Positions 1 to 64,000 of a stretch of DNA of 64,000 nt are shown piece by piece; position 1 is the stretch's first letter; every line of letters starts with the position of its first letter. This DNA is from Halobacteriovorax sp. GB3. Lineage in GTDB: Bacteria > Bdellovibrionota > Bacteriovoracia > Bacteriovoracales > Bacteriovoracaceae. Both the position numbers and the translations under genes were made by a program. The DNA lies in assembly GCF_028649655.1 (NCBI RefSeq), contig NZ_JAQSLN010000004.1, positions 248,001 through 312,000 of the forward strand, written 5' to 3'. The notes under the pieces are model-generated. The model was not told where the DNA came from. It saw only the letters and a list, made by a program, of their open reading frames with translations, and ran no database searches.

Positions 1-1
1 A

Positions 2-37
2 TATAGAATTGTAAGAGAAATAAGGAATACTCGATGA
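2..37 (+). CDS. Possible C-terminal end of an upstream gene (partial)
   Basis: The frame starting at base 2 is open to a TGA at 35-37 that overlaps the ATG of the next gene as ATGA, the same coupling used elsewhere in this cluster. Only 11 residues are visible, so nothing can be said about function. It suggests that the plus-strand cluster continues to the left of the window. It could also be chance, because the stretch is so short. Confidence 0.3.
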   Translation, partial: YRIVREIRNTR

Positions 38-945
38 AGAAAATCATTATTAGTGGTGGTCATGGCTTCTTAGGTCGCGCTCTCGCACTGAAGTTTAAAA
101 AGAAATATAAGATAGTCGTCATTGATAGAGAATCCAATGATGAAACTCAGGGCGATGTGATCTACCGATGGGATATGGCAAAACTTGAAGACGAGCAATT
201 AAAGCAACTCGAAAGTGAAATCAAATCATGTGATGTCTTTATTCATTTCGCTGCTAGTGTTGGTGTCAGTAAAATAAATGATGATCCGAAGAAGGCAATA
301 AGAGATGATCATGCAATCTCTAGTTATTTATTTCCACTACTCGAAAAATATAAAAAGAAAATAATTTTCTCTTCGACATCGGAAGTGTACGGCAATAGAG
401 AGAATTGTACTGAAGGAGATGTTCTTCAAATCGGTGATCCAGAAATACTTCGCTGGGGCTATGCCGCTCATAAGTTAATGTCTGAATTTCTTATTAAGGC
501 CCACAATTTAGAACACACTATTATTCGTCCTTTCAATATTACAGGTAAGGGGCAAACACACAGATATGGAATGGTTCTTCCGACATTTATTCATAAAGCA
601 AAGAATGCAAAGGCCATTGAAGTTTTTGGCAACGGAAATCAAACTCGTTCTTTTTGTGACATCCGTGATTTTGTTAATGTCTTAGAATTAATTATCGAAG
701 AAAATTTATTTAACAACGAGACAATCAATATTGGTAGTGATGAGAATTTCATTACGATTAACGAATTGGCCACTCTACTAAAAGAGTATTACTACCCAGA
801 GCTCATCATCAACTATCGTGAGTTCAAAGAAGTATACAGTAACAGTATGGATGATATTATCTATCGATCACCGAATATTGATAAGTTAAAAAAACACTAT
901 CAACCGCAGTTCTCAATTCAAGATATTATTAAATCAATGCTATGA
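34..945 (+). CDS. NAD-dependent nucleotide-sugar epimerase/dehydratase (extended SDR)
   Basis: The protein has 303 residues. The N-terminal Rossmann motif is G8-x2-G11-x2-G14 (SGGHGFLG), and a TSEVYG segment and a Y-x3-K pair (YAAHK) supply the SDR catalytic residues. The family epimerises, dehydrates or reduces NDP-sugars in the cytoplasm. An AAGGAA ribosome site precedes the ATG. Its stop region overlaps the next ORF by 4 bases, so it forms a unit with the deacetylase, radical SAM and PIG-L genes that follow. With the DegT-type aminotransferase of the convergent operon it suggests synthesis of an unusual amino sugar. The exact substrate cannot be read from the sequence. Confidence 0.85.
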   Translation: MKKIIISGGHGFLGRALALKFKKKYKIVVIDRESNDETQGDVIYRWDMAKLEDEQLKQLESEIKSCDVFIHFAASVGVSKINDDPKKAIRDDHAISSYLFPLLEKYKKKIIFSSTSEVYGNRENCTEGDVLQIGDPEILRWGYAAHKLMSEFLIKAHNLEHTIIRPFNITGKGQTHRYGMVLPTFIHKAKNAKAIEVFGNGNQTRSFCDIRDFVNVLELIIEENLFNNETINIGSDENFITINELATLLKEYYYPELIINYREFKEVYSNSMDDIIYRSPNIDKLKKHYQPQFSIQDIIKSML

Positions 946-1496
946 AAGAAAAAAAAGTTTTAATGATACATGAATTTAAGAAAGAAATGTTGGATCTCAA
1001 TCTAGAAGATTACATTCTAACATTTGATGATGGGCTTTATACTCAGTATTTATTCTTAGAAGAACTCCAACAAATAGATACAAAGAAGATTTTTTTTATA
1101 TCTACAGATATTATCTGCCCCGAAGATGAACAGCAAATTGGTGAATTTATTACTTGTCGCGAGGCCCACCAAAAATACTTCGCAGAGAATAAAACAGCTT
1201 ATTATATGAAGTGGTCTCAAATTAAAGAAATCAACGAAGATCAGAATTGCTCTATCGGTGGACACTCTCACTTTCATAAAAATCTCAAAGACGTAAATGG
1301 ATTAAAAGAACTCTTCGATTACTTAACTCATGACACAGAGAGAATGCTTAAAAACTTCAAAGAGAACTCAATTAAGATCGAAGACTTTTGCTTCCCTTAT
1401 AATTATGAAGCTCCTCTGTATCGAGCAATTCTAGAAAAAAATGGCATCCAGAATTTCTATGGAAAGGAACGTATTGCAATTGAGGATCTTCTATGA
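942..1496 (+). CDS. Polysaccharide deacetylase-like (NodB/CE4 fold) protein
   Basis: The protein has 184 residues. It carries the TFDDG motif typical of the metal-binding first motif of CE4 esterases near residue 28, and a later GGHSHFHKN segment that fits the H-x3-H metal ligands. No signal peptide is seen, so it probably acts in the cytoplasm on a precursor, unlike secreted chitin or peptidoglycan deacetylases. It is coupled by 4-base overlaps to the epimerase before it and the radical SAM gene after it. It is shorter than many NodB domains, so the substrate and even the activity are inferred. Confidence 0.7.
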   Translation: MKEKKVLMIHEFKKEMLDLNLEDYILTFDDGLYTQYLFLEELQQIDTKKIFFISTDIICPEDEQQIGEFITCREAHQKYFAENKTAYYMKWSQIKEINEDQNCSIGGHSHFHKNLKDVNGLKELFDYLTHDTERMLKNFKENSIKIEDFCFPYNYEAPLYRAILEKNGIQNFYGKERIAIEDLL

Positions 1497-2410
1497 AAAT
1501 TAATCAAAAAGAGATTACTCAAGTTGGTCATGGTTCTCCAATGATTATTAATTGGGAACTCGTTTCTCACTGCCAATTCAAATGCAGCTATTGTTACTAT
1601 GACCCTTTTGAAAGTAATACAGATTATGAATCGCTACAGAAAATAATTCAAAAAAAGATTTCAAATATTGATCAACCATTTGTTATCAACCTAATTGGAG
1701 GTGAACCAACGCTTCACCCAAATTTTTCAAAGATCGTTTCATTTCTTCAAGATTTAGAAAAGTGTACAGAAATTAGAATTGTAACCAATTTAGCGAAGCC
1801 GATTCATTTTTGGGATTCTATCTCTTCGACAAAAATCGTTTTAACGGCAAGCTATCACCCGGAATATGACAACGGAAAATTCTTTGAAAAAATCAATCAG
1901 CTCTATGAGAAATTTGATTCAGATGTTCCATTTCTAGTGCCCAATAGTTTAATTCACCTTCCGAGAATGAAAAAGACATTAGAAAATCTATTAAACATTG
2001 ATTCTCCAAGATCTCCTACAATTAATATTATAAGACCCCATTATAAAAGTGGTTACAGCGTTAGTTTTGAACAGTATCCAGAAGAAATAGAACTCTTTAT
2101 TAAAGAAGCAACAACGATTATTTCAAAGAATGAGAATCAAGAAAAAATCAAAGTTTATTCAAAGAATAAAGAAATAGAGATGGCTAAATCCACATTCTTT
2201 GATCTCAACATGCATTATCTAAAAGGGTGGAAATGTAATATAAATGCCTTTATTATCCATTACAATGGCTATGTTTCATCAGCATGTAGAAATGATAAAA
2301 AACATATTATCACGGCCAAGTTTAAATCAACTCCCCTAATCTGCCCTTACCAAGCATGTGAATGTGATGACTTTTGGAATTTTGAAAAATATAGGAATGC
2401 CAATGAATAA
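1493..2410 (+). CDS. Radical SAM protein
   Basis: The protein has 305 residues with the [4Fe-4S]-binding C27-x3-C31-x2-C34 motif (CQFKCSYC) and a GGEPTLHP segment, the usual SAM-contacting GGE motif. Several cysteines near the C-terminus (CRND, CPYQACEC) could hold an auxiliary cluster or a SPASM-like remnant. It overlaps the deacetylase by 4 bases and is followed immediately by the PIG-L gene. It is the only radical SAM gene on this strand, and seven others lie in the opposing operon. The substrate is unknown. The context suggests modification of a carbohydrate or peptide in the same pathway. Confidence 0.9.
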   Translation: MKINQKEITQVGHGSPMIINWELVSHCQFKCSYCYYDPFESNTDYESLQKIIQKKISNIDQPFVINLIGGEPTLHPNFSKIVSFLQDLEKCTEIRIVTNLAKPIHFWDSISSTKIVLTASYHPEYDNGKFFEKINQLYEKFDSDVPFLVPNSLIHLPRMKKTLENLLNIDSPRSPTINIIRPHYKSGYSVSFEQYPEEIELFIKEATTIISKNENQEKIKVYSKNKEIEMAKSTFFDLNMHYLKGWKCNINAFIIHYNGYVSSACRNDKKHIITAKFKSTPLICPYQACECDDFWNFEKYRNANE

Positions 2411-3077
2411 AAAAGTACTCGTCGTAGTTGCTCATCCTGATGATGAAGTCTTAGGAGCAGGTGCAACTATTTTTCAACATTCTATATCCGGAGATACCGT
2501 CAAAGTCATCTGTCTAACAGAAGGAGCTTCAGCTCAAGGGAACGATATACAAAAAAGAGAAGAATCATTTACAAAGGCCTGTCAAACACTTGGAGTAAAT
2601 GATTATAGTATCCTCTCTTTTCATGACAATAAGTTGGATCAATATCCTTTACTAGAACTCATTCAATCAATTGAAAGTGCAACTTTAAATTTTGCTCCCC
2701 AAATAATCTACACACATTCATCTAATGATCTTAATATAGATCATCGAATAGCACATCAAGCAGTGATCACGGCGTTTAGACCTTTACCTCTTTCCAGTGT
2801 AGAGAAAATTCTAACATTCAATATTCCATCGAGTTTTGAATACCGCTCTTCACATATAACGACGCTAAAACCTAATTTTTATAATGAAATTAATGAGCAA
2901 GAATGTAAGCAAAAGCTCTTGGCCATGAGTTGCTATGAGACGGAGTTAAAAGATTATCCCCACCCACGTTCTCATCGCCACTTAAGAAACCTCATGGAAG
3001 TAAACGGAGTGGAAGTTGGGCTTCCGTTAGCGGAATCTTTCTATATAGAACGAATTATTGAGAGTAAAAAGACCTAA
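2403..3077 (+). CDS. PIG-L family (LmbE-like) N-deacetylase
   Basis: The protein has 224 residues from the ATG at 2403. That start has an AGGA site six bases upstream and overlaps the stop of the radical SAM gene; an in-frame ATG at 2358 lies too deep in that gene. The signature AHPDDE metal-binding motif is at the N-terminus and a second zinc-ligand segment (NxDHR, here NIDHR) lies mid-protein. The family removes acetyl groups from N-acetylglucosamine-type substrates using zinc. The 3' end overlaps the convergent aminotransferase gene by 23 bases. Confidence 0.88.
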   Translation: MNKKVLVVVAHPDDEVLGAGATIFQHSISGDTVKVICLTEGASAQGNDIQKREESFTKACQTLGVNDYSILSFHDNKLDQYPLLELIQSIESATLNFAPQIIYTHSSNDLNIDHRIAHQAVITAFRPLPLSSVEKILTFNIPSSFEYRSSHITTLKPNFYNEINEQECKQKLLAMSCYETELKDYPHPRSHRHLRNLMEVNGVEVGLPLAESFYIERIIESKKT

Positions 3078-4146
3078 TCTGATCAATGACATAGTCACAT
3101 TCACTCTTTGTCATTTCAAAGAACACCGGCAAAGAAATTGCTTTAAGGCTGTACTCATCACATTTTTCGAAGTTTAGACCATCATTTTCGTTAAGATAAT
3201 TCTTCCAAAGCGTATGTTGATTTAAACCTTTGAAATGAACAGATGTTTCAATATTCTTGGCCAGAAGAAATTCTCTAAGTTCATCTCTCTTATCAACGAG
3301 AGCAATCAGAAGAGAACAATTACTATTTTCACCTAAGTCGATAAATTGAATACTTTCAATGTCTGATAACTTTTGGCAGTAATATGTAAAAAAGTATTTT
3401 CTCTTTTCTAAGATCTCGTTAAAGACTTTAAGTTGTTCGAAAATTATTGAGGCAGCAAAATCATTACTGTTAAATTTTAAACCTTCTTCTTGAATGTCAT
3501 ATTCAAAAGGACTTATTTTTTCTATTCCATGTAACGAAATCTGTTTCATCTTTTCATACAGATCGAGGTCTTTAGTAATAACTAATCCGCTATCAGGACT
3601 TCCAATAATCTTCGTTGCATGAAAGCTAATAACAGAGACATCGGCATAATCACATACTCCTCTAGACCCAAAGGCTTGTGCTGCGTCTTCAATAATTTTA
3701 AAATTGTACTTTGATTTCAGTTCGTATAATTCTTTAGTATTTGTGATATTTCCTGCTAAAAATACGGGAAGGACAAAATCCACATTTTTAGTTTCTAAAA
3801 TATTTTTTAATGAAGACAAACAATAGTTGCCGGTTTCAAGATCAATATCACAAAAAATAATATTTGCCTTTAAATGAAATGGAACAGCTGCTGTAGAAGA
3901 AAAAGTATTAATTGGAACAACAACAGTATCACCTGGCTCTATTCCGAGGGCCATCAATGCGACATATAAACCACCAGAGGCACTGTTAACGAGTAAGCAA
4001 TGTGTTCCTGGATAGAATTCACTTTGAATTAAATTTTCTACTTCCTCACACATTCTTCCTCTCGTCCAATGACCAGATTCAAGAACGTCTTGAATTTTTG
4101 AAAATGATTTTTTTGGAAAATAAGGTCTATAAAAAGGTATTTTCAT
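3055..4146 (-). CDS. DegT/DnrJ/EryC1/StrS-type PLP-dependent sugar aminotransferase
   Basis: The protein has 363 residues. D154 in the EDAAQA motif should bind the PLP pyridine nitrogen, and K179 in SFHATK should form the Schiff base. These are the hallmarks of the aminotransferases that act on 3- or 4-keto nucleotide sugars. The start ATG shares one base with the stop of the upstream gene (TAATG), so it is translationally coupled. It is the last gene of the long minus-strand operon and converges with the PIG-L gene. With the epimerase at the left end it argues for an amino-sugar component in the pathway product. Confidence 0.9.
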   Translation of the reverse strand: MKIPFYRPYFPKKSFSKIQDVLESGHWTRGRMCEEVENLIQSEFYPGTHCLLVNSASGGLYVALMALGIEPGDTVVVPINTFSSTAAVPFHLKANIIFCDIDLETGNYCLSSLKNILETKNVDFVLPVFLAGNITNTKELYELKSKYNFKIIEDAAQAFGSRGVCDYADVSVISFHATKIIGSPDSGLVITKDLDLYEKMKQISLHGIEKISPFEYDIQEEGLKFNSNDFAASIIFEQLKVFNEILEKRKYFFTYYCQKLSDIESIQFIDLGENSNCSLLIALVDKRDELREFLLAKNIETSVHFKGLNQHTLWKNYLNENDGLNFEKCDEYSLKAISLPVFFEMTKSECDYVIDQIRSFYSQ

Positions 4147-4817
4147 TAGTACAACTTATGGATTTTTACTTTATCGAATGGATATTCACGCGATAGACGT
4201 TTCTTTAAACTATAAAAAGGATTAAAATTCCTCTCTATCAAATATAAATCATTTTTTTGATTACTACAGAAATAAACAAATAGAGGATGCTTTTTAACCA
4301 GTTCCATATATTTTAAATCTATGAATCGAATTTCATTGGTTCCGTACTTTCTAACAATTTTTCCGTATTGCTGACTATAAAAAGGGCTAAGAACTTTCTT
4401 CTTTCCTTTCCAAAACTTACTTACTTCACTCTTTATCCATTTTGCATGGTCATTCGTTAAGAATTCAACAGGAAACCATCCATCTTCACGAGAGTAATAC
4501 TCAAAGACATAGAAGTGTTCACTTTCTTCTAATAATTTAGGAAATATTTGTTGCTCATCTTTAAGTTGAACAATGGCCTCATGAAAGTCTGAAACAGAAA
4601 AGTCCAATTCTTTATCAATATCTTCTGCATCTGTGATCAAGTGATAAAGAGAGTGCTTATGAACATATTTTTTATTCTTATACACAAGAAAATGAAAGTT
4701 CTCTGACTTTGAGAACCCTGTTCCTCTTGGCAAGGAGATGCCAAAGTCGCTGAGAAAGTCACGATTAGCTCTCTCTACTAAATCAACTTTTTTTCGAAGC
4801 TTTTCTTTTAATTGCAA
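4146..4817 (-). CDS. Unknown protein, possibly a degenerate kinase-like fold
   Basis: The protein has 223 residues starting at a TTG with an AAGGAAAG site five bases upstream, overlapping the previous gene by 10 bases. I do not recognise a family with certainty. A YVHK segment, a hinge-like stretch (FYVFEYYSRED) and an IRFIDLKY segment follow the order of the kinase Lys, hinge and DFG-like elements of small aminoglycoside- or lipopolysaccharide-kinase folds, but there is no clear HxD catalytic motif. It sits between a GT-A-like gene and a sugar aminotransferase, so a role in glycan synthesis or transfer is plausible. The kinase idea is inference. Confidence 0.6.
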   Translation of the reverse strand: MQLKEKLRKKVDLVERANRDFLSDFGISLPRGTGFSKSENFHFLVYKNKKYVHKHSLYHLITDAEDIDKELDFSVSDFHEAIVQLKDEQQIFPKLLEESEHFYVFEYYSREDGWFPVEFLTNDHAKWIKSEVSKFWKGKKKVLSPFYSQQYGKIVRKYGTNEIRFIDLKYMELVKKHPLFVYFCSNQKNDLYLIERNFNPFYSLKKRLSREYPFDKVKIHKLY

Positions 4818-5659
4818 TCGAACTTTCCTTTTGTTCTTTTAAAGAAATCAATCTTCTCTCTCACTTTGTTATAGTAAGAAGAATGATGTATATGCTCATG
4901 CCAAAAATATATCGAATCGATCTCTTCATCAGAATAATGATTGATTGAAGCATAGCCCTCTCCAACCTGATATTTCTGAATCCCTTTTATCGGAAGTCGT
5001 TTTTCATTCAAGGCCACATCTATGACATACTCTTCAAGAAAATGCTCTGGAACATCCTGACAATTTTTCTTCCAGCGATCATCACCTTTTGTCTCGTAGA
5101 GCTTCATAAGTTCTTTATAGTAATATTCGTAAAATCCACTATCTCTTCTTGAGATCAGAAATCCCGTATCAACCGGGTTCTCCCATTCCTCAACAACAAG
5201 TCGCTGATCTTTTTTTGATACATCATCATATTGACCACATAAAATATATTTTTCGTTATATACGCCCTCGATCATTGACTTTGGAAGCGGTTGAATAAGT
5301 TTCATATCAAGGTCAATGTGAATGAGAATATCTTCACTAAGTTCTTGCTCTAAGATATATCCACAAAAAGGAGCATTAATATAACCAGACTGGAAATTTT
5401 CCACTTCTGGGTGGTATTTTTCAATATAAGTGACGTTGAGATCTTTAAGCTTTGCCTTTGTCTTTTCACTGATTACATTTTTGGAAGGACAGTAAGCATA
5501 GATGGCCATATCTTTCAGCCATCCACCGTTTTTTCTCCAAGCTTCAAAGCAAAGAATGGCTTCATCTTCATATAATCTTTGATGCTCAAAAGTGATGCCG
5601 TTTATATCATTAATACACTGTTTATTACTTTCTATTGCTGTAACTAAAGCTACCTTCAT
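4808..5659 (-). CDS. Probable GT-A-like glycosyltransferase
   Basis: The protein has 283 residues. It starts with a short beta strand (MKVALVTAIES), and an IHIDLDMKL segment near residue 115 fits the DxD metal/nucleotide-sugar site of GT-A enzymes. A later VDTGFLISRRDSG segment resembles the acceptor-side region of such proteins. No membrane segment is seen, so it should be cytoplasmic. The ATG lies 5 bases past the stop of the amidinotransferase gene and has an AGGA site. It was assigned from motif layout only, so the family is uncertain. Confidence 0.6.
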   Translation of the reverse strand: MKVALVTAIESNKQCINDINGITFEHQRLYEDEAILCFEAWRKNGGWLKDMAIYAYCPSKNVISEKTKAKLKDLNVTYIEKYHPEVENFQSGYINAPFCGYILEQELSEDILIHIDLDMKLIQPLPKSMIEGVYNEKYILCGQYDDVSKKDQRLVVEEWENPVDTGFLISRRDSGFYEYYYKELMKLYETKGDDRWKKNCQDVPEHFLEEYVIDVALNEKRLPIKGIQKYQVGEGYASINHYSDEEIDSIYFWHEHIHHSSYYNKVREKIDFFKRTKGKFDCN

Positions 5660-5664
5660 ATATC

Positions 5665-6759
5665 CTACTTCGTGTAATCTCTATACTCATCTTCGCGATG
5701 AAGATCTAATGTTGAACAATGAATTCCTCCACCGAAGATTTCACAATTATCAAGCCTTACCGTTTCAACGTCAAAACTATTTTTACTCAATAATTCGATA
5801 ACACTTACTGCTGACTCATTAACCAAAACGGTCTTTTCATCAAGACTTAATATATTTATATCCATTCCTCTTGTACTAGCTAATTGAATATCAATATTAG
5901 TCATTCCTTCAGTTATTTTTGGTTCAACTTCATAGTCTTGCGGATATAAGTATTCCCAGTTTTGAAATTTCTTTGGCATGATATTTTTAAGATTGGGATA
6001 CTTTGGATTAACAAGAAAAACCCCAGGCCTAAGGCAGACGAGAACACCGTCGATATGGTTATCGGCGACATGAACAATATGAAAATGAGAGTCAGGATAA
6101 AATGATTTTATCCATTCCAAACCAAGATAATGATTATAGGAATTTACATTTACAATAACGTCTCTTCCAATTCTTAAGAATTGAGCTCCATCGATCGCCA
6201 TCGTATACTTTGATCTATCAAAACTTGAATAGTCTCTATGACTATCCCAATTCTCTAAGTCCATCTTTTCTTCTATGAGCTGATTAAAGGGTGATTTAAT
6301 CCACTTACCTCCCTGCCCACAATCAAATGCCTCATTGAAAACATCATACAGAAGTGTATTTTCGTAATAGCGATTTCTGACATAAGTTGGTGTTTCAAAA
6401 ATCGTATCACCGTAGACAAGTGAAACATCTCGTACATTACTTGCACTTGATAGCTCACTTTTAAAATCGGGTGTTGTAAATGGAATGACTTTTGTTAAGC
6501 GATTAGGCCTTTTCACCTCAACACCTAAATTACCTAGTTTCTTTGCAAGATCATCTAGCTGTTCTACTCGTTTAACTAAAAATTCATGATTTACATAATA
6601 AGTTTCCTCATCCGAAATGAGCTTGTCATAAACGGCATGAGTTAAATTTTCCTTGTAAAAATGTTGAAAAGAAAAATCAGCAACCCTCTTTGTTATTTCA
6701 AGTTCGCGACCTACGATCACTGTTTTTAATTTGCCGAAAGATGTATTACTTTTAATCAT
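5665..6759 (-). CDS. Amidinotransferase (arginine:glycine amidinotransferase/StrB-like)
   Basis: The protein has 364 residues. The segment RDVSLVYGDTIFETP matches the conserved N-terminal part of the guanidino-modifying family. H235-x-D237 (NHIDG) and C348 in GGGIHCST match the His-Asp and nucleophilic Cys of AGAT and of the streptomycin enzyme StrB. The family moves the amidino group of arginine to an amine, making a guanidino compound and ornithine. It overlaps the upstream radical SAM gene by 8 bases, with an AAGGA site. Within this operon it suggests that an amino group, possibly one installed by the aminotransferase, becomes a guanidine. Confidence 0.88.
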   Translation of the reverse strand: MIKSNTSFGKLKTVIVGRELEITKRVADFSFQHFYKENLTHAVYDKLISDEETYYVNHEFLVKRVEQLDDLAKKLGNLGVEVKRPNRLTKVIPFTTPDFKSELSSASNVRDVSLVYGDTIFETPTYVRNRYYENTLLYDVFNEAFDCGQGGKWIKSPFNQLIEEKMDLENWDSHRDYSSFDRSKYTMAIDGAQFLRIGRDVIVNVNSYNHYLGLEWIKSFYPDSHFHIVHVADNHIDGVLVCLRPGVFLVNPKYPNLKNIMPKKFQNWEYLYPQDYEVEPKITEGMTNIDIQLASTRGMDINILSLDEKTVLVNESAVSVIELLSKNSFDVETVRLDNCEIFGGGIHCSTLDLHREDEYRDYTK

Positions 6760-7666
6760 TCTTTATCCTTAAGGAATTAATTGTATCGTAATCAAAATTT
6801 TCAACATAGGTTCCGCAGTTCAAAGAACATTGTCTTAGATCACCATGATCTTGAAAATCACAGCAGAACATCTTTGAGAATTTAATAAAATCACTTATAA
6901 ATGCTAATTCACTTTCATATTCGTAAATAGAAGGAGCCTCTATTTCACCTCTTCTATAAATAAAAGAAACACAAGGATAAGCACGTCCATTTGAGTTAAT
7001 ATAAATTCTTTTAAACCATGGACTTTGCTTTATAGAAATCCCAGATTCGTACAAAACACTGACATCGCCAACAGAACTTAGCTGTCGTGGCGGTTCAATA
7101 TGTTTTGCAACTATTGTCGTATCTCTAAAGAGTAATTCTATACCGAATTTTTCAAATATTAAATCACGAGTGTGCTCAGCATATTCCTCATTTAATTTAT
7201 GTCTAGAATAAATGATCTCGATATCAATTTCATTTTCTAGTGCAAACTTGATATTCTCAAATACTTTTGAAAGGTTTCCACCAAGACGAGTTAGCTCATG
7301 CGTTCTTTGATCTGGTCCATCAACAGCAATTTGAAATGTTATTCCCTTAACTGTTTTTGTAATTCCTAAGAGCACTTCCTCAAGAAGTTCACCATTTGTG
7401 GCCACAAGGATTTTCGAATCATGAAAGCATTCGTTTAAGGCAGGCAAGATTTCTTTTATATTACTATGTTCAAGTGGTTCGCCATCATTACCACAAACAA
7501 ATAACTCTTTGGGGTGAAATTTCTTTAAAAGAGGTAGAATTTCTAGAACAGATAGCTCTCGAGCTTTACTTGAATTGGATTTAAGACTTTGACAGCCAAC
7601 ACACTGAAGATGACATGAGTTATTCAAACTTAATTCTATAAATTCAAAAAACTTATCATATTTCAT
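6752..7666 (-). CDS. Radical SAM protein
   Basis: The protein has 304 residues with cluster motif C18-x3-C22-x2-C25 (CHLQCVGC) and an ELFVCGNDGEPL segment in place of the usual GGEP loop. A C-terminal set of cysteines (CVSF, CCDF, CSLNCG) could bind an auxiliary cluster. The start at 7666 gives a one-base TAATG overlap with the upstream gene; an alternative 42 bases earlier would run far into that gene. It is less similar to the three preceding radical SAM paralogues than they are to one another. The substrate is unknown. Confidence 0.88.
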   Translation of the reverse strand: MKYDKFFEFIELSLNNSCHLQCVGCQSLKSNSSKARELSVLEILPLLKKFHPKELFVCGNDGEPLEHSNIKEILPALNECFHDSKILVATNGELLEEVLLGITKTVKGITFQIAVDGPDQRTHELTRLGGNLSKVFENIKFALENEIDIEIIYSRHKLNEEYAEHTRDLIFEKFGIELLFRDTTIVAKHIEPPRQLSSVGDVSVLYESGISIKQSPWFKRIYINSNGRAYPCVSFIYRRGEIEAPSIYEYESELAFISDFIKFSKMFCCDFQDHGDLRQCSLNCGTYVENFDYDTINSLRIKND

Positions 7667-8583
7667 TATAAAATCTCTAAGTCCCACATATCCATAAGAC
7701 GTTTGCAATTTTTCTCACAAATACGACAGCACTCATATTCAAAATTTTGAATCTTTTTATAATCTCCATCCCAAATATTTTTACGACTCTCTTCAAGCCA
7801 AATATAACAAGGATAGACCTTACCATGCTGGTCAATATGAATTGATTTCTTATTAAAGCTTCTACAATCAATATCGTAGTTCTTCTTACCCGTTAATTTC
7901 TCGGCCCACTTTCTATTTGCTTCGCGAATAATGAGATCATACTTATTTTTCAACTCAGGAGTTACAAGCATTTTATCGAGATTAAATGGATTTTTATAAA
8001 TCTCAGTTTCTCGTCTATACAATGTTTGAGTCAAATTGATATGGGAAAACTCATCCATAATCTCTGCCATCGATTCGCTTTCAAGATCTTCTGCATTATA
8101 ATCGAAGAGAATATGTTGGATATAATCGATCTTTGATTTACAAGACTCTCTAAAGGCCTTTGCATTTTTTCTAATATTTTCTAATGAAGTGCCTACGCGA
8201 TATATCTCATGTAATTCTTGTGTACTTCCACAAATAGTAAAGTAGACGCTATCTCTTTCTGTAAGAATTTCACCTAATTCACTCCACCACTTTTCATCAT
8301 GGGTGTCTCCATTCGTGCAAATTTCAATATGCCACTCTTTTTCAACTAAATAACGACAAAGGTCATGAAACTTCTTATAGAGTGTTGGCTCAGAAAACGC
8401 TCCTACAAGGTGAACATATTTACCATTTGGATACTCTTCTAATTGAGCAGCAATTTCACTTACAGATCTTTCATTATATTTAACTGTGATGTGCTTATAA
8501 TTACGAGCGCAAAGCGGACATCTAGCATTACAAGTACCAGTCAAATCGATTTCAATTCTTTCTGTTAAATCCTTAGCAAACAA
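7666..8583 (-). CDS. Radical SAM protein, tandem paralogue 3
   Basis: The protein has 305 residues, starting at a TTG preceded by a GGGG site and overlapping the upstream gene by 11 bases. The cluster motif is C18-x3-C22-x2-C25 (CNARCPLC). The C-terminal third reads IDQHGKVYPCY and then CCRICEKNC, a SPASM-like auxiliary-cluster region. The middle contains FTICGS-QELHE-YRVG and a DYIQH segment shared almost word for word with the next two upstream genes, so the three arose by duplication. The GGE loop is replaced by LVGAFSEPT. The substrate is unknown. Confidence 0.88.
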   Translation of the reverse strand: MFAKDLTERIEIDLTGTCNARCPLCARNYKHITVKYNERSVSEIAAQLEEYPNGKYVHLVGAFSEPTLYKKFHDLCRYLVEKEWHIEICTNGDTHDEKWWSELGEILTERDSVYFTICGSTQELHEIYRVGTSLENIRKNAKAFRESCKSKIDYIQHILFDYNAEDLESESMAEIMDEFSHINLTQTLYRRETEIYKNPFNLDKMLVTPELKNKYDLIIREANRKWAEKLTGKKNYDIDCRSFNKKSIHIDQHGKVYPCYIWLEESRKNIWDGDYKKIQNFEYECCRICEKNCKRLMDMWDLEIL

Positions 8584-9505
8584 AATCTAACCCCATGACT
8601 TCAATCAATTTCTGGATTCTCTTTTCGCACTTAAAGCAATCTTTGTATTTAAAGCTTAAAACCTCACCATAATCGAAAACATCTCCACTAAAGTGACCTG
8701 GTCCTTCGAATTCGGCATGTCCATAACAAGGAGAAATCTCTCCAAATTGATTGATATATATTTTCCTATCTCTAAGAGACATACATTTTATTTCTACTTC
8801 TTCCCCAGGAGAAGGTTTGATTTTAAAAAGAGCATCGATTGCTCTTTTTCTTTCATCTTCCGGTCGAACATCATTGCTATTAAAACTCTTAACGTATTCA
8901 TTAAATGTTCTTTGACCTTCTGTATCGACGAAATAAATTTTAGAAAACCGATTAATAATCGCTTTCATTTCCTTTGATTCAAGATCCTGTGCATTGTATT
9001 CAAACTTTATGTGTTGAATATAGTCAATTGGATGCTCGCAAGCATTTTTAAAAGCGCGATGGTTTTCCAGGATTTTCTCAAGTTTACTTCCCACTCTATA
9101 TTTTTCATGTAATTCCTGATTAGATCCACAAATAGTGAAGTAAACTTTATCTTCGTGCGATAAGATCTTTCCTAATTCGGCCCAAAACTCAGGGTTTTTA
9201 GTACTCCCATTAGTGAAAAGATCAATCGCAACTCCTCTATCAACGAGGTACTTACAAAGACCAAATATTTCGGGATAAAGAGTCGGCTCAGAGAAGTTTC
9301 CGGCCATATAAAAAAGCTCTAGATTTTCAAATTCATCTAATTGCTTCGTAATTTCACTAAGTGGACGAATATGTTTTTTAATCAAATGTTGAGCATGGGC
9401 ATAATTTCTTGTGCACAATGGGCATTGTAAGTTACAAGTTCCCGTTAAATCCATTTCGATTTCGTGGATATCTGATTTTTTAAGGCTTGTTATCTTACAA
9501 CTCAT
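8573..9505 (-). CDS. Radical SAM protein, tandem paralogue 2
   Basis: The protein has 310 residues. The cluster motif is C24-x3-C28-x2-C31 (CNLQCPLC), and YMAGNFSEPTLYP stands in for the GGEP loop. The FTICGSNQELHEKYRVG segment and the region up to FEYNAQDLES are close to those of both neighbours. The C-terminal part, INQFGEISPCY and CFKCEK, is SPASM-like. The ATG begins two bases after the stop of the preceding gene. Differences between the paralogues lie mostly in the residue range 190-260, which probably sets substrate specificity (inference). Confidence 0.88.
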   Translation of the reverse strand: MSCKITSLKKSDIHEIEMDLTGTCNLQCPLCTRNYAHAQHLIKKHIRPLSEITKQLDEFENLELFYMAGNFSEPTLYPEIFGLCKYLVDRGVAIDLFTNGSTKNPEFWAELGKILSHEDKVYFTICGSNQELHEKYRVGSKLEKILENHRAFKNACEHPIDYIQHIKFEYNAQDLESKEMKAIINRFSKIYFVDTEGQRTFNEYVKSFNSNDVRPEDERKRAIDALFKIKPSPGEEVEIKCMSLRDRKIYINQFGEISPCYGHAEFEGPGHFSGDVFDYGEVLSFKYKDCFKCEKRIQKLIEVMGLDFVC

Positions 9506-9507
9506 AT

Positions 9508-10449
9508 TTACCCCATTCTCTCTAATCCGTTATCCTCTAACATCTGAGTCGTAACGGCTTCACACTCGTAACAAAAATCATAGGTAAACTTATTTATCTT
9601 CGTGTAATCGAGATTAAATTTCTCATCTCCATTGTATATTCGATAGAGAAAGCATGGAGTAATTTCTCCAAATTGATCAATCGCTACAAATCTCTCCTCA
9701 AGACTTTTACAACGCATCTGACACTTCATCTCACCGCTTTTATTTTTCTGATAGCGCCTCTTGGCATTTTTTGCGATTAGATTATAAGATCGAGCTAACT
9801 CACTCGATAGCTTGATTTTATTATCCTCATCTTCTATGAATTTAAATCTTTCATTATAGGGAAGAGTATTAATATTTTCTTCTCTAGAAAACCTCGCCCT
9901 TATCGCTTGCATTTCTTTCGATTCAAAGTCTTCACTATTATATTCGAATTTAATGTGTTGAAGTGTATCAATGGGATGTTCACAATTATTTTTAAAAGCC
10001 CTATGATTATTTAGTATCTTTTCAAGAGAAGAATTTACTCGATACTTTTCGTGAAGTTCCTGATTCGATCCACAAATTGTGAAGAATACTCGATCACAAG
10101 GTCCCATGAGTGTTGCCAGTTCTGCCCACCATTTTTCTGAGTGAACAGAAGCATTAGAATATAGTTCAATAGCAATATTTCTCGATCTTAAATATTCAAT
10201 AATCTCTAGAAATCTCTTATGAAGAGTTGGCTCTGATATAATTCCGGCCATGCAGCACATTTCGATATTTGGATATTCATCGAGCTGTTTTTTAATTTCC
10301 TCTACACTTCTTTCATTATATTTAATGAGATGCTTTGCATTTTCATAACTTCTTGAACAAAGAGGACAGTCTAGATTACAAGTTCCCGTCAATTCGAGTT
10401 CGATTTCCAAAATTTCTTCTTTACTCAATTTATCAGGCAGCTTATTCAT
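9508..10449 (-). CDS. Radical SAM protein, tandem paralogue 1
   Basis: The protein has 313 residues from the ATG at 10449, chosen because a GGGAG site lies eight bases upstream; an earlier ATG at 10455 is too close to that site. The cluster motif is C24-x3-C28-x2-C31 (CNLDCPLC). FTICGSNQELHEKYRV and the following AFKNNCEHPID stretch are nearly identical to paralogue 2. The C-terminus has AIDQFGEITPCF and CYECE, as in SPASM or twitch domains. It starts inside the overlap zone with the upstream radical SAM gene, so expression is coupled. Confidence 0.88.
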   Translation of the reverse strand: MNKLPDKLSKEEILEIELELTGTCNLDCPLCSRSYENAKHLIKYNERSVEEIKKQLDEYPNIEMCCMAGIISEPTLHKRFLEIIEYLRSRNIAIELYSNASVHSEKWWAELATLMGPCDRVFFTICGSNQELHEKYRVNSSLEKILNNHRAFKNNCEHPIDTLQHIKFEYNSEDFESKEMQAIRARFSREENINTLPYNERFKFIEDEDNKIKLSSELARSYNLIAKNAKRRYQKNKSGEMKCQMRCKSLEERFVAIDQFGEITPCFLYRIYNGDEKFNLDYTKINKFTYDFCYECEAVTTQMLEDNGLERMG

Positions 10450-11494
10450 TGCCATTCTCCCTATTATAATCACAAATAGGATAATGCCCTCTGCGATAAA
10501 AATTCACATCTTCGATTTTTTCCCCACGAACAGGATAGAGTTCTTGCTCGCTTACAACTTTTTTCTCCACACCATCGCAGATGAAAAAATATTTACAATC
10601 AAAGCATTCTTTTTTCTTTGAATACGTGTATTCTCTCTTTCTTTTTGCTACTTCAAAATAATCTTTTATTGAGACTTCTTTTACTTCGAACTGATCAACT
10701 TCGTATGTCATTATATTCCAGTCATCACGATCAAAAATATGCTGATATACACCTACAACATATTTCTCATAGCCTTTCATAAAGCAATATGGGATGTAGC
10801 GTACATTGATTTCAATTTCGGGATTAAGCTTATCAATTGCCTTTTTGATTGATTCACTTAATAGATTATAACTATGTACTTCAAGTTTATTAGCATCTTC
10901 CCAGTAGTTAAGAGGAAGAAAATTTAATTGTTCTGGTTTTATCTGATTAATTAAATCGACATAGTGAGATTCAAGAAAATCAAAATTCTTATTTGTAACA
11001 GTGCAATTGATACGAATGCGAATTCCAACTTCTTTGCAATTTGATATGGCCTTTAAAATCTTTCGATAGGCCCCCTTGCGTCCAACAATTTCATCGTGAC
11101 TTTTTTCATCATATCCATGAACACTAAAAAGTAATTCTTTGAGACCATGCTGGAATGATTTTTTAGCAAAATCTAAATTAGCAAACTTAGAGCCATTTGT
11201 TAGTGCCGAAATATGAGTAAATCCCAGCTCATTACAATAATCTAGAATTTGAAACCAATCTCTATGAACGGCACTTTCTCCACCGCTTAAATCAACTTCA
11301 CTAATACCAAAGTCTCTAAGTTTCTTTGCTCTTTTTTTTATGATATCGACTGGAGTTATTTTATCGAGGTCATTGAGATAATAACAAAAATAGCACTCAT
11401 AATTACAGAATGTTCCTGTATCTAATTTTGCTCTTTGATTGTATTTATCCTCAACGAGTTTTAACCCTGTTGAGCTAAAAATATTATAATCCAA
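10442..11494 (-). CDS. Radical SAM protein with SPASM-like C-terminus
   Basis: The protein has 350 residues, starting at a TTG with an AGGA site seven bases upstream that overlaps the stop region of the previous gene. The cluster motif is C30-x3-C34-x2-C37 (CNYECYFC), followed by DLSGGESAVH with the canonical GGE loop. C-terminal cysteines in CFDCKYFFICDG are the likely auxiliary-cluster ligands. Of the seven in this operon, this is the most ordinary-looking radical SAM core. It is closer to general SPASM enzymes than to the tandem trio that follows. The substrate is unknown. Confidence 0.88.
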   Translation of the reverse strand: MDYNIFSSTGLKLVEDKYNQRAKLDTGTFCNYECYFCYYLNDLDKITPVDIIKKRAKKLRDFGISEVDLSGGESAVHRDWFQILDYCNELGFTHISALTNGSKFANLDFAKKSFQHGLKELLFSVHGYDEKSHDEIVGRKGAYRKILKAISNCKEVGIRIRINCTVTNKNFDFLESHYVDLINQIKPEQLNFLPLNYWEDANKLEVHSYNLLSESIKKAIDKLNPEIEINVRYIPYCFMKGYEKYVVGVYQHIFDRDDWNIMTYEVDQFEVKEVSIKDYFEVAKRKREYTYSKKKECFDCKYFFICDGVEKKVVSEQELYPVRGEKIEDVNFYRRGHYPICDYNRENGNE

Positions 11495-12392
11495 TATGTT
11501 TTCCTAAGATCTCTACGATAGGATCATTTTCATTTAAATGAAGCGATTCAAAGTCATGATCAATATCCCATTTTCTCCAATAAAGCCCCTTATCTTCATC
11601 CCAATAGTCTATATTATGATACACGACTTCTTTACCAAAATAATGGCATTCCGCGATCATACGAGGACTACAATCGAACTTTCGAGGTACAGGGGTATAA
11701 ATATAAGTTGAGAACTTTTCAAAGAGATTTTCGACCGGCATTTCAGGGAATTTGAAGCGCTTATCAAAACCAGTCGGTCTATTCTCTTTGTTTGTTAAAC
11801 AAATAAAATCTCCGTCGTATTTTTCTAAGAGATCGAAATACATCTGATCGGGAATATTTCGACAATTTTTTGTGCCATAGAGAAGATAGGCCTTCTCTTC
11901 TTTGATTGGTTTAATTAATCGTTCAAAATTAATCTTCTTCTTATAATCGATACTATTGAGACAATCGCGATAAATCCTCTTATCTTGCAAGATATAGACA
12001 TTCTCGTTTGTATTATCTTGCAGCTCTTTATCACCACAAGCAAAATGAAATGTCTTATGACAGAGGATGTGTTTTTTTTCCAGTGACTTTGCTCCACCAT
12101 CGGTGAAAAGAATATGATTTGCATGCACAAGATTTGGACGATTACAGAAGACTGTATTTCTCTTTAATTCTTCAAGTTCATCTTGGCCTACAATATACTT
12201 AGCTGTTACTGACTTTTGAAAAGTTTCCCAATCAATGTCTTCGGCCAGAAGAATTCCCACTCTCATATATTTTTTTAGATGGAAATAATAATCGATGACT
12301 TCATAAGTATGCCCACAAATACCATGATTTGTATTGCTCCAACTATACGTGATCCATAAATCGTAATTTTCCTTATCTAATCTTAAAATCAT
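11484..12392 (-). CDS. Unknown, possibly GT-B glycosyltransferase-like
   Basis: The protein has 302 residues from the ATG at 12392, one base past the TGA of the upstream gene; a GTG 18 bases earlier lies inside that gene. I do not recognise a family firmly. The C-terminal third, with YIYTPVPRKFDCSPRMIAE and a later GKEVVYHN strand, resembles the nucleotide-sugar-binding half of GT-B enzymes, where a conserved Glu follows a surface-exposed loop. It has no signal peptide or membrane segment. Its neighbours point to a role in modifying the same product. Confidence 0.55.
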   Translation of the reverse strand: MILRLDKENYDLWITYSWSNTNHGICGHTYEVIDYYFHLKKYMRVGILLAEDIDWETFQKSVTAKYIVGQDELEELKRNTVFCNRPNLVHANHILFTDGGAKSLEKKHILCHKTFHFACGDKELQDNTNENVYILQDKRIYRDCLNSIDYKKKINFERLIKPIKEEKAYLLYGTKNCRNIPDQMYFDLLEKYDGDFICLTNKENRPTGFDKRFKFPEMPVENLFEKFSTYIYTPVPRKFDCSPRMIAECHYFGKEVVYHNIDYWDEDKGLYWRKWDIDHDFESLHLNENDPIVEILGKHIGL

Positions 12393-12393
12393 A

Positions 12394-13197
12394 TCATTCC
12401 AAAAAGGCACTTATTAACTTATCACTTTCACTCAATTGATAATGAGTTAGTCCATTTTCTTTAATATCAGTATAGCGAATTTTTATACTATCCTGCACCC
12501 CTCTTTCAAAAATCCTGACATCCTTGCCATAATAGAAGCTCTCTGGAATGAGTCTATTATTAGTGTCCATATCTCCATCTTGAAAATAGAGTAATGTATC
12601 GAATTGCTCATGAAGTTTTTGATGATGAAAGCTTGGAGTCTTATATATTTTTTCTTTACTAGCGAATTCATCTGGGATTTTAATTTTATCGTAATTCATA
12701 GAATGACAGACAACTAAGGCCTTATCTTTCACAGAGTTTAGATCTAAATAATGTTCAAATGAGAATTTTAATATTTCATCGACATCAAAGTCTTGATAGT
12801 CATAATGACCATAATAGGTAATCTCTTTTGTTTTATAACGCTGAAGTCCGTTCGATTCATTTGCAAAAACAAGAAGCGGGCAATTAAGTAGATCACCAAG
12901 TAACTTCAAAGTATGAACGTCAAGCATCAAACATTTTATGGCCTTAAATTTAAAGATATCGACACTTCTTTGAATGGCCAAAATATCATTTTCTAAAGAA
13001 GGGTCAAATTGATATCGTTCTTTAAAGATAGCAATTGCCCACAGTCTTTGTTCCTGCGAGCAATTATGTAATATGAATTTAATATTTTTTTCAAACTTTC
13101 TAGCAAATAGGAAGTATTCGAAACAATAAAACAGTGTTCCATTGATTTTCCGATGTTCCTTAAGTGAATAGACAATGGTCTTAAAAGAATGTTGAAT
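12394..13197 (-). CDS. Unknown protein with non-canonical start (ATT or +1 frameshift)
   Basis: The reading frame is open from 13206 to the stop at 12394. It is protein-like throughout, for example GTLFYCFEYFLFARKFEKN near the start and LLVFANESNG later. There is no ATG, GTG or TTG in the first 73 codons; the first is a TTG at 12981, well inside the coding part. An AGAGGA site lies just before ATT codons at 13200 and 13197, so an ATT start of about 267 residues is likely. A +1 slip at TTT-TAA-G at the end of the preceding gene is the other possibility. The fold may be glycosyltransferase-like (N-terminal strand then helix). Its function is not known. Confidence 0.65.
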   Translation of the reverse strand: MQHSFKTIVYSLKEHRKINGTLFYCFEYFLFARKFEKNIKFILHNCSQEQRLWAIAIFKERYQFDPSLENDILAIQRSVDIFKFKAIKCLMLDVHTLKLLGDLLNCPLLVFANESNGLQRYKTKEITYYGHYDYQDFDVDEILKFSFEHYLDLNSVKDKALVVCHSMNYDKIKIPDEFASKEKIYKTPSFHHQKLHEQFDTLLYFQDGDMDTNNRLIPESFYYGKDVRIFERGVQDSIKIRYTDIKENGLTHYQLSESDKLISAFLE

Positions 13198-13789
13198 AAT
13201 ATTCCTCTAAAAAATTATTTGTTAGCTCTTCAATTTTCTCAGTGCATTCTTCTTCATTTACAAGTTTTCTAAAATGATTGAATTTCTGATTAAGGGCACT
13301 CACGCGATCAATTTCATCACGCATATTCAGATAGTCTTCAAGTTTTTGAATCAGTGATTCATCGCCTGTTTCTAAGATTTCTAGATATTTTTGTTCTCTA
13401 TTTTCCGCGGTAATGAAAAAACCTTTATCGGAAAGTTCATTATTAAGACACATGAAATTATAGAAAGTGAATCCACTAATAGAAGCTAAATCAGGAGTTA
13501 CTACCATACGAGCTTTCTTAAAAGCCGATTCACGAGCGTACTTCGTATCATTTTCATCTGCTTGAATAATTTTAATTTCATGTGGCATGACCTCTACGTG
13601 AGCGAGAGGTTTTGTAACTCTAATCTCTAGTCCCTTTGTCATAGCTTCTTTAATCAGAGCAGCTGAAACGGCCGATAGATTGAGTAGTTTTTCAGGTCTT
13701 TCTATTGAATCGAGTGTATGTGGATAAACATTCGTAACATACCAATATGATCCTCTATCTTCTACAGCTGCAACATCATACATCATCAT
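13181..13789 (-). CDS. Unknown protein of the radical SAM operon
   Basis: The protein has 202 residues and I recognise no family. It begins with three ATG codons after an AAGGGAAG site, 16 bases past the stop of the cysteine-rich gene. The N-terminal half looks like a mixed alpha/beta domain (YWYVTNVYPHTL, LEIRVTKPLAHVEV). The C-terminal half (about 130-202) is charged and helical. There is no signal peptide and only isolated cysteines. The stop context TTC-TTT-TAA-G overlaps the next frame by 17-20 bases. Position directly after the cysteine-rich protein suggests a partner or chaperone role, but this is only inference. Confidence 0.75.
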   Translation of the reverse strand: MMMYDVAAVEDRGSYWYVTNVYPHTLDSIERPEKLLNLSAVSAALIKEAMTKGLEIRVTKPLAHVEVMPHEIKIIQADENDTKYARESAFKKARMVVTPDLASISGFTFYNFMCLNNELSDKGFFITAENREQKYLEILETGDESLIQKLEDYLNMRDEIDRVSALNQKFNHFRKLVNEEECTEKIEELTNNFLEEYYSTFF

Positions 13790-13804
13790 ATTAATCTTCC
13801 CTTT

Positions 13805-14314
13805 TTAATAGTGACATCCACAATCATTGTGACAAGTACAAACAGCATTACACGCACAGTCTGTATTACAAATACAGTCTGATCGAATTGAGTTGTATTT
13901 ATTAACAATTAGTTGAATTTCAGTTTGGCGAATTTCATTACCTGTTACAGGCGTAAATGTTACTGAACCCATGTTATTTCCATCGGACCCATCATCAGCT
14001 GCGTTGAATGACTCGAGTCGATCGACAGGTAGCGACTTAGATGTAATTGCATTTGCCGGAGAGACATTGACACCTTGGCTTGAGTTTGAGTTTACAAAAG
14101 TATTCAATCCACCATAGTTTAAGGCATGAGCTCTATACGTCGTAAGTTCAGCCGCAATCTTATTTCTAAGATCATCGAGATCACTCTTTTTGATCGACTC
14201 TCCTACAGTAAAACTTTGAGATAAAGTTCTATTCGATGGACAAACACTTCTGTGTCCTGAGCATGTTGTTGTTCCGGTACTGTGATTGGTACAGTGCGCT
14301 CCACTACAGGCCAT
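13805..14314 (-). CDS. Cysteine-rich protein with C-terminal CxC repeat; candidate radical SAM substrate
   Basis: The protein has 169 residues. Four cysteines lie in the first 25 residues (C3, C8, C18, C25). A Cys-free middle contains a helical segment (SDLDDLRNKIAAEL). The last 23 residues hold eight cysteines as four CxC pairs spaced by three residues (CIC-CAC-CTC-CGC). It starts within the stop of the upstream SPASM gene, behind a GAGG site. From memory, Cys-rich CxC tails of this kind occur in some phage tail-associated proteins. Placement right after a SPASM maturase makes it a candidate modified peptide or metal-binding structural protein. No leader cleavage site is evident. Confidence 0.8.
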   Translation of the reverse strand: MACSGAHCTNHSTGTTTCSGHRSVCPSNRTLSQSFTVGESIKKSDLDDLRNKIAAELTTYRAHALNYGGLNTFVNSNSSQGVNVSPANAITSKSLPVDRLESFNAADDGSDGNNMGSVTFTPVTGNEIRQTEIQLIVNKYNSIRSDCICNTDCACNAVCTCHNDCGCHY

Positions 14315-15512
14315 GTTCTACCTCTTTTTCTCTTTTTGATTTCATCATATTTGCATAAATATATTTCTGAACTGCTCTATCGATTTCACCAAATGTTTTA
14401 AAAAATCCGCAAAGTTCATTTACCCAATTATCTTTCCACTTATCAAAGAACTCTTCTTTATCACTCTTTTCATGACTGGCAACAGGACAAATCATACAAG
14501 TGGTAGCAACGCACTCCTGACATTCTTTTGCTGTTGACTGAAGTGGTTTTTCAAACTTTGATGTATAGGCGATGAGCTTTTCTACAAAGTCATCATCATA
14601 AATATCGGTATGTGCTAACTCTTCTTTGTGTTTCGAATAAATTGCTCCGTGACAAGCGTAGAGGTTCCCGCGTTGATCAATGGCGGCCATGTTATATCCC
14701 GCTGCACAGTGCTTTCTATTATCATCACCACCAAACCAAGAACAAAGATAACGTCCGTGCTCGCGGTAAAATTCAATTTCGCGCTTTGCAATTTTTAAAA
14801 ACTGCTTTCTAAATTCTTCAATTGCCCCTTGTTTTTCTTCAAGAGTAAATTTCGTAATGTAATCAACAGTCGGTGCATAATTGATATTGATTGTCGGAGA
14901 GACTTTCCAAAGTAATTCTTGAATTTCATAGAAATCGGTCCAACAAGAATAGATATTTTCCATGCTATCAATTGGTAACGTTGACTTTACACTAACGTTG
15001 ACACCTCTTCGTGCTAATTCATAGAGGTTATTAATAACCTGATTACTTGATGTCTTTTTATTTTTCGATAGACGGAAATTATCATTAATAGCTCTTCCAT
15101 CATAAGAGACTTGAACACGAAGCTTAGATAGATCGACATGCTCGATAATCTTATTCATATTCTTCATATTGAACGCATTCGTATAAAGATGAAAATCAAC
15201 ATTATCATGATTCTCATACTTCTTCATCAGCGTCACAATAAAGCCAGGGTTAAGCGTTGGCTCCCCTCCCCAAAGGGAAATATTTAATCCACTATATTTT
15301 TCTTGAAACCATTCTTTATTATCTAGAATGGCATCGATTCTTTTAAAAATAAGAGGAAGATCACCGTCAAGTCTAGCAGGGTCAACTTTCTCTCCTTCAA
15401 AGCAATAAGTACAACTTAAATCACAAAGCGCAGAAGTCGTGATTTCGAGATTGAAATAACCTTTTACTTTTTTATCTAATTTTCTATTTTGCTCGTTTAC
15501 TAAATCAACCAT
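14304..15512 (-). CDS. Radical SAM/SPASM maturase-like protein
   Basis: The protein has 402 residues. The cluster motif is C30-x3-C34-x2-C37 (CDLSCTYC), followed by ISLWGGEPTLNP. The C-terminal SPASM region contains HCAAGYN, a DQRGNLYACHGA stretch and CQECVATTCMIC, seven or more cysteines that would bind two auxiliary clusters. Such enzymes modify ribosomal peptides or activate sulfatases. Its start abuts the stop of the 72-residue gene, whose TAG sits within the ribosome site region (GGAGG). It is directly followed by the cysteine-rich protein, the likely substrate. Confidence 0.9.
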   Translation of the reverse strand: MVDLVNEQNRKLDKKVKGYFNLEITTSALCDLSCTYCFEGEKVDPARLDGDLPLIFKRIDAILDNKEWFQEKYSGLNISLWGGEPTLNPGFIVTLMKKYENHDNVDFHLYTNAFNMKNMNKIIEHVDLSKLRVQVSYDGRAINDNFRLSKNKKTSSNQVINNLYELARRGVNVSVKSTLPIDSMENIYSCWTDFYEIQELLWKVSPTININYAPTVDYITKFTLEEKQGAIEEFRKQFLKIAKREIEFYREHGRYLCSWFGGDDNRKHCAAGYNMAAIDQRGNLYACHGAIYSKHKEELAHTDIYDDDFVEKLIAYTSKFEKPLQSTAKECQECVATTCMICPVASHEKSDKEEFFDKWKDNWVNELCGFFKTFGEIDRAVQKYIYANMMKSKREKEVEHGL

Positions 15513-15731
15513 CTAATCCTCCAGGTCCGCGTTTAAAATTTCATCGAGAAGGCTATCTAATTTCTCATCTGAAACTTTCTCTTCCTCTGGAATAATAGAA
15601 TTCACAAGCTCCATTGCTTGTGTCGCTAGTTTTTGACCAAATTCAGGATCTATTCCACCAAGATGTTTGGAAGCTTCCAGTAAGTGATAAGCACCCAAGT
15701 ACATACTTCGGTTTAAGCTTTTAAGATTCAT
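15513..15731 (-). CDS. Small helical protein between two SPASM genes
   Basis: The protein has 72 residues, acidic in the second half (PEEEKVSDEKLDSLLDEI) and predicted helical by eye, with no cysteine. It overlaps the end of the upstream SPASM gene by 11 bases and abuts the start of the next. Small genes in this position often encode peptide-recognition partners (RRE/PqqD-like) or precursor peptides. I see no PqqD winged-helix pattern, and the lack of Cys argues against a thioether precursor. Function is not known. Confidence 0.7.
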   Translation of the reverse strand: MNLKSLNRSMYLGAYHLLEASKHLGGIDPEFGQKLATQAMELVNSIIPEEEKVSDEKLDSLLDEILNADLED

Positions 15732-16725
15732 AAATTTCTCTCTTCAAGAGCTCTTTAAACACCCTATTGTTTTTTAACTCTCGTGTCATTCGTTGCACTT
15801 CACGATAGAAATGTTTGTACATGGTGCAGATTTCATCAATTGGCCCTTCGTTCTTTATATTTTCAAAGAGACAACCCTTACGACAGTAGTTCTTAACTAC
15901 ACACTGCTCACATTCTTCCATTAATCTATACTCTTCGATTTTATCAACAAGATCGGAATTCTTAAACCTATTACAGGGAATTAATTTATTCTCCGTATAA
16001 GAGAGATGCTGATCACCAGCACCGCAATTATGAGAAGTGTGACCCTTAGCACCATATCGAATAACATGGCGAAGATAATTTAAAACAATCTTAGGTATTT
16101 CAACCTCATCACAGGAGTCAATGTACCAGTCCACAAGCTCGCTAAAGCCCTGATTGACGGCCTGTGCTTGCTCATAACTCCAAATATCAACATCACGAAT
16201 AAGTGTTAAATCTGGATTAAGCCCCAATTTCTCTAGAATATAGAGATGGTTTTCTAAGAGATTACTATTTCCAGGATCGATCATCGAGTGACACGCAAGG
16301 TCATTTAATTCACGTATGATTGGAAATTTCTTTTCATAGAGATGATTTGTTCCCTGTCCATCGTGCTGTATTCTTTTAGCATCTTGCCAAAGACCATCGT
16401 AAGAAAGAGATACCTTTACCGAGTAATCGTTAAGAAATCTCACCTTCTCTTCATCAAGTAATAGACCATTTGTCGGCATATAAAATTCGACTTGTGGATC
16501 AGAAGAAAGCTCTTTGGTTATGCGAACAATTTTATTCCAATGAAGGAGTGGTTCTCCCCCATAAAAGTCTATTTTGATTCTTTCATTCGGATTATTCCTT
16601 CTCACCTCACTAAATGAATGGAGAAAGAGATTTTCATCAATCGACTTTTTTGAAAGTTTATCGACATTGCAATAGGAGCAATTTAAATTACAAGCTTCAG
16701 AGAATGCAATGGAAAGTGTTTTCAT
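15721..16725 (-). CDS. Radical SAM/SPASM protein
   Basis: The protein has 334 residues from the ATG at 16725, which has an AGGAAAG site and lies 8 bases past the stop of the upstream gene; the longer frame starts inside that gene. The cluster motif is C12-x3-C16-x2-C19 (CNLNCSYC), then DFYGGEPLLHW. The C-terminal region has HNCGAGDQHLS, IPCNRF and CEQCVVKNYCRKGC, a good SPASM pattern. It probably acts on a peptide or protein, perhaps one of the two unusual proteins in the operon head. Confidence 0.9.
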   Translation of the reverse strand: MKTLSIAFSEACNLNCSYCNVDKLSKKSIDENLFLHSFSEVRRNNPNERIKIDFYGGEPLLHWNKIVRITKELSSDPQVEFYMPTNGLLLDEEKVRFLNDYSVKVSLSYDGLWQDAKRIQHDGQGTNHLYEKKFPIIRELNDLACHSMIDPGNSNLLENHLYILEKLGLNPDLTLIRDVDIWSYEQAQAVNQGFSELVDWYIDSCDEVEIPKIVLNYLRHVIRYGAKGHTSHNCGAGDQHLSYTENKLIPCNRFKNSDLVDKIEEYRLMEECEQCVVKNYCRKGCLFENIKNEGPIDEICTMYKHFYREVQRMTRELKNNRVFKELLKREIYES

Positions 16726-16733
16726 TAACTTTC

Positions 16734-17255
16734 CTACTTCACCTTCACCCAATGACGTCCATCAACTTGAATTTCTTTCCCTTCAACACCAAACGAATCT
16801 TTTGGTTCAGGCTTTTTATAAATTGCGATTAAACGCTCAGGGTAATTTCTCTTTTCTTCAAGAGTCATTTCAGTGAGATTTCCATTTTCATCATTTGTAA
16901 GAGGTGTTCCTGGATCATAGTCTTTATCGACATAAGCGAGCACCCAGCCAGCAACAGCAATCGGAACTTCACTTGCAGCATTTCCTGAGCCTACAGCAAA
17001 TCCAAAAGTATCAGAAGCAATTCCCATTAAACTCATCTGACATCTCTCAGTCGCAAGTCTTGCGCCTTCAATTGTGTCGATATAGCACTTACCATAAACT
17101 AATTTGTCATTTAATAACTGAAAGTCTGCAATATCATTCCAAACAGCATTCCAAACCCTAAAGGCCTTGAACTCATTTTCAAAATAAACATCAGATCCGG
17201 TATTTACAGTATGGGCACCATTAGCTGCGATTGAACAACGTCTAAAGTTTGCCAT
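16734..17255 (-). CDS. Phage-tail-fibre-like protein, first gene of the radical SAM operon
   Basis: The protein has 173 residues from the ATG at 17255, which has a GGAG site six bases upstream; a TTG 12 bases earlier lies within that site. The second half (IASDTFGFAVGSG, then PIAVAGWVLAYVDK and GTPLTNDENGNLTEM, then DGRHWVKVK at the end) resembles, by eye, the C-terminal peptidase_G2-like beta domains at the end of some phage tail proteins. It has two or three cysteines and no signal peptide. As first gene it is likely the most strongly translated. It may be a surface appendage subunit modified by the enzymes encoded behind it (inference). Confidence 0.75.
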   Translation of the reverse strand: MANFRRCSIAANGAHTVNTGSDVYFENEFKAFRVWNAVWNDIADFQLLNDKLVYGKCYIDTIEGARLATERCQMSLMGIASDTFGFAVGSGNAASEVPIAVAGWVLAYVDKDYDPGTPLTNDENGNLTEMTLEEKRNYPERLIAIYKKPEPKDSFGVEGKEIQVDGRHWVKVK

Positions 17256-17298
17256 AAATTTCTCCAATTATTCAGTTAAACTCAACTTTAAATTAGTA

Positions 17299-17304
17299 TA
17301 TAAT
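17299..17304 (+). promoter_or_regulatory. Candidate -10 element for the plus-strand gene at 17312
   Basis: A perfect TATAAT hexamer ends 8 bases before the ATG at 17312. Transcription would then start within about two bases of the ATG, giving a leaderless or nearly leaderless mRNA. No convincing -35 box is seen. The operon on the other strand must also start transcription in this short 56-base AT-rich gap. Confidence 0.35.
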
Positions 17305-17311
17305 AAAACTT

Positions 17312-17686
17312 ATGAAACGAAGAAACTTTATTGTTGCCTCTTTTTTTGCTGCCTTTAGCGCCAAGGCCTTTGCTCATAAGTTTAACCGAGTAAAAAAGAC
17401 GGATACTAATCAATTTGAACTTCTTAAGTGCAATGATACTTGTATCAATCTTAAAAGTGGTACGACATACGTTCTACCTAAGGAACCTAAGTCCCTAGAA
17501 TCGATTATTCACTTTAAAGTCATGAAAACAAAGTGGTCAAAAAGCCCTGTTCTTAATCCTCAAGAAAAAACAATCAATGACATTAATGGTCTCTTTGAAG
17601 TTGAAAAACATGTCGATTTAAGTACATCTCGCTATTTTTCACTTCAATACTTAGGAGAGGATCTTGGCTGGGTCGTACTTGGCTAA
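17312..17686 (+). CDS. Small exported protein with Tat-like signal
   Basis: The protein has 124 residues. The N-terminus, KRRNFIVASFFAAFSAKAFA, has a twin arginine followed by a hydrophobic stretch and an AxA-type cleavage site, which fits a Tat signal peptide. The mature part of about 100 residues has two cysteines (CNDTC) and no family I recognise. It is divergent from the radical SAM operon, sharing a 56-base intergenic region. A link to that operon is possible but not shown. Confidence 0.6.
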   Translation: MKRRNFIVASFFAAFSAKAFAHKFNRVKKTDTNQFELLKCNDTCINLKSGTTYVLPKEPKSLESIIHFKVMKTKWSKSPVLNPQEKTINDINGLFEVEKHVDLSTSRYFSLQYLGEDLGWVVLG

Positions 17687-17745
17687 TATTAAAGAATTGC
17701 CAATTTTTCTTTGCAATTACATTCTCATTCAATAATAAGTACTAG

Positions 17746-17847
17746 ATGAAAAAATTTAACAAAAAGAGAATCATTCTCAAATCGATCGCCCTTATCCTCT
17801 CTCTGTTTATTTGGTACTCGCTATATCAGGGTATGACGAAACAATAG
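17746..17847 (+). CDS. Possible 33-residue membrane miniprotein
   Basis: An ATG-started frame encodes 33 residues: a basic start (MKKFNKKRIILK), one hydrophobic stretch of about 18 residues and a short polar tail. The pattern fits a single-pass membrane miniprotein. There is no clear ribosome site, and the 3' third overlaps the convergent HIT gene. It was not checked for conservation, so it may be chance. Confidence 0.35.
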   Translation: MKKFNKKRIILKSIALILSLFIWYSLYQGMTKQ

Positions 17848-18268
17848 TAGAGCGAATCTCACTTGCGAGCTTGCGGGCTTGATCATTATCTATTTTATGA
17901 TTATCGAAGTCTTTCGCATTAAACCAAGGGTTCTTGTTTTCAACTGTATTAAGCTCTTCTTCATAGCGAGGAAATATATGATAGTGAACATGTTCAACTT
18001 CGTTTCCAATACAAGAGTAATTAATACGAAAAGCATTGAAGTGATCTTTCACTATTTTTCCAGCGAGCATAACTTCAGATAAAAACTCTTCTTGCATGTC
18101 CCTAGGAAGATCCGTTAAATCACCGTAGTGATCTTTTAAGAGAAGCTGACAATAACCTTTGAAGTATTGATGGGCCCCAACAACGAAAAATGAATGTTTA
18201 AATTCGTGGATAATAAATGAGTCTTCAGTCTTTTGACTTTCTTCAATTCTACGACAAATTAAACACAT
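17807..18268 (-). CDS. HIT (histidine triad) family nucleotide-binding hydrolase
   Basis: The protein has 153 residues from the ATG at 18268, preceded by GGAG; a GTG 12 bases upstream lies in that site. The triad HVHYH gives H93, H95 and H97, followed by FPR. The N-terminal MCLIC is the CxxC seen in zinc-containing HIT proteins. The family hydrolyses phosphoramidates or dinucleoside polyphosphates. It is cytoplasmic. It runs toward the small secreted gene and overlaps the miniprotein frame. Confidence 0.85.
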   Translation of the reverse strand: MCLICRRIEESQKTEDSFIIHEFKHSFFVVGAHQYFKGYCQLLLKDHYGDLTDLPRDMQEEFLSEVMLAGKIVKDHFNAFRINYSCIGNEVEHVHYHIFPRYEEELNTVENKNPWFNAKDFDNHKIDNDQARKLASEIRSTIVSSYPDIASTK

Positions 18269-18369
18269 AGCACGCTCCACGTTTCAAATTAACTGAATAA
18301 TTTACAATACTTATTCCTATTTTCCCAATGACTGATAGTGTTTGCCAACACTTTATTCAAAGGATTTTT

Positions 18370-18786
18370 ATGAAACTTTTAACGATAGTATTTCTTACTA
18401 CTCTTTCATTCTTTTCTTTTGCTAACGAACGCGTCTCTTTGACAAAATTCAAGATTAGTACTGACGGAGACTTCATTGGTAGAGGTGAAGTATCAATTGC
18501 CTTAGAAGAAGCTTATGGAAGCGGTGAAGTTATCAACCTCACGCCTATTCTAAAAGTAAATCGATTGGAAGAATATTCTTTCGATAATCCGCTTAAAATT
18601 AACCCATACAGACTCAAAACAAGACAGTGGCGTCTCGTTGTAACTGAATGTGAATACGAGCCTTCTCACCAATGGCCTATTTGGTGTGAGACTATTTTCG
18701 ATGCTCCATTCAAATATATGGGACCAATGGAATATGTCATCGACGATACAAGAAGAGGCGAATTCATCCACTTCACTTTAAAGTAA
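18370..18786 (+). CDS. Small secreted protein of unknown function
   Basis: The protein has 138 residues from the ATG at 18370, with AAGGA upstream; an earlier ATG at 18328 would put a polar extension before the signal peptide. The signal peptide MKLLTIVFLTTLSFFSFA ends in an AxA-like site. The mature part has two cysteines (CEYEP and WCETIF), which could form a disulfide. No family is recognised. Its stop codon is directly followed by the stop of the convergent GNAT-nitrilase gene. Confidence 0.65.
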   Translation: MKLLTIVFLTTLSFFSFANERVSLTKFKISTDGDFIGRGEVSIALEEAYGSGEVINLTPILKVNRLEEYSFDNPLKINPYRLKTRQWRLVVTECEYEPSHQWPIWCETIFDAPFKYMGPMEYVIDDTRRGEFIHFTLK

Positions 18787-20322
18787 TTATTTTCTATGGT
18801 GCCAAACCACGGAATAAAGATCATGTCTTCTATCTTTTAAATTCCTAACGGCACCATTTTGCCTCGACTCTTGCAGAGTATCCAATCGCAAGTCAGCAAT
18901 CGCCACCATCTCCACATTCGGCGTCGTATCTGCAGCAACACCATCCTTAGCAAATGGAAAATCACATGGTGTTAGAATACAGCTTTGTGAGTATTGAATA
19001 TCAACATTGTGAACACGTGGTAAATTTCCAACATTTCCGGCCATGGCCACATAAATTTGATTCTCTATCGCTCTAGCTTGACAACAATATTTCACTCGAC
19101 AGTAGGCCTGTCTATTATCTGTTAAGTAAGGAACAAAGAGCATATTGATTCCTTGATTTACAAGATGTCTTGTAAGCTCTGGAAACTCGCTATCATAACA
19201 AACAAGAACACCAATCGGTCCACAGTCCGTATCGATAACTTTAACTTCATCTCCACCTTCAATATTCCACCAATACTTCTCATCAGGTGTCGGATGAATT
19301 TTTGCTTGTTCGTGAATTTGTCCATCACGCAAACAGATATAACTAATATTTTGAACCTTCTCTCCAACTTTTGTTGGGTGAGATCCAGCGATAATATTAA
19401 CGTTGTATTTAACAGCTAAACGTTGAAATAATTCTTTTACTTTTTCTGTATAGCTTGTCATATGCTCAATCGCCTCACTTGGAGAGATTTCCTCATTTTT
19501 AATTGAGAGAAGCTGCATCGTAAAAAGTTCAGGAAATAAAACGAAATCTGCTCGATAGTCACCCGTCACATCAACATAGTACTCAACTATATTTTCGAAC
19601 TCTTCAAAGCTCTTAATTCCTCTTTGTTGATATTGAACGCAAACAACTCTTACAGAATCTTGTTGGATTGGCTTCTTTCCAGGATTTTCACGAGATGAAT
19701 ATTCTGGATTATTCCAAATGAGATGAACACCGTACCCTAGGGAATCTCTATCCGATGGGAGGTAGCGATCTAAAATACCAATCACTTCAAAACCATTTCG
19801 AAGCTGGAAGCCCAAGGTCGTGTCTCGAATTTTTCTATCTTTTACTTTTTCAATATAGTCGTAAACATCTTTAACTTGTTTTCTCTTTTTTCTAAGATTT
19901 GGAACTCTTCCAGCAAAAACAATTCCTTTTAATCGTAAAAACTTAACGAGATTTTTTCTTGCATTATAAAGTCTCTGACCAATACGATGCCCGCGAACTT
20001 CTGGATCAACACACGTTTCATAGCCATAGAGATAATCCCCTTCATCATCGTGAGTAGAACCGTAACCACTACCAGTGATTCCCATCCACGTATGAGGAGC
20101 AAGAGCAACTTTCTCAGAAAGAATGATACTTGCTGAGTAACCAACAATTTCATCATTTAAAACGGCAACAAAACATCCCTCTTCGAAATTTGTTATTTGT
20201 CCTCGAATTATATTTTTTGAATAGTCTTCTAGATCTTGATAGGCCTTCTCAATTAAGAGATAAATTCCTTTAATATCATTTAATGTCGCATTACGAACTT
20301 CAAGCTTAACCTTAGCAGTCAT
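18787..20322 (-). CDS. Bifunctional GNAT acetyltransferase and carbon-nitrogen hydrolase
   Basis: The protein has 511 residues. Residues 6-195 form a GNAT domain, with the acetyl-CoA loop RGHRIGQRLY near 110. Residues 225-500 form a nitrilase domain with the triad E265 (FPELF), K341 (KIHPTPDE) and C375 (VLVCYDS). Such fusions are known in several bacteria. The nitrilase half should hydrolyse an amide and the GNAT half acetylate an amine, but the natural substrates are not known. An AAGGA site precedes the ATG. It has its own spacing from neighbours, so it is probably monocistronic. Confidence 0.88.
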   Translation of the reverse strand: MTAKVKLEVRNATLNDIKGIYLLIEKAYQDLEDYSKNIIRGQITNFEEGCFVAVLNDEIVGYSASIILSEKVALAPHTWMGITGSGYGSTHDDEGDYLYGYETCVDPEVRGHRIGQRLYNARKNLVKFLRLKGIVFAGRVPNLRKKRKQVKDVYDYIEKVKDRKIRDTTLGFQLRNGFEVIGILDRYLPSDRDSLGYGVHLIWNNPEYSSRENPGKKPIQQDSVRVVCVQYQQRGIKSFEEFENIVEYYVDVTGDYRADFVLFPELFTMQLLSIKNEEISPSEAIEHMTSYTEKVKELFQRLAVKYNVNIIAGSHPTKVGEKVQNISYICLRDGQIHEQAKIHPTPDEKYWWNIEGGDEVKVIDTDCGPIGVLVCYDSEFPELTRHLVNQGINMLFVPYLTDNRQAYCRVKYCCQARAIENQIYVAMAGNVGNLPRVHNVDIQYSQSCILTPCDFPFAKDGVAADTTPNVEMVAIADLRLDTLQESRQNGAVRNLKDRRHDLYSVVWHHRK

Positions 20323-20403
20323 GTATTTCCTTCCTAGAAAATAGATATCAATGACTAAATTATAGCGAAAATTGAAAAAAATTCTACGTCATTTCATTAA
20401 ATG

Positions 20404-21210
20404 TTAGGGAATTACGTTAGCTCCGACTGATTGATGAATAGATTCATAGCTAGCAATAATTTTTTTAAGCTCTCCATTTTCTTTCATTTCCTTAATTCCT
20501 TTTGAAAGAATTTGAGCATATTTCTTAGAAGAATCTAATGTTGGAGAAAAAGCGATATGAACACCAGAAGATCCAATACTACCCGCTTTTTTAAATTCAT
20601 CCATATCAATTCCCATTTGGGCCAGATAGTAATTCCAAACATTCATATCTTCGAGCGCCACATCAATTCGCTTCTTTCTTAACAGTGTAATGAGACCTTT
20701 AACAGGCATATCTCCATGGAGAACATGAAGATTCGACTTCTCCTTAGAGACTGTCGTAATGTACTTATCGATTTCTTCTGAATAAGAATAATCTTTAATC
20801 ACTCCAAACTTTTTAGCACTTGCTCTCATATCTTCAACTGATAAGTTTTTAAGCTTTGAATTTTTTAAAGTAATAAAAGCATCATTTGAAACAACTGCAG
20901 CAGCATCAGGAAAAACAAACGAAGGTGCATCTGATCTATAAGCTCCAACGATACCGTTAACCTTTCCCTCTTTTGCTAGGATGATAGAACGGGCCCAGCT
21001 TTCAACACGGTAGCGCACAATATAACCTTCTTTTTCAAAAACCTTTTTAGCAACCTCAATGAGAATTCCCTCTAATTTTGAACCAGGCTTACAGTTGTAG
21101 GGACACCACATATCAGCAACGAGAACGATCTCTTTACTGGCAACCTTTGCAGGGCCAGAACTTGTGAGGGAGATGAAAAGTGTCATAAATATAAATAAGC
21201 GAATGAACAT
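20404..21210 (-). CDS. Periplasmic solute-binding protein (SBP_bac_3-like)
   Basis: The protein has 268 residues with an N-terminal signal peptide (MFIRLFIFMTLFISLTSS). The segment YRVESWARSI and the GIVGAYRSDA stretch resemble the ligand-binding lobes of family 3 binding proteins for amino acids or small polar solutes. No transporter permease or ATPase gene is next to it, as in many predator genomes where such proteins stand alone. The ligand cannot be inferred. Confidence 0.75.
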   Translation of the reverse strand: MFIRLFIFMTLFISLTSSGPAKVASKEIVLVADMWCPYNCKPGSKLEGILIEVAKKVFEKEGYIVRYRVESWARSIILAKEGKVNGIVGAYRSDAPSFVFPDAAAVVSNDAFITLKNSKLKNLSVEDMRASAKKFGVIKDYSYSEEIDKYITTVSKEKSNLHVLHGDMPVKGLITLLRKKRIDVALEDMNVWNYYLAQMGIDMDEFKKAGSIGSSGVHIAFSPTLDSSKKYAQILSKGIKEMKENGELKKIIASYESIHQSVGANVIP

Positions 21211-21390
21211 AAAATCTATTCTACCTAAATTAGGATTATTTTAAACGTTAAGAATAGATAAAATTAATTAAAGAATTTTTATAACTCTAACCTATTTAAA
21301 TTTCGTAAAAATCTAGCTTATTCAACACCTATCATTGGAATTAGAATTCTTCATTCAACTAAATTTATGCAAAAAATTGATGGCTTAAGC

Positions 21391-21418
21391 AAAAAAAAAC
21401 CCCTCTTAAAAAGAGGGG
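21391..21418 (-). terminator. Intrinsic terminator of the 61-residue gene
   Basis: An 8-bp stem (CCCCTCTT and its complement) with a 3-base loop at 21400-21418 is followed, reading the minus strand, by nine T residues. It lies 30 bases past the end of the small gene at 21448-21633. Confidence 0.9.
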
Positions 21419-21447
21419 CCTCTATTTAACTTATTTTTTTAAATCTA

Positions 21448-21633
21448 TTAGCTTCCACAACCAATACATTCAACAAAGCTATCTGTTGGTCTAACACCTT
21501 CGAGCTTCATTTTAATGTTGTGAATCTTATCTCTTGTATCCATATCTTCGAAAAGATTCCCAGTTAATTGTGTTTCAAGAAGTTTAATCTCTTGAAGAAG
21601 TTCTTCCTTTAACTCTTGTGATAAATCACTCAT
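21448..21633 (-). CDS. Small protein with C-terminal CxxC tail
   Basis: The protein has 61 residues: an acidic, helical first part (SQELKEELLQEIKLLETQL) and a C-terminal end VECIGCGS. It has its own strong intrinsic terminator and about 230-base gaps on both sides, so it is a free-standing transcript. There is no signal peptide. The acidic helix followed by a short Cys-containing tail has the general shape of leader and core in peptide precursors, but no maturase is adjacent. It could equally be a small metal-binding protein. Confidence 0.7.
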   Translation of the reverse strand: MSDLSQELKEELLQEIKLLETQLTGNLFEDMDTRDKIHNIKMKLEGVRPTDSFVECIGCGS

Positions 21634-21862
21634 TTCTCATGTCTCCGTGTGTAGTGTGTCTGTGTGTTTTTATGTCAGGATCTAATTATATTACAAATTG
21701 AAATCAGTTTCAAAGCCAAAGAATTTGTTAGTTTTTTTGGCTTGACCTCCATAAATATTAAGATTCTGTTAATCCTCATTCTCGCCCTTGTAAAAGTGAA
21801 GCTCCGACCTGTATATAAAGCCCAACTTGAATATCTTCACTAACTTATAAAAGGAAATCACA

Positions 21863-22219
21863 ATGAAATCACTTCTACTAGCAGCTCTTCTTATGTCTTC
21901 ATCAGCATTCGCTGGAACACTAACAATTGGACACAAAGCACAAGACGTTTCTCCAGTAATTAAAAATTACGTTGAAGCTGTTCTTAACAACAAATGTGCA
22001 GGTGCTTTTGAAGAGGATGCGACTGTAACACTTGAAGAAGTATCTTACATCATTCTTGATCAAGGTATGGAAAAAGAATATACAGCAAAAGTAAAAGTAG
22101 TTTCTGACTATGGTCACATTGTTGACAGCATTAAAATCGAATTTGATGAAGATGTTTATCACGGTCAAGGTTTCTACCTTTACAACATCTCTGCTTCAGC
22201 ACCTTATCTTTGCGAATAA
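21863..22219 (+). CDS. Small secreted protein of unknown function
   Basis: The protein has 118 residues with a clean signal peptide (MKSLLLAALLMSSSAFA) and an AAAGGAA site before the ATG. The mature part has two cysteines, C49 (NNKCAG) and the penultimate one (LCE), that could form a disulfide, and is acidic. It ends just before a strong terminator, so it is a single-gene transcript. No family is recognised. Confidence 0.7.
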   Translation: MKSLLLAALLMSSSAFAGTLTIGHKAQDVSPVIKNYVEAVLNNKCAGAFEEDATVTLEEVSYIILDQGMEKEYTAKVKVVSDYGHIVDSIKIEFDEDVYHGQGFYLYNISASAPYLCE

Positions 22220-22229
22220 GAAATATTTA

Positions 22230-22262
22230 GTTCGAGGAGTTCTCTCCTCGAACTTTTCTTTT
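22230..22262 (+). terminator. Intrinsic terminator
   Basis: A 10-bp stem (GTTCGAGGAG and its complement) with a 4-base loop is followed by TTTTCTTTT. It ends transcription of the small secreted gene at 21863-22219. Confidence 0.9.
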
Positions 22263-22289
22263 ACTAATGCCATTGTTATAGTGGCGCCC

Positions 22290-22619
22290 ATGAATATCGA
22301 ATCCTACCACGCACATTTTTACTACACAGAAGAAACTCATGCCAAAGCGCTTTCTATTTTAAAAAAGGCCGAGCTAGAACTTGAGGGAATAGAACAAGGT
22401 AAGGCCCATCAAAAGCCTGTTGGCCCTCATCCTGTCTGGAGTTGCCAATTGCTCGTTCCCGTTGCTCGATTCGAAGAAGCCCTTAAATGGCTTATGAATA
22501 ATAGAGAGGAACTAGATATTTTTATTCACCCTGTTACTGGCAACGATTTAAAAGACCATACTGATTATGCCATGTGGTTAGGGAAAAGTTATGAACTCAA
22601 ATTAGAGCGCTTTAAATAA
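22290..22619 (+). CDS. DOPA 4,5-dioxygenase family protein
   Basis: The protein has 109 residues from the ATG at 22290; longer in-frame starts run through the terminator and the previous gene. The pattern HAHFYY, PVGPHPVWSC, the NR-L stretch and IHPVTGNDLKDHTDYAMWLG is that of the DOPA dioxygenase-like family. It is usually about 110 residues and uses conserved histidines. Bacterial members have uncertain substrates. No ribosome site is obvious before this ATG. Confidence 0.85.
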   Translation: MNIESYHAHFYYTEETHAKALSILKKAELELEGIEQGKAHQKPVGPHPVWSCQLLVPVARFEEALKWLMNNREELDIFIHPVTGNDLKDHTDYAMWLGKSYELKLERFK

Positions 22620-22712
22620 AGTTATCTAACATCTCCTATCATAAAGATTAGTATCCCTAGTCATTTCTATTCACACTCCTTAGAATTAAATAAAAATCAT
22701 CAAGGAAGAAGA

Positions 22713-23129
22713 ATGAAAGTAACTCTACTACTATTACTGACGCTATTATCTGCTCCAGCTTTATCGAGAATCCAAAAAGGGCTTTATATGGGAGTGGATC
22801 CTCATAGTTATATGGACTGTGAAATGGAGGTAACAAAAGTCGAACACGATCAATTAAGACCAAGCCGTTTTAATAGGACCGTACTTGCAAAGTTAAATGG
22901 TATTCCATTTAGACTTCGCTATAGAGAAAGTTATGATTTTCAATCAGGGGCCCATAGCCTTGATCCAAGATCAATGGAAGATGCTGTTCAAATTGGTTAT
23001 CGCATTTTTGCGGGGAAGCTTTTCATGAACCCACAAACAAACAACACAACAGTGAAGTCTTTTGTCGCAACAAACCGCCTAGGACAAGTTCGCTATTGCA
23101 ACAACCTTAAATATGTTGGTGAACTTTAG
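22713..23129 (+). CDS. Small secreted protein of unknown function
   Basis: The protein has 138 residues with signal peptide MKVTLLLLLTLLSAPALS and an AAGGAAG site. The mature part is basic, with C32 in MDCEM and a second near the end (RYCNN). No family is recognised. It sits between the DOPA dioxygenase-like gene and a beta-barrel protein, in a run of small exported proteins. Confidence 0.65.
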   Translation: MKVTLLLLLTLLSAPALSRIQKGLYMGVDPHSYMDCEMEVTKVEHDQLRPSRFNRTVLAKLNGIPFRLRYRESYDFQSGAHSLDPRSMEDAVQIGYRIFAGKLFMNPQTNNTTVKSFVATNRLGQVRYCNNLKYVGEL

Positions 23130-23161
23130 AATCTAGATCATTCTTTTATTCCAAAGAGAAC

Positions 23162-23175
23162 ATGATTCGAATCAT
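23162..23175. promoter_or_regulatory. Perfect 14-bp palindrome upstream of the beta-barrel gene
   Basis: ATGATTCGAATCAT reads the same on both strands and lies about 85 bases before the start of the beta-barrel gene at 23260, in the promoter region. It has the size of a dimeric repressor operator. No regulator can be named. Confidence 0.3.
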
Positions 23176-23259
23176 TTCAAAACCTTACGCCTAAAATATT
23201 CAGAATAAGTAAAAACTCTTTTAATAGTTAACGAAGCTAAAGCTATTAAAGGAGTTTTT

Positions 23260-23874
23260 ATGAAGAAATTAAGTACGCTCGCGCTCGCTCTACTAATGAG
23301 TTCTCAAGCATTCGCCTCAGGACAAGTTTTCTATCGTTATGGTATTTCAAAATTATCAGAAGATCGCGGTGGTCAGATTTTTACTGATACAGGTGCCGCA
23401 GCAGGAAAGAACGATGATGATCAAGGAACATCACTTTCGGCCGGTCTAGATCTTAAACTAATGGATTGCCCACTTTCAAATAACTCACTACTTGGTGAAG
23501 TCTATGTAGATTACAATAAGTTTTCAGATAAGAGAGTTGCAAATGCAATTGGACAAGTTGCTGGTGTTGAACCAAAGGTAAATGAAGTAACAGTTTCTCA
23601 ATTAGCAGTTGTTATTGCTCCAAAATATCGCTTTGAACTTGGAAAATTTAGACCATGGATTATCCCAGCAGGTCTTGCCTTTCTAGTTAACTCGCCACCA
23701 TCAAATACAACTAACTACCTTGATGTCGGATATCATGCAGGTGTTGGTGCTGAATATATGGTACTTAAAGAGCTTTCTCTCGGTGCCGATGTTCGCTACA
23801 CTGCAGGAGCAGGAGACCCACAACTAAAAGTTAAGTACACAAGTTATGGTGCTTACCTTGGTATCAATTTCTAA
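23260..23874 (+). CDS. Outer-membrane beta-barrel protein
   Basis: The protein has 204 residues with signal peptide MKKLSTLALALLMSSQAFA and an AAAGGAG site. The mature part has alternating hydrophobic strands (YRFELGKFRPWIIPAG, VGAEYMVLKELSLGADVRY) and a terminal aromatic residue (INF), the mark of BAM-folded barrels. A small eight-stranded OmpW/OmpA-like barrel is likely. It is followed by a perfect hairpin and a 14-bp palindrome lies upstream. Confidence 0.75.
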   Translation: MKKLSTLALALLMSSQAFASGQVFYRYGISKLSEDRGGQIFTDTGAAAGKNDDDQGTSLSAGLDLKLMDCPLSNNSLLGEVYVDYNKFSDKRVANAIGQVAGVEPKVNEVTVSQLAVVIAPKYRFELGKFRPWIIPAGLAFLVNSPPSNTTNYLDVGYHAGVGAEYMVLKELSLGADVRYTAGAGDPQLKVKYTSYGAYLGINF

Positions 23875-23894
23875 TCTTTTCCTTGGATTAATCT

Positions 23895-23915
23895 AGGCCT
23901 CGAACTTCGAGGCCT
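23895..23915 (+). terminator. Hairpin between convergent genes, likely terminator
   Basis: A perfect 10-bp stem (AGGCCTCGAA and its complement) around a single base is followed on the plus strand by CTACTTTTGTT. The T-tract is weak, so termination efficiency is uncertain. It separates the barrel gene from the convergent L,D-transpeptidase gene. Confidence 0.6.
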
Positions 23916-23929
23916 CTACTTTTGTTGAA

Positions 23930-24652
23930 TTAAAGCTTGAGGCAATAAGAGCTTCCTTGCTCCAGGTAATCTTCCGTAAATACAAAGAATAAACTACCAT
24001 CTTTTATCATATCTCTTATGGAACTCCAATACTTTGGAGGAACCGCACTGCATCCATCAGACATCCCAGAAGTCATGGCCGATTTAAAATTATGTATTGT
24101 TTTGTGCAGGCTTGAGATCATTGAATTATCTACGTAACTCCCACTACTATTTTTAGCAGCGTGAATAACAATTCCCCTATCGTATGACTTTTCATTCTCT
24201 CCTTTTTGCAGACCAAAGAGTCGAATTCCAAATTTCCACCATTTCTTCCAATTCTTATAAACTGGTCCGGTAACAAAGAATCCACTTGGCGTTAAATCCG
24301 AGCCCATTTTATTTGAAAAATGCTTCGCCAACGATCTCTTATTTTTAAGACGGCCTTTTCCACTTCCATGGGCAGAAGGATAAGCGACGACTTCTTTACT
24401 TTCTAAATCAATAATAAAGAAGCGATATTCATTACCTTTCTTTGTTAAATCGTGAATCGTCACAAACCGCTTTCTCTTTATTGTGATCCCCTCACGAAAA
24501 GAGCTCTCTAGATTGTTTTCCCAAAAGCATTTCAATTGATCTAAGGCAATTTGGTTTCCGCCAACTTTTTCAAAGTTGTCATATATCGTTTGGTCAAAAG
24601 AAAGTGTTTGCAATGAAAATAGTGCAGCAAGTGTAAAGATAAATGTTTTCAT
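23930..24652 (-). CDS. Murein L,D-transpeptidase catalytic domain (YkuD_2-like) protein
   Basis: The protein has 240 residues with a signal peptide (MKTFIFTLAALFSLQTLS). The YkuD_2 signature is present: RFFIIDLES, AHGSGKG, TPSGFF, H164 in VIHAA and the nucleophile C201 in SDGCSAVP. The family is exported and acts on peptidoglycan stem peptides. In bdellovibrios, L,D-transpeptidases remodel the prey or predator wall during invasion (established knowledge from Bdellovibrio studies). Whether this one does so is inference. Confidence 0.88.
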   Translation of the reverse strand: MKTFIFTLAALFSLQTLSFDQTIYDNFEKVGGNQIALDQLKCFWENNLESSFREGITIKRKRFVTIHDLTKKGNEYRFFIIDLESKEVVAYPSAHGSGKGRLKNKRSLAKHFSNKMGSDLTPSGFFVTGPVYKNWKKWWKFGIRLFGLQKGENEKSYDRGIVIHAAKNSSGSYVDNSMISSLHKTIHNFKSAMTSGMSDGCSAVPPKYWSSIRDMIKDGSLFFVFTEDYLEQGSSYCLKL

Positions 24653-24720
24653 GAAGGCTTTCTATGAAAGCTGAACTTATCGGTAAAGACGGTCTGCAGA
24701 GAGATTTGAAGTTTTTACAG

Positions 24721-25926
24721 TCAATGATTTTCCATTACATCGAAAAAATTCGAAAATGACTTTTCAACGGCCTCTATTCGACCAAGTTCACCACCACCAT
24801 TTGCTCTCATAAACAAATAACTAACCATAACCATTCGATGATCATCCTCAGGTGTAAATGGAACATATTGATGATGTGATTTACGCCCTTGAATTTTTAG
24901 AGACATTCCATTTGATGAATTCAACTCATGTGTAATACCAAAAGCATCGAGAATTCTCATCGTCTCAAGGATTCGGTCACATTCCTTGTATTTTAAAACT
25001 TCAATATTTTTAAGTAGGCTCTCACCTTTTGCATAGGAACAAAGAAAAGCTAACGTCGCAACGAGATCAGGACAGTCAGAGCAATCTATCTCTAATCCAT
25101 TCAATTGGCTTTTTGAGATGATCAGACCTTCTTTAGAAAAGGAAATCGTCCCTCCCATCTTTTTAACAATTTCAATGAGAACACTATCAGCTTGAAACTC
25201 ATCAATTTCATGACAATTAGTAATAGTCACTTCACCACAATGAAGGGCCATAGCAATAGGGTAACCAAGGGAGCTAAAATCAACAGGAATGAGAAGATGA
25301 TTTGACGCTTTCACTTTCTCTATAAGATCGAGTGTCATTTTCCAGTAGGACTCTGAAGTCGAAAGACCTCTTGGAATAACATCGAGCCCAAGTTTACTTA
25401 GAGCCAAGGCAAGACCCGTTGCAAATTGAGTTGTCTGAGTACAGTCAACTTCAATGGTAGATTCCTCAACTTGAAAAGGGCCTTTGATCTTTAGCCAATG
25501 ATCCTTCTCAGACTCAACAAAAACCCCGTGCTGAATTAAAGTTTCGTAGAGAGGCTTCATAGGTCTCTTTCTCATATGGCCTTTAGGCTCGATAATATAT
25601 TCTGAGCTACCGAGAGAGAGAAGTGGAATAAGAAAACGATTTGTCGTCCCACCTTCACCAGTCTCCAAAACAACTTGCGTCTCCTTTTCACATTCTGGAA
25701 AAGAATTAACAACGCAAATGCGATTTGGAGATTGTGTGATCTCTAGACCAATCTTTTTAAGGCAATCAATCATTAGTTCGACATCAGAAGATAACGGAAT
25801 ATTTTCTAACGTTACAGCTTCTTTTTTTAGCGCAGCAAGAACAAGCGCCCTATTGGCAAAAGACTTCGAAGAAGGTACTTCAATCTTTGCACGAAAAGGA
25901 GAGGCTTCTATTTTTTTAAAACTCAA
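24721..25926 (-). CDS. aroA: 3-phosphoshikimate 1-carboxyvinyltransferase
   Basis: The protein has 401 residues. The N-terminal VPSSKSFANRALVLAAL stretch and the GEGGTTNRFL stretch match the EPSP synthase family; the usual GNAGTxxR motif reads GEGGTTNRF here. A DDHRMVMV segment near 365 is the third conserved block. It transfers enolpyruvyl from PEP to shikimate-3-phosphate. A TTG start (25926) with a GGAG site overlaps aroB by 11 bases. It is the last gene of aroC-aroB-aroA. Confidence 0.92.
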   Translation of the reverse strand: MSFKKIEASPFRAKIEVPSSKSFANRALVLAALKKEAVTLENIPLSSDVELMIDCLKKIGLEITQSPNRICVVNSFPECEKETQVVLETGEGGTTNRFLIPLLSLGSSEYIIEPKGHMRKRPMKPLYETLIQHGVFVESEKDHWLKIKGPFQVEESTIEVDCTQTTQFATGLALALSKLGLDVIPRGLSTSESYWKMTLDLIEKVKASNHLLIPVDFSSLGYPIAMALHCGEVTITNCHEIDEFQADSVLIEIVKKMGGTISFSKEGLIISKSQLNGLEIDCSDCPDLVATLAFLCSYAKGESLLKNIEVLKYKECDRILETMRILDAFGITHELNSSNGMSLKIQGRKSHHQYVPFTPEDDHRMVMVSYLFMRANGGGELGRIEAVEKSFSNFFDVMENH

Positions 25927-26950
25927 AGGAATTAATCTCCGTTAACTTAGCGACAAATATATTTTCAAGTTCATTTAAATCCATTGTTTCAATAAAGGGC
26001 ACACCTGGCTTCTTTGTACGAATAAGATCAATCTTTCCCGAACCTTTCACTTTCTTATCTTTTTTCACATATTCAAAAAAAGAATTAGCTTCGATAGGCT
26101 TATTACTCCAAGGAGTCGTAAGGTTTTTATAGTCGATCTTTTCAGCGTATTCTTTAAGCAATTTGAGATTCTCTTTTTCATCAAAAATAATAAAGAGAAT
26201 AACCATCCCCCAAAAAACGCTAATGCCATGAGAGAGAGAGTAATGTTTCTCAATAGCATGACCAAAAGTATGTCCAAAATTTAAGAGTTTTCTCTCACCC
26301 TGTTCTTTAAAATCCCTTTCGACAAGATTTTCTTTATACTTCGCACTTGAAGTTACTAAGTTTTGAAAACGAAAATCTTTAGATAGAAGATTTCGAGAAA
26401 TTTCAGCTGAAAGAAATCCATATTTTAAAATTTCTCCCAACCCACTTTCTCTATGTTCTTGTGGAAGCGTTTTTAAGAAATCAATATCAATAAGAATTTC
26501 TTCAGGTAAATGAAATGTTCCAATTAAATTTTTACCAAATATAGAATTAATCGCCGTTTTTCCACCGATAGCTGCATCGATCATCGATAGTAGTGTCGTT
26601 GGTACAACACTCCAGCTAATCCCTCTCAGTAAGAGTGAGGCGACAAGTCCAGAAAAGTCACTCGTGGCACCGCCACCGATTACAAATAGATGAGAATCTC
26701 TTTGAACTCCATTTTCTAAGAAGAATTCAAGTGCTTTTTCTAGATGAATAAATGACTTTAAGTTCTCACCAGAGGGAGCAATCCAAAGACTATTTTTTTT
26801 CCCTGGGAGATGGCGAATATCATTAATAAACTCTCGATAGAGATTCGCTACATTCTCATCAATGATAAAAAGGAGATTATCATTTTTATAAAATTTCAAA
26901 TACTCTTTTAGCTCATTAAGCTCTTTGTATAGGACTTTACTACTCATCAT
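25916..26950 (-). CDS. aroB: 3-dehydroquinate synthase
   Basis: The protein has 344 residues. The GGGATSDFSGLVASLLLRG block, the VPTTLLSMIDAAIGGKTA block and LNFGHTFGHAIE match AroB, which converts DAHP to 3-dehydroquinate with NAD and a divalent metal. H in GHTFGHAIE binds the metal. It overlaps aroC by 11 bases and aroA by 11 bases, so the three are translated from one message. Start codons ATGATG overlap the end of aroC. Confidence 0.93.
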   Translation of the reverse strand: MMSSKVLYKELNELKEYLKFYKNDNLLFIIDENVANLYREFINDIRHLPGKKNSLWIAPSGENLKSFIHLEKALEFFLENGVQRDSHLFVIGGGATSDFSGLVASLLLRGISWSVVPTTLLSMIDAAIGGKTAINSIFGKNLIGTFHLPEEILIDIDFLKTLPQEHRESGLGEILKYGFLSAEISRNLLSKDFRFQNLVTSSAKYKENLVERDFKEQGERKLLNFGHTFGHAIEKHYSLSHGISVFWGMVILFIIFDEKENLKLLKEYAEKIDYKNLTTPWSNKPIEANSFFEYVKKDKKVKGSGKIDLIRTKKPGVPFIETMDLNELENIFVAKLTEINSFEF

Positions 26951-27944
26951 TTTCTACCTGATAAGCATTTTGTCTAAGGTAATGATCAGCGAGAACAACC
27001 CTTACCATTGCTTCTACAACAGGAATTGCACGCGGTAAAATACAAGGATCATGTCGACCTTCTTTGGCCTTTTCACCAATTGTTGAAGTTGGTTTAAAAG
27101 TGACTTCTAAAGAAATTCGATCCCCATTAGAAATTCCACCTTCTATGCCACCAAAATTTGATGATTCACTAGAAACTTCACTACCCAACATATCCGCCAT
27201 TTTCTCACCTAGCCCAAAAGAAAATGAAACACAAGCGCCAATAGAGAGAAGTGCTTTTGCAAAATCTGCTTTTAATTTATCAAAGGCAGGTTCTCCTAAG
27301 CCAACAGGACAATCATCTATTGCAATAGAGATTCGTCCGCCAACACTATCGCCTTTAGACTTAAGATCTAAGAGGTAGCTCTTTATTTCTTCACTTTTAG
27401 AAGGGTCTGCAAATGAATAATCTCCAAAGTCTTTTTCCAAATCCGATGGAATTGATTCAACAGAGAAAGGTCCAAGTTTTGTAATTAAAGCTCGAACAGA
27501 GATACCTTTAATAATTAAAGATGCAAAATACCCCGCGATGACTCGCGAAAGAGTTTCTCTTCCACTACTTCTTCCACCGCCCCTATGATCGCGATGACCA
27601 TATTTGAGCTCATAAGTGCGATCAGCATGACCTGGTCGATGCTCATTTTTTAATTTATCGTAATCTTGGCTTCTCTGATTTGTATTTTCAACAAGAACAC
27701 ATATTGGTGCTCCCGTTGTCTTCCCTTCAAAAATACCTGAGATAATATTAGCCTTGTCCGCTTCTTTTCGAGAAGTCGTTCCAGCAACCTTACCAGGAGC
27801 TCTTCTATCGAGATCCGCCTGGAGATCATCTTCATTAATAACAACACCCGATGGCATACCATCAATCACAACACCTAAGGCCTTGCCGTGTGATTCGCCA
27901 AATGTAGTAAATGAAAAGAGTTTCCCAAACGAATTTCCGCGCAC
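26940..27944 (-). CDS. aroC: Chorismate synthase
   Basis: The protein has 334 residues. The start (SFGKLFSFTTFGESHG) and the RPGHADRTYELKYG and GGGRSSGRETLSRV blocks are the signature of chorismate synthase, which makes chorismate from EPSP using reduced FMN. It begins at a GTG with GAGG five to six bases before it. It is the promoter-proximal gene of aroCBA, divergent from the coiled-coil zinc-ribbon gene at 28028 across an 83-base gap. Confidence 0.95.
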   Translation of the reverse strand: MRGNSFGKLFSFTTFGESHGKALGVVIDGMPSGVVINEDDLQADLDRRAPGKVAGTTSRKEADKANIISGIFEGKTTGAPICVLVENTNQRSQDYDKLKNEHRPGHADRTYELKYGHRDHRGGGRSSGRETLSRVIAGYFASLIIKGISVRALITKLGPFSVESIPSDLEKDFGDYSFADPSKSEEIKSYLLDLKSKGDSVGGRISIAIDDCPVGLGEPAFDKLKADFAKALLSIGACVSFSFGLGEKMADMLGSEVSSESSNFGGIEGGISNGDRISLEVTFKPTSTIGEKAKEGRHDPCILPRAIPVVEAMVRVVLADHYLRQNAYQVENDE

Positions 27945-27965
27945 CTTAACCTCGAATAAAATTAG

Positions 27966-27994
27966 TTATCATATCAATCTTATATTACTATAAT
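27966..27994 (+). promoter_or_regulatory. Candidate sigma70 promoter for the zinc-ribbon gene
   Basis: TTATCA at 27966-27971, a 17-base spacer and TATAAT at 27989-27994 lie 33 bases before the ATG at 28028. The -10 is perfect and the -35 matches four of six positions. Confidence 0.45.
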
Positions 27995-28027
27995 TGACAT
28001 TGCACAAATAGCAAAACGGGAACAACC

Positions 28028-28747
28028 ATGCTCTTAGAAGATTTTAAAAATATCCTTGAAGTTCAAAGTCTAGACAAACAAATACAAAAACATCTGTGTA
28101 TCATTGAAGATGAACAAAAGCGCCTTCAAGTTGTTACAGCAAATAAGGACAGACGAGCAAAAGAAAAGGAAGCCTTAGAAGAAAGTCTTTCAAAGCTAAG
28201 TCATGAAAATTCTCAACTTGAAAAAGATCTTTTCACACTCGAAAAAGAACTCAATAAGGCCAAGGAACATCTCGGCATGGCCACCTCTACTCAACAAGTT
28301 TCAGCTCTAGAAAAGGAGATTTCAAACCTCTCGCCTCGAGTTGAAGAAATAGAATCTAAAATTCTTGAAAATCTAGAAAGAGAAGAGAAAGCACAAGAAG
28401 AGTTAAATAAAGCTAAAACCTATTTCAGTGCCATTGACGAAACAATCGCTGAAATACAAAATGAAATCGACCAAGTCGCCAATCAAGAACAGAAAGAAAT
28501 CTCTAAATACAATGAGCGAATCACATTACTGTTAGAAAATCTCTCTCAAGATACAAGAGAAATCTATTTTAAGGCCAGAGAGAAACATCGCTTTAATCAC
28601 CCCGCAACACCGATAATGGGAAGCGGATGTGGTGTCTGCAAATATCAAATTCCTGCAATCACTCGTTCACAAGTAGAGCGATCAGAGGTGCTCGAATTTT
28701 GCCCAGGTTGCTCGAGACTTCTTGTGCCACTGAACGCAAAGCTCTGA
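28028..28747 (+). CDS. Coiled-coil protein with C4 zinc ribbon (CT398-like)
   Basis: The protein has 239 residues. Residues 1-180 form a long charged coiled coil. Residues 198-235 carry two CxxC pairs (CGVC and CPGC) that should bind one zinc. This layout is the zf-RING_7/CT398 family, widespread and of poorly known function. Some members are thought to bind nucleic acid or envelope-secretion components. A promoter-like TATAAT precedes it. It is divergent from aroC and cytoplasmic. Confidence 0.85.
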   Translation: MLLEDFKNILEVQSLDKQIQKHLCIIEDEQKRLQVVTANKDRRAKEKEALEESLSKLSHENSQLEKDLFTLEKELNKAKEHLGMATSTQQVSALEKEISNLSPRVEEIESKILENLEREEKAQEELNKAKTYFSAIDETIAEIQNEIDQVANQEQKEISKYNERITLLLENLSQDTREIYFKAREKHRFNHPATPIMGSGCGVCKYQIPAITRSQVERSEVLEFCPGCSRLLVPLNAKL

Positions 28748-28884
28748 TATGGCAGAAGAGATAGGCACCTTATTAATTTTCATCATTAATAACCATTTGT
28801 AATCACGTAAATACTTAACTTTAATTTAACTTCGCTATAAAATTATACGATAAAGAATAAAGGCAATTTCTTTACGAGGTTTAA

Positions 28885-29295
28885 ATGACAGAAAAGAAGC
28901 AACCATTTTTTGGTCACACCCCAGAGTCACAGAAGAGGGCCCTAGAAGGTCTGAAAAAGTTCCTGCCACCTATGGACGCTAATGACATGGAAGAGAATGT
29001 TCTCTACCTAGAGAAGCTCGTTTATCTTACTCTTGATATGAAAAAAGATATCATTACGAGAGTTGATAAAAAGGTTATCGCTCAATCATTTAGATTGTCG
29101 ACGACTGCTCTTATTCGTTCATTCCTTGCAGAGCTCAGTACATCGATTAAGCAAGATATTCTCTTTGCTCTACAAGAACAATCTCCAATTGGTGAATTCG
29201 AATACAACATTAAGTCATTCGTAAAATATATTCGCCAACAAGAAGCGAAAGGAAGAATCATTTTAGATAAAGATTCATGTGAAGAATACGTTTAA
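28885..29295 (+). CDS. Unknown cytoplasmic protein, 136 residues
   Basis: The protein is helical by eye, with no cysteine except one near the C-terminus, no signal peptide and no recognised family. It begins ATG after ACGAGG. The segment STTALIRSFLAELSTSIKQD recalls hydrophobic helix pairs of FliG-like domains, but this is weak. The stop overlaps the end of the convergent TolC-like gene by 4 bases. Confidence 0.65.
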   Translation: MTEKKQPFFGHTPESQKRALEGLKKFLPPMDANDMEENVLYLEKLVYLTLDMKKDIITRVDKKVIAQSFRLSTTALIRSFLAELSTSIKQDILFALQEQSPIGEFEYNIKSFVKYIRQQEAKGRIILDKDSCEEYV

Positions 29296-30710
29296 TGATT
29301 AAACTTCTCGATTAGAGAACTATACAAATACTCCAAGGAGTATAAATAACTTTCTCTTTGAACCTGATAATTCAGAAAGCTCTCTTGCGTTTCTAAAAAA
29401 CGATTTTCTGCATTTAAAACCTGATCTAAGCTGCCCTTACCTCTATTGTATAATTTATTATATTCAAGAAATGTTTTTCTAGCGAGATCGACTCGAACTT
29501 CTGAAGATTGGATATTCTTTGTCGCTAATTCAATCTGTCTATTTATCAATTTCAAATCACTAGCAACTTCAACTTTCTTTTTTTCTAAATTATTTGTAGC
29601 AATTAAAAGATCCGCTTTTGCCTTCTCTTTCTGGAACCTCTCGATGTCAAACGAAAGAGGCATAGTAACCTCTAGACCAACTTTATATTCCTTATTGTCA
29701 GATCCGATTGTTCCATCTTTAAAAGCATCTTTAGAGCTCTCATCGAAATTATTCGTTCTATAGGCCGTTTTCAGAGAAATCTTAGGTAAGATCATATTCT
29801 CTTTCTGTTTTAAAATATTTTTAAAGGTCTCAACACTCATTTTTGAAGAAAGAAGAACTCGATTCTCCTTAACACTCCCCTTTGGAGAAGGTCTTAAAAG
29901 TGATGACTTTTGCGGTAACTCATCACTAATTTTTGTGATTTCATTAGAGTTAATTTCTCTTTGTAATTTCTTTGATAGCTCGCTCAGTGATTGTTCAAAC
30001 TCATTTGTCGTTCTTAAAAGCTCTTCTCTAGCAAAGGCCTCTTGCGTTTTTGCACTATAGAGGTCGGCCCTCTCTTTAAGTCCATCCCTTACTTTTTTAG
30101 AAATATACTCTGTTCGCTTTGTTGCTCTATCTAATGAAGCATTCTTTAGTTCCATTACATCTTTAAGATATGAAGTTCTTAGATAAGAAGTAAGGAAAGA
30201 TAGTAGTTCCTGTTCAACAGCTGAAAACTCCCCCGCTTCAGTGGCCTTGAAACGCTGTAAGTTTGCTTCAATATTTAAATAAGAATTTCGACCTAAAAAA
30301 TTTTGCCCTAGGTCCTGCTCATAAGAGATATTTTGATCATAACTATTGGAGCTTCCACTCGATCCATAATCACCATCAACAATTCCAGAAGAAAGCGTAA
30401 ATCGACCACCCCATTTTGTTTCTTTTAAGAGTGAGAGTGTATGAGTGAGAGTCTTATTATCAAGTGAGTAATAACTTGAAGGAGAAGTTCTTAATGTACT
30501 ATTTGCATACTCAGAGGAAAGACTAAGGGCCCACTCTCTTTTTTCATCTTCAATTTTATAATCATAAAGAGACTTATCGATTCTTAGTTTTGCATTTTGA
30601 ACTTCTATATTTGAAAGTAGAAACTCTTTTGAGAGTTTTCTAACATTTGCTTGAGAATTAAAACCTAAAACAAGTGTACCTAAAAAAAACATTCCAACTT
30701 TATAATTCAA
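29292..30710 (-). CDS. TolC-family outer membrane channel protein
   Basis: The protein has 472 residues, with a signal peptide (KVGMFFLGTLVLGFNSQANV) and two long repeated helical halves. Examples are the LDQVLNAENRFLETQ repeat near the C-terminus and RADLYSAKTQEAFAREELLR in the middle, as in TolC channels. The TTG start has AAGGAG seven bases before it. No inner-membrane pump or adaptor gene adjoins it. Such stand-alone TolC homologues work with pumps encoded elsewhere. Confidence 0.85.
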   Translation of the reverse strand: MNYKVGMFFLGTLVLGFNSQANVRKLSKEFLLSNIEVQNAKLRIDKSLYDYKIEDEKREWALSLSSEYANSTLRTSPSSYYSLDNKTLTHTLSLLKETKWGGRFTLSSGIVDGDYGSSGSSNSYDQNISYEQDLGQNFLGRNSYLNIEANLQRFKATEAGEFSAVEQELLSFLTSYLRTSYLKDVMELKNASLDRATKRTEYISKKVRDGLKERADLYSAKTQEAFAREELLRTTNEFEQSLSELSKKLQREINSNEITKISDELPQKSSLLRPSPKGSVKENRVLLSSKMSVETFKNILKQKENMILPKISLKTAYRTNNFDESSKDAFKDGTIGSDNKEYKVGLEVTMPLSFDIERFQKEKAKADLLIATNNLEKKKVEVASDLKLINRQIELATKNIQSSEVRVDLARKTFLEYNKLYNRGKGSLDQVLNAENRFLETQESFLNYQVQRESYLYSLEYLYSSLIEKFNH

Positions 30711-30783
30711 AACATCACTCCTTCAGATGCTAAACTGAATATCATTAGGCTGACTCTTAAACTACTGTAAAAGTAAAGTTTAT

Positions 30784-32094
30784 CTATTTTCTTTTTGTAT
30801 GATTTAAAAAAAGTGAGCTCATTGTTTTAAAGCAATCTGTTTTCCAATTTTTAGTCACATATCGTCTTAATAGCTCTTTTTTCTCGAATTCTTCAAGATA
30901 GGGCTGCTTAATGAGTAAGGCCCATTGTTTTTCAGTTGGCTGAAAATCAAAGAGACTTTCAATATTGTTAAAAATGAATTCTGACTTTTCTGGAGCATGA
31001 ACTCCTGAATTTGTTATGGCATAAAGAGCTTCATCGAAGTTTTTGGACAATTCAAAGCTGACTTTTAAGACCGTGTTCTTATCACTTTGTTTCAGTTTAA
31101 ACGATTTCGACAATTCTATATATCTCTTCATTGGAGCATTGAACTTATCGAATAAATGAGAACTTTGAAAGAACTCGTCTTTAACCTGAGTATTCCAATA
31201 TCTCTGTGTCGAAGGAATGAAATCAAAGAGTTGAAATAACTCTTTACTCGATTTTACTTTCGATCTTAAAAAGCTTCTTCTAATAGTTTCTCTTTTATCA
31301 ATTTCTTGCATTTTTAATCGAGCTTCACGAACGATTCTCGACAATTCTTCAATAATAATTTTTCCTCTTCTGATCTCAGGAGAGCTAAGTTCCTCATGAT
31401 AGAGACGATCGCCCGTTCCATCTTGGAAGTCGATCATAAAGTCTCTTTGATCAAAAATAGACTTCGAATCAATATCTTCAGCATAATTGATAACATTAAG
31501 CCAGTCGGCCAAAAACCACTCGTCATTTTTAATACTGTAAATAAGCTGATCCGCTCTAAAATCTGAAACCATTTCTAGTTTTGCTGTTGAACGAGCGAAT
31601 TCGATAAGAGAATGAAGGGCCTTTTCAAGCATCTTATTGTCATGTTCCTCATAATTAAAGAAGTACTCTTCTCCCTCGAGCTTCTGCTCAATGAGTTCCA
31701 TTAAAATAAAGCGTTCTTTTCGATAGTCATAGATCTCAGGGATTCTTATCCCCGTATTTTTGAGCTTTTGATAACCTACGTAAGTATATTCAATATACTT
31801 ATCGACATAGTATCCATCGTGATCAAACTTAGGTATTCGTAGGGCATAATGTTTTTTCTCGCCTGGAATTTTAACTTCAAGAACCAATGTTGTTCCACCC
31901 GAACCTAAGAATTTAACAAATTCGAATTTCTTATCTTTAGAGAATATAAGAGTATCTCCCTTCTCAAATGGAAGGTCCTCCACATAGTCCTGATACTCAA
32001 GAACAGGAGTCCCTTCTTTAAAAAGAAGATAATCCTGGCCTGCAAAGGATACAGAACTAAAAATCAGTACAAATAAAATATACTTAAAATACAT
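30784..32094 (-). CDS. Secreted kinase-like protein with degenerate catalytic motifs
   Basis: The protein has 436 residues with a signal peptide (MYFKYILFVLIFSSVSFA). A glycine loop (FLGSGGTTLVLEV, about 62-74), an ALRIP segment where the VAIK lysine is expected (Arg in its place), a hinge-like RFILMELIE, then DFRADQL and ADWLN follow kinase order. The HRD-like site reads D-x4-Q and the DFG site is ADW. This looks like an exported pseudokinase or a divergent kinase. A strong GGAGGAG site precedes the ATG. Its role is not known. Confidence 0.75.
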   Translation of the reverse strand: MYFKYILFVLIFSSVSFAGQDYLLFKEGTPVLEYQDYVEDLPFEKGDTLIFSKDKKFEFVKFLGSGGTTLVLEVKIPGEKKHYALRIPKFDHDGYYVDKYIEYTYVGYQKLKNTGIRIPEIYDYRKERFILMELIEQKLEGEEYFFNYEEHDNKMLEKALHSLIEFARSTAKLEMVSDFRADQLIYSIKNDEWFLADWLNVINYAEDIDSKSIFDQRDFMIDFQDGTGDRLYHEELSSPEIRRGKIIIEELSRIVREARLKMQEIDKRETIRRSFLRSKVKSSKELFQLFDFIPSTQRYWNTQVKDEFFQSSHLFDKFNAPMKRYIELSKSFKLKQSDKNTVLKVSFELSKNFDEALYAITNSGVHAPEKSEFIFNNIESLFDFQPTEKQWALLIKQPYLEEFEKKELLRRYVTKNWKTDCFKTMSSLFLNHTKRK

Positions 32095-32187
32095 AATTCT
32101 CCTCCCTTATTCCTACCGAACTCCAAATATTGGGCAAGGAAAAAAGCCTAAACTCTATAAAACTTTAACGAAAACAAATGACTTCAC

Positions 32188-32216
32188 TTGATTCTTATGG
32201 CCAGTTCAAGTAGAAA
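32188..32216 (+). promoter_or_regulatory. Candidate sigma70 promoter of rnpB
   Basis: TTGATT at 32188-32193, a 17-base spacer and TAGAAA at 32211-32216 place a transcription start at about 32222, where the 5' strand of the terminal RNase P helix begins. Confidence 0.5.
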
Positions 32217-32220
32217 GGTT

Positions 32221-32588
32221 GAACCGAGTTAGAGAGACCATCGCCGGTGAACGTATGTTCACGGGAGGAAAGTCCGGGCATTGTATGGCAGCATAGCGGG
32301 TAACGCCCGTCCACCGCGAGGTGAGGACAAGTGCAACAGAAAGAAAGTACAGGGGTCTGAGGTCGTTTGGGTAGCGTAAGTGGGCCAAACATCGACGGTT
32401 CGTCCACCTGCTGTAGTGAAACCAGGTAAACTCTATGTGATGCAAGCCCAAATAGGCCTGTGCAATCTTCGGATTAGACGGCAGCCAGTCTGAGCAGGCG
32501 GGTAGGGTGCTCGAGCCAGAGGGTAATCTCTGGCCTAGATGAATGATGGTCCTCGACAGGACCCGGCTTACACTCTAGCTCGGTTTTT
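32221..32588 (+). ncRNA. rnpB: RNase P RNA
   Basis: The plus strand holds the conserved elements of bacterial RNase P RNA: GAGGAAAGTCCGGGC near 32268-32282, ACAGAAA near 32336, AGAGGGTAATCT near 32518 and GATGAATGATGGTC near 32538. The 5' AACCGAG pairs with the 3' CTCGGTT, closing the molecule. A terminal T-run follows. The RNA is the catalytic subunit that matures tRNA 5' ends. The exact ends are judged from the closing helix and the T-run. Confidence 0.95.
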
Positions 32589-33346
32589 TATTCCATCAAC
32601 TGATCAACAGTTCTTGCGACACTCTCACATTGTTTTTCATTAAACTCCACGCCAATTGATGGCGCCTGTCTTGGGTTTAGGAAATCATCAAATATATCTC
32701 CTCCCCTTGAACCACGACTTCCAAATTGAGAAGGTCTAGGCTTAATGTAGCGATAAACAGAGAGAATATTTTCTTCACCACATCTTTGATCTCCACACTG
32801 ATGAGGTGGATTATCTTGAATAAAGAGATGAGCGAGCTCATGAGCAATTAAGCGCGAAAGGTTTCCACACCCTGCCCTATCTTGTGAAATAAGAAGATGA
32901 TTTTGAAGAACTTCTTTCAACAAAGGCGATTGCATTTGTTCAAATTGAATAATTGGAAAAGCAAATCCACAATGACCAGTGACATCGGCAACAGAGTGAA
33001 TTGTAATGCCTTTATTCTTTTTAAAAATCTTATTTTCTTTTAAGTGATGATAAAGAGATTCCTGAAAAAAGATAAACGAGTCTCTTCCTTCTTTTGTTTC
33101 GATTTCTGTTTGTGATTGAAGAAGTTTAAATGGCGATACATCGACATTGAGACTTTCTTTTAGCTTAATTTCATATTGATAATTTGAGCGACATGACTGA
33201 TTTAACTTATCAAAGAAGAAATCAATTCCCTGCTCCAGTTTTTGAAATTCGCTATCTTGATTTATCGTTGAATAAATCGTTACAGGGATCGCTGCATAGA
33301 CATGAGAACTAAATAGTAAAAAGACGAGAACATTAAATAATTTCAT
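32588..33346 (-). CDS. Secreted zincin-like protein (HExxH)
   Basis: The protein has 252 residues with signal peptide MKLFNVLVFLLFSSHVYA. The motif HELAH near residue 168, followed by a Cys-rich segment (CGDQRCGEE), fits a zinc metalloprotease active site. A further ligand cannot be assigned by eye. Five or more cysteines suggest disulfides, as expected for an exported enzyme. Two of the three bases after the rnpB T-run are its end. A prey-directed or wall-directed protease is possible but inferred. Confidence 0.7.
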   Translation of the reverse strand: MKLFNVLVFLLFSSHVYAAIPVTIYSTINQDSEFQKLEQGIDFFFDKLNQSCRSNYQYEIKLKESLNVDVSPFKLLQSQTEIETKEGRDSFIFFQESLYHHLKENKIFKKNKGITIHSVADVTGHCGFAFPIIQFEQMQSPLLKEVLQNHLLISQDRAGCGNLSRLIAHELAHLFIQDNPPHQCGDQRCGEENILSVYRYIKPRPSQFGSRGSRGGDIFDDFLNPRQAPSIGVEFNEKQCESVARTVDQLME

Positions 33347-33427
33347 AGAGTTGTTATAGTGAAACTCTCAAATTAAAGAAGATCCATTGAACTTTTTACA
33401 AATCAGTTTTTAAGTTAATTCAGCAAC

Positions 33428-34462
33428 TTAAATAAGGGAGAGAGCTTTAATCGATGCTGTCGATAAGTTTGTTTTCTCTGAATCATTATTAAACAACTGA
33501 ACATCTAAAAGATTGGAGAATTTTTTATCAAACTCGTCCTGATCAATTTCATAGATATAATTTACGATTTTATATTTGGTGATCGTCGTTTTGTATTTTT
33601 TGAGTTTATCCACATTTATTTTTTTCTTTAAAATTGGATACTGAGAAATTTTCTTATCTTCTGATTTAAGAATAAATGTAGGAAGTTCGATTTGGCCAGA
33701 AAGCCATTGATCATCACTTTTAACATAGCCAAGAATTTTATTTCTTTTTTTAACGACAACTCTCAAAAGCTCTAATTCAAAAAACTTTTGTTTCTTTTCT
33801 TCTTGAATTGGATACGAAAGAGGCTCACCGCTTTCTTTAGCAAGACACTTCTTATTCATTGGACAATTTAAGCAATTCGCTTTTCTTGCTTGGCAATAAA
33901 CTCTTCCAAGATCCATTAATGCTTCGTTAAGCTTTCTCGCCCCAACTTTATCAATGTCTTTTAAAACCTTTCCCTCTTCAAATAATGCTTTAATCATTTT
34001 TTGAAGCTTAGGACCTTTCTTTTCTTTAATCCCATAAAGTCTAGAAACAACTCTCTCAATATTTGCATCAATAGCAAGTGCTTTATGATCAGCACCAATT
34101 GATAAAATAGCATTGGCCGTATATTCTCCAACCCCACTTATTGAAATAAGCTTTTCATAATCAAGAGGAATTTCTCCATCGAAATTCTCAACGATATCAA
34201 TAGCAGCTTTTCTAAGATTTCTAGCTCTTCTATAGTAGCCAAGACCTTTCCAAGCTATGCAAACTTCTTCTTCTGTCGACTGGGCTAAATCGTAAGGCGT
34301 CGGATAGAGTTTTAAAAATCGATCGAAGTGGCTAAGAACTGTTCCAACAGTTGTTTGCTGCAACATAATTTCAGATACAAGAGTCCCATAAAGAGTTCTC
34401 TTTTTACGCCAAGGAAGTTCTGCGTGATCGCTGTCAGACCACTTAATTAAATTTTTAAACAT
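33428..34462 (-). CDS. mutY: A/G-specific adenine glycosylase
   Basis: The protein has 344 residues. The helix-hairpin-helix/GPD region has VSEIMLQQT, an SGVGEYTANAI segment and DANIERV with the catalytic Asp. Four cysteines in the CQARKANCLNCPMNKKC pattern hold the [4Fe-4S] cluster. A C-terminal domain binds 8-oxoG opposite A. MutY removes adenine mispaired with 8-oxoguanine. It is in a row of minus-strand genes but separated by 20 bases from the VWA-like gene upstream. Confidence 0.93.
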   Translation of the reverse strand: MFKNLIKWSDSDHAELPWRKKRTLYGTLVSEIMLQQTTVGTVLSHFDRFLKLYPTPYDLAQSTEEEVCIAWKGLGYYRRARNLRKAAIDIVENFDGEIPLDYEKLISISGVGEYTANAILSIGADHKALAIDANIERVVSRLYGIKEKKGPKLQKMIKALFEEGKVLKDIDKVGARKLNEALMDLGRVYCQARKANCLNCPMNKKCLAKESGEPLSYPIQEEKKQKFFELELLRVVVKKRNKILGYVKSDDQWLSGQIELPTFILKSEDKKISQYPILKKKINVDKLKKYKTTITKYKIVNYIYEIDQDEFDKKFSNLLDVQLFNNDSEKTNLSTASIKALSLI

Positions 34463-34482
34463 AGACTATGAAGTACAAAAAC

Positions 34483-35292
34483 TTATAAGGATTTACAAGA
34501 ATTAATCAGCTCTGATGAGGCTTTAATGAGCTTTTCCCCATCAAAGTTCGCGTAATCTCCGCCGTGCATGATCGCACCATTATTGTCTAAGAAAGTTCTA
34601 AGCGATGGAGATAGCTCATCAACATCTGTTACGACAACAAGATGTTTTGCCCTTGAATTTTCAATCCATCTCATGAGTCTCTTTTCATCGTTAAGTCCAT
34701 AATTTAAACAAAGAGTATCGTGTCCACCCAACATTTTCTTGGAAGTGTTAAAAACGGATATTGATAGCTTTGCCTTAGGGCAACTGTGAATGAGTTTTTC
34801 AGCAAAAGATCGCCTTGAACAATGATCCTCATCTCCGTTGAAGTCGACTCTTTTCATGCTAGAGCTTGTATCAATCCAAACTTCCATATCACCTGCTGGT
34901 GCGAGATCTTTTTTTGCTTTACCACAAAAGATATCAAAGTAATCTCCATCTTTGCAGTCGATCATATTAACATCCATTGAGTTAATCGTTTTAAGTTGCT
35001 TAAGAGTTTTCTCTGTTTTCTTTTTTTCAAACTCTTCTTTGGTTAAACTGTCAGCATGTTCTTTAATAAAACCAAGCTGAGGATGGAAACATCCATCACC
35101 CATCGGCGTACAATCGTATTTCTGGGCCAACTCAACTGAACTAGAGACAATTGGGTATTGAGCAAATTCTTTAAGAGATTTTTCTAATTGAGAGACTACT
35201 GGAGGCGCAAGAAAGTAGACCTCCAATTTCTTTGGAAATGAAAATGATGAAACTGAAAAAAACATGCTTATTAAAAGCCAGTATTTTATCAA
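34483..35292 (-). CDS. Secreted VWA-like protein with MIDAS-type motif
   Basis: The protein has 269 residues from a TTG start with an AAGGA site, overlapping the upstream XRE gene as TTGA. A signal peptide (MIKYWLLISMFFSVSSFS) leads a Cys-containing N-terminal part. Then VWIDTSSSM (about 137-145) resembles the D-x-S-x-S metal-ion-dependent adhesion site. A later VVVTDVDELSP strand fits the same fold. Adhesion or protein-interaction roles are usual for the family. The coupling to a DNA-binding gene is unusual. Confidence 0.75.
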   Translation of the reverse strand: MIKYWLLISMFFSVSSFSFPKKLEVYFLAPPVVSQLEKSLKEFAQYPIVSSSVELAQKYDCTPMGDGCFHPQLGFIKEHADSLTKEEFEKKKTEKTLKQLKTINSMDVNMIDCKDGDYFDIFCGKAKKDLAPAGDMEVWIDTSSSMKRVDFNGDEDHCSRRSFAEKLIHSCPKAKLSISVFNTSKKMLGGHDTLCLNYGLNDEKRLMRWIENSRAKHLVVVTDVDELSPSLRTFLDNNGAIMHGGDYANFDGEKLIKASSELINSCKSL

Positions 35293-35924
35293 GCAATCAA
35301 TCCTTTCTGGCGGAAATAGCGAAAGAGCTCATTCCCCAGATCCACTATTAAGTCACGTCCTTCCATATCGAGATGAAGAAAGTCCGTCATATAAGCTTTT
35401 TGTCTCGGAGTTAACTCTTGCAGCTTTCGCTGAATCGTATCTCCTGAACTTCTTCCCCCTTCATCTGCACGAAAAGGAATTGTTCCCGATTTACCACCTA
35501 TTTTAACATTAGCATTTGCATTTCTCTTACCTCCACCAACACTTAAAGTTTCAGAAACAGCCTCATCAAATGTTCTCTCTGTTCCTAAGCTCTGAGGCTC
35601 ACTTCTTTGTGCTGATTGCGCTTCTTCTGCTGGGGATAAGGGTTCGTCTCTATATAGCCTTACAAGCCTTAGAAACTGATCCGTATAATCCTCTTCGACA
35701 AAATCTACAATTTCCATAGTAGGGATCTGCAATTTTGCGACGATTTTAGCAATAAGGTGTTCGTCGAGATCTCCAACTTTCATCGACATAAAGCGGCTCA
35801 TCGTTGAAACACCAGTATCTGTGAGCTCTGCAAGCTGCTTTTGAGTCGCAACTCCTCGTAATCTCATATACTTTACAACAGTGGCCAAAAAGTCTTGAAA
35901 GCTTGCACGTTCAAATTTCGACAT
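35289..35924 (-). CDS. XRE-like helix-turn-helix regulator
   Basis: The protein has 211 residues. Residues about 25-65 (TQKQLAELTDTGVSTMSRFM) form an HTH of the Cro/CI type. A long polar, low-complexity linker follows, then a conserved-looking C-terminal helix (TPRQKAYMTDFLH). It lies divergent from the pentapeptide-like gene with 214 bases between and overlaps the VWA-like gene downstream. It may regulate one or both (inference). Confidence 0.75.
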   Translation of the reverse strand: MSKFERASFQDFLATVVKYMRLRGVATQKQLAELTDTGVSTMSRFMSMKVGDLDEHLIAKIVAKLQIPTMEIVDFVEEDYTDQFLRLVRLYRDEPLSPAEEAQSAQRSEPQSLGTERTFDEAVSETLSVGGGKRNANANVKIGGKSGTIPFRADEGGRSSGDTIQRKLQELTPRQKAYMTDFLHLDMEGRDLIVDLGNELFRYFRQKGLIA

Positions 35925-36056
35925 GGAATCCTCCTGGTGACGGTAAGTTATTAATTATTCATTATGTCACCCTAGGACCTAGCGAAAAATGTCTCACTAA
36001 AGTCCTCAATTTCATTATCGGAATTGCAAAAAAATTTCTTAATGCAATTTTCTTTC

Positions 36057-36085
36057 TTGACGCAACGAGTCAGGTATTCTATACT
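36057..36085 (+). promoter_or_regulatory. Sigma70-type promoter for the pentapeptide-like gene
   Basis: TTGACG at 36057-36062, a 17-base spacer and TATACT at 36080-36085 lie 54 bases before the ATG at 36139. This is the best sigma70-like promoter I could see in the window. Confidence 0.65.
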
Positions 36086-36138
36086 GCAATTGGGCTTCAA
36101 ATAATGGAGCTTAAAGCACAGGATTCGGGGGTCACAAA

Positions 36139-36678
36139 ATGAAAACTCTAACCAAGTTCTTCAATCCTATTTTTAACCAATCCCACAGTATCGCTCATTA
36201 TGAGGTTATTGAAAATGAGACACTGAAAAACAGTGATCTTAAGGGGTTAAGTATTTCTGGTTCTCTCTTCTCTCTCACAACCTTTGTAAATGTGACTTTC
36301 GAATCTTGTGTCTTTTATGGAAGTGTTATTAAGAATTCGACGTTTTCAAATTGCAATTTCATTGATTGCAGATTCGAATTCTGTGAAATTACTGAAACAG
36401 ATTTCCGCGGAACGAGCTTTCAAAATTGTTCTTGGGACTTCAGTCCAATCCGCGGCAACTTCTTCATGTTCTGCGATCTAGACGGCAAGACGACGTTTTT
36501 TGCAGGAAAAGAAGAAAATGAAATGATTTCATGTCGTTGCAACGAAGCCGTGACATGGGAAGAGGCGCTTGCTCCAACTGTTGAAGAGGTAAGTACTGAA
36601 AAACATTACGACAACCTCTCAGATTATCTCGGAGACAAGACGCGCACAATCTTAACTATGTTTAAAATTGCAGCTTGA
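36139..36678 (+). CDS. Pentapeptide-repeat-like protein
   Basis: The protein has 179 residues. The centre (about 28-115) repeats five-residue units with a hydrophobic or Phe centre (for example FSNCNFIDCRFEFCEITETD), which form a quadrilateral beta-helix in known proteins. Many Cys residues occupy the solvent side. There is no signal peptide. Family members include QnrB-like gyrase protectors and effector proteins, but nothing here decides between them. A sigma70 promoter precedes the gene and a structured RNA follows it. Confidence 0.75.
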   Translation: MKTLTKFFNPIFNQSHSIAHYEVIENETLKNSDLKGLSISGSLFSLTTFVNVTFESCVFYGSVIKNSTFSNCNFIDCRFEFCEITETDFRGTSFQNCSWDFSPIRGNFFMFCDLDGKTTFFAGKEENEMISCRCNEAVTWEEALAPTVEEVSTEKHYDNLSDYLGDKTRTILTMFKIAA

Positions 36679-36703
36679 AATACTGGCGAAAGTATCGGTC
36701 ACA

Positions 36704-36868
36704 TTGCCTCAAGGAATATGAATGCCAGAGACAAATCATTGAAATTAGAGGCAACTTATCTATTCCAGCACTGAATCATGGAGTGATTCTCTGGACAACT
36801 CAACGCCCTATCTGAAGATTTGCACCATGAAACTTGGTGCAAATCCCTCCCTCTTAAAGGAGAGCAAG
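36704..36868 (+). ncRNA. Structured leader RNA before a small secreted gene
   Basis: TTGCCTC (36704-36710) pairs with GAGGCAA (36748-36754) and CCAGAGA (36725-36731) pairs with TCTCTGG (36788-36794). The two stems cross, as in a pseudoknot. A 10-bp hairpin GATTTGCACC / GGTGCAAATC follows at 36817-36845, and CTCC there could pair with the GGAG ribosome site at 36860. It matches no riboswitch class I know. It may control the small secreted gene or just be 3' structure of the upstream gene. Confidence 0.45.
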
Positions 36869-36871
36869 GCA

Positions 36872-37126
36872 ATGAAAGTATTTATCTACTCCAGTATTCT
36901 CTTGTTATTGCAAATAATTCTCATTAAAGAAGCTGTTGCTTCACAACATATCAATCTAACCCCAGTTAAGTCTGGTAATCTAAAGATGGGCCTATCCATT
37001 TCAAGACCTCATGAATTTCTTAACGCCTTGGAAACAGGAGATGCCACTTCTCTCACTGATTTCGCTGATTTTCTCTATGATGATTTAAAAGTTGGTGGAG
37101 GTATTGTTCTCATTTATCAATGGTAA
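36872..37126 (+). CDS. Small secreted protein
   Basis: The protein has 84 residues from the ATG at 36872 with AAAGGAG upstream; an ATG at 36827 lies in the hairpin of the leader. A signal peptide (MKVFIYSSILLLLQIILI) precedes a mature part of about 60 residues with no cysteine. No family is recognised. The leader before it has possible pairings that could block the ribosome site. Confidence 0.6.
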   Translation: MKVFIYSSILLLLQIILIKEAVASQHINLTPVKSGNLKMGLSISRPHEFLNALETGDATSLTDFADFLYDDLKVGGGIVLIYQW

Positions 37127-37187
37127 GTAACCTATAAATATAACGAGGGGGCTTACGCCCACTCAGCTTTTCCATTACACTGCGGCC

Positions 37188-38096
37188 ATGGAAAATATAT
37201 TTATTCTCTTCTACACCAATTCAGAAAATATCAAACACTTAAAAGAAGAGATTAAGCTTCGCTATCCTTTCTTAAGGCCAAGCTTTTCTTATCAAAATCT
37301 TTTAAGTTTTAAGTCGGATAAAAATTTCAAGTTAGATAGCATCTTTCAAATTAATCCTGTCTTTGCTCGACGAGTTTCACTATTTATCGAAAAGACCACA
37401 TCTTATGAAGTATTGCCAACAGACCATTTTGTAGATTTCGAAAATCATCCAACGGGAAAGCCTGCAACTGAAGTAGGTCAAAAAGTGAGAACGATCTATA
37501 AAATAAAAGAGAACTACTGGATCACCGAGCATATCCATAGTAATAAATTAAGTCCTTTTCCTGTTAGTGACCCATGTCTTATTCAACCTGAAGAAGCTCC
37601 TTCAAGGGCCTATTTAAAAATTGCTGAAGCAACAATGAGAACAGGTGAATCTTTAAAGAATAAAACAGTTCTAGAATTGGGAAGTTCACCAGGCGGAGCG
37701 AGTTACTTTCTCACAACTGAAGGTGCAAAGGTTTATGGAGTCGATCCAGCAGAAATGGACTCTTCTGTTTTAGAATCTCCCCTTTTCACTCATATACATA
37801 AAAGTGTTCAAACAGTTAACAAAAGAGACATCCGCCTAGGAAAAGGGATTTCAATCATAGCTAATGATATGAACCTTCCATTTGAACAATCTTTAAATGA
37901 GACTCTACGAATGGCCGAGATGATTGGTGATGATCTTGAAACGGTCTATTTAACTATTAAATTACCAAAGCCTTTTATGGTGAAGTTTATAAAAGGCCAT
38001 ATTGATAAAGCAAGGAAAGCGGGTTTTAAGAAAGTACAAGGAATGTCATTGGTATCACATCGAAACGAATACCTTCTCTTAATGAGAAGAAAGTAG
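37188..38096 (+). CDS. RlmM/FtsJ-like SAM-dependent methyltransferase
   Basis: The protein has 302 residues. Motif I reads LELGSSPGGASYFL, and GVDPAEM carries the acidic motif II residue. The layout, with an N-terminal accessory part of about 150 residues and a C-terminal Rossmann-fold methyltransferase, matches RlmM-type enzymes that methylate the 2'-O of a 23S rRNA cytidine. An ISIIANDMNLP segment fits the catalytic D region. It precedes the DUF4105-like gene by 6 bases. Confidence 0.82.
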   Translation: MENIFILFYTNSENIKHLKEEIKLRYPFLRPSFSYQNLLSFKSDKNFKLDSIFQINPVFARRVSLFIEKTTSYEVLPTDHFVDFENHPTGKPATEVGQKVRTIYKIKENYWITEHIHSNKLSPFPVSDPCLIQPEEAPSRAYLKIAEATMRTGESLKNKTVLELGSSPGGASYFLTTEGAKVYGVDPAEMDSSVLESPLFTHIHKSVQTVNKRDIRLGKGISIIANDMNLPFEQSLNETLRMAEMIGDDLETVYLTIKLPKPFMVKFIKGHIDKARKAGFKKVQGMSLVSHRNEYLLLMRRK

Positions 38097-38102
38097 AACG
38101 AA

Positions 38103-38990
38103 ATGAAATTAACATTCAGTCTCGTTATTCTTTTTTTAAGCTTATGCTCGTTTGCCGGCCTTATCAGTGAAAAAGACTGTCAGTTTTTCTACGATGACCC
38201 TTATGAGACCTTTTCTAGAGTTCCAAAAGGAAAGTATAAAGGTGTTTGTCTCGACCTTGAAAAAAGAAGAAATTTAAAGCGTGTCACAAATAATCAAGAC
38301 TCACTTGTCATTGCAAACTTTCTTCACGAAGGAAAGTACTGGAAAGCATCAATTCCTAATGGCAATATCTTCAAAAGAGTTATCTTACAAGTAGAGTTTT
38401 TTCCACCAGAATGGATAGCCGCTCATACTCAGATGAGATTCGATCTCAAAGAAGGAAAACAAATTACTTTAGAGGGACAGAATGAGACAAATAAAGGTGA
38501 GATCCTACATCTTAGTTCTCTCATTATTTCATTCGAAGCCCTCAAATCGATTAAGGGAGAGAAATACAGCCTCTTTCGTGGACTCATGGATCGCTATGCT
38601 CTTTCGGCCAGAATGTTCTCCTTAAAGACGGCCTACAACCATATTGTAATAAAGAAGAAACACAAAAACCAACAACTTCTTTTAAGCTTTAATGATAAGC
38701 AAGTTAGAACGTTGTTTGATTATTATGTTGATCGAGCAAATAGAAACTCAAATCATAAGGAAATGTATAATACATTAAAAAATAATTGTACGACAGAGAT
38801 CTATGATGGTCTTCAATTTGTGAGAAGAATGCCAAAATTAACGCTAGATATTTTTGGAAAAGAAATCCCTCTTATAAGAAAGAAGCACTTCCTCTCGTTT
38901 CTTCCCGTAACTGCTAGAAAACATCTCGTTAAAAGAGAAATTTTAAAGGATATTCTCTTACCACTTGAAAAAGAGGTTCTCCCATTCTAG
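38103..38990 (+). CDS. Secreted DUF4105-like (Lnb N-terminal) protein
   Basis: The protein has 295 residues with a signal peptide (MKLTFSLVILFLSLCSFA). The segment NTLKNNCTTEIYDGL near 224-238 carries the NNCTT motif of DUF4105 proteins, a papain-like fold in which Cys is the presumed nucleophile. The function of the family is unclear. The last codons form half of a hairpin that serves as terminator for the gene on the other strand. Confidence 0.75.
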   Translation: MKLTFSLVILFLSLCSFAGLISEKDCQFFYDDPYETFSRVPKGKYKGVCLDLEKRRNLKRVTNNQDSLVIANFLHEGKYWKASIPNGNIFKRVILQVEFFPPEWIAAHTQMRFDLKEGKQITLEGQNETNKGEILHLSSLIISFEALKSIKGEKYSLFRGLMDRYALSARMFSLKTAYNHIVIKKKHKNQQLLLSFNDKQVRTLFDYYVDRANRNSNHKEMYNTLKNNCTTEIYDGLQFVRRMPKLTLDIFGKEIPLIRKKHFLSFLPVTARKHLVKREILKDILLPLEKEVLPF

Positions 38991-38999
38991 GAGAACCTC
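38971..38999 (-). terminator. Intrinsic terminator embedded in the end of the opposite gene
   Basis: A perfect 10-bp stem (GAGGTTCTCC and complement, 38973-38982 and 38990-38999) with a 7-base loop is followed, on the minus strand, by TTTTTC. It ends transcription of the gene at 39010-39495 and lies inside the last codons and stop of the plus-strand gene. Confidence 0.8.
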
Positions 39000-39009
39000 A
39001 CACAGACAA

Positions 39010-39495
39010 TTATAAACATTCTTCAACAGGTAAAGTTCCAATTGATTTCGTAGCAAAGTGTTTAAAAGGTACACCACGTATTTCTAGTTCTACTTTCTCT
39101 TCAAGACTTCTAAAACATTGTTCGTCATGTTTTTCAAATACTTCAGTTAGAATGATACGAACATCTGTTTTCACAAGATCTTCTCCGTTAATAATGATGT
39201 CCAAAGGACTTCTTCCTGGTCGATCAAGATCAGGATTGGCACAAGCTCCAGCAGTTACACACGGTCCAAGGTTTTCAGCATTTGAATGATCTAAAACAGC
39301 AAGCCATCGTAGGCTTGGGACATTAAGTTTTAATTCACTAAAACCGTACCCAATTTCCGAACATCTCACATTTTCTTCAGTTACCTTAACCATGATTGGT
39401 GTTGTCACATCCTTAAGAACTCGCTCTGTTCTTTGTGCAAATGTAAGTGTTGGTAAAATTCCTAGCATGATAACAGAAAACATAATTTTTTTCAT
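39010..39495 (-). CDS. Small secreted protein, 161 residues
   Basis: The signal peptide (MKKIMFSVIMLGILPTLTFA) and GGGGAGGA site are clear. The mature part has about five cysteines (RCSE, GPCVTAGAC, EQCF, EECL), so it is likely disulfide-bonded. No family is recognised. It is convergent with the DUF4105-like gene and divergent from the LysR-type regulator. Confidence 0.7.
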   Translation of the reverse strand: MKKIMFSVIMLGILPTLTFAQRTERVLKDVTTPIMVKVTEENVRCSEIGYGFSELKLNVPSLRWLAVLDHSNAENLGPCVTAGACANPDLDRPGRSPLDIIINGEDLVKTDVRIILTEVFEKHDEQCFRSLEEKVELEIRGVPFKHFATKSIGTLPVEECL

Positions 39496-39583
39496 AGTTC
39501 CTCCCCTTTCTGTAGGACTAAATTATCTTTTCTGATAAATTAAATAAAATTATTAAAATCTATTTTTACCATAGGATTTTTTT

Positions 39584-40441
39584 ATGTTACCGAGCCACAA
39601 CGAAATCACCTATTTTTTAAAACTAGCAAATGTAAAGAATATTTCTAAGGCGTCTAAAGTTCTAGGAGTCAGTCAGCCCACTTTAACGATGGCCATGCAA
39701 AAACTTGAAAATAGTCTTCAGGTAACTCTCTTTCATCGTCATAAAAAGGGAATTACTTTGACTAAGGCCGGTGAAAAGTTTCGTTTAAAAGCTCGTGACT
39801 TAATTGAGAATTGGAATAATCTCTACAATGAAACACGTGAACTCGACAGTGCTCCCATTGGCCAATACAAGTTTGGGCTTCATAGAAGTGTTGGCCTTTA
39901 CATGCTACCTCTTTTTTTTCCTAAGTTATCGCGAGCCTATCCCGATTTAGAATTAATTATCAATCACGATTTATCACGTCACATATGTGAATCAATCATT
40001 ACGTTTGATCTCGATCTTGGACTTGTTATTAATCCTACAAAACACCCTGATCTTATTCTGCAGAAGGTTCTCGATGATGAAGTAACACTCTTTGTAAAAT
40101 CAAAGGGGAAAATTCAAAAGAATCTCATTTACGATTCCCATTTAATACAATCACAAGAACTACTTAAAAGACTAAAAAAATCCGAATACAAAAACTATAA
40201 GCATATTCATCTTTCTAGTTTAGAGAATATTACGAAATTGTGTGAAACAGGAGCAGGGATTGCTCTTTTACCTAAGAGAGTTGCAACCTGTATATCTGGA
40301 ACGAAAATAAGGCCACTCAATGATGTGCCGTTTTTTAAAGATGAACTCTATCTTGCTTATCGCTTAGAAAATAAAAATCTACCAGCGATTCAAGCAATTA
40401 AAGAAACAATATTAGCTTCCCTTTCGAAAGAAACATCCTAG
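39584..40441 (+). CDS. LysR-family transcriptional regulator
   Basis: The protein has 285 residues. The N-terminal winged HTH (ANVKNISKASKVLGVSQPTL) has the LysR pattern, followed by an effector-binding domain (about 90-280). It converges on and overlaps nadB by 30 bases. LysR proteins usually control a divergent gene. The divergent neighbour is the small secreted gene at 39010-39495, so regulation of it is possible. Confidence 0.85.
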   Translation: MLPSHNEITYFLKLANVKNISKASKVLGVSQPTLTMAMQKLENSLQVTLFHRHKKGITLTKAGEKFRLKARDLIENWNNLYNETRELDSAPIGQYKFGLHRSVGLYMLPLFFPKLSRAYPDLELIINHDLSRHICESIITFDLDLGLVINPTKHPDLILQKVLDDEVTLFVKSKGKIQKNLIYDSHLIQSQELLKRLKKSEYKNYKHIHLSSLENITKLCETGAGIALLPKRVATCISGTKIRPLNDVPFFKDELYLAYRLENKNLPAIQAIKETILASLSKETS

Positions 40442-41980
40442 TGATTCTTTATTTCGTCTCGATGCCTGAAGGACCATATAACCGACTTCTACGGCATTAC
40501 GAATACCGATTAATTCATCGGTAAGAACACATTTCTTATAGAATTTTCCAATCTCATCGAGAAGTTCGTGAAACATCGCATTTGCTCGTCCAAGACGATC
40601 ATTTGATCTTGTCAGACCGACATAGTTCCACATCGTTTGTTTCAGTGTTAACCAGTCTTGATGTAAAAGTGCACGATCTGTTTTCTTTACTCCATCTTGC
40701 CAGTCTTTGATATCGAAGGCCTGGTAAAGCTCTACTTTCCCAATCTTTTCTAAGATATTTTCTGCAGCGATATAGCCAAATGTTAGACCTTCAAGGAGTG
40801 AAGTCGATGCAAGGCGATTGGCACCATGAAGGCCAGTACAAGCAACCTCACCAACAGCATAGAGATTTTCTAGAGAGGTTCTTCCATCGAGGTCAGTTTT
40901 TACTCCACCACAAGTGTAATGAGCAGCAGGAACAACAGGAATTGGCTTCTTAGTAATATCAATTCCATTTTCTAAGCAGTGATCATAAATTGTTGGAAAA
41001 CGGTTTTTCAACCAATCAGCATCTTTATGTGAAATATCGAGGTAAACACATTCATGCTTAGTCTCAATGGTCTCTTCTAAGATCGCCCTAGCAACAACAT
41101 CTCTTGGTGCAAGCTCTAGGTCTGGATGATAGTTTTCCATAAACCTTTCACCATTACAGTTAAAAAGAACTCCCCCCTCACCTCTAACAGCTTCAGAAAT
41201 AAGAAAACGCCTGTGAGATGAACTATTATAAAAAGTCGTTGGGTGGAATTGAATGAATTCCATATCAGTTAAAACTGCTCCGGCCCTTTTGGCCATGGCG
41301 TGTCCATCACCTCTCGCCCCTTCAGAGTTAGAGTGGTGTAGATAAATAGAGCCAATTCCACCAGTTGCAAGTACTGTATACTTTGAGATGGCCTTGCAAA
41401 CTTCTTTGGTTTCTTGGTTATAGAGATAAGCTCCTACAACTTTGAGATCTTCATATCTCTGTTGAATACGAACACCGTGGTGAAGAGGTGTTAATAAATC
41501 AATTGCCGTATGCTTTGTTAAAATTGAGACATTTGGAAAACGAGACTTATCTTTCAAATAATTCAATAGAGATGTTTGGATCGCCTTTCCAGTAAAGTCA
41601 CCTTGATAGAGAATACGATCTTTTGAATGAGCTGCTTCTCTTGTGAACTTGAGCTTTCCATTTTCTTCGCGTTCAAAATTTGTTTTTGCTTTATCAATGA
41701 GAATATCTTCGAGAATGCGACCAGATCTTTCAGTAAGTCTTTTGGCCGCTTTTAGATTTGATGAATTTGCCGATGCTTTTAAAATATCTTTAATCAATGA
41801 ATCATCACTGGCTGGAGAATAAATGATTCCCCCCTGGGCCCAATAGGTATTTGTAACATTGGGATCACTCTCCCTCGTAACAAGACCAACTCGAATTCCA
41901 GTTTCAGCAAGTTTTGTCGCAGTCGAAAGTCCCGCAATTCCTGTTCCAATAATTAAAACATCAAAGCTATATTCATTCAT
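40412..41980 (-). CDS. nadB: L-aspartate oxidase
   Basis: The protein has 522 residues. The FAD-binding GTGIAGLSTA at 12-21, the QGGI stretch, a FIQFHPTTF segment with the active-site His and the HEARSVRGE-like SEAVRGEGG block match L-aspartate oxidase, which makes iminoaspartate for NAD synthesis. It lies next to nadC. No nadA is in the window, so quinolinate synthase must be elsewhere. Confidence 0.93.
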   Translation of the reverse strand: MNEYSFDVLIIGTGIAGLSTATKLAETGIRVGLVTRESDPNVTNTYWAQGGIIYSPASDDSLIKDILKASANSSNLKAAKRLTERSGRILEDILIDKAKTNFEREENGKLKFTREAAHSKDRILYQGDFTGKAIQTSLLNYLKDKSRFPNVSILTKHTAIDLLTPLHHGVRIQQRYEDLKVVGAYLYNQETKEVCKAISKYTVLATGGIGSIYLHHSNSEGARGDGHAMAKRAGAVLTDMEFIQFHPTTFYNSSSHRRFLISEAVRGEGGVLFNCNGERFMENYHPDLELAPRDVVARAILEETIETKHECVYLDISHKDADWLKNRFPTIYDHCLENGIDITKKPIPVVPAAHYTCGGVKTDLDGRTSLENLYAVGEVACTGLHGANRLASTSLLEGLTFGYIAAENILEKIGKVELYQAFDIKDWQDGVKKTDRALLHQDWLTLKQTMWNYVGLTRSNDRLGRANAMFHELLDEIGKFYKKCVLTDELIGIRNAVEVGYMVLQASRRNKESLGCFFRKGS

Positions 41981-42006
41981 ATAATTCTCTTATCTTCTTA
42001 TCATTC

Positions 42007-42858
42007 TTATCGATGATATTTTAATGAAACATCTACACTTGGAGCTCCATAAGTTAAGGCCCCAACACTAATGGCATCAAGGCCATCAATAAGATATTCA
42101 TTTAAATTAGATAAGCGAATTCCTCCTGAGACTTCAAAAGTCACGCCAGAAGGCTTCTTAGCTACTGCTTGCTCAATCATCTCAGGTGTAAAGTTATCAA
42201 GCATTATGTGACGAATACCAAGTGAAAGTACATCATCAAGTTCATCCATGTTGTGAACTTCAACTTCAATCGGTGTATAGAAGCCTTTCATCGATTGAAA
42301 AAATTCAACAGCTTGCTTCACGCCACCAAAAAAACTTTTATGATTATCTTTTACCATCCATAGATCAGTTTGACCTAGGCGGTGATTGTGTCCTCCACCA
42401 ATACGAACAGCATATTTTTCAAGTGAACGATGTCCTGGAGTTGTTTTTCTCGTATCTAAAATAGAGACACCTTTTTCTTTTGCAATCTCAACAAATTGAT
42501 TCGTATAAGTTGCAATACTTGATGCTTGCTGTAGTAGGTTAAGAGCTATACGCTCGCCTGTTAAAGCAATTGAAAAAGGAAGTTCAAATTTAATTTCAGC
42601 TTTTTCTGATTTTAAAAACTTCTTTCCTTCATATTGTTCAAATGCTTCAAGCTTAAGATTTTCAGCTCCTAAATAACGAAACGCCTCTACGAAATAAGGA
42701 AGACCTGCCAAGATCATGTCATCTTTAATTTTAAGAGAACATTGCACCATATCTTTTGGTAAGCTCGACGTATAAAAAATATTTCTAGCGAGATCGTCTT
42801 CAGAAAAATAAAGCTCTAAATCCTTTCTAAGCGCCGTTGCAATAAGCATATTATTCAT
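42007..42858 (-). CDS. nadC: Quinolinate phosphoribosyltransferase
   Basis: The protein has 283 residues from the ATG at 42858 with AAGGA upstream; a longer form would start 30 bases earlier. The blocks NLLQQASSIAT, LDTRKTTPGHR and GGGHNHRLG are those of NadC, which converts quinolinate and PRPP to nicotinate mononucleotide. VSGGIRLSNL and GALTYGAPSVDVSL close the barrel. It is 26 bases upstream of nadB, likely in the same operon. Confidence 0.93.
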   Translation of the reverse strand: MNNMLIATALRKDLELYFSEDDLARNIFYTSSLPKDMVQCSLKIKDDMILAGLPYFVEAFRYLGAENLKLEAFEQYEGKKFLKSEKAEIKFELPFSIALTGERIALNLLQQASSIATYTNQFVEIAKEKGVSILDTRKTTPGHRSLEKYAVRIGGGHNHRLGQTDLWMVKDNHKSFFGGVKQAVEFFQSMKGFYTPIEVEVHNMDELDDVLSLGIRHIMLDNFTPEMIEQAVAKKPSGVTFEVSGGIRLSNLNEYLIDGLDAISVGALTYGAPSVDVSLKYHR

Positions 42859-42997
42859 TGTGATTCCTTTATTGTTGGACCTCAACATATACCACTAATG
42901 AACTCATTGTGTTAAGTCTTTGACCCACAGTGACATACATCTTAATTTTTAATTACTTAGAGAACTCTTATTTTTCAACGGCTTGCCTATAAAAGGC

Positions 42998-44125
42998 ATG
43001 GCCAGATATTGTTTTGTCTTCTCACTTTCTCTCTTATTTTTAATACTCTTCACTGAAAGAAAGCCCTTCTCATATACATGGAGAGGCACAAAACAAGTTA
43101 CCCTTTTAACGAATCTAACGAGTAATGAATTGTCTAAGTCATTTTTAAACGCAATTCTCCTAGGAGATAAGAAAAGCTTTCCAAGAGCATTAAAAAAGAA
43201 GTTTCAAAACCTAGGCCTTCTTCATCTCTTAACTCCCTCTGGTCTTCATTTAAGTTCTCTTATACTATTTCTAAGCTTTATTCTTAGAAAATTTACTAAG
43301 TCACATCGAATAAAGAACACTGTCATTGGTCTTTGTCTTTCCTCTGTTTTCTTTTTCCCAAAACTCTACTCATTAAAACGAATGGGTATTTTCTATCTTC
43401 TTTCAAAGTCACTTGGTAGCAAGTTTCAAAATCTCGATTTATGGTATTCCTTTTTAGCCACTATGCTAATCGACTTACTCGTTGGAAGTTTTCGCTACTC
43501 TCCACTTAGTTTCACTTATAGCTTCCTATTCTTTGGTTCCATTATGGCCTTAAAGGATAAGAATTTTCTTATCTTGCCTTCTCTTTATTTGGGGCAAATG
43601 ATTATCTCTTACTTCCAATTTGAGAGTATCTATCTTCTAGGACCATTATTTGGCTTTGCTCTAACCTCTCTGTTTACATTACTCTTTCCTCTCATTCTCA
43701 TTTTGTTACCACTAGGTTATTTCAACTACTTTTTCAGTGAATATCTTATAAAAATATTTCTCTCACTCGTTCATCTTTCAAATTCTCTGGCCACTGAAGG
43801 ACCTAAGTTTTTTGCAAGTACAATTATCATTATCTGTGTGTTTCAAATGATTCGAACGAGGAGACCTGGCTGGGTTCTGGTTCTCCTATTCTTCCAGACC
43901 CAGCCTCTTTTAAATGCTCCAAAAAGCACTTATAGAAAGACTCCTCATAATAATGACTATGTTCTTAAACCAGCAAGTGACATGACTCATTTAAAGAGAA
44001 CAAGAAGAGGATATAAGAGTTGGCATCCCTATCTTATTGTATGCAACAACGTTCTTTATCAGTATCACTATGAAAGAAAATGTAGGATAGAAAATAAAGA
44101 CCCACCAAAGAGGTGGGCCTTATAA
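42998..44125 (+). CDS. ComEC/Rec2-like competence membrane protein, lacking the metallo-beta-lactamase domain
   Basis: The protein has about 375 residues. The segment HLLTPSGLHLSSL is the signature of the ComEC competence domain, and six or more hydrophobic helices follow. In full-length ComEC a C-terminal metallo-beta-lactamase-like nuclease domain follows; here the protein ends after about 60 polar residues. A start at 42998 (ATG) or a TTG 15 bases earlier are both possible. The last codons form half of the terminator of the E1 gene on the other strand. Confidence 0.75.
   Translation: MARYCFVFSLSLLFLILFTERKPFSYTWRGTKQVTLLTNLTSNELSKSFLNAILLGDKKSFPRALKKKFQNLGLLHLLTPSGLHLSSLILFLSFILRKFTKSHRIKNTVIGLCLSSVFFFPKLYSLKRMGIFYLLSKSLGSKFQNLDLWYSFLATMLIDLLVGSFRYSPLSFTYSFLFFGSIMALKDKNFLILPSLYLGQMIISYFQFESIYLLGPLFGFALTSLFTLLFPLILILLPLGYFNYFFSEYLIKIFLSLVHLSNSLATEGPKFFASTIIIICVFQMIRTRRPGWVLVLLFFQTQPLLNAPKSTYRKTPHNNDYVLKPASDMTHLKRTRRGYKSWHPYLIVCNNVLYQYHYERKCRIENKDPPKRWAL
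44092..44117 (-). terminator. Intrinsic terminator of the E1 gene, inside the opposite CDS
   Basis: A CCCACC / GGTGGG stem with a 5-base loop (44101-44117) is followed on the minus strand by TCTTTATTTT. It lies within the final codons of the ComEC-like gene. Confidence 0.8.
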
Positions 44126-44134
44126 AAGAAAATT

Positions 44135-46327
44135 TTAGTAAGATAGAAGTTTTTTAAGCTCTTCATACACATCACTAACTTGAGGAAGAAGATAATCCTC
44201 AGAAGTCGGACAATATGCAATGTGAGAGTCTTTAGCAGCAACACGAAGAATTGGAGCATCGAGCGCTTCAAAACACTCTTCGTTCACTCTTGCTGCAATT
44301 TCTCCAGCGAAACCTGAAGTCTTCGTCTCTTCGTGACAAACAAGAAGTCTATTTGTCTTAGAAAGAGATTCTTTAATCGCATCCATATCAAAAGGAGCAA
44401 GAGTTCTAAGGTCGATAACTTCAATAGTTTTACCAGTCTCTTCCTCTACTTTTTTAGCAGCATCAATTGATTTTTGAACAAGGGCTCCCCAAGCAACAAC
44501 AGTAGCGTCACTACCTTGCTTACAGATTCTCGCTTTACCAAAAGGAATCATATACTCCTCTCCTGGATCAGCAGTTCTGTTATAACCTTGGTAGTAAAGG
44601 TGTTTGTGCTCTAGAAACATAACAGGGTCATCACAACGAATTGCCGTTCTAAGAAGACCTGCAGCATCAGCAGCATTTGATGGGAAGACAACGCGAACAC
44701 CTGGAATGTGAGTGTAAAGAGATTCACCACATTGCGAGTGATACATTGCTCCACCTCTTAGGTATCCTCCGATTGGAACACGGACAACCATTGGTGATTT
44801 AAAGTCTCCACCAGAGCGGTAACGAGTTGTCGCCATCTCGTTTTTAAGTTGCATATAAGCTGTCCAGATATAGTCAAAGAATTGAATCTCTACAACTGGC
44901 TTAAGTCCTCTCATTGACATACCAATGGCACGACCAACAATGTTGGCTTCAGCAAGTGGTGAGTTGAAAACTTGTCCTTCTTTTGAAGCTCTTTGAACTC
45001 CAGAAGAAACCTTAAATACTCCACCCTTTCCTTTAAGGTCTGGATTGTCGAGTTTTTCAAGTTGCGAGAAGTCTGCAACATCTTCACCAAACATTCTTAA
45101 GAATGGGTTCTTAGAGAACTCACTTTTTAGAACTGAGTTGATAGCAGAGGCCATTGGAACATCATCTTTTCCTTCAAATGTTCCTGCAACATCAAATTCT
45201 GAAGAAGTAGGATCAACATCTTCTGAGTATAGGTGTTTCATCGAATCTTCTGGCTTTGGCCATTCAGTATCAATTGCACGCTTCATTTCTTCTCTAACAT
45301 GAGTTGAAACTTCCGCAAGAAGTTCTTCAACTTCTGTTTCGCTCATAACTCCACCTTCAACAAGTGTCTTTGGATAAGAGTTAAAAACATCAATTTCTTT
45401 TTCCTCTGCAAGCTCTTCAGAAGTTCTATACATAGATTGATCATCAGAGAGAGAGTGAGAATAAGGTCTCGTTACGTGAGAGTGAAGAAGGACTGGTCCC
45501 TTTCCACTTCTAATATGCTTCGCTGCTTTTTCGAAAGCTTCATAAGATTCGATTGGGCAGTTACCATCACATTCAATAACTTTTAATCCAGGGAATTCAT
45601 CAAGTGCTTTTGAAATCGATCCACCTGGAGTTTGAACAAATGTTGGAGTTGAAATAGCGTAACCGTTATCTTCAACGTGAAAGAGTACTGGTAGTTTGTT
45701 AACACAAGCAGTAGTCATTGCTTCCCAGAATTCACCTTGAGATGTTGTTCCATCACCACATGAAGTATAAACAACTTCTTGATCTTCTAATTTGAAGTTT
45801 GAAACATCAACACCATCAGTGTCTCTAAGCTTTTGAAGGAAAAGTCCCGCTTCAGCAACACCACATGCTTGAAGAAATTGTGTTCCAGTACAAGAAGACT
45901 TTTGAACGATATTAAGGTTTACGTTACCCCAGTGAGCTGGCATCTGACGCCCGTGAGTTGCTGTATCACCAATATTTCCATTGGCCTGACAAAGCATTTC
46001 GTAAGCCGTTACACCAAGTCCTGTACAAAGAGCGCGGTCTCTATAATATGGAATAAACCAGTCGTGTTTTGGTTTTAAAACTTTTGCTGCAGCAGTTAGA
46101 ACACCTTCGTGTCCAGCACCTGAAATTTGGAAGAAGGCAACTGATTGCTTCTTCATTGTGATCTCAGCGTCATCTAACTTACGCGAAAGAAAGATATTTC
46201 TAAGCATATCTTTGAGATCATCGTTTGAAAGCTTTAGCTTCTTAGCTAGCTTCATCTTTTTTTCAATCAATTTTGCACGTGATTCTTTTTTTGCTTTCAT
46301 TGATTTTCCTTTAGTTTTATCGAGCAT
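44135..46327 (-). CDS. 2-oxoacid dehydrogenase E1, fused alpha and beta subunits
   Basis: The protein has 730 residues. The N-terminal part (about 40-370) is E1 alpha, with the thiamine-diphosphate site GDGTTSQGEFWEA and VEDNGYAIS. The C-terminal part (about 395-730) is E1 beta, with EDVADFSQLEK, VRVPIGGYLRGG and LLVCHEETKTSGF. It decarboxylates branched-chain or related 2-oxoacids and passes the acyl group to lipoyl E2. The start is preceded by GAGGA. A lipoyl E2 gene is not in the window. With leucine dehydrogenase at 52200 it suggests branched-chain amino acid catabolism. Confidence 0.9.
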   Translation of the reverse strand: MLDKTKGKSMKAKKESRAKLIEKKMKLAKKLKLSNDDLKDMLRNIFLSRKLDDAEITMKKQSVAFFQISGAGHEGVLTAAAKVLKPKHDWFIPYYRDRALCTGLGVTAYEMLCQANGNIGDTATHGRQMPAHWGNVNLNIVQKSSCTGTQFLQACGVAEAGLFLQKLRDTDGVDVSNFKLEDQEVVYTSCGDGTTSQGEFWEAMTTACVNKLPVLFHVEDNGYAISTPTFVQTPGGSISKALDEFPGLKVIECDGNCPIESYEAFEKAAKHIRSGKGPVLLHSHVTRPYSHSLSDDQSMYRTSEELAEEKEIDVFNSYPKTLVEGGVMSETEVEELLAEVSTHVREEMKRAIDTEWPKPEDSMKHLYSEDVDPTSSEFDVAGTFEGKDDVPMASAINSVLKSEFSKNPFLRMFGEDVADFSQLEKLDNPDLKGKGGVFKVSSGVQRASKEGQVFNSPLAEANIVGRAIGMSMRGLKPVVEIQFFDYIWTAYMQLKNEMATTRYRSGGDFKSPMVVRVPIGGYLRGGAMYHSQCGESLYTHIPGVRVVFPSNAADAAGLLRTAIRCDDPVMFLEHKHLYYQGYNRTADPGEEYMIPFGKARICKQGSDATVVAWGALVQKSIDAAKKVEEETGKTIEVIDLRTLAPFDMDAIKESLSKTNRLLVCHEETKTSGFAGEIAARVNEECFEALDAPILRVAAKDSHIAYCPTSEDYLLPQVSDVYEELKKLLSY

Positions 46328-46462
46328 AGGAAATCCTCAAGTAGATAGTGTTGTTCTTTGAAAAATGCTAGGAAACATTACCCAAACAACAGGCATTTGT
46401 CTAAATTTTGCTATGCGCGAGGCGACATGTTCAGAAGGGGAATCGAATGATTTTAAGGACTT

Positions 46463-47572
46463 CTAGAATCCTGAGGAAATAGTCATTGAGAAACGGCGAT
46501 CCTCTGTGCCCTCATAGTCTTCATCACTATTTTCAACAGCATATGTTGTGAGATCGAATTCGAGTTTTCTTGTTTTAATTCCAAGGCCTGCTGAACCAAA
46601 TCCATCACCGTAACCAAACCTTAGAAAGAATGTACGAGCAATATCGAGCTCAGATCCAAGAGTTAATTTTCTCTTTGTACTAACACCTTCATACTCTGAA
46701 CCAAAGTCTTTCCAGTTTACTTCCCAGTGCCAACGAATTAATTTTCCAATTTGCGGTGTCACAGAAAAGCCTAAGTCCATTGAATTGAGGATTTTATCTG
46801 GTTTACCTTTTCCACTAGCATTACCAAAGTCCTGTTCTGTTGCATTGTGCATATTCGCAGCAAACGTTGGTAACCATTGAACAGGAAGAGTTAACTTAAC
46901 CCCACTGTTAATGATCGCAGCAGAACCTTTATAATAATCAGCTTCACCAAGTTCTATTGTAATGTCAGGGTCCGATTCACCTAAGGACTCTTTTCTCATA
47001 AGCCATGTCACGGAACTTCCAATTTTAAAGACACCGCCAAAGAGAGAAACGTTGATACCAACGTAAGGTCCATGATCTCTTCTCCATGCGTACTTAAATT
47101 GAGAGCCAGTCTCAGAGCTCAAACTCGCTTTTTGGCGAATCGAAAGAAGGTATCCAAAAGAAATATAGCGTGCTGTAAAATTAGGTAGAAAATTGAAACG
47201 TGAATGAGAAATATGACCAGGATTGTCTTTTAAAAGCTGTCTGGTTCCATCAATTGAAAATCCTTTCGTAATATTTCCTGCAGCATCTGTGATGCTTCCA
47301 CCAGCACCGGTTTTAAGCCATCCCTTATTCACTTCTAAGTGAAGATTACTCAAGTGAAGATGTGGAAAGCGAACTGTTCCTAATCCGGCGGGGTTATAAA
47401 ACACTGACGAGCTATCATCGACCTTAGCAATATAAGCATTTCCCATGGCAAGAGCTCGCCCCGACGTTGCGAGTTCTGGAAAAACAGCATCTTCAAAATC
47501 GAGTGCAAAGGCACTTGAAAAAGTGAGAGAAAGTGCAGTGGAAATAAGGGAGAGGTTTTTCAATAATCTCAT
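46463..47572 (-). CDS. Outer-membrane beta-barrel protein (FadL/PorV-like)
   Basis: The protein has 369 residues with a signal peptide (RLLKNLSLISTALSLTFSSA) and the segment ALAMGNAYIAKVDDSSSVFYN, a conserved N-terminal feature of PorV/FadL-type proteins, followed by alternating beta-strands and a terminal Phe. It probably transports hydrophobic compounds or serves as an envelope channel. No ribosome site is strong. It stands alone between the E1 gene and a HAD gene. Confidence 0.75.
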   Translation of the reverse strand: MRLLKNLSLISTALSLTFSSAFALDFEDAVFPELATSGRALAMGNAYIAKVDDSSSVFYNPAGLGTVRFPHLHLSNLHLEVNKGWLKTGAGGSITDAAGNITKGFSIDGTRQLLKDNPGHISHSRFNFLPNFTARYISFGYLLSIRQKASLSSETGSQFKYAWRRDHGPYVGINVSLFGGVFKIGSSVTWLMRKESLGESDPDITIELGEADYYKGSAAIINSGVKLTLPVQWLPTFAANMHNATEQDFGNASGKGKPDKILNSMDLGFSVTPQIGKLIRWHWEVNWKDFGSEYEGVSTKRKLTLGSELDIARTFFLRFGYGDGFGSAGLGIKTRKLEFDLTTYAVENSDEDYEGTEDRRFSMTISSGF

Positions 47573-47640
47573 CAAGAAAATTATAGGAAAAACCCCCGTT
47601 AATTAGTAGTGCGTTATATTTGCCTCTAAAGAAGGCTCTT

Positions 47641-48228
47641 TTAGAGAATACACTCCGATGGAATTGGTCGGGCATAATTTTCATCAATATAAGACTCGAG
47701 AATCTCGAGAGGAACGTACATTCCCTGACTTTCTTTATCAAATAAATGACCTGCAATTCCCATGGATTCGGCCTTCAATACTTCTCTCTCATTCTCTGAG
47801 ATATAAATACTCGGGCACTCTCCTGCTCTACTTAAAGCTCTTAAAAAAAGAATATCCGCTGGCTTTAATTCATTATTATTCAATGGCAGAAGTATCTCAT
47901 CAAAAAGGCTCCAATCAAACTGCTCTTTATCATTCCACTTTGATTGAATAAGTGTTTTTAATGTTTGCAGCTTTTCTTCGTAACTCATTCCAAAGGTCTC
48001 AGGAATATTGGAAATGATCCCAATGTGAAGCCCCATTTTTCGGAGCGACTCAAGGTAAGCCTTTGCTCCATCAAAATAGTGGAAACCTTTTTTGTCTTTA
48101 GTGTTAACAATCGTATCCCCTAAATCAAAAAAGACCCATTGATGGCGAGTGTTTCCTTTAGCGCTCATACTAACAGCACCGGTCATAAGAAAAGTAAGAA
48201 CTTTTAGATTAATTAGAAGCTTTTTCAT
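47641..48228 (-). CDS. Secreted HAD-like hydrolase
   Basis: The protein has 195 residues. A signal peptide-like start (LLINLKVLTFLMTGAVSMSA) precedes WVFFDLGDTIV, the HAD motif I (D-x-G-D-T), and IGIISNIPE is the motif II region. Motif III Lys (LKPAD) and the later acidic SENERE fit the fold. HAD enzymes are usually phosphatases. Export is uncommon but known. The substrate is unknown. Confidence 0.7.
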   Translation of the reverse strand: MKKLLINLKVLTFLMTGAVSMSAKGNTRHQWVFFDLGDTIVNTKDKKGFHYFDGAKAYLESLRKMGLHIGIISNIPETFGMSYEEKLQTLKTLIQSKWNDKEQFDWSLFDEILLPLNNNELKPADILFLRALSRAGECPSIYISENEREVLKAESMGIAGHLFDKESQGMYVPLEILESYIDENYARPIPSECIL

Positions 48229-48331
48229 CCCCTACTCCTTGAAGATGTTTATCTCTTATAATTATCTCATAATCTCTTTTTTCTACCTTGATTTACATCA
48301 GTAAAATTGAACTACTTTTGAAGGATTAAAC

Positions 48332-49162
48332 ATGATTGCCCTTGGATTTATAACCGTCCCTTTTGTTCTAATCTCGATTTATTTCTTATCTATTCATTTT
48401 CTTTTTAAGAGATATGGACAAAGAGTCCGCGGGAAAATTGTTGGTGTTGAAAAGTATATAAGCCGAACAAATACTTCAAGTTCAAGAACAAGTAGCATTA
48501 TGTATGCTCCAATTGTATCTTTTGTTTCGAATTCAGGAGAGGAGATTTATGTTCAATCAGGCTCGAAGAATATCATTAATTATCAAATTGGTGATCGTCT
48601 CGATATTTTGAGACTTCATCACAATGATCGCCATATTAAGTTTGATAATAAGACACATCTAATCTTTGGAATCATTTTTGGATTTTTTGGATTTGGTGGT
48701 CATGCCACTTTTTTATTTTCTAATGAAAATTCAGTTGTAACAAAAGTATTGATAAGTTCATTAATTTTTATTCTTCCTCTTTTATTGAAAAGGATTCTTG
48801 TAAAAAAGAGACTCTGGTCAAAAGTGAAGGACTCCTACTATTCAAATACAAAAACGATTAATAAAGATGAGTTAAATGAGAAAGACATTTTCTGGAGTAA
48901 TCAGGATATATTAAAAGAACAAAAGGCACATTCTAAGATAGGTCTGGCTATCTCTTTTATATTTTTCTTTATTATCTTATTTATCTATAATTTAATTTGG
49001 AAAAAACTTTCTTTGAGTTCTAAAGAAGTCGTTACTAAGTTAATTCAAAGTCCAATGCTTCTTACGCAAGAATCAGATCCTCTCATCTTCATTTTTCTAT
49101 CAGGACTACTCTTCGTTCCGGCTTGTTTATATAGTTTATGGTATTCTTACAAAAGGCTTTAA
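48332..49162 (+). CDS. DUF3592-like integral membrane protein
   Basis: The protein has 276 residues with at least four hydrophobic segments: the N-terminus, a paired GIIFGFFGFG / LISSLIFILPLLL region and a C-terminal FIFLSGLLFVPACLY. The segment GQRVRGKIVGVEKY followed by a beta-rich extracytoplasmic part fits DUF3592. The ATG has GAAGGA upstream. No function is known. Confidence 0.7.
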   Translation: MIALGFITVPFVLISIYFLSIHFLFKRYGQRVRGKIVGVEKYISRTNTSSSRTSSIMYAPIVSFVSNSGEEIYVQSGSKNIINYQIGDRLDILRLHHNDRHIKFDNKTHLIFGIIFGFFGFGGHATFLFSNENSVVTKVLISSLIFILPLLLKRILVKKRLWSKVKDSYYSNTKTINKDELNEKDIFWSNQDILKEQKAHSKIGLAISFIFFFIILFIYNLIWKKLSLSSKEVVTKLIQSPMLLTQESDPLIFIFLSGLLFVPACLYSLWYSYKRL

Positions 49163-52048
49163 CTACTGAGCAGCTACACCGATTCTTCTCATTTTCAAAT
49201 AGAGTTCGCGATAAGACTCTTCGATTTCCTTAGCTTCAGTAGAACTTAGATCATAGCCTTCTTTAAGTTTCTGATAATGACCTTTCGTCAATTTTTTAAA
49301 ATCATCTACAGCAACGATAAGTTCATCTTGTTCGTCAATTATGCGATTAGACCGATCCACAAGACCTTGCGCACTTTGCTGGATATCATCATAGAACATT
49401 TTTTTCTTCTCCATAATAACATCAACACTTGCACGATAATGTTTATCTTTATTATATTTTGTCTGATCAAATAGGTTCTTTTCAAGAGGTAGTCCTGGGT
49501 GAAACTTTTCACCATGTTCTTTTAGAAGTCTTCTATATTCATAGATATCTTTTGGATTAACATAACGATAATATTTTAAATCGTCTGCAAAGCTAATGGC
49601 CGCTGAACCAGTCCTATAATCGAAATCAAGTCTCGTATCTTTAGATTTCTTCGCAACTGCTACAACATTAACAACTTTAGCTGCATTTGTTTTTGTTTGC
49701 TCGGCCATGAAGATAGCATCATCAATGGCAACATCCATTGCGCGAGCTTCTTTCTCGAAATTGGGAAGTTTAGGATTCAAATCATTCAAACCTTTTTCAA
49801 TTGGTTCATCAAAACGAGAAAGTTTTTTAAAGTTCTCTCTCATATCCCAAAATCCTTGGTTCGCAAAATTATATAATTCTTCACTAGACTGATATCTCTT
49901 ATATCCCGTTTTTCCTAATGACGCTCCATTCTCTGCCTTAAACTCAGAATGATATGGACTTTCATAATTTTCGAAACTTCGCTCTCTTTGGAAATAACGA
50001 TGTTGAAATTCATGGCGAGTTGTTCCAGCAATCTTCCCTTCATTCAATAAAGGTCCAATGTCACTCATTTTTAGATAAAGCCCTTTCGTTGGATCGTTAA
50101 TTCCATGAGCGGTTAAAAAGTTTAGGCGATAAGGGTCAAATATTATCTTTAATTCTGAAGGATCTTTGTAATCTAAAACTCTAGCTCCATTTTGTGTTAA
50201 ATCTTCATCCACACCATTTTCTACAGAGGCGTAATATCTTTTCAAGTTTCCTGTAGCATCATTATTTTGACTTAGAAATTTAATAATTTTTGCACTTGGT
50301 ATTCCTGCTTCCTCTAGTTGTTCAAATGATAATTCAATAAAAGGTCTCTTGTCCTCCTTATCAAAAGCAACAGTATAAGGAACATCCATCTCTTTAAGAA
50401 AAAGCTCATATTCAATAAGAGAATCTCCGTGTAACGAAAGTGCCTCTTTCTTCAATTGATAAAACTTTTCATATCCAAAAGCATTAATTAATTCTGCTGT
50501 ATCTGAAGGTCTTGGGGATTTTTTTCCAAGGCCCTTCCACGCTATGGAGAATGGGTCATTCTCGTAGAAGTATTCCTCACCCTCATTAATATAATCATGA
50601 TTAATACTTTCTCTTCTTTTCATTAACTGTACCTCAGAGCTCTGAGCACTTACCATAGGCTTTGCCTTAGCTAATCTAGAGAATCCTGGAGATACAGCAT
50701 CTAAAAGAGAAAAGTAGCTATTTAATACAAGTGTCTTCTCTCTTTCTGTTAACTTCTCTTGATCAATAATTTGAGAGTGGGCCAATCCTTTATCTAATAA
50801 AAGATCGTGATAACTTTTATAAGTTTCATGGGCCCCATAAACTCCAAATCCAATACCACCAGCAATAGTTGCAGCAACAAAAACTCCTCCTGGGATAAAG
50901 CTCATTGCAATAAGCCCTCCTCCAGCAAGGAGTAATCCCCAATTGGCATCTGGATTCTCAGGGTTCTCATCAATCATTTTACAATGGGCCATCTGAAAAA
51001 GAGCTTGATCGCCATTGTTAATTGACTCCTGATATAGAGAGGTCATAAGGGCCGGATGATTGTGTAACTGATCAATATTGCCATCACACAACTCTTTCAT
51101 CGAATTATTTATGTCTTTTAGGGCCTGCGCTTCCTTGGCCTCATAATTAAAGGCTAACTTTTTAAGATCATCTTCATTTGTTATTTTCTTCTCATTCTCT
51201 TTCAAATAACTATTAATATAGTTGGCGACGTTTCTACCATCTGTAGAGCGATGAAGATCATGTCTAAAGAGAGATTGGTTGTAACTGTGTTTGGAGTCTC
51301 CAATTTTATCTGAAAAATGTTTTTCAAGATTCAACTGAAGCTTTGATCTTTTCATCTCACCTGTCGGATATTGAAAAAGATTCTTTCCTCTTTCAAATAA
51401 TTGTGGAAATTGATTAGAAAGAGCAATGAGTTCGCGATTTAGGCCATAGATTTGTTTTTCTAAATCTCTCTTTTTATCGTAGGCCTCTCTAAGTTTTTCT
51501 GCCTCTTGTTGGCTTCTAACATTTCTTGGAAGATAGATAGAATCTTTCTTACTTTTTAATTCTTCAATTTCTTCAAAAACCGATTCAGCAAAAACAGAAG
51601 CATTCATTAAAGACTTAACCGCCTCTTGTCTTTTCGTCTCTTCTTTATCAGATAACTTACCGTTCTTTGGAGTAGGATATGAGACCCCAAACTTTGCCAA
51701 GCAAGACTTTACTTCTCGATCTAGCCCCACAGGCTTCTCCGTTGGAAAAGATTCGAGTTTCTTTGCATAGAGACTAGAAAGAACAGACAGAGCTCTTTGG
51801 GCCATCTTTTTTTCAAGAGATTTGGAATACCCTTCAACATTGTAATCACTAAATTTTTGCGCAAATTCCATTAGATCATTTGCAGAGCTTTCCTCTTTTC
51901 TCTCAAGACAAGAAGAGATTTTAGATTGGATGTCTCCATCAACTTTCTTGCAATAAGTTGGAAGTGCATGTGTTTCATTTAATAGGAATGTGAGTACGAA
52001 TAACGTGGTCGCTCTAGCAATTTTTAACATAGGAATATTATCGGTCAT
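49163..52048 (-). CDS. Large secreted protein with HExxH motif
   Basis: The protein has 961 residues. An N-terminal hydrophobic stretch (KIARATTLFVLTFLLN) looks like a signal peptide. Helical and coiled-coil parts make up the first third, and a hydrophobic segment (SFIPGGVFVAATIAGGIGFG) lies near 390. TTRHEFQHRYF near residue 680 carries an HExxH zinc-ligand pair; I could not identify a third ligand. It may be a membrane-associated or secreted zinc protease. The family is not recognised. Confidence 0.65.
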   Translation of the reverse strand: MTDNIPMLKIARATTLFVLTFLLNETHALPTYCKKVDGDIQSKISSCLERKEESSANDLMEFAQKFSDYNVEGYSKSLEKKMAQRALSVLSSLYAKKLESFPTEKPVGLDREVKSCLAKFGVSYPTPKNGKLSDKEETKRQEAVKSLMNASVFAESVFEEIEELKSKKDSIYLPRNVRSQQEAEKLREAYDKKRDLEKQIYGLNRELIALSNQFPQLFERGKNLFQYPTGEMKRSKLQLNLEKHFSDKIGDSKHSYNQSLFRHDLHRSTDGRNVANYINSYLKENEKKITNEDDLKKLAFNYEAKEAQALKDINNSMKELCDGNIDQLHNHPALMTSLYQESINNGDQALFQMAHCKMIDENPENPDANWGLLLAGGGLIAMSFIPGGVFVAATIAGGIGFGVYGAHETYKSYHDLLLDKGLAHSQIIDQEKLTEREKTLVLNSYFSLLDAVSPGFSRLAKAKPMVSAQSSEVQLMKRRESINHDYINEGEEYFYENDPFSIAWKGLGKKSPRPSDTAELINAFGYEKFYQLKKEALSLHGDSLIEYELFLKEMDVPYTVAFDKEDKRPFIELSFEQLEEAGIPSAKIIKFLSQNNDATGNLKRYYASVENGVDEDLTQNGARVLDYKDPSELKIIFDPYRLNFLTAHGINDPTKGLYLKMSDIGPLLNEGKIAGTTRHEFQHRYFQRERSFENYESPYHSEFKAENGASLGKTGYKRYQSSEELYNFANQGFWDMRENFKKLSRFDEPIEKGLNDLNPKLPNFEKEARAMDVAIDDAIFMAEQTKTNAAKVVNVVAVAKKSKDTRLDFDYRTGSAAISFADDLKYYRYVNPKDIYEYRRLLKEHGEKFHPGLPLEKNLFDQTKYNKDKHYRASVDVIMEKKKMFYDDIQQSAQGLVDRSNRIIDEQDELIVAVDDFKKLTKGHYQKLKEGYDLSSTEAKEIEESYRELYLKMRRIGVAAQ

Positions 52049-52157
52049 TGCACAGATTTCTCTTAGAAAAATCTCTTAAACAACTGAAATTACATAAACA
52101 GAGGAAAATCTACATGCCAATAATAGATGTCTATAAATATGAATGAAAGGAATGAGG

Positions 52158-52185
52158 AAAAAAAAGGCCCTCGAAAATGAGGGCC
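52158..52185 (-). terminator. Intrinsic terminator of the leucine dehydrogenase gene
   Basis: GGCCCTC (52166-52172) and GAGGGCC (52179-52185) form a 7-bp stem with a 6-base loop, followed on the minus strand by eight T residues. It lies 15 bases past the end of the gene at 52200. Confidence 0.9.
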
Positions 52186-52199
52186 CTATTTAAAAAGAA

Positions 52200-53309
52200 T
52201 TATCTTCTTGTCTTTCTACCTGGAAAACGGTGACCAAGATTACCGAGGTATTTCCCTTTGATATTCTTAATCGCTTCGATACGCTTTTCAGCAACGATAT
52301 TTGTCGCTTTATAAACAGCAACATTCTCGCTCTCAGAAACATTAAAAATTTCTAGAGAAGTATCATAGATAGTGTCTACCATTCTTGTTGCTTTCTCTGC
52401 TGACCAACCTTCGAATTCGATAGAAACGTTCATAACACCACCAGCATTAATGAGGTAATCTGGAGCGTAAAGGATTCCTTTCTCTTTAAGGATATCACCG
52501 TGTCTGTCTTCTTTAAGTTGGTTGTTTGCAGCACCAGCTACAACTTTACACTTAAGTCTATCAATTGTGTCATCATTGATTGTTGCACCAAGAGCACATG
52601 GAGAATAGATATCACAATCTACGTCGTAGATTTCATCAACACCAACAACTTGTGCATTTGGAACTTTCTCAAGGAAAAGATCAATATTTGATTGGCTAAT
52701 ATCGCAAACGACAACTTTAGCACCTTCTTTATAAAGCATTTCACCTAGGTGACGTCCAACTGAACCTGCACCTTGAAGAGCAACTACTTTACCTTTTGGA
52801 GAACGATCTCCCCAAACTTTCATACATGCTGCTTCCATACCTCTGAAAACACCACGTGCAGTATATGGAGATGGGTTACCTGAACCACCGTGGATTTCAG
52901 CTACACCAACAACATTGTTTGTTTCAGTAAAGATGTGCTCTACATCTTCAACACCAATGTTTACATCTTCTGCAGTAATATAACGTCCGTTGAGTGACTC
53001 AAGGAAACGTCCGTATGATCTGAAAAGAGCTTCAGACTTGATCTCTTTTGGGTCACCAATGATAACGGCTTTACCACCACCAAGGTTTAGACCAGAAACA
53101 GCGTTCTTATAAGTCATTCCCTTAGAAAGTCTTAGTACATCATCTAGCGCTTCTTCTTCTGAAGCGTAGTTCCACATTCTTGTTCCACCTAGTGCTGGTC
53201 CAAGAGTTGTGTTGTGAATTGCTACGATTGCTTTTAGTCCACAGCTTGGGTCACTAAAGAAAATAACTTCTTCGTGTCCATCTTTGTAAAGTCTGTCAAA
53301 GCTTACCAT
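52200..53309 (-). CDS. Leucine dehydrogenase-like (Glu/Leu/Phe/Val dehydrogenase)
   Basis: The protein has 369 residues from the ATG at 53309 with AAGGAG six bases upstream; a longer reading frame adds 17 residues without support. Residues K68 (GMTYKNA) and K80 (GLNLGGGKA) are the catalytic lysines of the family; GAGSVGRHLG is the NAD-binding loop. It reversibly deaminates branched-chain amino acids. A strong terminator follows it. Divergent from it lies a 2Fe-2S ferredoxin. Together with the E1 fusion this suggests that amino acids serve as energy source. Confidence 0.92.
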   Translation of the reverse strand: MVSFDRLYKDGHEEVIFFSDPSCGLKAIVAIHNTTLGPALGGTRMWNYASEEEALDDVLRLSKGMTYKNAVSGLNLGGGKAVIIGDPKEIKSEALFRSYGRFLESLNGRYITAEDVNIGVEDVEHIFTETNNVVGVAEIHGGSGNPSPYTARGVFRGMEAACMKVWGDRSPKGKVVALQGAGSVGRHLGEMLYKEGAKVVVCDISQSNIDLFLEKVPNAQVVGVDEIYDVDCDIYSPCALGATINDDTIDRLKCKVVAGAANNQLKEDRHGDILKEKGILYAPDYLINAGGVMNVSIEFEGWSAEKATRMVDTIYDTSLEIFNVSESENVAVYKATNIVAEKRIEAIKNIKGKYLGNLGHRFPGRKTRR

Positions 53310-53430
53310 TTGGTACTCCTTTATCATGAATTGTGTCGTTTTTTTGGTTGGTTTAAGCAAAACTAAAATTAGCCGATAATAAGGCTAAATATTAGTGTCG
53401 CAACTTTATACCTTGAAGGAAGAAAGTCCT

Positions 53431-53781
53431 ATGCCCAACGTGTCAATTGTAGAGCTCGATGATGATGCAAATATCTGTAATGACGAGGAAAAATGTTTCA
53501 AAATTAATGAAAATCAAGTCATTTATGACGAGTTAGAAATGCAGGGAGAGAAACTTCCCCATGGCTGTTTGGCCGGATCTTGTGGAACTTGTAGAATTCT
53601 CGTTCTCGAGGGAGCTGAGAATCTCAAAGAGCCAAGCTACATTGAAAAAGACACCATCGAGCACATTAAGGAATCCTATAAAGCTGAACGCGGCGAAGAG
53701 TTCTTAGAAAAAGGCGAAATTCGTCTTTCATGTCGCGCCCGCATTCTTGGTAATGTTAAGTTTGGTTGCTTAAAAAAATAA
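53431..53781 (+). CDS. 2Fe-2S ferredoxin
   Basis: The protein has 116 residues from the ATG at 53431 with an AAGGAAG site; a longer GTG start at 53395 adds 12 residues without support. C46-x4-C51-x2-C54 in CLAGSCGTC and C101 (LSCRA) give the plant-type [2Fe-2S] ligands. It carries electrons. It may work with the thioredoxin-reductase-like flavoprotein at 54205, which lies on the other strand. Confidence 0.88.
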   Translation: MPNVSIVELDDDANICNDEEKCFKINENQVIYDELEMQGEKLPHGCLAGSCGTCRILVLEGAENLKEPSYIEKDTIEHIKESYKAERGEEFLEKGEIRLSCRARILGNVKFGCLKK

Positions 53782-53794
53782 TTCTCTAGCTACT

Positions 53795-54208
53795 CTAGAT
53801 AATTTTAATCTCTGGAGAAATCTTTTGAATCGTTAAGAGAAAATCCTCTTTATCCATTGGAGAGATTTCTACAATCACACCATATTCACCCATCAAGCGA
53901 AGACGATCACTTGAAAGGGCCATTGAAGACCAATAGGATTTTACGCGATGAATTTGTGAAATATCCTGAAGTCGAATTCTCTTTTTTATACCAAACATAG
54001 AAACGATGAGATCATGTTCACTAAGGACATATTTTGTCGTTCCCATTAAAAAAGCAAAAAGTACGAGAGTTAGTATTCCGGCCCCTAAGTCAGACATATA
54101 CTCACGTCCACTAAGATAAGCTTCATATGATCGGTAAAAAGTAACAAGCGGAATCCCTGTCATTAAGACAGGGAACCACAAGTCTATTTTCGATTTATAA
54201 AACTTCAC
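53795..54208 (-). CDS. Membrane protein with bPH_4-like domain
   Basis: The protein has 137 residues. It has two hydrophobic segments (FPVLMTGIPLVTF and AGILTLVLFAFLMG), then a cytoplasmic part VLSEHDLIVSMFGIKKRI that matches the bacterial PH-like bPH_4 pattern, with conserved S/T-L-S-x-D-R and SPMDKEDF. It begins with a GTG that overlaps the stop of the flavoprotein gene (GTGA). The role of this family is unknown. Confidence 0.7.
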   Translation of the reverse strand: MKFYKSKIDLWFPVLMTGIPLVTFYRSYEAYLSGREYMSDLGAGILTLVLFAFLMGTTKYVLSEHDLIVSMFGIKKRIRLQDISQIHRVKSYWSSMALSSDRLRLMGEYGVIVEISPMDKEDFLLTIQKISPEIKII

Positions 54209-55194
54209 TTTTTTAAGCTCGCTCTTTTTTCAACGCGGATTTTTCTATTCACATCATCCGCTGAATCAACCGCCATATCCCACGCTGTGTAGATTTGTTT
54301 TTTAAAACCTGCTCTCAAATCTCCGGCAACATAAAGGTTTTCAACATTTGTCATTCCCTTCTCGTTAGTCACAACAAATCCTCTTCTATCAACTTCGGCC
54401 CCGAGGTTTTTGACAAGCTCGTTATAGACAAGCATTCCCATTGAAACAAAGGCAAACTCACAATCAAAGTGACCATTATTTTTAAGCTCGAAGCCTTCAA
54501 GCTTTCCTTCTTTAGGAATTCCTTTTACTTCAACGATTTCATCATCAATAAAGTCAATCCCATGAAGTTCCATCAATTCTTTAACTTCATCACTAAACTC
54601 TCCCTCATTACCATGAGAGATTACAGTCATAGATGGGTTGTCGTAGCGCTCTTTTAGCATAATTCCAACCCAAGCTGCTCCATCGCCATTACCGATGATC
54701 GCCGTCTTTTTTCCAAGAGTATGATGACCATCACAACGAAGACAATAGTCTACCGTTTGCAAATTAGCGTAAGGAAGAATCGGATCAATTGATCCACCAA
54801 TATGTGGTTGAACATCCATCACACCAGTACAAACAATAACGTGCTTAGCGAGATAGACTTCATTTTTAGAATCCGTTAATTCAAAAAGACCATCATCTTT
54901 TTTTACAAGAGAAGTGATCCCTCTATTTTTCATCCAATGAAATTTTTCTTTAAACTCACTTTCACTTAGCCACTTAAACGTATCGCGTCCAGGCTCTTCA
55001 ATTCCCTTTTTATAGTGTTGATGTCCTGGCATATTTTCAACCTTGGCCACCCAAAAACCACGAGATCTTTTCTTATCCTTTCCACTTCCTGGAAAAAATA
55101 GAGTTTCATCATTATTAAGAACTGTTCTTAGAACGGCCATCGATCCAGCGGAACCTCCACCAATCACAGCTACCGGATATATTTTTTCAGACAT
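54205..55194 (-). CDS. Thioredoxin-reductase-like flavoprotein
   Basis: The protein has 329 residues. GGGSAG near 12 binds FAD and IIGNGDGAAWV binds NAD(P)H. C151 and C154 in CLRCDG correspond to the CxxC redox pair of thioredoxin reductases, although the spacing and flanks differ from CATC. The N-terminal part is longer than in the canonical enzyme. The substrate may be thioredoxin, glutathione-like or ferredoxin-like partners. The gene overlaps the bPH_4-like gene by 4 bases. Confidence 0.82.
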   Translation of the reverse strand: MSEKIYPVAVIGGGSAGSMAVLRTVLNNDETLFFPGSGKDKKRSRGFWVAKVENMPGHQHYKKGIEEPGRDTFKWLSESEFKEKFHWMKNRGITSLVKKDDGLFELTDSKNEVYLAKHVIVCTGVMDVQPHIGGSIDPILPYANLQTVDYCLRCDGHHTLGKKTAIIGNGDGAAWVGIMLKERYDNPSMTVISHGNEGEFSDEVKELMELHGIDFIDDEIVEVKGIPKEGKLEGFELKNNGHFDCEFAFVSMGMLVYNELVKNLGAEVDRRGFVVTNEKGMTNVENLYVAGDLRAGFKKQIYTAWDMAVDSADDVNRKIRVEKRASLKK

Positions 55195-55234
55195 ATTTGT
55201 CTCCTTAAGTTTTTAGTCTCACTTCATTTTAGCC

Positions 55235-55262
55235 AAAAAAAAGGGAGGTTTCAAAACCTCCC
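55235..55262 (-). terminator. Intrinsic terminator of the CNNM/CorC gene
   Basis: GGGAGGTT (55243-55250) and AACCTCCC (55255-55262) form an 8-bp stem with a 4-base loop, followed on the minus strand by a T-run (55235-55242). It lies just past the gene at 55267. Confidence 0.9.
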
Positions 55263-55266
55263 TTCA

Positions 55267-56625
55267 TTAAACTTCTAATTCTGCGATTTTTTCTCCGCTA
55301 CTCCTGACTTCACTCCGATTGGATTCCTCATGGGCCTCCTTTTTAGAGAAAATATGCTTCTCCCCATCGACGTCACGAATTCGAACTTCTCGAATTTCAT
55401 ATTCATCTACACGGATAAGATCAAACGAGTAACCTTCCCAAACGATAATTTGTCCCTCTTCAGGAAAATTATTTCCAAGCATATCGAGAATAAATCCCGC
55501 AAGAGTCGAGTAGTTATCATTCAATGGAATTTTAATATCGTAGTCATTGTAAAGTTCACGAAGTGATGTTGTCCCTTCAACAATAATTCCTTGTTCAAGG
55601 TCACTCTCTTCGTATTCTTTTCTTACGTCTTCTTCTTCGATGTCGTGCTCATCTTGAATCTCTCCCATAATCTCTTCGATAATGTCTTCAAGAGTGATGA
55701 TCCCCACAACGATTCCGTTTTCATCTTTTACTAGAGCAAGGTGAACCTTCTTTCTATTCATATGATCAAAAACGGCTTGAATTTTCATGTGCTCATAGAC
55801 AAAGAATGGAGACTTCAATACTTTTTGAAGATCGAAATTCTCTCTTTCTTCTATCGTTACAAAGGCAAGATCTTTTACGTGAAGGAATCCCTTCATATTC
55901 TCAAGCTCACCGTCACATACAGGATAACGAGAGTGAGTATCTTTTTGAACAACCTCGAGAACTTCTTGATAAGTAGCTTTCGCTTGAATGTACTTAACTT
56001 CCATTCTTGAGATCATAATGTCTTTTACTTTAATCGTAGGGAACTCAAGGATTGAGTTAAGAAGATCAAGTTGCTTTGAATCGATAGTATTTTCTTTCTC
56101 GGCCTTTTGAACCATATATTCGATTTCATTTCTTGTTACGATACGACCAGTTAACTGAGCATTTTCTCCAAGGATTGTATGAATTGCCCAAACCATCAAT
56201 TTAACGAATGGGTAGAGCAAGTAATAGAATCCCTGTAGCACACGAATCACAACCAGAGAAAGTCCTTCGGCGTGAGTTCTTGCAAATGTCTTTGGAATGA
56301 TTTCACCAAAGATCAAAATCACAAGGGTCGTGATACCGACAGCATACCCAATGGCATTAGAATCAAAGAGTCTTGAAAAAATAACTGTCGTTAAAGATGA
56401 TGCAAAAATATTAACAATGTTGTTTCCAACAAGGATTGTCGTTAAAAGTTCACTCGGTCTTTCGATCATAAATTGAAGCGCACGACCTTTAGCCCCACCT
56501 GCTTCGATGAGTTGTCTTGCACGGTCAATATCAATTGAAAGAAGAACTGCTTCAGAACCTGAGAAGAATCCAGACAAAAGAAAACAGACAACGAGAGATA
56601 CGATCTCTAATGTATCTACTTCCAT
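55267..56625 (-). CDS. CNNM/CorC (HlyC) family transporter
   Basis: The protein has 452 residues. An N-terminal DUF21 membrane domain (four hydrophobic helices in about 1-170) is followed by two CBS domains (about 200-330) and a CorC_HlyC domain (about 345-440). Members bind nucleotides and move or sense Mg2+ or Co2+. The gene has its own terminator. It starts after a 212-base gap containing an 11-bp inverted repeat. Confidence 0.9.
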   Translation of the reverse strand: MEVDTLEIVSLVVCFLLSGFFSGSEAVLLSIDIDRARQLIEAGGAKGRALQFMIERPSELLTTILVGNNIVNIFASSLTTVIFSRLFDSNAIGYAVGITTLVILIFGEIIPKTFARTHAEGLSLVVIRVLQGFYYLLYPFVKLMVWAIHTILGENAQLTGRIVTRNEIEYMVQKAEKENTIDSKQLDLLNSILEFPTIKVKDIMISRMEVKYIQAKATYQEVLEVVQKDTHSRYPVCDGELENMKGFLHVKDLAFVTIEERENFDLQKVLKSPFFVYEHMKIQAVFDHMNRKKVHLALVKDENGIVVGIITLEDIIEEIMGEIQDEHDIEEEDVRKEYEESDLEQGIIVEGTTSLRELYNDYDIKIPLNDNYSTLAGFILDMLGNNFPEEGQIIVWEGYSFDLIRVDEYEIREVRIRDVDGEKHIFSKKEAHEESNRSEVRSSGEKIAELEV

Positions 56626-56744
56626 TTGAAAGATCCTTGTAAACTATAAATTGAATGAGTGTAATGATTAAGTAAACGGAGTAAGTTACCCCTGAAAACG
56701 TCCGGAGGTTTTATAAGGCGATTCCTTGGTTAAGTTAATAAAAC

Positions 56745-56791
56745 CTTGTAAAGGCCCAACAAAATTTGCATAAACTAAATGCCTTTACAAG
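56745..56791. repeat. Inverted repeat in an intergenic region
   Basis: CTTGTAAAGGC (56745-56755) and GCCTTTACAAG (56781-56791) are perfectly complementary over 11 bases around a 25-base spacer, in the 212-base gap upstream of the CNNM/CorC gene. It may be an operator, or the terminator of the upstream minus-strand operon. Confidence 0.6.
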
Positions 56792-56837
56792 ATAATTGTA
56801 CAATGCGGTGTAATTTTTGTCTATCTCAAATGATCAA

Positions 56838-57332
56838 CTACTCGATTATAGAGTCCTTCTCATCGATCGGCTTCCCGTCAAATTCATGATCTGCATATTT
56901 AATTCGATCATTCATTTCGTGGTCAAATCCTCTTATCTTATCGATATTACTTACTTTTCTAAAAATAGTGTCACATTTGTAGCAAATGGCCACAGGCTTA
57001 AGAATTTTAAAGAGTATAAAGTCGAATAAATAGAGAACTAAAAATGGCGCTACCGCGTAGGGAGCGTATGGTGAAAGAAAGATCCAAATTGAAAGAATAG
57101 CTGCAAGAGCGAAGAGCATTACGCCTAGCTTTCTATTGAAATCTTTTTGAGAATAAAAGTCTTTACGATGACAGCTTGGACAGTGAACGAGCTCACCTTT
57201 AATGTGATCATCATCAAAGCTTACTGGCTCTTCGTGATTACAAACCTCACACTTAGCTAGTTTCGCTTCCTTAGTAGGTAGAACATGAATTCCTGATCCA
57301 CACTCTGGGCAAGTTAATGTTACTTCCATCAT
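56838..57332 (-). CDS. Membrane protein with several CxxC zinc ribbons
   Basis: The protein has 164 residues. Three CxxC pairs (CPECG, CEVCN, CPSCH) lie before a hydrophobic region (LGVMLFALAAILSIWIFLS, and APFLVLYLFDFILF), and another CYKC follows it. Zinc ribbons at both ends of a membrane protein suggest a metal-dependent regulator or stability factor. It overlaps the upstream gene's stop by 4 bases. No family is assigned. Confidence 0.7.
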   Translation of the reverse strand: MMEVTLTCPECGSGIHVLPTKEAKLAKCEVCNHEEPVSFDDDHIKGELVHCPSCHRKDFYSQKDFNRKLGVMLFALAAILSIWIFLSPYAPYAVAPFLVLYLFDFILFKILKPVAICYKCDTIFRKVSNIDKIRGFDHEMNDRIKYADHEFDGKPIDEKDSIIE

Positions 57333-58096
57333 ATTAGCATCCCATATTTAAAGTAGAGATAAGTAGAAATCATCTCTCCAATAAAAACAAAAATTGTCAT
57401 AGCGTATAAAATACCTGTAGCACTCTGTGTACTACGCATACAAATCAACTTCCAGCCAAAAACACTCATTACGAAAATAATCACATAACCCCAGATATAT
57501 CTCATAAGAAGCATCATCCAATTAAAGGCGTAACCTCCACCTAAAAGAGTTCCCTCTTCATAGAAGGCCCAGCTATTGGCCGTTTCAACACTCGACCAAA
57601 TCACTTTAACCAAGAGAAGAATCCACATGACCACCATAGAGATTTTAAGTGGCTTTACTGTAAGCTTAGGAACAACAAGATAGTAATGCCCTAGAATCAT
57701 AGCAAAAGTAATCACTCCAAGATAAGCCGCTGAAGTGAAAAGAAATGAGAATTCACCAAAGTTATAATTAGCTAAAACGAGAATTAAGATGAAGAGACAA
57801 GCCCCTGTAACAGAAGAAAGAATATCCATCATTCCCGTTCTCTCGTCTTGATGAAGTTGTCTTAAAAGAAGAAAGCAAACACAGCCGACATAATAAGTGA
57901 AGGCCACAACGTCAGTCGGAGACACTTGAACAGCATGAAGGAGGGCACCGAGAAAGAGTCCACCTAAGCAAACTGAGTTAATCAGCTTTTGAAATCCTGC
58001 ACCCGTCATTTTTGAATTAGCGATCGAAGTAAAGAGACCGACTCCACAACCAAGTGAGATTAAAAAGAATTCTGCAATTTTTACGATTTCAGCCAT
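57329..58096 (-). CDS. Polytopic membrane protein of unknown function
   Basis: The protein has 255 residues with about seven hydrophobic segments, for example LFTSIANSKMTGAGFQ then SVCLGGLFLGALLHAVQVS, and FILILVLANYNFGEF. There is no recognised family. It overlaps the NUDIX gene upstream (16 bases) and the zinc-ribbon gene downstream, so the three form an operon. Confidence 0.65.
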   Translation of the reverse strand: MAEIVKIAEFFLISLGCGVGLFTSIANSKMTGAGFQKLINSVCLGGLFLGALLHAVQVSPTDVVAFTYYVGCVCFLLLRQLHQDERTGMMDILSSVTGACLFILILVLANYNFGEFSFLFTSAAYLGVITFAMILGHYYLVVPKLTVKPLKISMVVMWILLLVKVIWSSVETANSWAFYEEGTLLGGGYAFNWMMLLMRYIWGYVIIFVMSVFGWKLICMRSTQSATGILYAMTIFVFIGEMISTYLYFKYGMLI

Positions 58097-58533
58097 ACCT
58101 GCTCCAAACAGCCCGCTTTATATTGTCTTTCAACATAAGAAAGTAATTGATCTATCAAGAGGTAGTTCACTTCGGGAAGTCGTCCTTCATATTTTTTAGA
58201 CTTTTCCACAAAATCAAATGAAAACCATTGTCCTATATCTTCAGGAAGATCTGAATAATTCGACATAAAGACATTGAGAAGAACGCTTCGATCATTAAAA
58301 TTATGTTGATGAATCTTAAATAACTTTAACTTCGATAGCTCAACATCGACGCCAACTTCTTCTAGAACTTCTCTTTGGCAGGCAACTACAGAAGATTCTC
58401 CCGACTCAATTTTTCCGCCAGGAAATTCTAAAAGTCCATCGAGAGGACCTTCTTCTCTTCTTACTTGCATCCATAGCTCAAGCCCCTCATTCGTAACATT
58501 TCGAATGAATAGAGCGATCGAAACAGGAATCAT
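58081..58533 (-). CDS. NUDIX hydrolase (MutT-like)
   Basis: The protein has 150 residues. The NUDIX box GGKIESGESSVVACQREVLE continues with EVGVD and fits G-x5-E-x7-R-E-U-x-E-E-x-G. The N-terminal RNVTNEGLELWMQVRREEGP leads into the nucleotide pocket. It hydrolyses a nucleoside diphosphate linked to another moiety, perhaps 8-oxo-dGTP. It leads a three-gene operon with membrane proteins. Confidence 0.88.
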   Translation of the reverse strand: MIPVSIALFIRNVTNEGLELWMQVRREEGPLDGLLEFPGGKIESGESSVVACQREVLEEVGVDVELSKLKLFKIHQHNFNDRSVLLNVFMSNYSDLPEDIGQWFSFDFVEKSKKYEGRLPEVNYLLIDQLLSYVERQYKAGCLEQVWLKS

Positions 58534-58634
58534 TTAGTCTCCACTGTGAAATACCTACCCTAACTACCACAAAGACCACAGTCCGCAAAGTAAAGGAGTT
58601 GGATTAAAATCCAAGTTTGTGCTATGAACATGCC

Positions 58635-59624
58635 ATGAAATCAACTCCTTATGGAAATTCTAAATCACTCATTTTCGCGCCGATGGAAGGCGTGACAGAT
58701 GAGCCATATCGCATGGCCATAGGAAAGCTCTTTCCAGAATGGGATTATTATTCGACTGATTTCTATCGAGTTCCAACAGTTGGAAATATTAACGCCAAAA
58801 GAGTGCACGATCACTTTGGCGCTCGAACTTTTCAAAATGAAGAGCTCAGAAAAAAGACAACATATCAAATCTTAACGACAGCTAGAGCACAAACTGAGCA
58901 GGTTGTTCAGGCCGTTAGTGAACTCAATGTCGATCACCTTGACTTAAATCTTGGTTGCCCTTCAAAAAAGGTTAATGCTCACAAAGGTGGAGCTTATCTT
59001 TTAAGTGATCTCGAAGAATTAAAAAGAATTATTCGTTTGATTCGCTCTAATTTTAAAAAGACGTTTACTGTCAAAATTAGAATTGGATACCGAGACGATT
59101 CTTCTTTTGAAGACTCTCTCAAACTTTTTGAAGATGAAGGTGTTGAAGCGATTACCCTTCATGCAAGAACAAGAGATCAACTCTATCAAGGTATTGCCGA
59201 TTGGGAATATATCAAGAAGGCCGTTAAACTCGTCAACATTCCAATTATTGGCAATGGCGATATTTGGAGTGTTCACGATGTTAATCGCATGTTCGATGAA
59301 ACCGATTGCCATGCGGTCATGATTGGACGTGGAGCACTTAAAACACCATGGCTTGCAACATTGTTCTATGAACATCAAAATAATCTCGATTTCATTAGTG
59401 ATGAGTATCTTCTCGATATTAGAAAAGACTATTTAGACCTCTATTTCTATGAACTTGAAAAAGAATATCGAAAGCTCGGATTAGATGATCACAATATATT
59501 GAAGAGATTTAAGTCTTTTTCACGTTATCTCTTTGATGATTATGCGGATGGTGAAATTGTTAGAGGTCGTTTTCTTCGTTCAATGAAGCTTGATGAATTT
59601 CTCTCTCACCTAGATCGCCTATAA
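58635..59624 (+). CDS. tRNA-dihydrouridine synthase (Dus)
   Basis: The protein has 329 residues. The FAPMEGVTDEPYR motif, LNLGCPSKKVNAHKGGAYLL with the catalytic Cys, and the VMIGRGAL segment are those of Dus proteins, which reduce uridine in tRNA with FMN. An AAAGGAG site lies 45 bases upstream, closer to an overlapping minimal ATG-AAC-ATG-CCA-TGA frame, so the start at 58635 may be translationally coupled. The 3' end overlaps a convergent gene by 65 bases. Confidence 0.9.
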   Translation: MKSTPYGNSKSLIFAPMEGVTDEPYRMAIGKLFPEWDYYSTDFYRVPTVGNINAKRVHDHFGARTFQNEELRKKTTYQILTTARAQTEQVVQAVSELNVDHLDLNLGCPSKKVNAHKGGAYLLSDLEELKRIIRLIRSNFKKTFTVKIRIGYRDDSSFEDSLKLFEDEGVEAITLHARTRDQLYQGIADWEYIKKAVKLVNIPIIGNGDIWSVHDVNRMFDETDCHAVMIGRGALKTPWLATLFYEHQNNLDFISDEYLLDIRKDYLDLYFYELEKEYRKLGLDDHNILKRFKSFSRYLFDDYADGEIVRGRFLRSMKLDEFLSHLDRL

Positions 59625-60012
59625 CAAATCTTTGCATCAAAGCTATTAAAATTGATCCAATGATGGAAAGAAGTGGAATACCTTCAAAAGAAACAAAGAA
59701 AAGAATCAAACAGTAAATAAATGGAAGAAGCCCCTGAACGACTTCTCTTTTAAGTTGAAAATGCGGAATCATTCGACCAAGAATTTCATCGAGGCGAAGT
59801 GAAAGTCTCAAAAAAGAAAAACGATACTTTCTAAGTAAAATCTTTTCCCTAAGCCCAGGTGTTGAAAGAGCATAAGGCCATAAATAACCTAAATAAAGAT
59901 AGAGCTTATTCATCAGTCCAAGTGTGGTGAACTCTAAAATAAGGGCACAGATGAAAAAAGGTAGTAATCCTTTAAAATAGTATTTAGTAAGAGGCTTCAT
60001 TTCTCTAGTCAT
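59560..60012 (-). CDS. Small membrane protein
   Basis: The protein has about 150 residues from an ATG at 60012, with another start at 60000 equally possible; no clear ribosome site favours either. Three hydrophobic regions are present (KGLLPFFICALILEFTTLG, GLLPFIYCLILFFVSF, LLSIIGSILIALM). No family is recognised. The 3' end overlaps the tail of the Dus gene by 65 bases, convergently. Confidence 0.55.
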   Translation of the reverse strand: MTREMKPLTKYYFKGLLPFFICALILEFTTLGLMNKLYLYLGYLWPYALSTPGLREKILLRKYRFSFLRLSLRLDEILGRMIPHFQLKREVVQGLLPFIYCLILFFVSFEGIPLLSIIGSILIALMQRFVIGDLGEREIHQASLNEENDL

Positions 60013-60054
60013 AATAAAAAGGTTACGACTAGGGCAACTGCTTGGCAATAGCTA

Positions 60055-61062
60055 TTAATGTGGATCAATAATGACAAGATCTCCTGTCGCAAAATTCAAA
60101 AAGACATTTTCAGGTAGAAGGCTTGCACCATCTGAAAATGAGCTTGGAGCATCAAGCATTAAATCATCATCAAGAATTGGATAGGCATCCATTTCATCGA
60201 AAATCGGATCACTATCAATCATATCGTCGTAGAAAAAGTCACTATTATCTCTACCAATATCATCATAGAGATCATCGTCTAAAAACTCACGATCTCCCTC
60301 TAAGAGACTTTTTGTATTGATTTCAAATTCCATCTCTAGATAGCGTTCTTTTACATTGAGATATTTGTTAAGAATGGGATCTTTATCGATTTCACTAACC
60401 GCTACTCCATGAATATATTCAAGAATGAGAACACCTTCATCTTCATGGTTTCGCTCGATACGAATTGTTCTGAATTTTCCCTGTGAAAGTGAATTGAGAG
60501 AGCTTGCATTGATCTGTGCTCTCACCTTGGCCTCCTCTAAAAGAACGCGCTTAATTTTTCCTTTTTCGTGACTAGTAAAACTTTCTTTATAATCAGTCCT
60601 TCCTCTTTCAAGAAAAGCTAAGAACTTTTTAAGAGTCTTCCCATCTTCATGATCAGGGTCCATTGCTAAAAAATTCACTAATCGATTTTTAAGGGAATCA
60701 CTATTTTTTTCGAGATTTAGTTTTTCAAAACCATGGGCCTTGAAAAAATCTTTGAGTACATATTCTTCGTCATTATGTAAAACAAGATAAGCAGCACCTT
60801 CTTGGCCTTCACCTAGTTTCTTAACGATTTTATATTTTAACTTATCCTCGCCTAGAGTGAGCGTCGAACCAATTGGAAGATCATCCGAGAGAACTTCTAA
60901 GTGCTCTCTTCTTTCTAACTCTCTTTCCCAAAGAGTATCAATTCTCTTGTAAACGACTTCTTTTTGATGAAAGACTTCAGCAAATTGAAAACAGGACTTA
61001 TCCTCAGCTCGAGCAGAGTTGAATATAAGAAGTGATAGAAAAATCAAAATGAATTTGCTCAC
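60055..61062 (-). CDS. Secreted kinase-like protein truncated at its DFG-like motif
   Basis: The protein has 335 residues from a GTG at 61062 with AAGGA upstream. A signal peptide (MSKFILIFLSLLIFNSARA) is followed by a glycine loop (KKLGEGQEGAAYLVL), K104 in VLKDF and a hinge (VLILEYIHG). Next comes a very acidic stretch rich in Asp (about 253-300), then SLLPENVFLNFATGDLVIIDPH ends the protein. The last part matches DLKPEN and DFG with Ser for the catalytic Asp and DPH for DFG. It ends where the C-lobe would continue. It looks like an exported pseudokinase or a remnant. Confidence 0.75.
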   Translation of the reverse strand: MSKFILIFLSLLIFNSARAEDKSCFQFAEVFHQKEVVYKRIDTLWERELERREHLEVLSDDLPIGSTLTLGEDKLKYKIVKKLGEGQEGAAYLVLHNDEEYVLKDFFKAHGFEKLNLEKNSDSLKNRLVNFLAMDPDHEDGKTLKKFLAFLERGRTDYKESFTSHEKGKIKRVLLEEAKVRAQINASSLNSLSQGKFRTIRIERNHEDEGVLILEYIHGVAVSEIDKDPILNKYLNVKERYLEMEFEINTKSLLEGDREFLDDDLYDDIGRDNSDFFYDDMIDSDPIFDEMDAYPILDDDLMLDAPSSFSDGASLLPENVFLNFATGDLVIIDPH

Positions 61063-61180
61063 GATTGTCCTTTTTTTAAACACTTGCTAAAGATTTAAGC
61101 ACTATACAGGCTATAAAGTCCTAATTTCTATAAGTGCTATAATATTTATGCAATCATGAGACCAAGTAGAATTATTGAAT

Positions 61181-61208
61181 AAAAAAAGGGCCCTCAAAGA
61201 AGGCCCTC
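61181..61208 (-). terminator. Intrinsic terminator of rny
   Basis: AGGGCC (61187-61192) and GGCCCT (61202-61207) form the stem, followed on the minus strand by seven T residues. It lies 28 bases past rny. Confidence 0.85.
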
Positions 61209-61235
61209 ATATAAATTTGAATTTTTGAAATCTGA

Positions 61236-62795
61236 TTACTTCGCAACACCAACAGCTTTCGTTTCACGAACAACTGTAATTTTGATTGTACCAGGATATG
61301 ACATCTCCTCTTCAATCTTCTTAGCGATATCGCGTGATAACATAACAGTCTCTTCATCGTTAATTCTATCATTTTCAACGAAAACTCTAACTTCACGACC
61401 ACCAGAGATGGCATAAGATTTAGAAACACCTTCGAATGAATTAACAATTTCTTCGATATCAGTTAGTCGAGAAACATAAGATTCCATCATCGCCTTACGT
61501 GCACCAGGGCGAGCTCCAGATAGAGCATCAGCTGCTGCAACTAAGTGTGCAAGAACCGATTCTGGCTTTTCGTCATCATGGTGAGCTCTAATAGCGTGAA
61601 CAACATCAGGAGACTCTCCATACTTCTTAGCAAAGTCAGCTCCGATAACAGCGTGTGATCCTTCAGCTGAAGCATCAAGAACCTTACCAATATCGTGAAG
61701 TAGACCAGCTCTTCTTGCTTGTTTAACATTTTGTCCCATCTCAGCGGCCATTGCTCCACAAATGAAGGCAGCTTCTAGCGCATGTTGATATTGGTTTTGA
61801 GTGTAAGACGTTCTCCAGTTAAGAGCACCTACAAGTTTTAGAATCTCAGGGTGAATCCCGTGAACTCCAATTTCCATTTGTGCTTTTTCACCAAGAGTCA
61901 GAAGTTGTTTATCAACTTCCGCCTTAGACTTATCGTGAAATTCTTCAATTTTAGCTGGGTGGATACGACCATCAGCAATTAGCTTATTAATTGTTTGTCT
62001 TGCAATCTCACGTCTAACAACGTTGAATGAAGAAATAACAACAACCTCTGGAGTGTCGTCAATAATAAGGTCAACACCACAGATTTGCTCGAAAGCTCTA
62101 ATGTTACGACCCTCACGACCAATTAGACGACCTTTAACATCATCAGATGGAAGATCAACTGTTGAGATTGTCTTCTCGGCAACATACTCTCCAGCGAAAC
62201 GCTGAATAGCGATTCCAACAATTCTCTTTGCCTTATCTTCTGCTTCTTCTTTTGTTTCTTCTTCAATTCTCTTAAGCTCTTTAGCAAAATCAACACGAGC
62301 ATCTTCAGTCATTAGATCAAGTAGCTCTTGCTTAGCTTGCTCTTTACTCATTTCACTGACTTCAGAAAGTTTATTAGCAACTTCTTCTTGTCTAATTTTA
62401 AACTTCTCTACTTCGCGAATAGCTTCAAGCTTTTTCGCTTCAAGTTCTTGTGCCTTTTCGTGAGCTTGTTTTTCTTTTTTCTCAGCATCTTCAATCTTAG
62501 TATCAAGTTTCGCCTCTTTTCTAACGACTTCATTCTCTTGATCTTTGATCTCTTTTTGCTTTTTGTTTACAAACTTCTCAAGCTCTTCTTTTTCTTCTTT
62601 AGCAATTTCTTTTGCTTCTTTTCTCGCTTTGTACTTAATATCTGATGCTTGTTTCTTAGCGTTTTCGATGATCTCGTCACCTTTTTCCAAACGCACTTTT
62701 GTTTCTTTATTGGCCTGTGATTGCCTAACAAAGAAACCAACACCAGCACCAACAATTAAGCATAAAATTGATGCAAGGATAATTTCAATACCCAT
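61236..62795 (-). CDS. rny: Ribonuclease Y
   Basis: The protein has 519 residues. It has a single N-terminal membrane segment (GIEIILASILCLIVGAGVGF), a long coiled coil (about 25-200), a KH domain with GRLIGREGRNIRA and an HD domain with HDIGK and HAIRAHHDD. RNase Y is a membrane-bound endonuclease that starts mRNA decay in many bacteria. It lies downstream of zapA and the 5-FTHF ligase gene. A GAGGGAG site precedes the ATG. Confidence 0.95.
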   Translation of the reverse strand: MGIEIILASILCLIVGAGVGFFVRQSQANKETKVRLEKGDEIIENAKKQASDIKYKARKEAKEIAKEEKEELEKFVNKKQKEIKDQENEVVRKEAKLDTKIEDAEKKEKQAHEKAQELEAKKLEAIREVEKFKIRQEEVANKLSEVSEMSKEQAKQELLDLMTEDARVDFAKELKRIEEETKEEAEDKAKRIVGIAIQRFAGEYVAEKTISTVDLPSDDVKGRLIGREGRNIRAFEQICGVDLIIDDTPEVVVISSFNVVRREIARQTINKLIADGRIHPAKIEEFHDKSKAEVDKQLLTLGEKAQMEIGVHGIHPEILKLVGALNWRTSYTQNQYQHALEAAFICGAMAAEMGQNVKQARRAGLLHDIGKVLDASAEGSHAVIGADFAKKYGESPDVVHAIRAHHDDEKPESVLAHLVAAADALSGARPGARKAMMESYVSRLTDIEEIVNSFEGVSKSYAISGGREVRVFVENDRINDEETVMLSRDIAKKIEEEMSYPGTIKITVVRETKAVGVAK

Positions 62796-62807
62796 AGTTT
62801 TCTCCCT

Positions 62808-63449
62808 CTATTTCTTAACTTTGATGATTCGCTTATCTGTAACAACGAAGTCCATATAAACATCATGATCACTCATGGGAACTTCATTTAGGATTTGCTC
62901 ATCAAAGCCAATACCTATTTTAAAATAACTAAACTTCTCTAAATATTTATCGTAATAACCCTTTCCCCTTCCTAGACGTCCACCTTTAAGATCAAAGGCC
63001 CTCGCAGGAATGAGAAGAGCTTCTGGAGTAACTACCTTCGCCTCAGCACGAGGGCTCAAGATTGTCACTCCAAAATCCTTGCTTTCTACAAGATCGCCAT
63101 AAAGGCTACTCTTAAAAAGCATATTTCCGTTTGGATCGGTTGCCGGAAAACAGGGCGAAATATTCATTTCGAATTCTATTTCACGACAATCCAATTCATC
63201 GGATAAAGGAGCATAAAGCCCCAAACTAATTTCATTTTGGGTAGCAAAAAGATCTTTTAGAAGATGAGAAAGATTTTTAATGGCTAAAAGAGATTTCTCT
63301 TTTTTATGAAATGAACCAAGAGAACGAATCCTCTCGTTAATATTCTTTCTTATTTCGTTTTTCAATCTCTTCTCAATCTTATTTAAAAGATAAAGAGAAT
63401 GAGAATTACATTGTACTAGGAGATACCTCTTCAATATATCCAAGTGCAC
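62808..63449 (-). CDS. 5-formyltetrahydrofolate cyclo-ligase
   Basis: The protein has up to 213 residues. The C-terminal block LGRGKGYYDKYL is diagnostic. The family converts 5-formyl-THF to 5,10-methenyl-THF with ATP. The start is uncertain: GTG at 63449 lies within zapA, and a TTG at 63365 (LKNEIRKNIN) with a GAGAAGAG stretch just before it is closer to the usual start of the family. The gene overlaps or abuts zapA, leaving no room for an intervening small RNA. Confidence 0.88.
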   Translation of the reverse strand: MHLDILKRYLLVQCNSHSLYLLNKIEKRLKNEIRKNINERIRSLGSFHKKEKSLLAIKNLSHLLKDLFATQNEISLGLYAPLSDELDCREIEFEMNISPCFPATDPNGNMLFKSSLYGDLVESKDFGVTILSPRAEAKVVTPEALLIPARAFDLKGGRLGRGKGYYDKYLEKFSYFKIGIGFDEQILNEVPMSDHDVYMDFVVTDKRIIKVKK

Positions 63450-63711
63450 CTTTAGCAGATGCCTTAAGTTTAGTGATATTTTCTTGATAATCTCTTTCTA
63501 TACCAAGCTTTTCTGATGCAATTTTCAGAGCAACTAATACCGCTGCCTGAGCGTTCTCTAAACTAGGAGAACTTTGTTTAATAGCATCAATTTCACCTTG
63601 AACATACTCAATAATTTTTTCTGGTGCGATTTCACCACTATCTTCCTCAGACTTTAGTCTGATGTTATATCCTAGTACGTTAAATTCTTTCAATTCTCTT
63701 TTGCTATCCAT
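63406..63711 (-). CDS. zapA: Cell division protein ZapA
   Basis: The protein has 101 residues. An N-terminal beta segment (FNVLGYNIRLKSEED) is followed by a helix (PEKIIEYVQGEIDAIKQ), a conserved AAVLVALKIASEKLG helix and a C-terminal coiled coil, as in ZapA, which binds and bundles FtsZ at the division site. It lies upstream of the 5-FTHF ligase gene and downstream of ftsY. Confidence 0.88.
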   Translation of the reverse strand: MDSKRELKEFNVLGYNIRLKSEEDSGEIAPEKIIEYVQGEIDAIKQSSPSLENAQAAVLVALKIASEKLGIERDYQENITKLKASAKGALGYIEEVSPSTM

Positions 63712-63763
63712 ATTGTTTAAGGGTAATTCAATACCCTAAGGCAGTCAATCAAGAAGACTTGTC

Positions 63764-64000
63764 TTAGTAGTCTAAAAGAGCGTTTAAATACTCTTTTAAG
63801 CTAAATACGTTTAAATCTTCTACATTTTCGCCTACACCAATGTACGTTATTGGTACTTTTAACTGCTGAACGATGGACACGGCGCTTCCTGCTTTAGAGG
63901 AACCATCGCATTTTGTAAAAATAAGGCCAGTTAATCCAAGTGCCTTATTAAATTCCTCGGCCTGTCTAAGAGCATTTTGACCCGTAATGGCATCAATAAC
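63764..64000 (-). CDS. ftsY: Signal recognition particle receptor FtsY (C-terminal end, partial)
   Basis: The last 78 residues are visible. VIDAITGQNALRQAEEFNK, LTGLIFTKCDGSSKAGSAVS and TYIGVGENVEDL match the G-domain end of the SRP-receptor GTPase; the usual TKLDGTAKGG is TKCDGSSKAG here. The gene runs past the right edge of the window. It precedes zapA in transcription direction. Confidence 0.9.
   Translation of the reverse strand, partial: VIDAITGQNALRQAEEFNKALGLTGLIFTKCDGSSKAGSAVSIVQQLKVPITYIGVGENVEDLNVFSLKEYLNALLDY

Follow-up and report, generated by a model that had tools for sequence, protein, structure and literature searches.

Based on gene order, homologies, fusions to the Peptidase_S74 (S74) chaperone and the swapping of fibre tips, we propose that this Bdellovibrionota chromosome probably harbors a phage-type fibre-tip maturation cassette, i.e. 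a RiPP-like radical SAM system adopted for a surface fibre; what we infer from these observations is the chemistry, which substrate each enzyme acts on, display at the surface and a part in recognising prey. Judged by sequence, the radical SAM operon of Halobacteriovorax sp. GB3 corresponds gene for gene to a cassette found next to the tail-fibre genes of T4-like phages, in which it most likely modifies the Cys-rich tip of a fibre.

Gene content and operon layout

In the window, the stretch of 64,000 nucleotides analysed here, PF04055 matches above the Pfam cut-off and the CX3CX2C motif, whose cysteines are invariant in the alignment of S, identify eight radical SAM proteins in about 15 kb. 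The whole genome (3.62 Mb) contains 22-23 such matches, and the Poisson probability of eight within about 15 kb is approximately 2e-13. One of the genes, C (1493-2410), lies on the plus strand. The other seven, I (6752-7708), J (7666-8583), K (8573-9505), L (9508-10473), M (10442-11494), S (14304-15512) and U (15721-16752), are members of a single 17-gene minus-strand operon with the series V, U, T, S, R, Q, O, N, M, L, K, J, I, H, G, F, E, in which neighbors overlap or stand no more than about 20 bp apart. The radical-SAM-dense cluster of tightly overlapping genes described in the initial annotation is thus confirmed. A 60-aa ORF at 12993-13175 is spurious, the true gene there being O (12394 to about 13176). 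Promoter-like sites are fewer than in shuffled sequence and terminator-like sites slightly more numerous. An antiviral reading was dropped, PADLOC having returned generic viperin-like radical SAM similarity only.

The locus continues in both directions, past 17255 with W, conserved beside V, and past base 1 of the window with an S74-prepilin gene just upstream (G000:C4:246250-247704). The flanking genes sampled include none of the capsid, tail or integrase genes that would mark a prophage, and are ordinary bacterial genes (HIT, EPSP synthase, DHQ synthase, GST and YebC).

Core maturases and candidate substrate

U (rSAM1; PF04055, 8e-11) and S (rSAM2; 4e-10) are PapB-like radical SAM/SPASM maturases (8e-31 and 5e-29, respectively). 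TIGR04085 scores 27.5 bits in S against a cut-off of 27, supporting a SPASM domain, and C-terminal cysteines are conserved in the alignments of both proteins. In the PDB, U matches best to 5wgg, an entry that bears the name radical SAM domain protein and is CteB; the rSAM2 profile matched nothing there. PapB (NF047865) is the top-scoring NCBIfam model for U and S, at 107.6 and 101.7 bits against a curated cut-off of 340, so far below it that the reaction is not readable from family membership. PapB itself forms a Cys-Asp thioether (PMC9413430). Between the two maturases lies T (15513..15731, minus strand), a 72-aa helical protein conserved in another genus (G012) and present in 16 of 32 phage contigs. 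Q (13181..13789, minus strand; phrog_25260, PHROG 1e-13) combines a small beta domain with a long helical bundle; its AF2 model (pLDDT 85) gave only weak or helical-bundle matches in fold searches. In Campylobacter phage CP220 the Q homolog gp015 adjoins the baseplate hub gene, and a role of Q as assembly factor is a guess.

S immediately precedes R (13805..14314, minus strand), a Cys-rich fibre-tip protein homologous to phage R, with CICNTDCACNAVCTCHNDCGCHY at its C-terminus and likely the substrate of the maturases. Phage R homologs run on into S74, as confirmed by Pfam (L042 R, 1.7e-7), whereas R of the window stops exactly where S74 would cut and, lacking a PF13884 domain, does not itself count as an S74 fibre protein. 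A Cys-rich ORF directly follows rSAM2 in 31 of 32 viral contigs, and in 18 of the 32 the tip CICNSDCSCNxVCxCHNDCGCNY leads straight into the S74 chaperone (SDxRLK, in register). When the search started from U alone (38 loci), a Cys-rich ORF was found within 6 kb downstream in 27 and upstream in 2; Campylobacter phages count against the proposal, as they possess U-, T- and Q-like genes but the 6 kb around U hold no Cys-rich tip. The R-type proteins measure 150-300 aa, come with a fibre chaperone in phages and adjoin baseplate and fibre genes. Pfam, NCBIfam and PHROG HMM searches with V and R yielded nothing useful.

A second tip class (class B, …CHSSCHGSRGRR), equipped with its own radical SAM enzyme, replaces the present class in 14 other genomes with V, and no genome has both class A rSAM2 (found in 3) and a class B tip (found in 14). 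In phages, class B tips also adjoin fibre genes; a dedicated radical SAM gene precedes all of them (32/32) and a fibre domain is nearby in 27/32.

The tip could alternatively be a metal-binding needle with its cysteines facing inward in a trimer, the radical SAM enzymes acting on another target. The tip of T4 gp37 is iron-filled, S74 implies a trimeric fibre, and cysteines alternate strictly in (CTCNCNY)n tips, with CxC spacing, a pattern that could hold metal instead. We nevertheless consider this reading rather unlikely, as S and R are tightly adjacent and the second, different tip (CHSSCHGSRGRR) also sits directly behind its own radical SAM gene. Metal binding and modification of the R tip could also both be true.

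The cassette in phages and its bacterial fibre partners

In about 30 viral contigs the series fibre gene–rSAM1–T–rSAM2–R–Q–O–N–M matches the arrangement of the bacterial operon, and in contig L063 it continues with L-K-H-G. These cassettes adjoin tail-fibre and baseplate genes; their fibre gene matches the PHROG long tail fibre distal subunit (7e-17), and the T4 portal PF07230 is found in 8 of 14 cassette records vs 0 of 14 control genomes. Our literature search found no paper linking radical SAM enzymes with tail fibres. The initial annotation had envisaged one pathway decorating a secreted or surface protein or glycan; a conserved system that probably modifies a surface protein stands, while the tail-fibre-linked phage cassette and R as the likely substrate had been missed.

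V (16734..17255, minus strand; ATG at 17255 after GGAG), a fibre C-terminal domain protein, heads the operon. It is homologous to the C-termini of ~620-aa viral fibre-like proteins (L039, L040 and L041; 1e-28, 3e-23 and 1e-13), and its connection with the L042-type C-terminus of phage fibres runs through intermediates only (5% probability in direct profile comparison). Its AF2 model failed (pLDDT 38), and tblastn against annotated phages gave no match. V occurs in 20 of 369 genomes, though not in the congener G001, with an S74 protein at 19 of the loci, at most 1.5 kb away in 17. Divergent from V, W (17312..17686, plus strand) encodes a small putative exported protein with a signal-peptide-like N-terminus and is V's conserved neighbor in G012, in G029 and at further loci with V. 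At the locus in G000 and G012, a prepilin (N_methyl) is fused to S74. The head proteins, previously called structural-looking, are indeed of the fibre type.

Accessory genes

On the plus strand, A (34..945; PF01370, 4e-38), an NAD-dependent sugar epimerase/dehydratase, and B (942..1496; PF01522, 1.8e-6, over the cut-off), polysaccharide-deacetylase-like, are conserved in G012 and G029, and B has relatives in phages L046 and L059. They are followed by C, radical SAM protein 8 (PF04055, 5e-7), homologs of which recur in phage clusters, and the PIG-L family deacetylase D (2403..3077; PF02585, 4e-28). On the minus strand, E (3055..4146; PF01041, 1.3e-67) is a PseC-like DegT/DnrJ/EryC1 aminotransferase scoring 214 bits with TIGR03588, under its cut-off of 423. 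F (4146..4817), a 223-aa protein of unassigned family, is 40% identical in G012, with no match in Pfam or PHROG. G (4808..5659; phrog_23758, 2e-47) is GT-A-like and homologous to CP220 gp082, gp088 and gp089, the records of the last two naming a nucleotide-diphospho-sugar transferase domain. H (5665..6759) is an L-arginine amidinotransferase of the AGAT/StrB type (PDB 2jdx, 4e-34; 1bwd, 4e-28) with NHIDG (HxDG) and a C-terminal GGGIHCSTLD (Cys motif), 44% identical to CP220 gp086. The epimerase, DegT, amidinotransferase and two-deacetylase calls of the initial annotation accordingly hold.

The remaining radical SAM genes are I (protein 7; PF04055, 1e-12), the trio J (protein 6; 3e-16, with phage homologs), K (protein 5; 2e-10) and L (protein 4; 7e-15), and M (protein 3; phrog_27238, PHROG 7e-96), which occupies the same position in phage cassettes. 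N (11484..12410, minus strand; phrog_24441, PHROG 3e-30) has Campylobacter phage homologs and is possibly a GT-B-like transferase, given its conserved DCSPRxxxEC motif. O (12394..13176, minus strand) is transferase-like, its frame matching the N-terminus of phage O; neither G000 nor G012 offers an ATG, GTG or TTG start, and AUU at 13176 is the putative one.

This gene content raises the prospect of a surface-glycan (LPS or capsule) cluster, by which phages would alter the host surface and the bacterium its own envelope, with R and V incidental. The epimerase, DegT enzyme, two deacetylases, GT-like G and amidinotransferase H fit such a role, and pelagimyophage host-recognition islands hold glycosyltransferases tied to surface alteration together with radical SAM cassettes (PMC7029224). 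We judge it improbable: it accounts neither for two SPASM maturases directly before a Cys-rich fibre protein in 31/32 contigs nor for tip class and radical SAM class switching together, no polymerase or flippase was found among the cassette genes, and in G029, as in many phages, most of the sugar genes are missing from around the core.

Conservation and origin

All 21 genes keep identical order and orientation in G012, while the order is partly kept in a third genus (G029). G029 and many phages have the core U-T-S-R-Q without the trio and amidinotransferase block, which is therefore a separable accessory module; of the co-occurrence anticipated earlier, the G012 arrangement bears it out and the block-free cores do not. 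Scanning the genome contigs with the single rSAM2 sequence gave no match, and with the alignment only the G029 record and distant radical SAM proteins. In trees, bacterial rSAM2 and Q fall among phage sequences, unsupported; for N the bacteria group together, and for M the bacterial pair is nested beside two phage contigs with good support. The trees fit transfer from phage, without fixing its direction.

That the locus is a decaying phage remnant of no function in the bacterium might be suggested by core genes and order common to phages, and by the accessory distribution of V, including its absence from a congener. It is very improbable, since two genera share every ORF undamaged and in synteny (most at 50-76% identity), the flanks are ordinary bacterial genes, and many genera retain V alongside the S74-prepilin while their tip classes are swapped.

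Discussion

We propose that the cassette operates as follows. U and S, SPASM enzymes of the PapB/CteB kind, would install radical-derived links, most likely thioether-type, on the Cys-rich C-terminal stretch of R, perhaps assisted by T and Q. O-N-M-L-K-J-I-H-G-F-E and A-B-C-D may decorate the tip, or a glycan attached to it, with further groups (amino sugar, amidino). The phage tip, whose gene neighbors that of the long tail fibre, would trimerise via its C-terminal S74 chaperone, which then presumably cuts itself off, exposing the ...CGCNY end. In the bacterium, the R gene stops where S74 would cut, the fibre domain appears as the separate protein V, and next to the cassette a type IV prepilin-like protein carries the chaperone as a fusion, an arrangement from which the modified tip is probably displayed on a surface fibre recognising other cells. 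That R is the precursor of a secreted RiPP, either an antibiotic or a signal peptide, is hardly credible, even with a Cys-rich ribosomal substrate adjoining PapB/CteB-like maturases, as no RiPP-type peptidase or export gene was found and R-type proteins are 150-300 aa long, with a fibre chaperone in phages, near baseplate and fibre genes.

Crosslinks made by radical chemistry have so far been described in small peptides and in a handful of enzymes. We are evenly divided on the wider idea that phages harden or functionalise tail-fibre tips by radical SAM crosslinks, with no fewer than two independent tip/enzyme classes, and that the predator-type Bdellovibrionota took both for pilin-anchored surface fibres. 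If true, a radical SAM-modified receptor-binding tip would add a new level to the way phages recognise hosts and stabilise their virions, account for the puzzling radical SAM gene sets of many T4-like phages, and mean that bacteria reuse phage fibre parts together with their finishing enzymes as surface fibres. The cassettes also supply a large natural collection of enzyme-tip pairs for peptide crosslinking chemistry.

CXXX-repeat and Cys-rich peptide systems (TIGR04115, CcpM) likewise place a SPASM enzyme by a protein with regularly spaced cysteines, and class B tips read CHxSCHSSCHGS, but U and S fall far short of the cut-offs of these models, and we know of no fibre context for these systems. 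Like the PapB/CteB ranthipeptide maturases, U and S have a Cys-rich ribosomal candidate substrate; unlike them, they score a third of the PapB cut-off, and the candidate is a 150-300 aa fibre protein rather than a short leader-bearing peptide.

The initial annotation knew of no described system of such composition, yet a block of radical SAM genes with an amidinotransferase had been reported in Campylobacter phages CP220 and CPt10 by Timms et al. 2010, who treated it as an exchangeable metabolic module with no assigned use (PMC2853527). As here, radical SAM enzymes, an AGAT-type amidinotransferase (44% identity) and GT-like genes share one block, CP220 gp080-gp089 being homologous to L/K/J-H-G; N, Q, T-like and U-like genes sit elsewhere in the phage genome, no Cys-rich tip was found near U, and that paper draws no fibre link (PMC2853527). 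The hypervariable host-recognition cluster of pelagi- and cyanomyophages, a T4-like island by tail fibres with glycosyltransferases and radical SAM cassettes, is read as changing the host surface, with no Cys-rich substrate identified in the available part of that study (PMC7029224).

The mosaic adhesive trimeric (MAT) fibres of Bdellovibrio are surface proteins resembling phage tail fibres in a predatory relative, and many of them have S74 at the end (PMC10769870). They are defined by an N-terminal ~130-aa beta domain after the signal peptide on a long fibre, and V, R and W are unlikely members because all are below 200 aa. Where MAT fibres are long single fibres described with no mention of radical SAM enzymes, the present system shares the involvement of S74 but carries it on a prepilin, with the tip as a separate and probably modified protein.

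Organization and conservation of the cluster

The eight radical SAM (rSAM) genes reported in the initial annotation are all present, and its minus-strand operon of 17 genes, holding seven of them, is borne out from 17255 to 3055 in the order V,U,T,S,R,Q,O,N,M,L,K,J,I,H,G,F,E, convergent with four plus-strand genes, A, B, C and D. Here, V carries a fibre C-terminal domain, U and S are rSAM1 and rSAM2, T is a 72-aa helical protein, R a Cys-rich, probable fibre-tip protein, L/K/J an rSAM trio and H an amidinotransferase. As only 22-23 rSAM matches occur in the 3.62 Mb genome, eight in 15 kb are not due to chance (Poisson ~2e-13; window G+C 36%). A 60-aa ORF at 12993-13175 is spurious; the true gene O spans ~12394-13176 (minus strand) and lacks an ATG, GTG or TTG start both here and in G012, a genome from another genus of the family. 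Its frame (12394-13220, minus strand; L005:13500-13720) extends upstream, matching phage O, and O would be translated either from an AUU start or through a +1 frameshift where Q ends (TTC TTT TAA G).

The system is real and conserved, with 21/21 genes in the same order and orientation in G012, most 50-76% identical. In Bdellovibrionales bacterium RIFOXYD12_FULL_39_22 (G029) the U-T-S-R-Q block is intact, with V, A, B, M, N and O nearby, as well as W, a small protein whose N-terminus resembles a signal peptide; the trio and amidinotransferase are absent or replaced. The expected co-occurrence of the operon's head genes with the trio and amidinotransferase thus holds in G012 and fails in G029, and because the latter keeps U-T-S-R-Q, the core is V and U-T-S-R-Q (O-N-M), the trio, amidinotransferase and GT block being accessory. 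A search of 97 relatives recovered rSAM2 in 4, one a weak match; V is present in 20 of the 369 genomes searched across the phylum. In 17 of these 20, a protein with the Peptidase_S74 (S74) fibre chaperone is encoded no more than 1.5 kb from V, and in Halobacteriovorax sp. GB3 and G012 it lies at the cassette's far end from V; most of these proteins start like a prepilin. In the remaining genome, G040, the V locus is near a contig end. W is often the third partner.

A probable phage fibre-tip cassette

A single pathway decorating a secreted or surface protein or glycan was initially inferred. A phage-type cassette for maturing fibre tips, taken over by a Bdellovibrionota bacterium, accounts for the system better than a self-contained glycan or peptide pathway does. 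PHROG profiles match N (3e-30), Q (1e-13), M (rSAM 3, 7e-96), H (3e-84) and the GT-like G (2e-47). IMG/VR scans using rSAM2, R, U and Q returned ~30 contigs in which a fibre gene precedes U-T-S-R-Q-O-N-M in this order, with L, K and J, or H and G, often coming next. The gene upstream of U is a tail fibre there (PHROG long tail fibre distal subunit, 7e-17). The T4 portal PF07230 occurs in 8/14 cassette-bearing viral records versus 0/14 control genomes. In Pelagibacter phage Mosig (L024, 60990-68321), N-like, rSAM, DegT, carbamoyltransferase and nitroreductase genes cluster near tail-fibre and peptidase S74 genes.

A Cys-rich ORF immediately follows rSAM2 in 31/32 contigs; at loci picked through U alone, it lies within 6 kb downstream in 27/38 and upstream in 2/38. 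Phage R mostly ends in CICNSDCSCNNVCSCHNDCGCNY or (CTCNCNY)n repeats and, in 18/32 contigs, continues directly into SDxRLKxxI, the start of Peptidase_S74 (confirmed by Pfam in L042). S74 trimerises fibre proteins and then self-cleaves at that Ser, as demonstrated on a Bdellovibrio MAT fibre (PMC10769870), which would leave ...CGCNY as the end of mature phage R. Bacterial R terminates ...CGCHY, with the stop codon at that point. Long (CTCNCNY)n arrays with dozens of alternating Cys, often with an S74 domain next, occur in phage tip proteins of L046, L081, L084, L085, L091 and L136. Proteins with different Cys repeats (CQxxCQ, CQTxCQ) adjoin U-like rSAMs in two viral contigs (L051:11332-12156, L100:13825-14644) and possibly represent further tip classes.

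Two tip classes

Most other V genomes replace the R type (class A) by a class B tip of ~200 aa, ending in CHSSCHGSRGRR or similar, with different rSAMs and 2OG oxygenases as neighbours. Among the 20 V genomes, class A rSAM2 occurs in 3, class B in 14 and both in none; in two more, rSAMs resemble those of class A only weakly. For 11 of these 14 class B genomes, the tip and V lie on one contig, no more than ~16 kb apart. At class B viral loci found via the tip (L164-L195), a dedicated rSAM directly precedes it in 32/32, with a fibre C-terminal domain upstream in 27/32. R is likely the substrate, mainly because tip and rSAM change together, in phages and bacteria alike. Records L034, L035, L037 and L038 from Bdellovibrionota combine V, S74-prepilin, W, several rSAMs, 2OG oxygenases and a tip ending CHSSCHGSRGRR. 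L038 (IMGVR_UViG_2883826669_000001), probably a misclassified provirus, looks like G125's chromosomal V locus: V and the prepilin agree in length and score.

Proposed adoption and function in the bacterium

V is similar to the C-terminal domain of fibre-like viral proteins some 620 residues long (1e-28, 3e-23, 1e-13) and occupies the position of the fibre gene in phage cassettes. Just outside the window, a 484-aa protein (G000:C4:246250-247704) begins like a type IV prepilin (PF07963, 20.4 bits, slightly below the 21.2 cut-off) and ends in an S74 domain (PF13884, 1e-15); its homologs in G012 and L035 exceed both cut-offs. The sole other S74 domain in the genome (C3:1046937-1047092, L196) lies inside an open frame of 1409 residues that may encode a MAT-type fibre. 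Near V in G040, a fibre-like frame (L033:9958-10626) ends in the W-like motif IYTGTTIGWVIY, which suggests that W is a relative of the fibre knob.

In the tree of M, the bacterial sequences form a well-supported nest next to a pair of phage sequences; those of N group together, and in the rSAM2 and Q trees the bacterial sequences fall among phage ones without support. Since phage diversity is far greater and the sampled flanking bacterial genes are ordinary, capture from phages is likelier, though not proven, than transfer from bacterium to phage.

Of the NCBIfam models, PapB fits the SPASM enzymes U and S best. PapB makes Cys-Asp/Glu thioethers (PMC9413430), but as both enzymes score well under the PapB cut-off, the match does not fix the exact bond. 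Judged by family matches, a decorating set would comprise the AGAT-type amidinotransferase, DegT, epimerase, deacetylases, G and further rSAMs, possibly with O and N. Q, a small beta domain with a long helical bundle, has a homolog adjoining the baseplate hub in phage CP220 and may be an assembly factor. The T-like gp020 of CP220 (L021:10829-11206) bears a C-terminal Cys motif, CDHESCGC, with no separate Cys-rich tip nearby.

Our literature search found no publication that links radical SAM enzymes with tail fibres, an absence that is weak evidence. Campylobacter T4-like phages contain N, Q, T-like and U-like genes, and their gp080-gp089 block, homologous to the trio, amidinotransferase and GT genes, was described as five rSAM genes with a putative glycine amidinotransferase and named an interchangeable, probably metabolic module (Timms et al., PMC2853527).

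Follow-up and report, generated by a model that had tools for sequence, protein, structure and literature searches.

A conserved gene with a probable AUU start inside the end of its upstream neighbour in Halobacteriovorax sp. GB3

A long reading frame on the minus strand of Halobacteriovorax sp. GB3, within the stretch of 64,000 nucleotides analysed here (the window), probably encodes, at roughly three chances in four, an unfused protein some 267 residues long. Its translation would begin at the ATT at 13197-13195, guided by an AGAGGA motif, within a 17-nt overlap with the preceding gene. Judging from sequence comparison, this would be a further AUU-start gene, kept in two genera. The features involved are listed below.

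12394..13197, minus strand: coding sequence (CDS) in its best reading, 267 residues, from ATT 13197, read as (M)QHSFKTIVYSLKEHRKINGTLFYC..., to the TGA at 12396-12394.
13195..13197, minus strand: proposed ATT start codon, conserved in the ortholog (L002, 1510-1512).
13203..13208, minus strand: Shine-Dalgarno-like (SD) motif AGAGGA, 5 nt before ATT 13197, identical in L002.
13198..13200, minus strand: ATT 13200, alternative start candidate, not favoured (the ortholog has ACT, and the SD is only 2 nt away).
13181..13789, minus strand: upstream gene, 202 aa, ending in ...FLEEYYSTFF*; it shares its last 17 nt with the ATT-started CDS.
13181..13187, minus strand: C TTT TAA, the central part of the proposed +1 slip site, which in full is TTC TTT TAA G.
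13179..13212, minus strand: predicted hairpin, with SD arm 13212-13201, loop 13200-13191 and 3' arm 13190-13179.
11484..12392, minus strand: next gene, with an ATG start just past the TGA of the CDS and orthologs in genomes G012 and G029.

The frame 12394-13206 is open for 270 codons, from directly after a TAG at 13209-13207 to the TGA of the CDS, and its first ATG, GTG or TTG is the TTG at 12981, 75 codons in and 73 after ATT 13200. All stop-to-stop ORFs with 200 codons or more in the 390-kb contig (n=258) were ranked by the length of the lead preceding the first NTG; this statistic was used instead of a hexamer coding score, which was too weak for ranking ORFs. The 75-codon lead is the longest of the set, the next being 37 codons and the median 5, and it also tops the 811 ORFs of that size class contained in a 1.19-Mb sample, which makes up a third of the genome. 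A lead of this length is more than chance.

An ortholog (P0002, locus L002) is present in genome G012, from another genus of the family. The two align ungapped along the full 270 codons, at 51% identity. In the ortholog, too, the same frame overlaps the upstream TAA in the same way, and no NTG stands at the start. The gene order is that of the window, the ortholog lying between those of the 202-aa upstream gene and of the following gene. Between the two sequences, residues 9-75, which precede the first NTG, give a pS of 0.83 and a pN of 0.30, and the remainder of the gene 0.76 and 0.33; when the NTG-free stretch is read in the shifted frames, this contrast is lost (pS/pN 0.32/0.42 and 0.35/0.40). 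Two more homologs, P0003 and P0004, with 36-37% identity to the CDS, were found in G029. Among the 368 genomes searched in the phylum, convincing family members occur only in the genome itself (G000), G012 and G029. Weak matches at L004, L005, L013 and L014 were discarded, being short; those at L004 and L005 fall within unrelated ORFs. The upstream 202-aa protein has counterparts of 76% identity in G012 and 38-42% in G029.

On these comparative grounds, 12394-13206 is a real conserved gene, with a coding frame before TTG 12981. The original prediction of a protein-like frame, open for 73 codons ahead of that TTG, is borne out by both the ORF count and the ortholog substitutions, and a homolog with a canonical start near 12981, which it had named as refuting evidence, is absent from the homologs found. 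A decayed or untranslated frame, produced by a recent loss of the start codon or by a sequencing error, would fit the lack of a canonical start, but it is very improbable, given the layout common to two genera, the ungapped alignment at 51% identity and the purifying type of the substitutions. Neither a pseudogene nor a sequencing error is likely, because the substitutions are protein-like upstream of 12981 and two genera have this layout; its recurrence in the second genus also makes the suspected error at 13181-13200 very unlikely.

The G029 homologs help to locate the start. P0003 and P0004 share the sequence MKNILY, and P0003 opens with ATG AAA AAT ATT, its ATG being aligned to residue 8; in P0004, an in-frame ATG located further upstream gives an extension with no counterpart in P0003. 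Since the G029 homologs begin with an ATG at the residue-8 position, residues from K9 onward belong to the protein, and the start must therefore be at or before residue 9. The invariant residues of the family near the start are K9, I11, Y13, H18, K20, N22 and G23, and a structure model of low confidence has its first strand at residues 8-14.

Up to residue 9, the codons are AGG AAT ATT ATT CAA CAT TCT TTT AAG in the window and AGG ACT ACT ATT CAA CAT TCT TCT AAA in the ortholog. No canonical start fits the conserved N-terminus, as is the case for AUU-initiated bacterial genes, and ATT 13197 (1510 in L002) is the sole near-cognate start common to both orthologs at or before residue 9. Initiation at an ATT had been proposed for both 13200 and 13197: the proposal is supported for 13197, kept in the ortholog, and not for 13200, where the ortholog has ACT. 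Of the two products proposed, the unfused one of about 267 residues appears favoured, the homologs being unfused and ATT 13197 conserved.

The AGAGGA reported just ahead of the two ATT codons is indeed located at 13208-13203, and the combination of an AUU with a suitably spaced SD is kept in the orthologs, which are only two. Pairing with a generic anti-SD sequence is predicted at -5.8 kcal/mol, a value that some 7% of 20-mers drawn at random from the contig also reach. The motif is missing at the corresponding point in the G029 homologs of the upstream gene, which are not followed by a homolog of the CDS.

A restart just past the TAA, at ATT 13176 (residue 11), by SD-less termination-reinitiation, is improbable. 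Restarting near stops is common, and this ATT is kept in both orthologs; the window has it 4 nt past the stop, L002 within 1-4 nt. However, no SD is available there (-0.4 and -0.3 kcal/mol), and the product would drop K9, which is conserved in all four homologs. Furthermore, Ile-11 is an invariant internal residue, also encoded by ATT in a G029 homolog; the conservation of ATT 13176 is explained by the protein, because Ile-11 is invariant inside the homologs.

A +1 programmed frameshift, similar to that of prfB, would append the CDS frame to the upstream protein of 202 residues. As originally described, the preceding gene does end in TTC TTT TAA G (ACA TTC TTT TAA G, stop at 13183-13181), so that a TTT-to-TTT slip at the stop is present in the window, and the machinery is present, since the canonical AGGAGG TCA CTT TGA occurs in the prfB gene of this genome. 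The site of the ortholog is instead TTC TTC TAA A, where shifting by +1, from UUC to UCU, disrupts the middle base pair; a conserved slip codon, able to re-pair in +1 at the stop, is therefore lacking (the window has TTT TAA, the ortholog TTC TAA). In prfB-type sites an SD lies about 3 nt ahead of the slip codon, as in prfB of the same genome, whereas in the window the distance is 18 nt. In G029 the homologs of both proteins are separate, one homolog of the upstream protein ending in FLTKFYSHF* at the same place, unfused. With the slippery TTT-TTT lost in the ortholog, the SD away from the prfB spacing and the homologs unfused, the proposed fusion is disfavoured as a quite unlikely reading, marginally less probable than reinitiation at 13176. 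Like prfB, the CDS has a +1 frame overlapping a stop, but its site, where the stop is UAA G, contains neither CUU UGA nor an SD at 3 nt, and the slip is unconserved.

In the AUU-initiation reading, the codon at 13197 would be decoded as formyl-methionine by the initiator tRNA, as in infC, and initiation would be weak, of low yield and limited by IF3. Low yield and limitation by IF3 have been described for noncanonical starts (PMC5472188, PMC2268962, PMC13009471). Since the start falls inside the last 17 nt of the upstream gene, translation of the CDS would probably be coupled to that of this gene: ribosomes finishing it would melt a small hairpin in which the SD is paired to the region of the upstream stop. 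Such a structure is predicted to fold in both species, with MFEs of -7.1 kcal/mol (window) and -5.6 kcal/mol (ortholog). In the window its loop holds both ATT codons, and its 3' arm consists of the last codons and the stop of the upstream gene. An SD-masking hairpin in both species is suggestive; its energy is not significant, being matched by synonymous resampling in 8-23% of cases (nulls 0.08-0.23).

Some observations weigh against AUU initiation at 13197. The ATT-start layout is known in two orthologs only, and the overlap is also constrained by the upstream protein; between the window and the G012 ortholog, third-position conservation in the overlap is unexceptional (a run of 4, 41% overall). 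The SD is also moderate, at -5.8 kcal/mol versus -14.0 and -14.7 kcal/mol for infC.

The gene infC, coding for IF3, is the classic AUU-start gene and has an AUU, AUC or AUA start in many bacteria. It served as a control: in four of the four family genomes checked (G000, G001, G012 and G029; L019-L022) it shows an ATT start after a strong SD and no NTG. The prfB genes of the same four genomes (L023-L026) carry the usual frameshift site, GGAGGTC[AG]CTTTGA. One third of the genome was scanned without guidance for the longest protein-like NTG-free leads, which gave infC (84 codons), the present CDS (75) and C4:153558-154064 (72); two other long ORFs in that scan have later ATG starts and, by inspection, look ordinary. 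The CDS resembles infC in having an AUU start after an SD and no N-terminal NTG, but infC combines a very strong SD (-14 kcal/mol) with self-regulation, whereas the CDS has a moderate SD within the preceding gene and encodes no translation factor.

AUU starts that limit yield are found in two chromosomal genes other than infC, Escherichia coli pcnB and Staphylococcus aureus cvfC1 (PMC13009471). The CDS shares with them the type of gene, and the AUU of cvfC1 is also conserved, within its genus; both are supported by experiments, whereas the CDS is known by comparison and has no extended SD. Streptomyces sigR, which belongs to an operon with translational coupling, starts at a GTC that IF3 represses (PMC5472188). 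The likeness is a non-canonical start in an operon, likely acting as a throttle; the codon differs, and sigR comes first in its coupled pair. Apart from infC, few genes are known to have a conserved AUU start. Annotation pipelines limited to ATG, GTG and TTG would cut about 72 residues off the CDS protein, or overlook the gene. With a rare start kept by two genera in an overlapping pair, one can test whether operons fix their protein ratios by means of weak starts, through IF3 and coupling.

Two more genes of the family probably have rare starts. The 72-codon lead belongs to a conserved secreted-protein gene located outside the window (L048, G000:C4:153558-154064, minus strand), which has no NTG along those codons and has matches in 22 of the 59 genomes searched, its own included. 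Its start is probably the ATC (or the GTA) in CCC ATC GTA AAA. The start region overlaps the end of the upstream gene (...RLRGLFPS*). An identical sequence is present in G027 (L055); at that junction, relatives carry a GTG overlapping TGA (L067) or TAATG (L057). In G029, the homolog of the radical-SAM gene at 10442-11494 (L010, minus strand, around 1470) has no NTG at its start; its CTG AAC TAT AAC TAT aligns with TTG GAC TAT AAC ATT of both window and ortholog, and translation likely begins at the CTG. The CDS (AUU, two genera), L048 (AUC/GUA, two genera) and the radical-SAM gene (CUG, G029), besides infC, are the basis for a doubtful, tentative generalization: that, where genes overlap or abut, this Bdellovibrionota family recurrently employs AUU or AUC (and CUG) starts as a built-in translational throttle.

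As for function, the CDS protein gave no relevant match in Pfam, NCBIfam, PDB sequences or plasmids, and a Foldseek search with its model (pLDDT 51, poor) returned nothing below an E-value of 0.001, with weak matches to Asp1, TarM and an epimerase. Its C-terminal part resembles that of the protein of the next gene, 11484..12392 (BLASTP E 2e-4, 47 residues). The family is possibly glycosyltransferase-like, with GT-B as the candidate type, as the motif NNRLIPESFYYGK in the CDS recalls these enzymes. The region 7666-17267 (minus strand), in which the CDS lies, is a cluster of several radical-SAM/SPASM-type genes, parts of which are found in G012 and, rearranged, in G029. Within this cluster, a small Cys-rich protein (13805-14314, minus strand), ending in CNTDCACNAVCTCHNDCGCHY, could be the precursor of a ribosomally made, modified peptide. 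Elsewhere in the window, positions 32225-32586 (plus strand) correspond to a bacterial class A RNase P RNA (Rfam RF00010, 216 bits).
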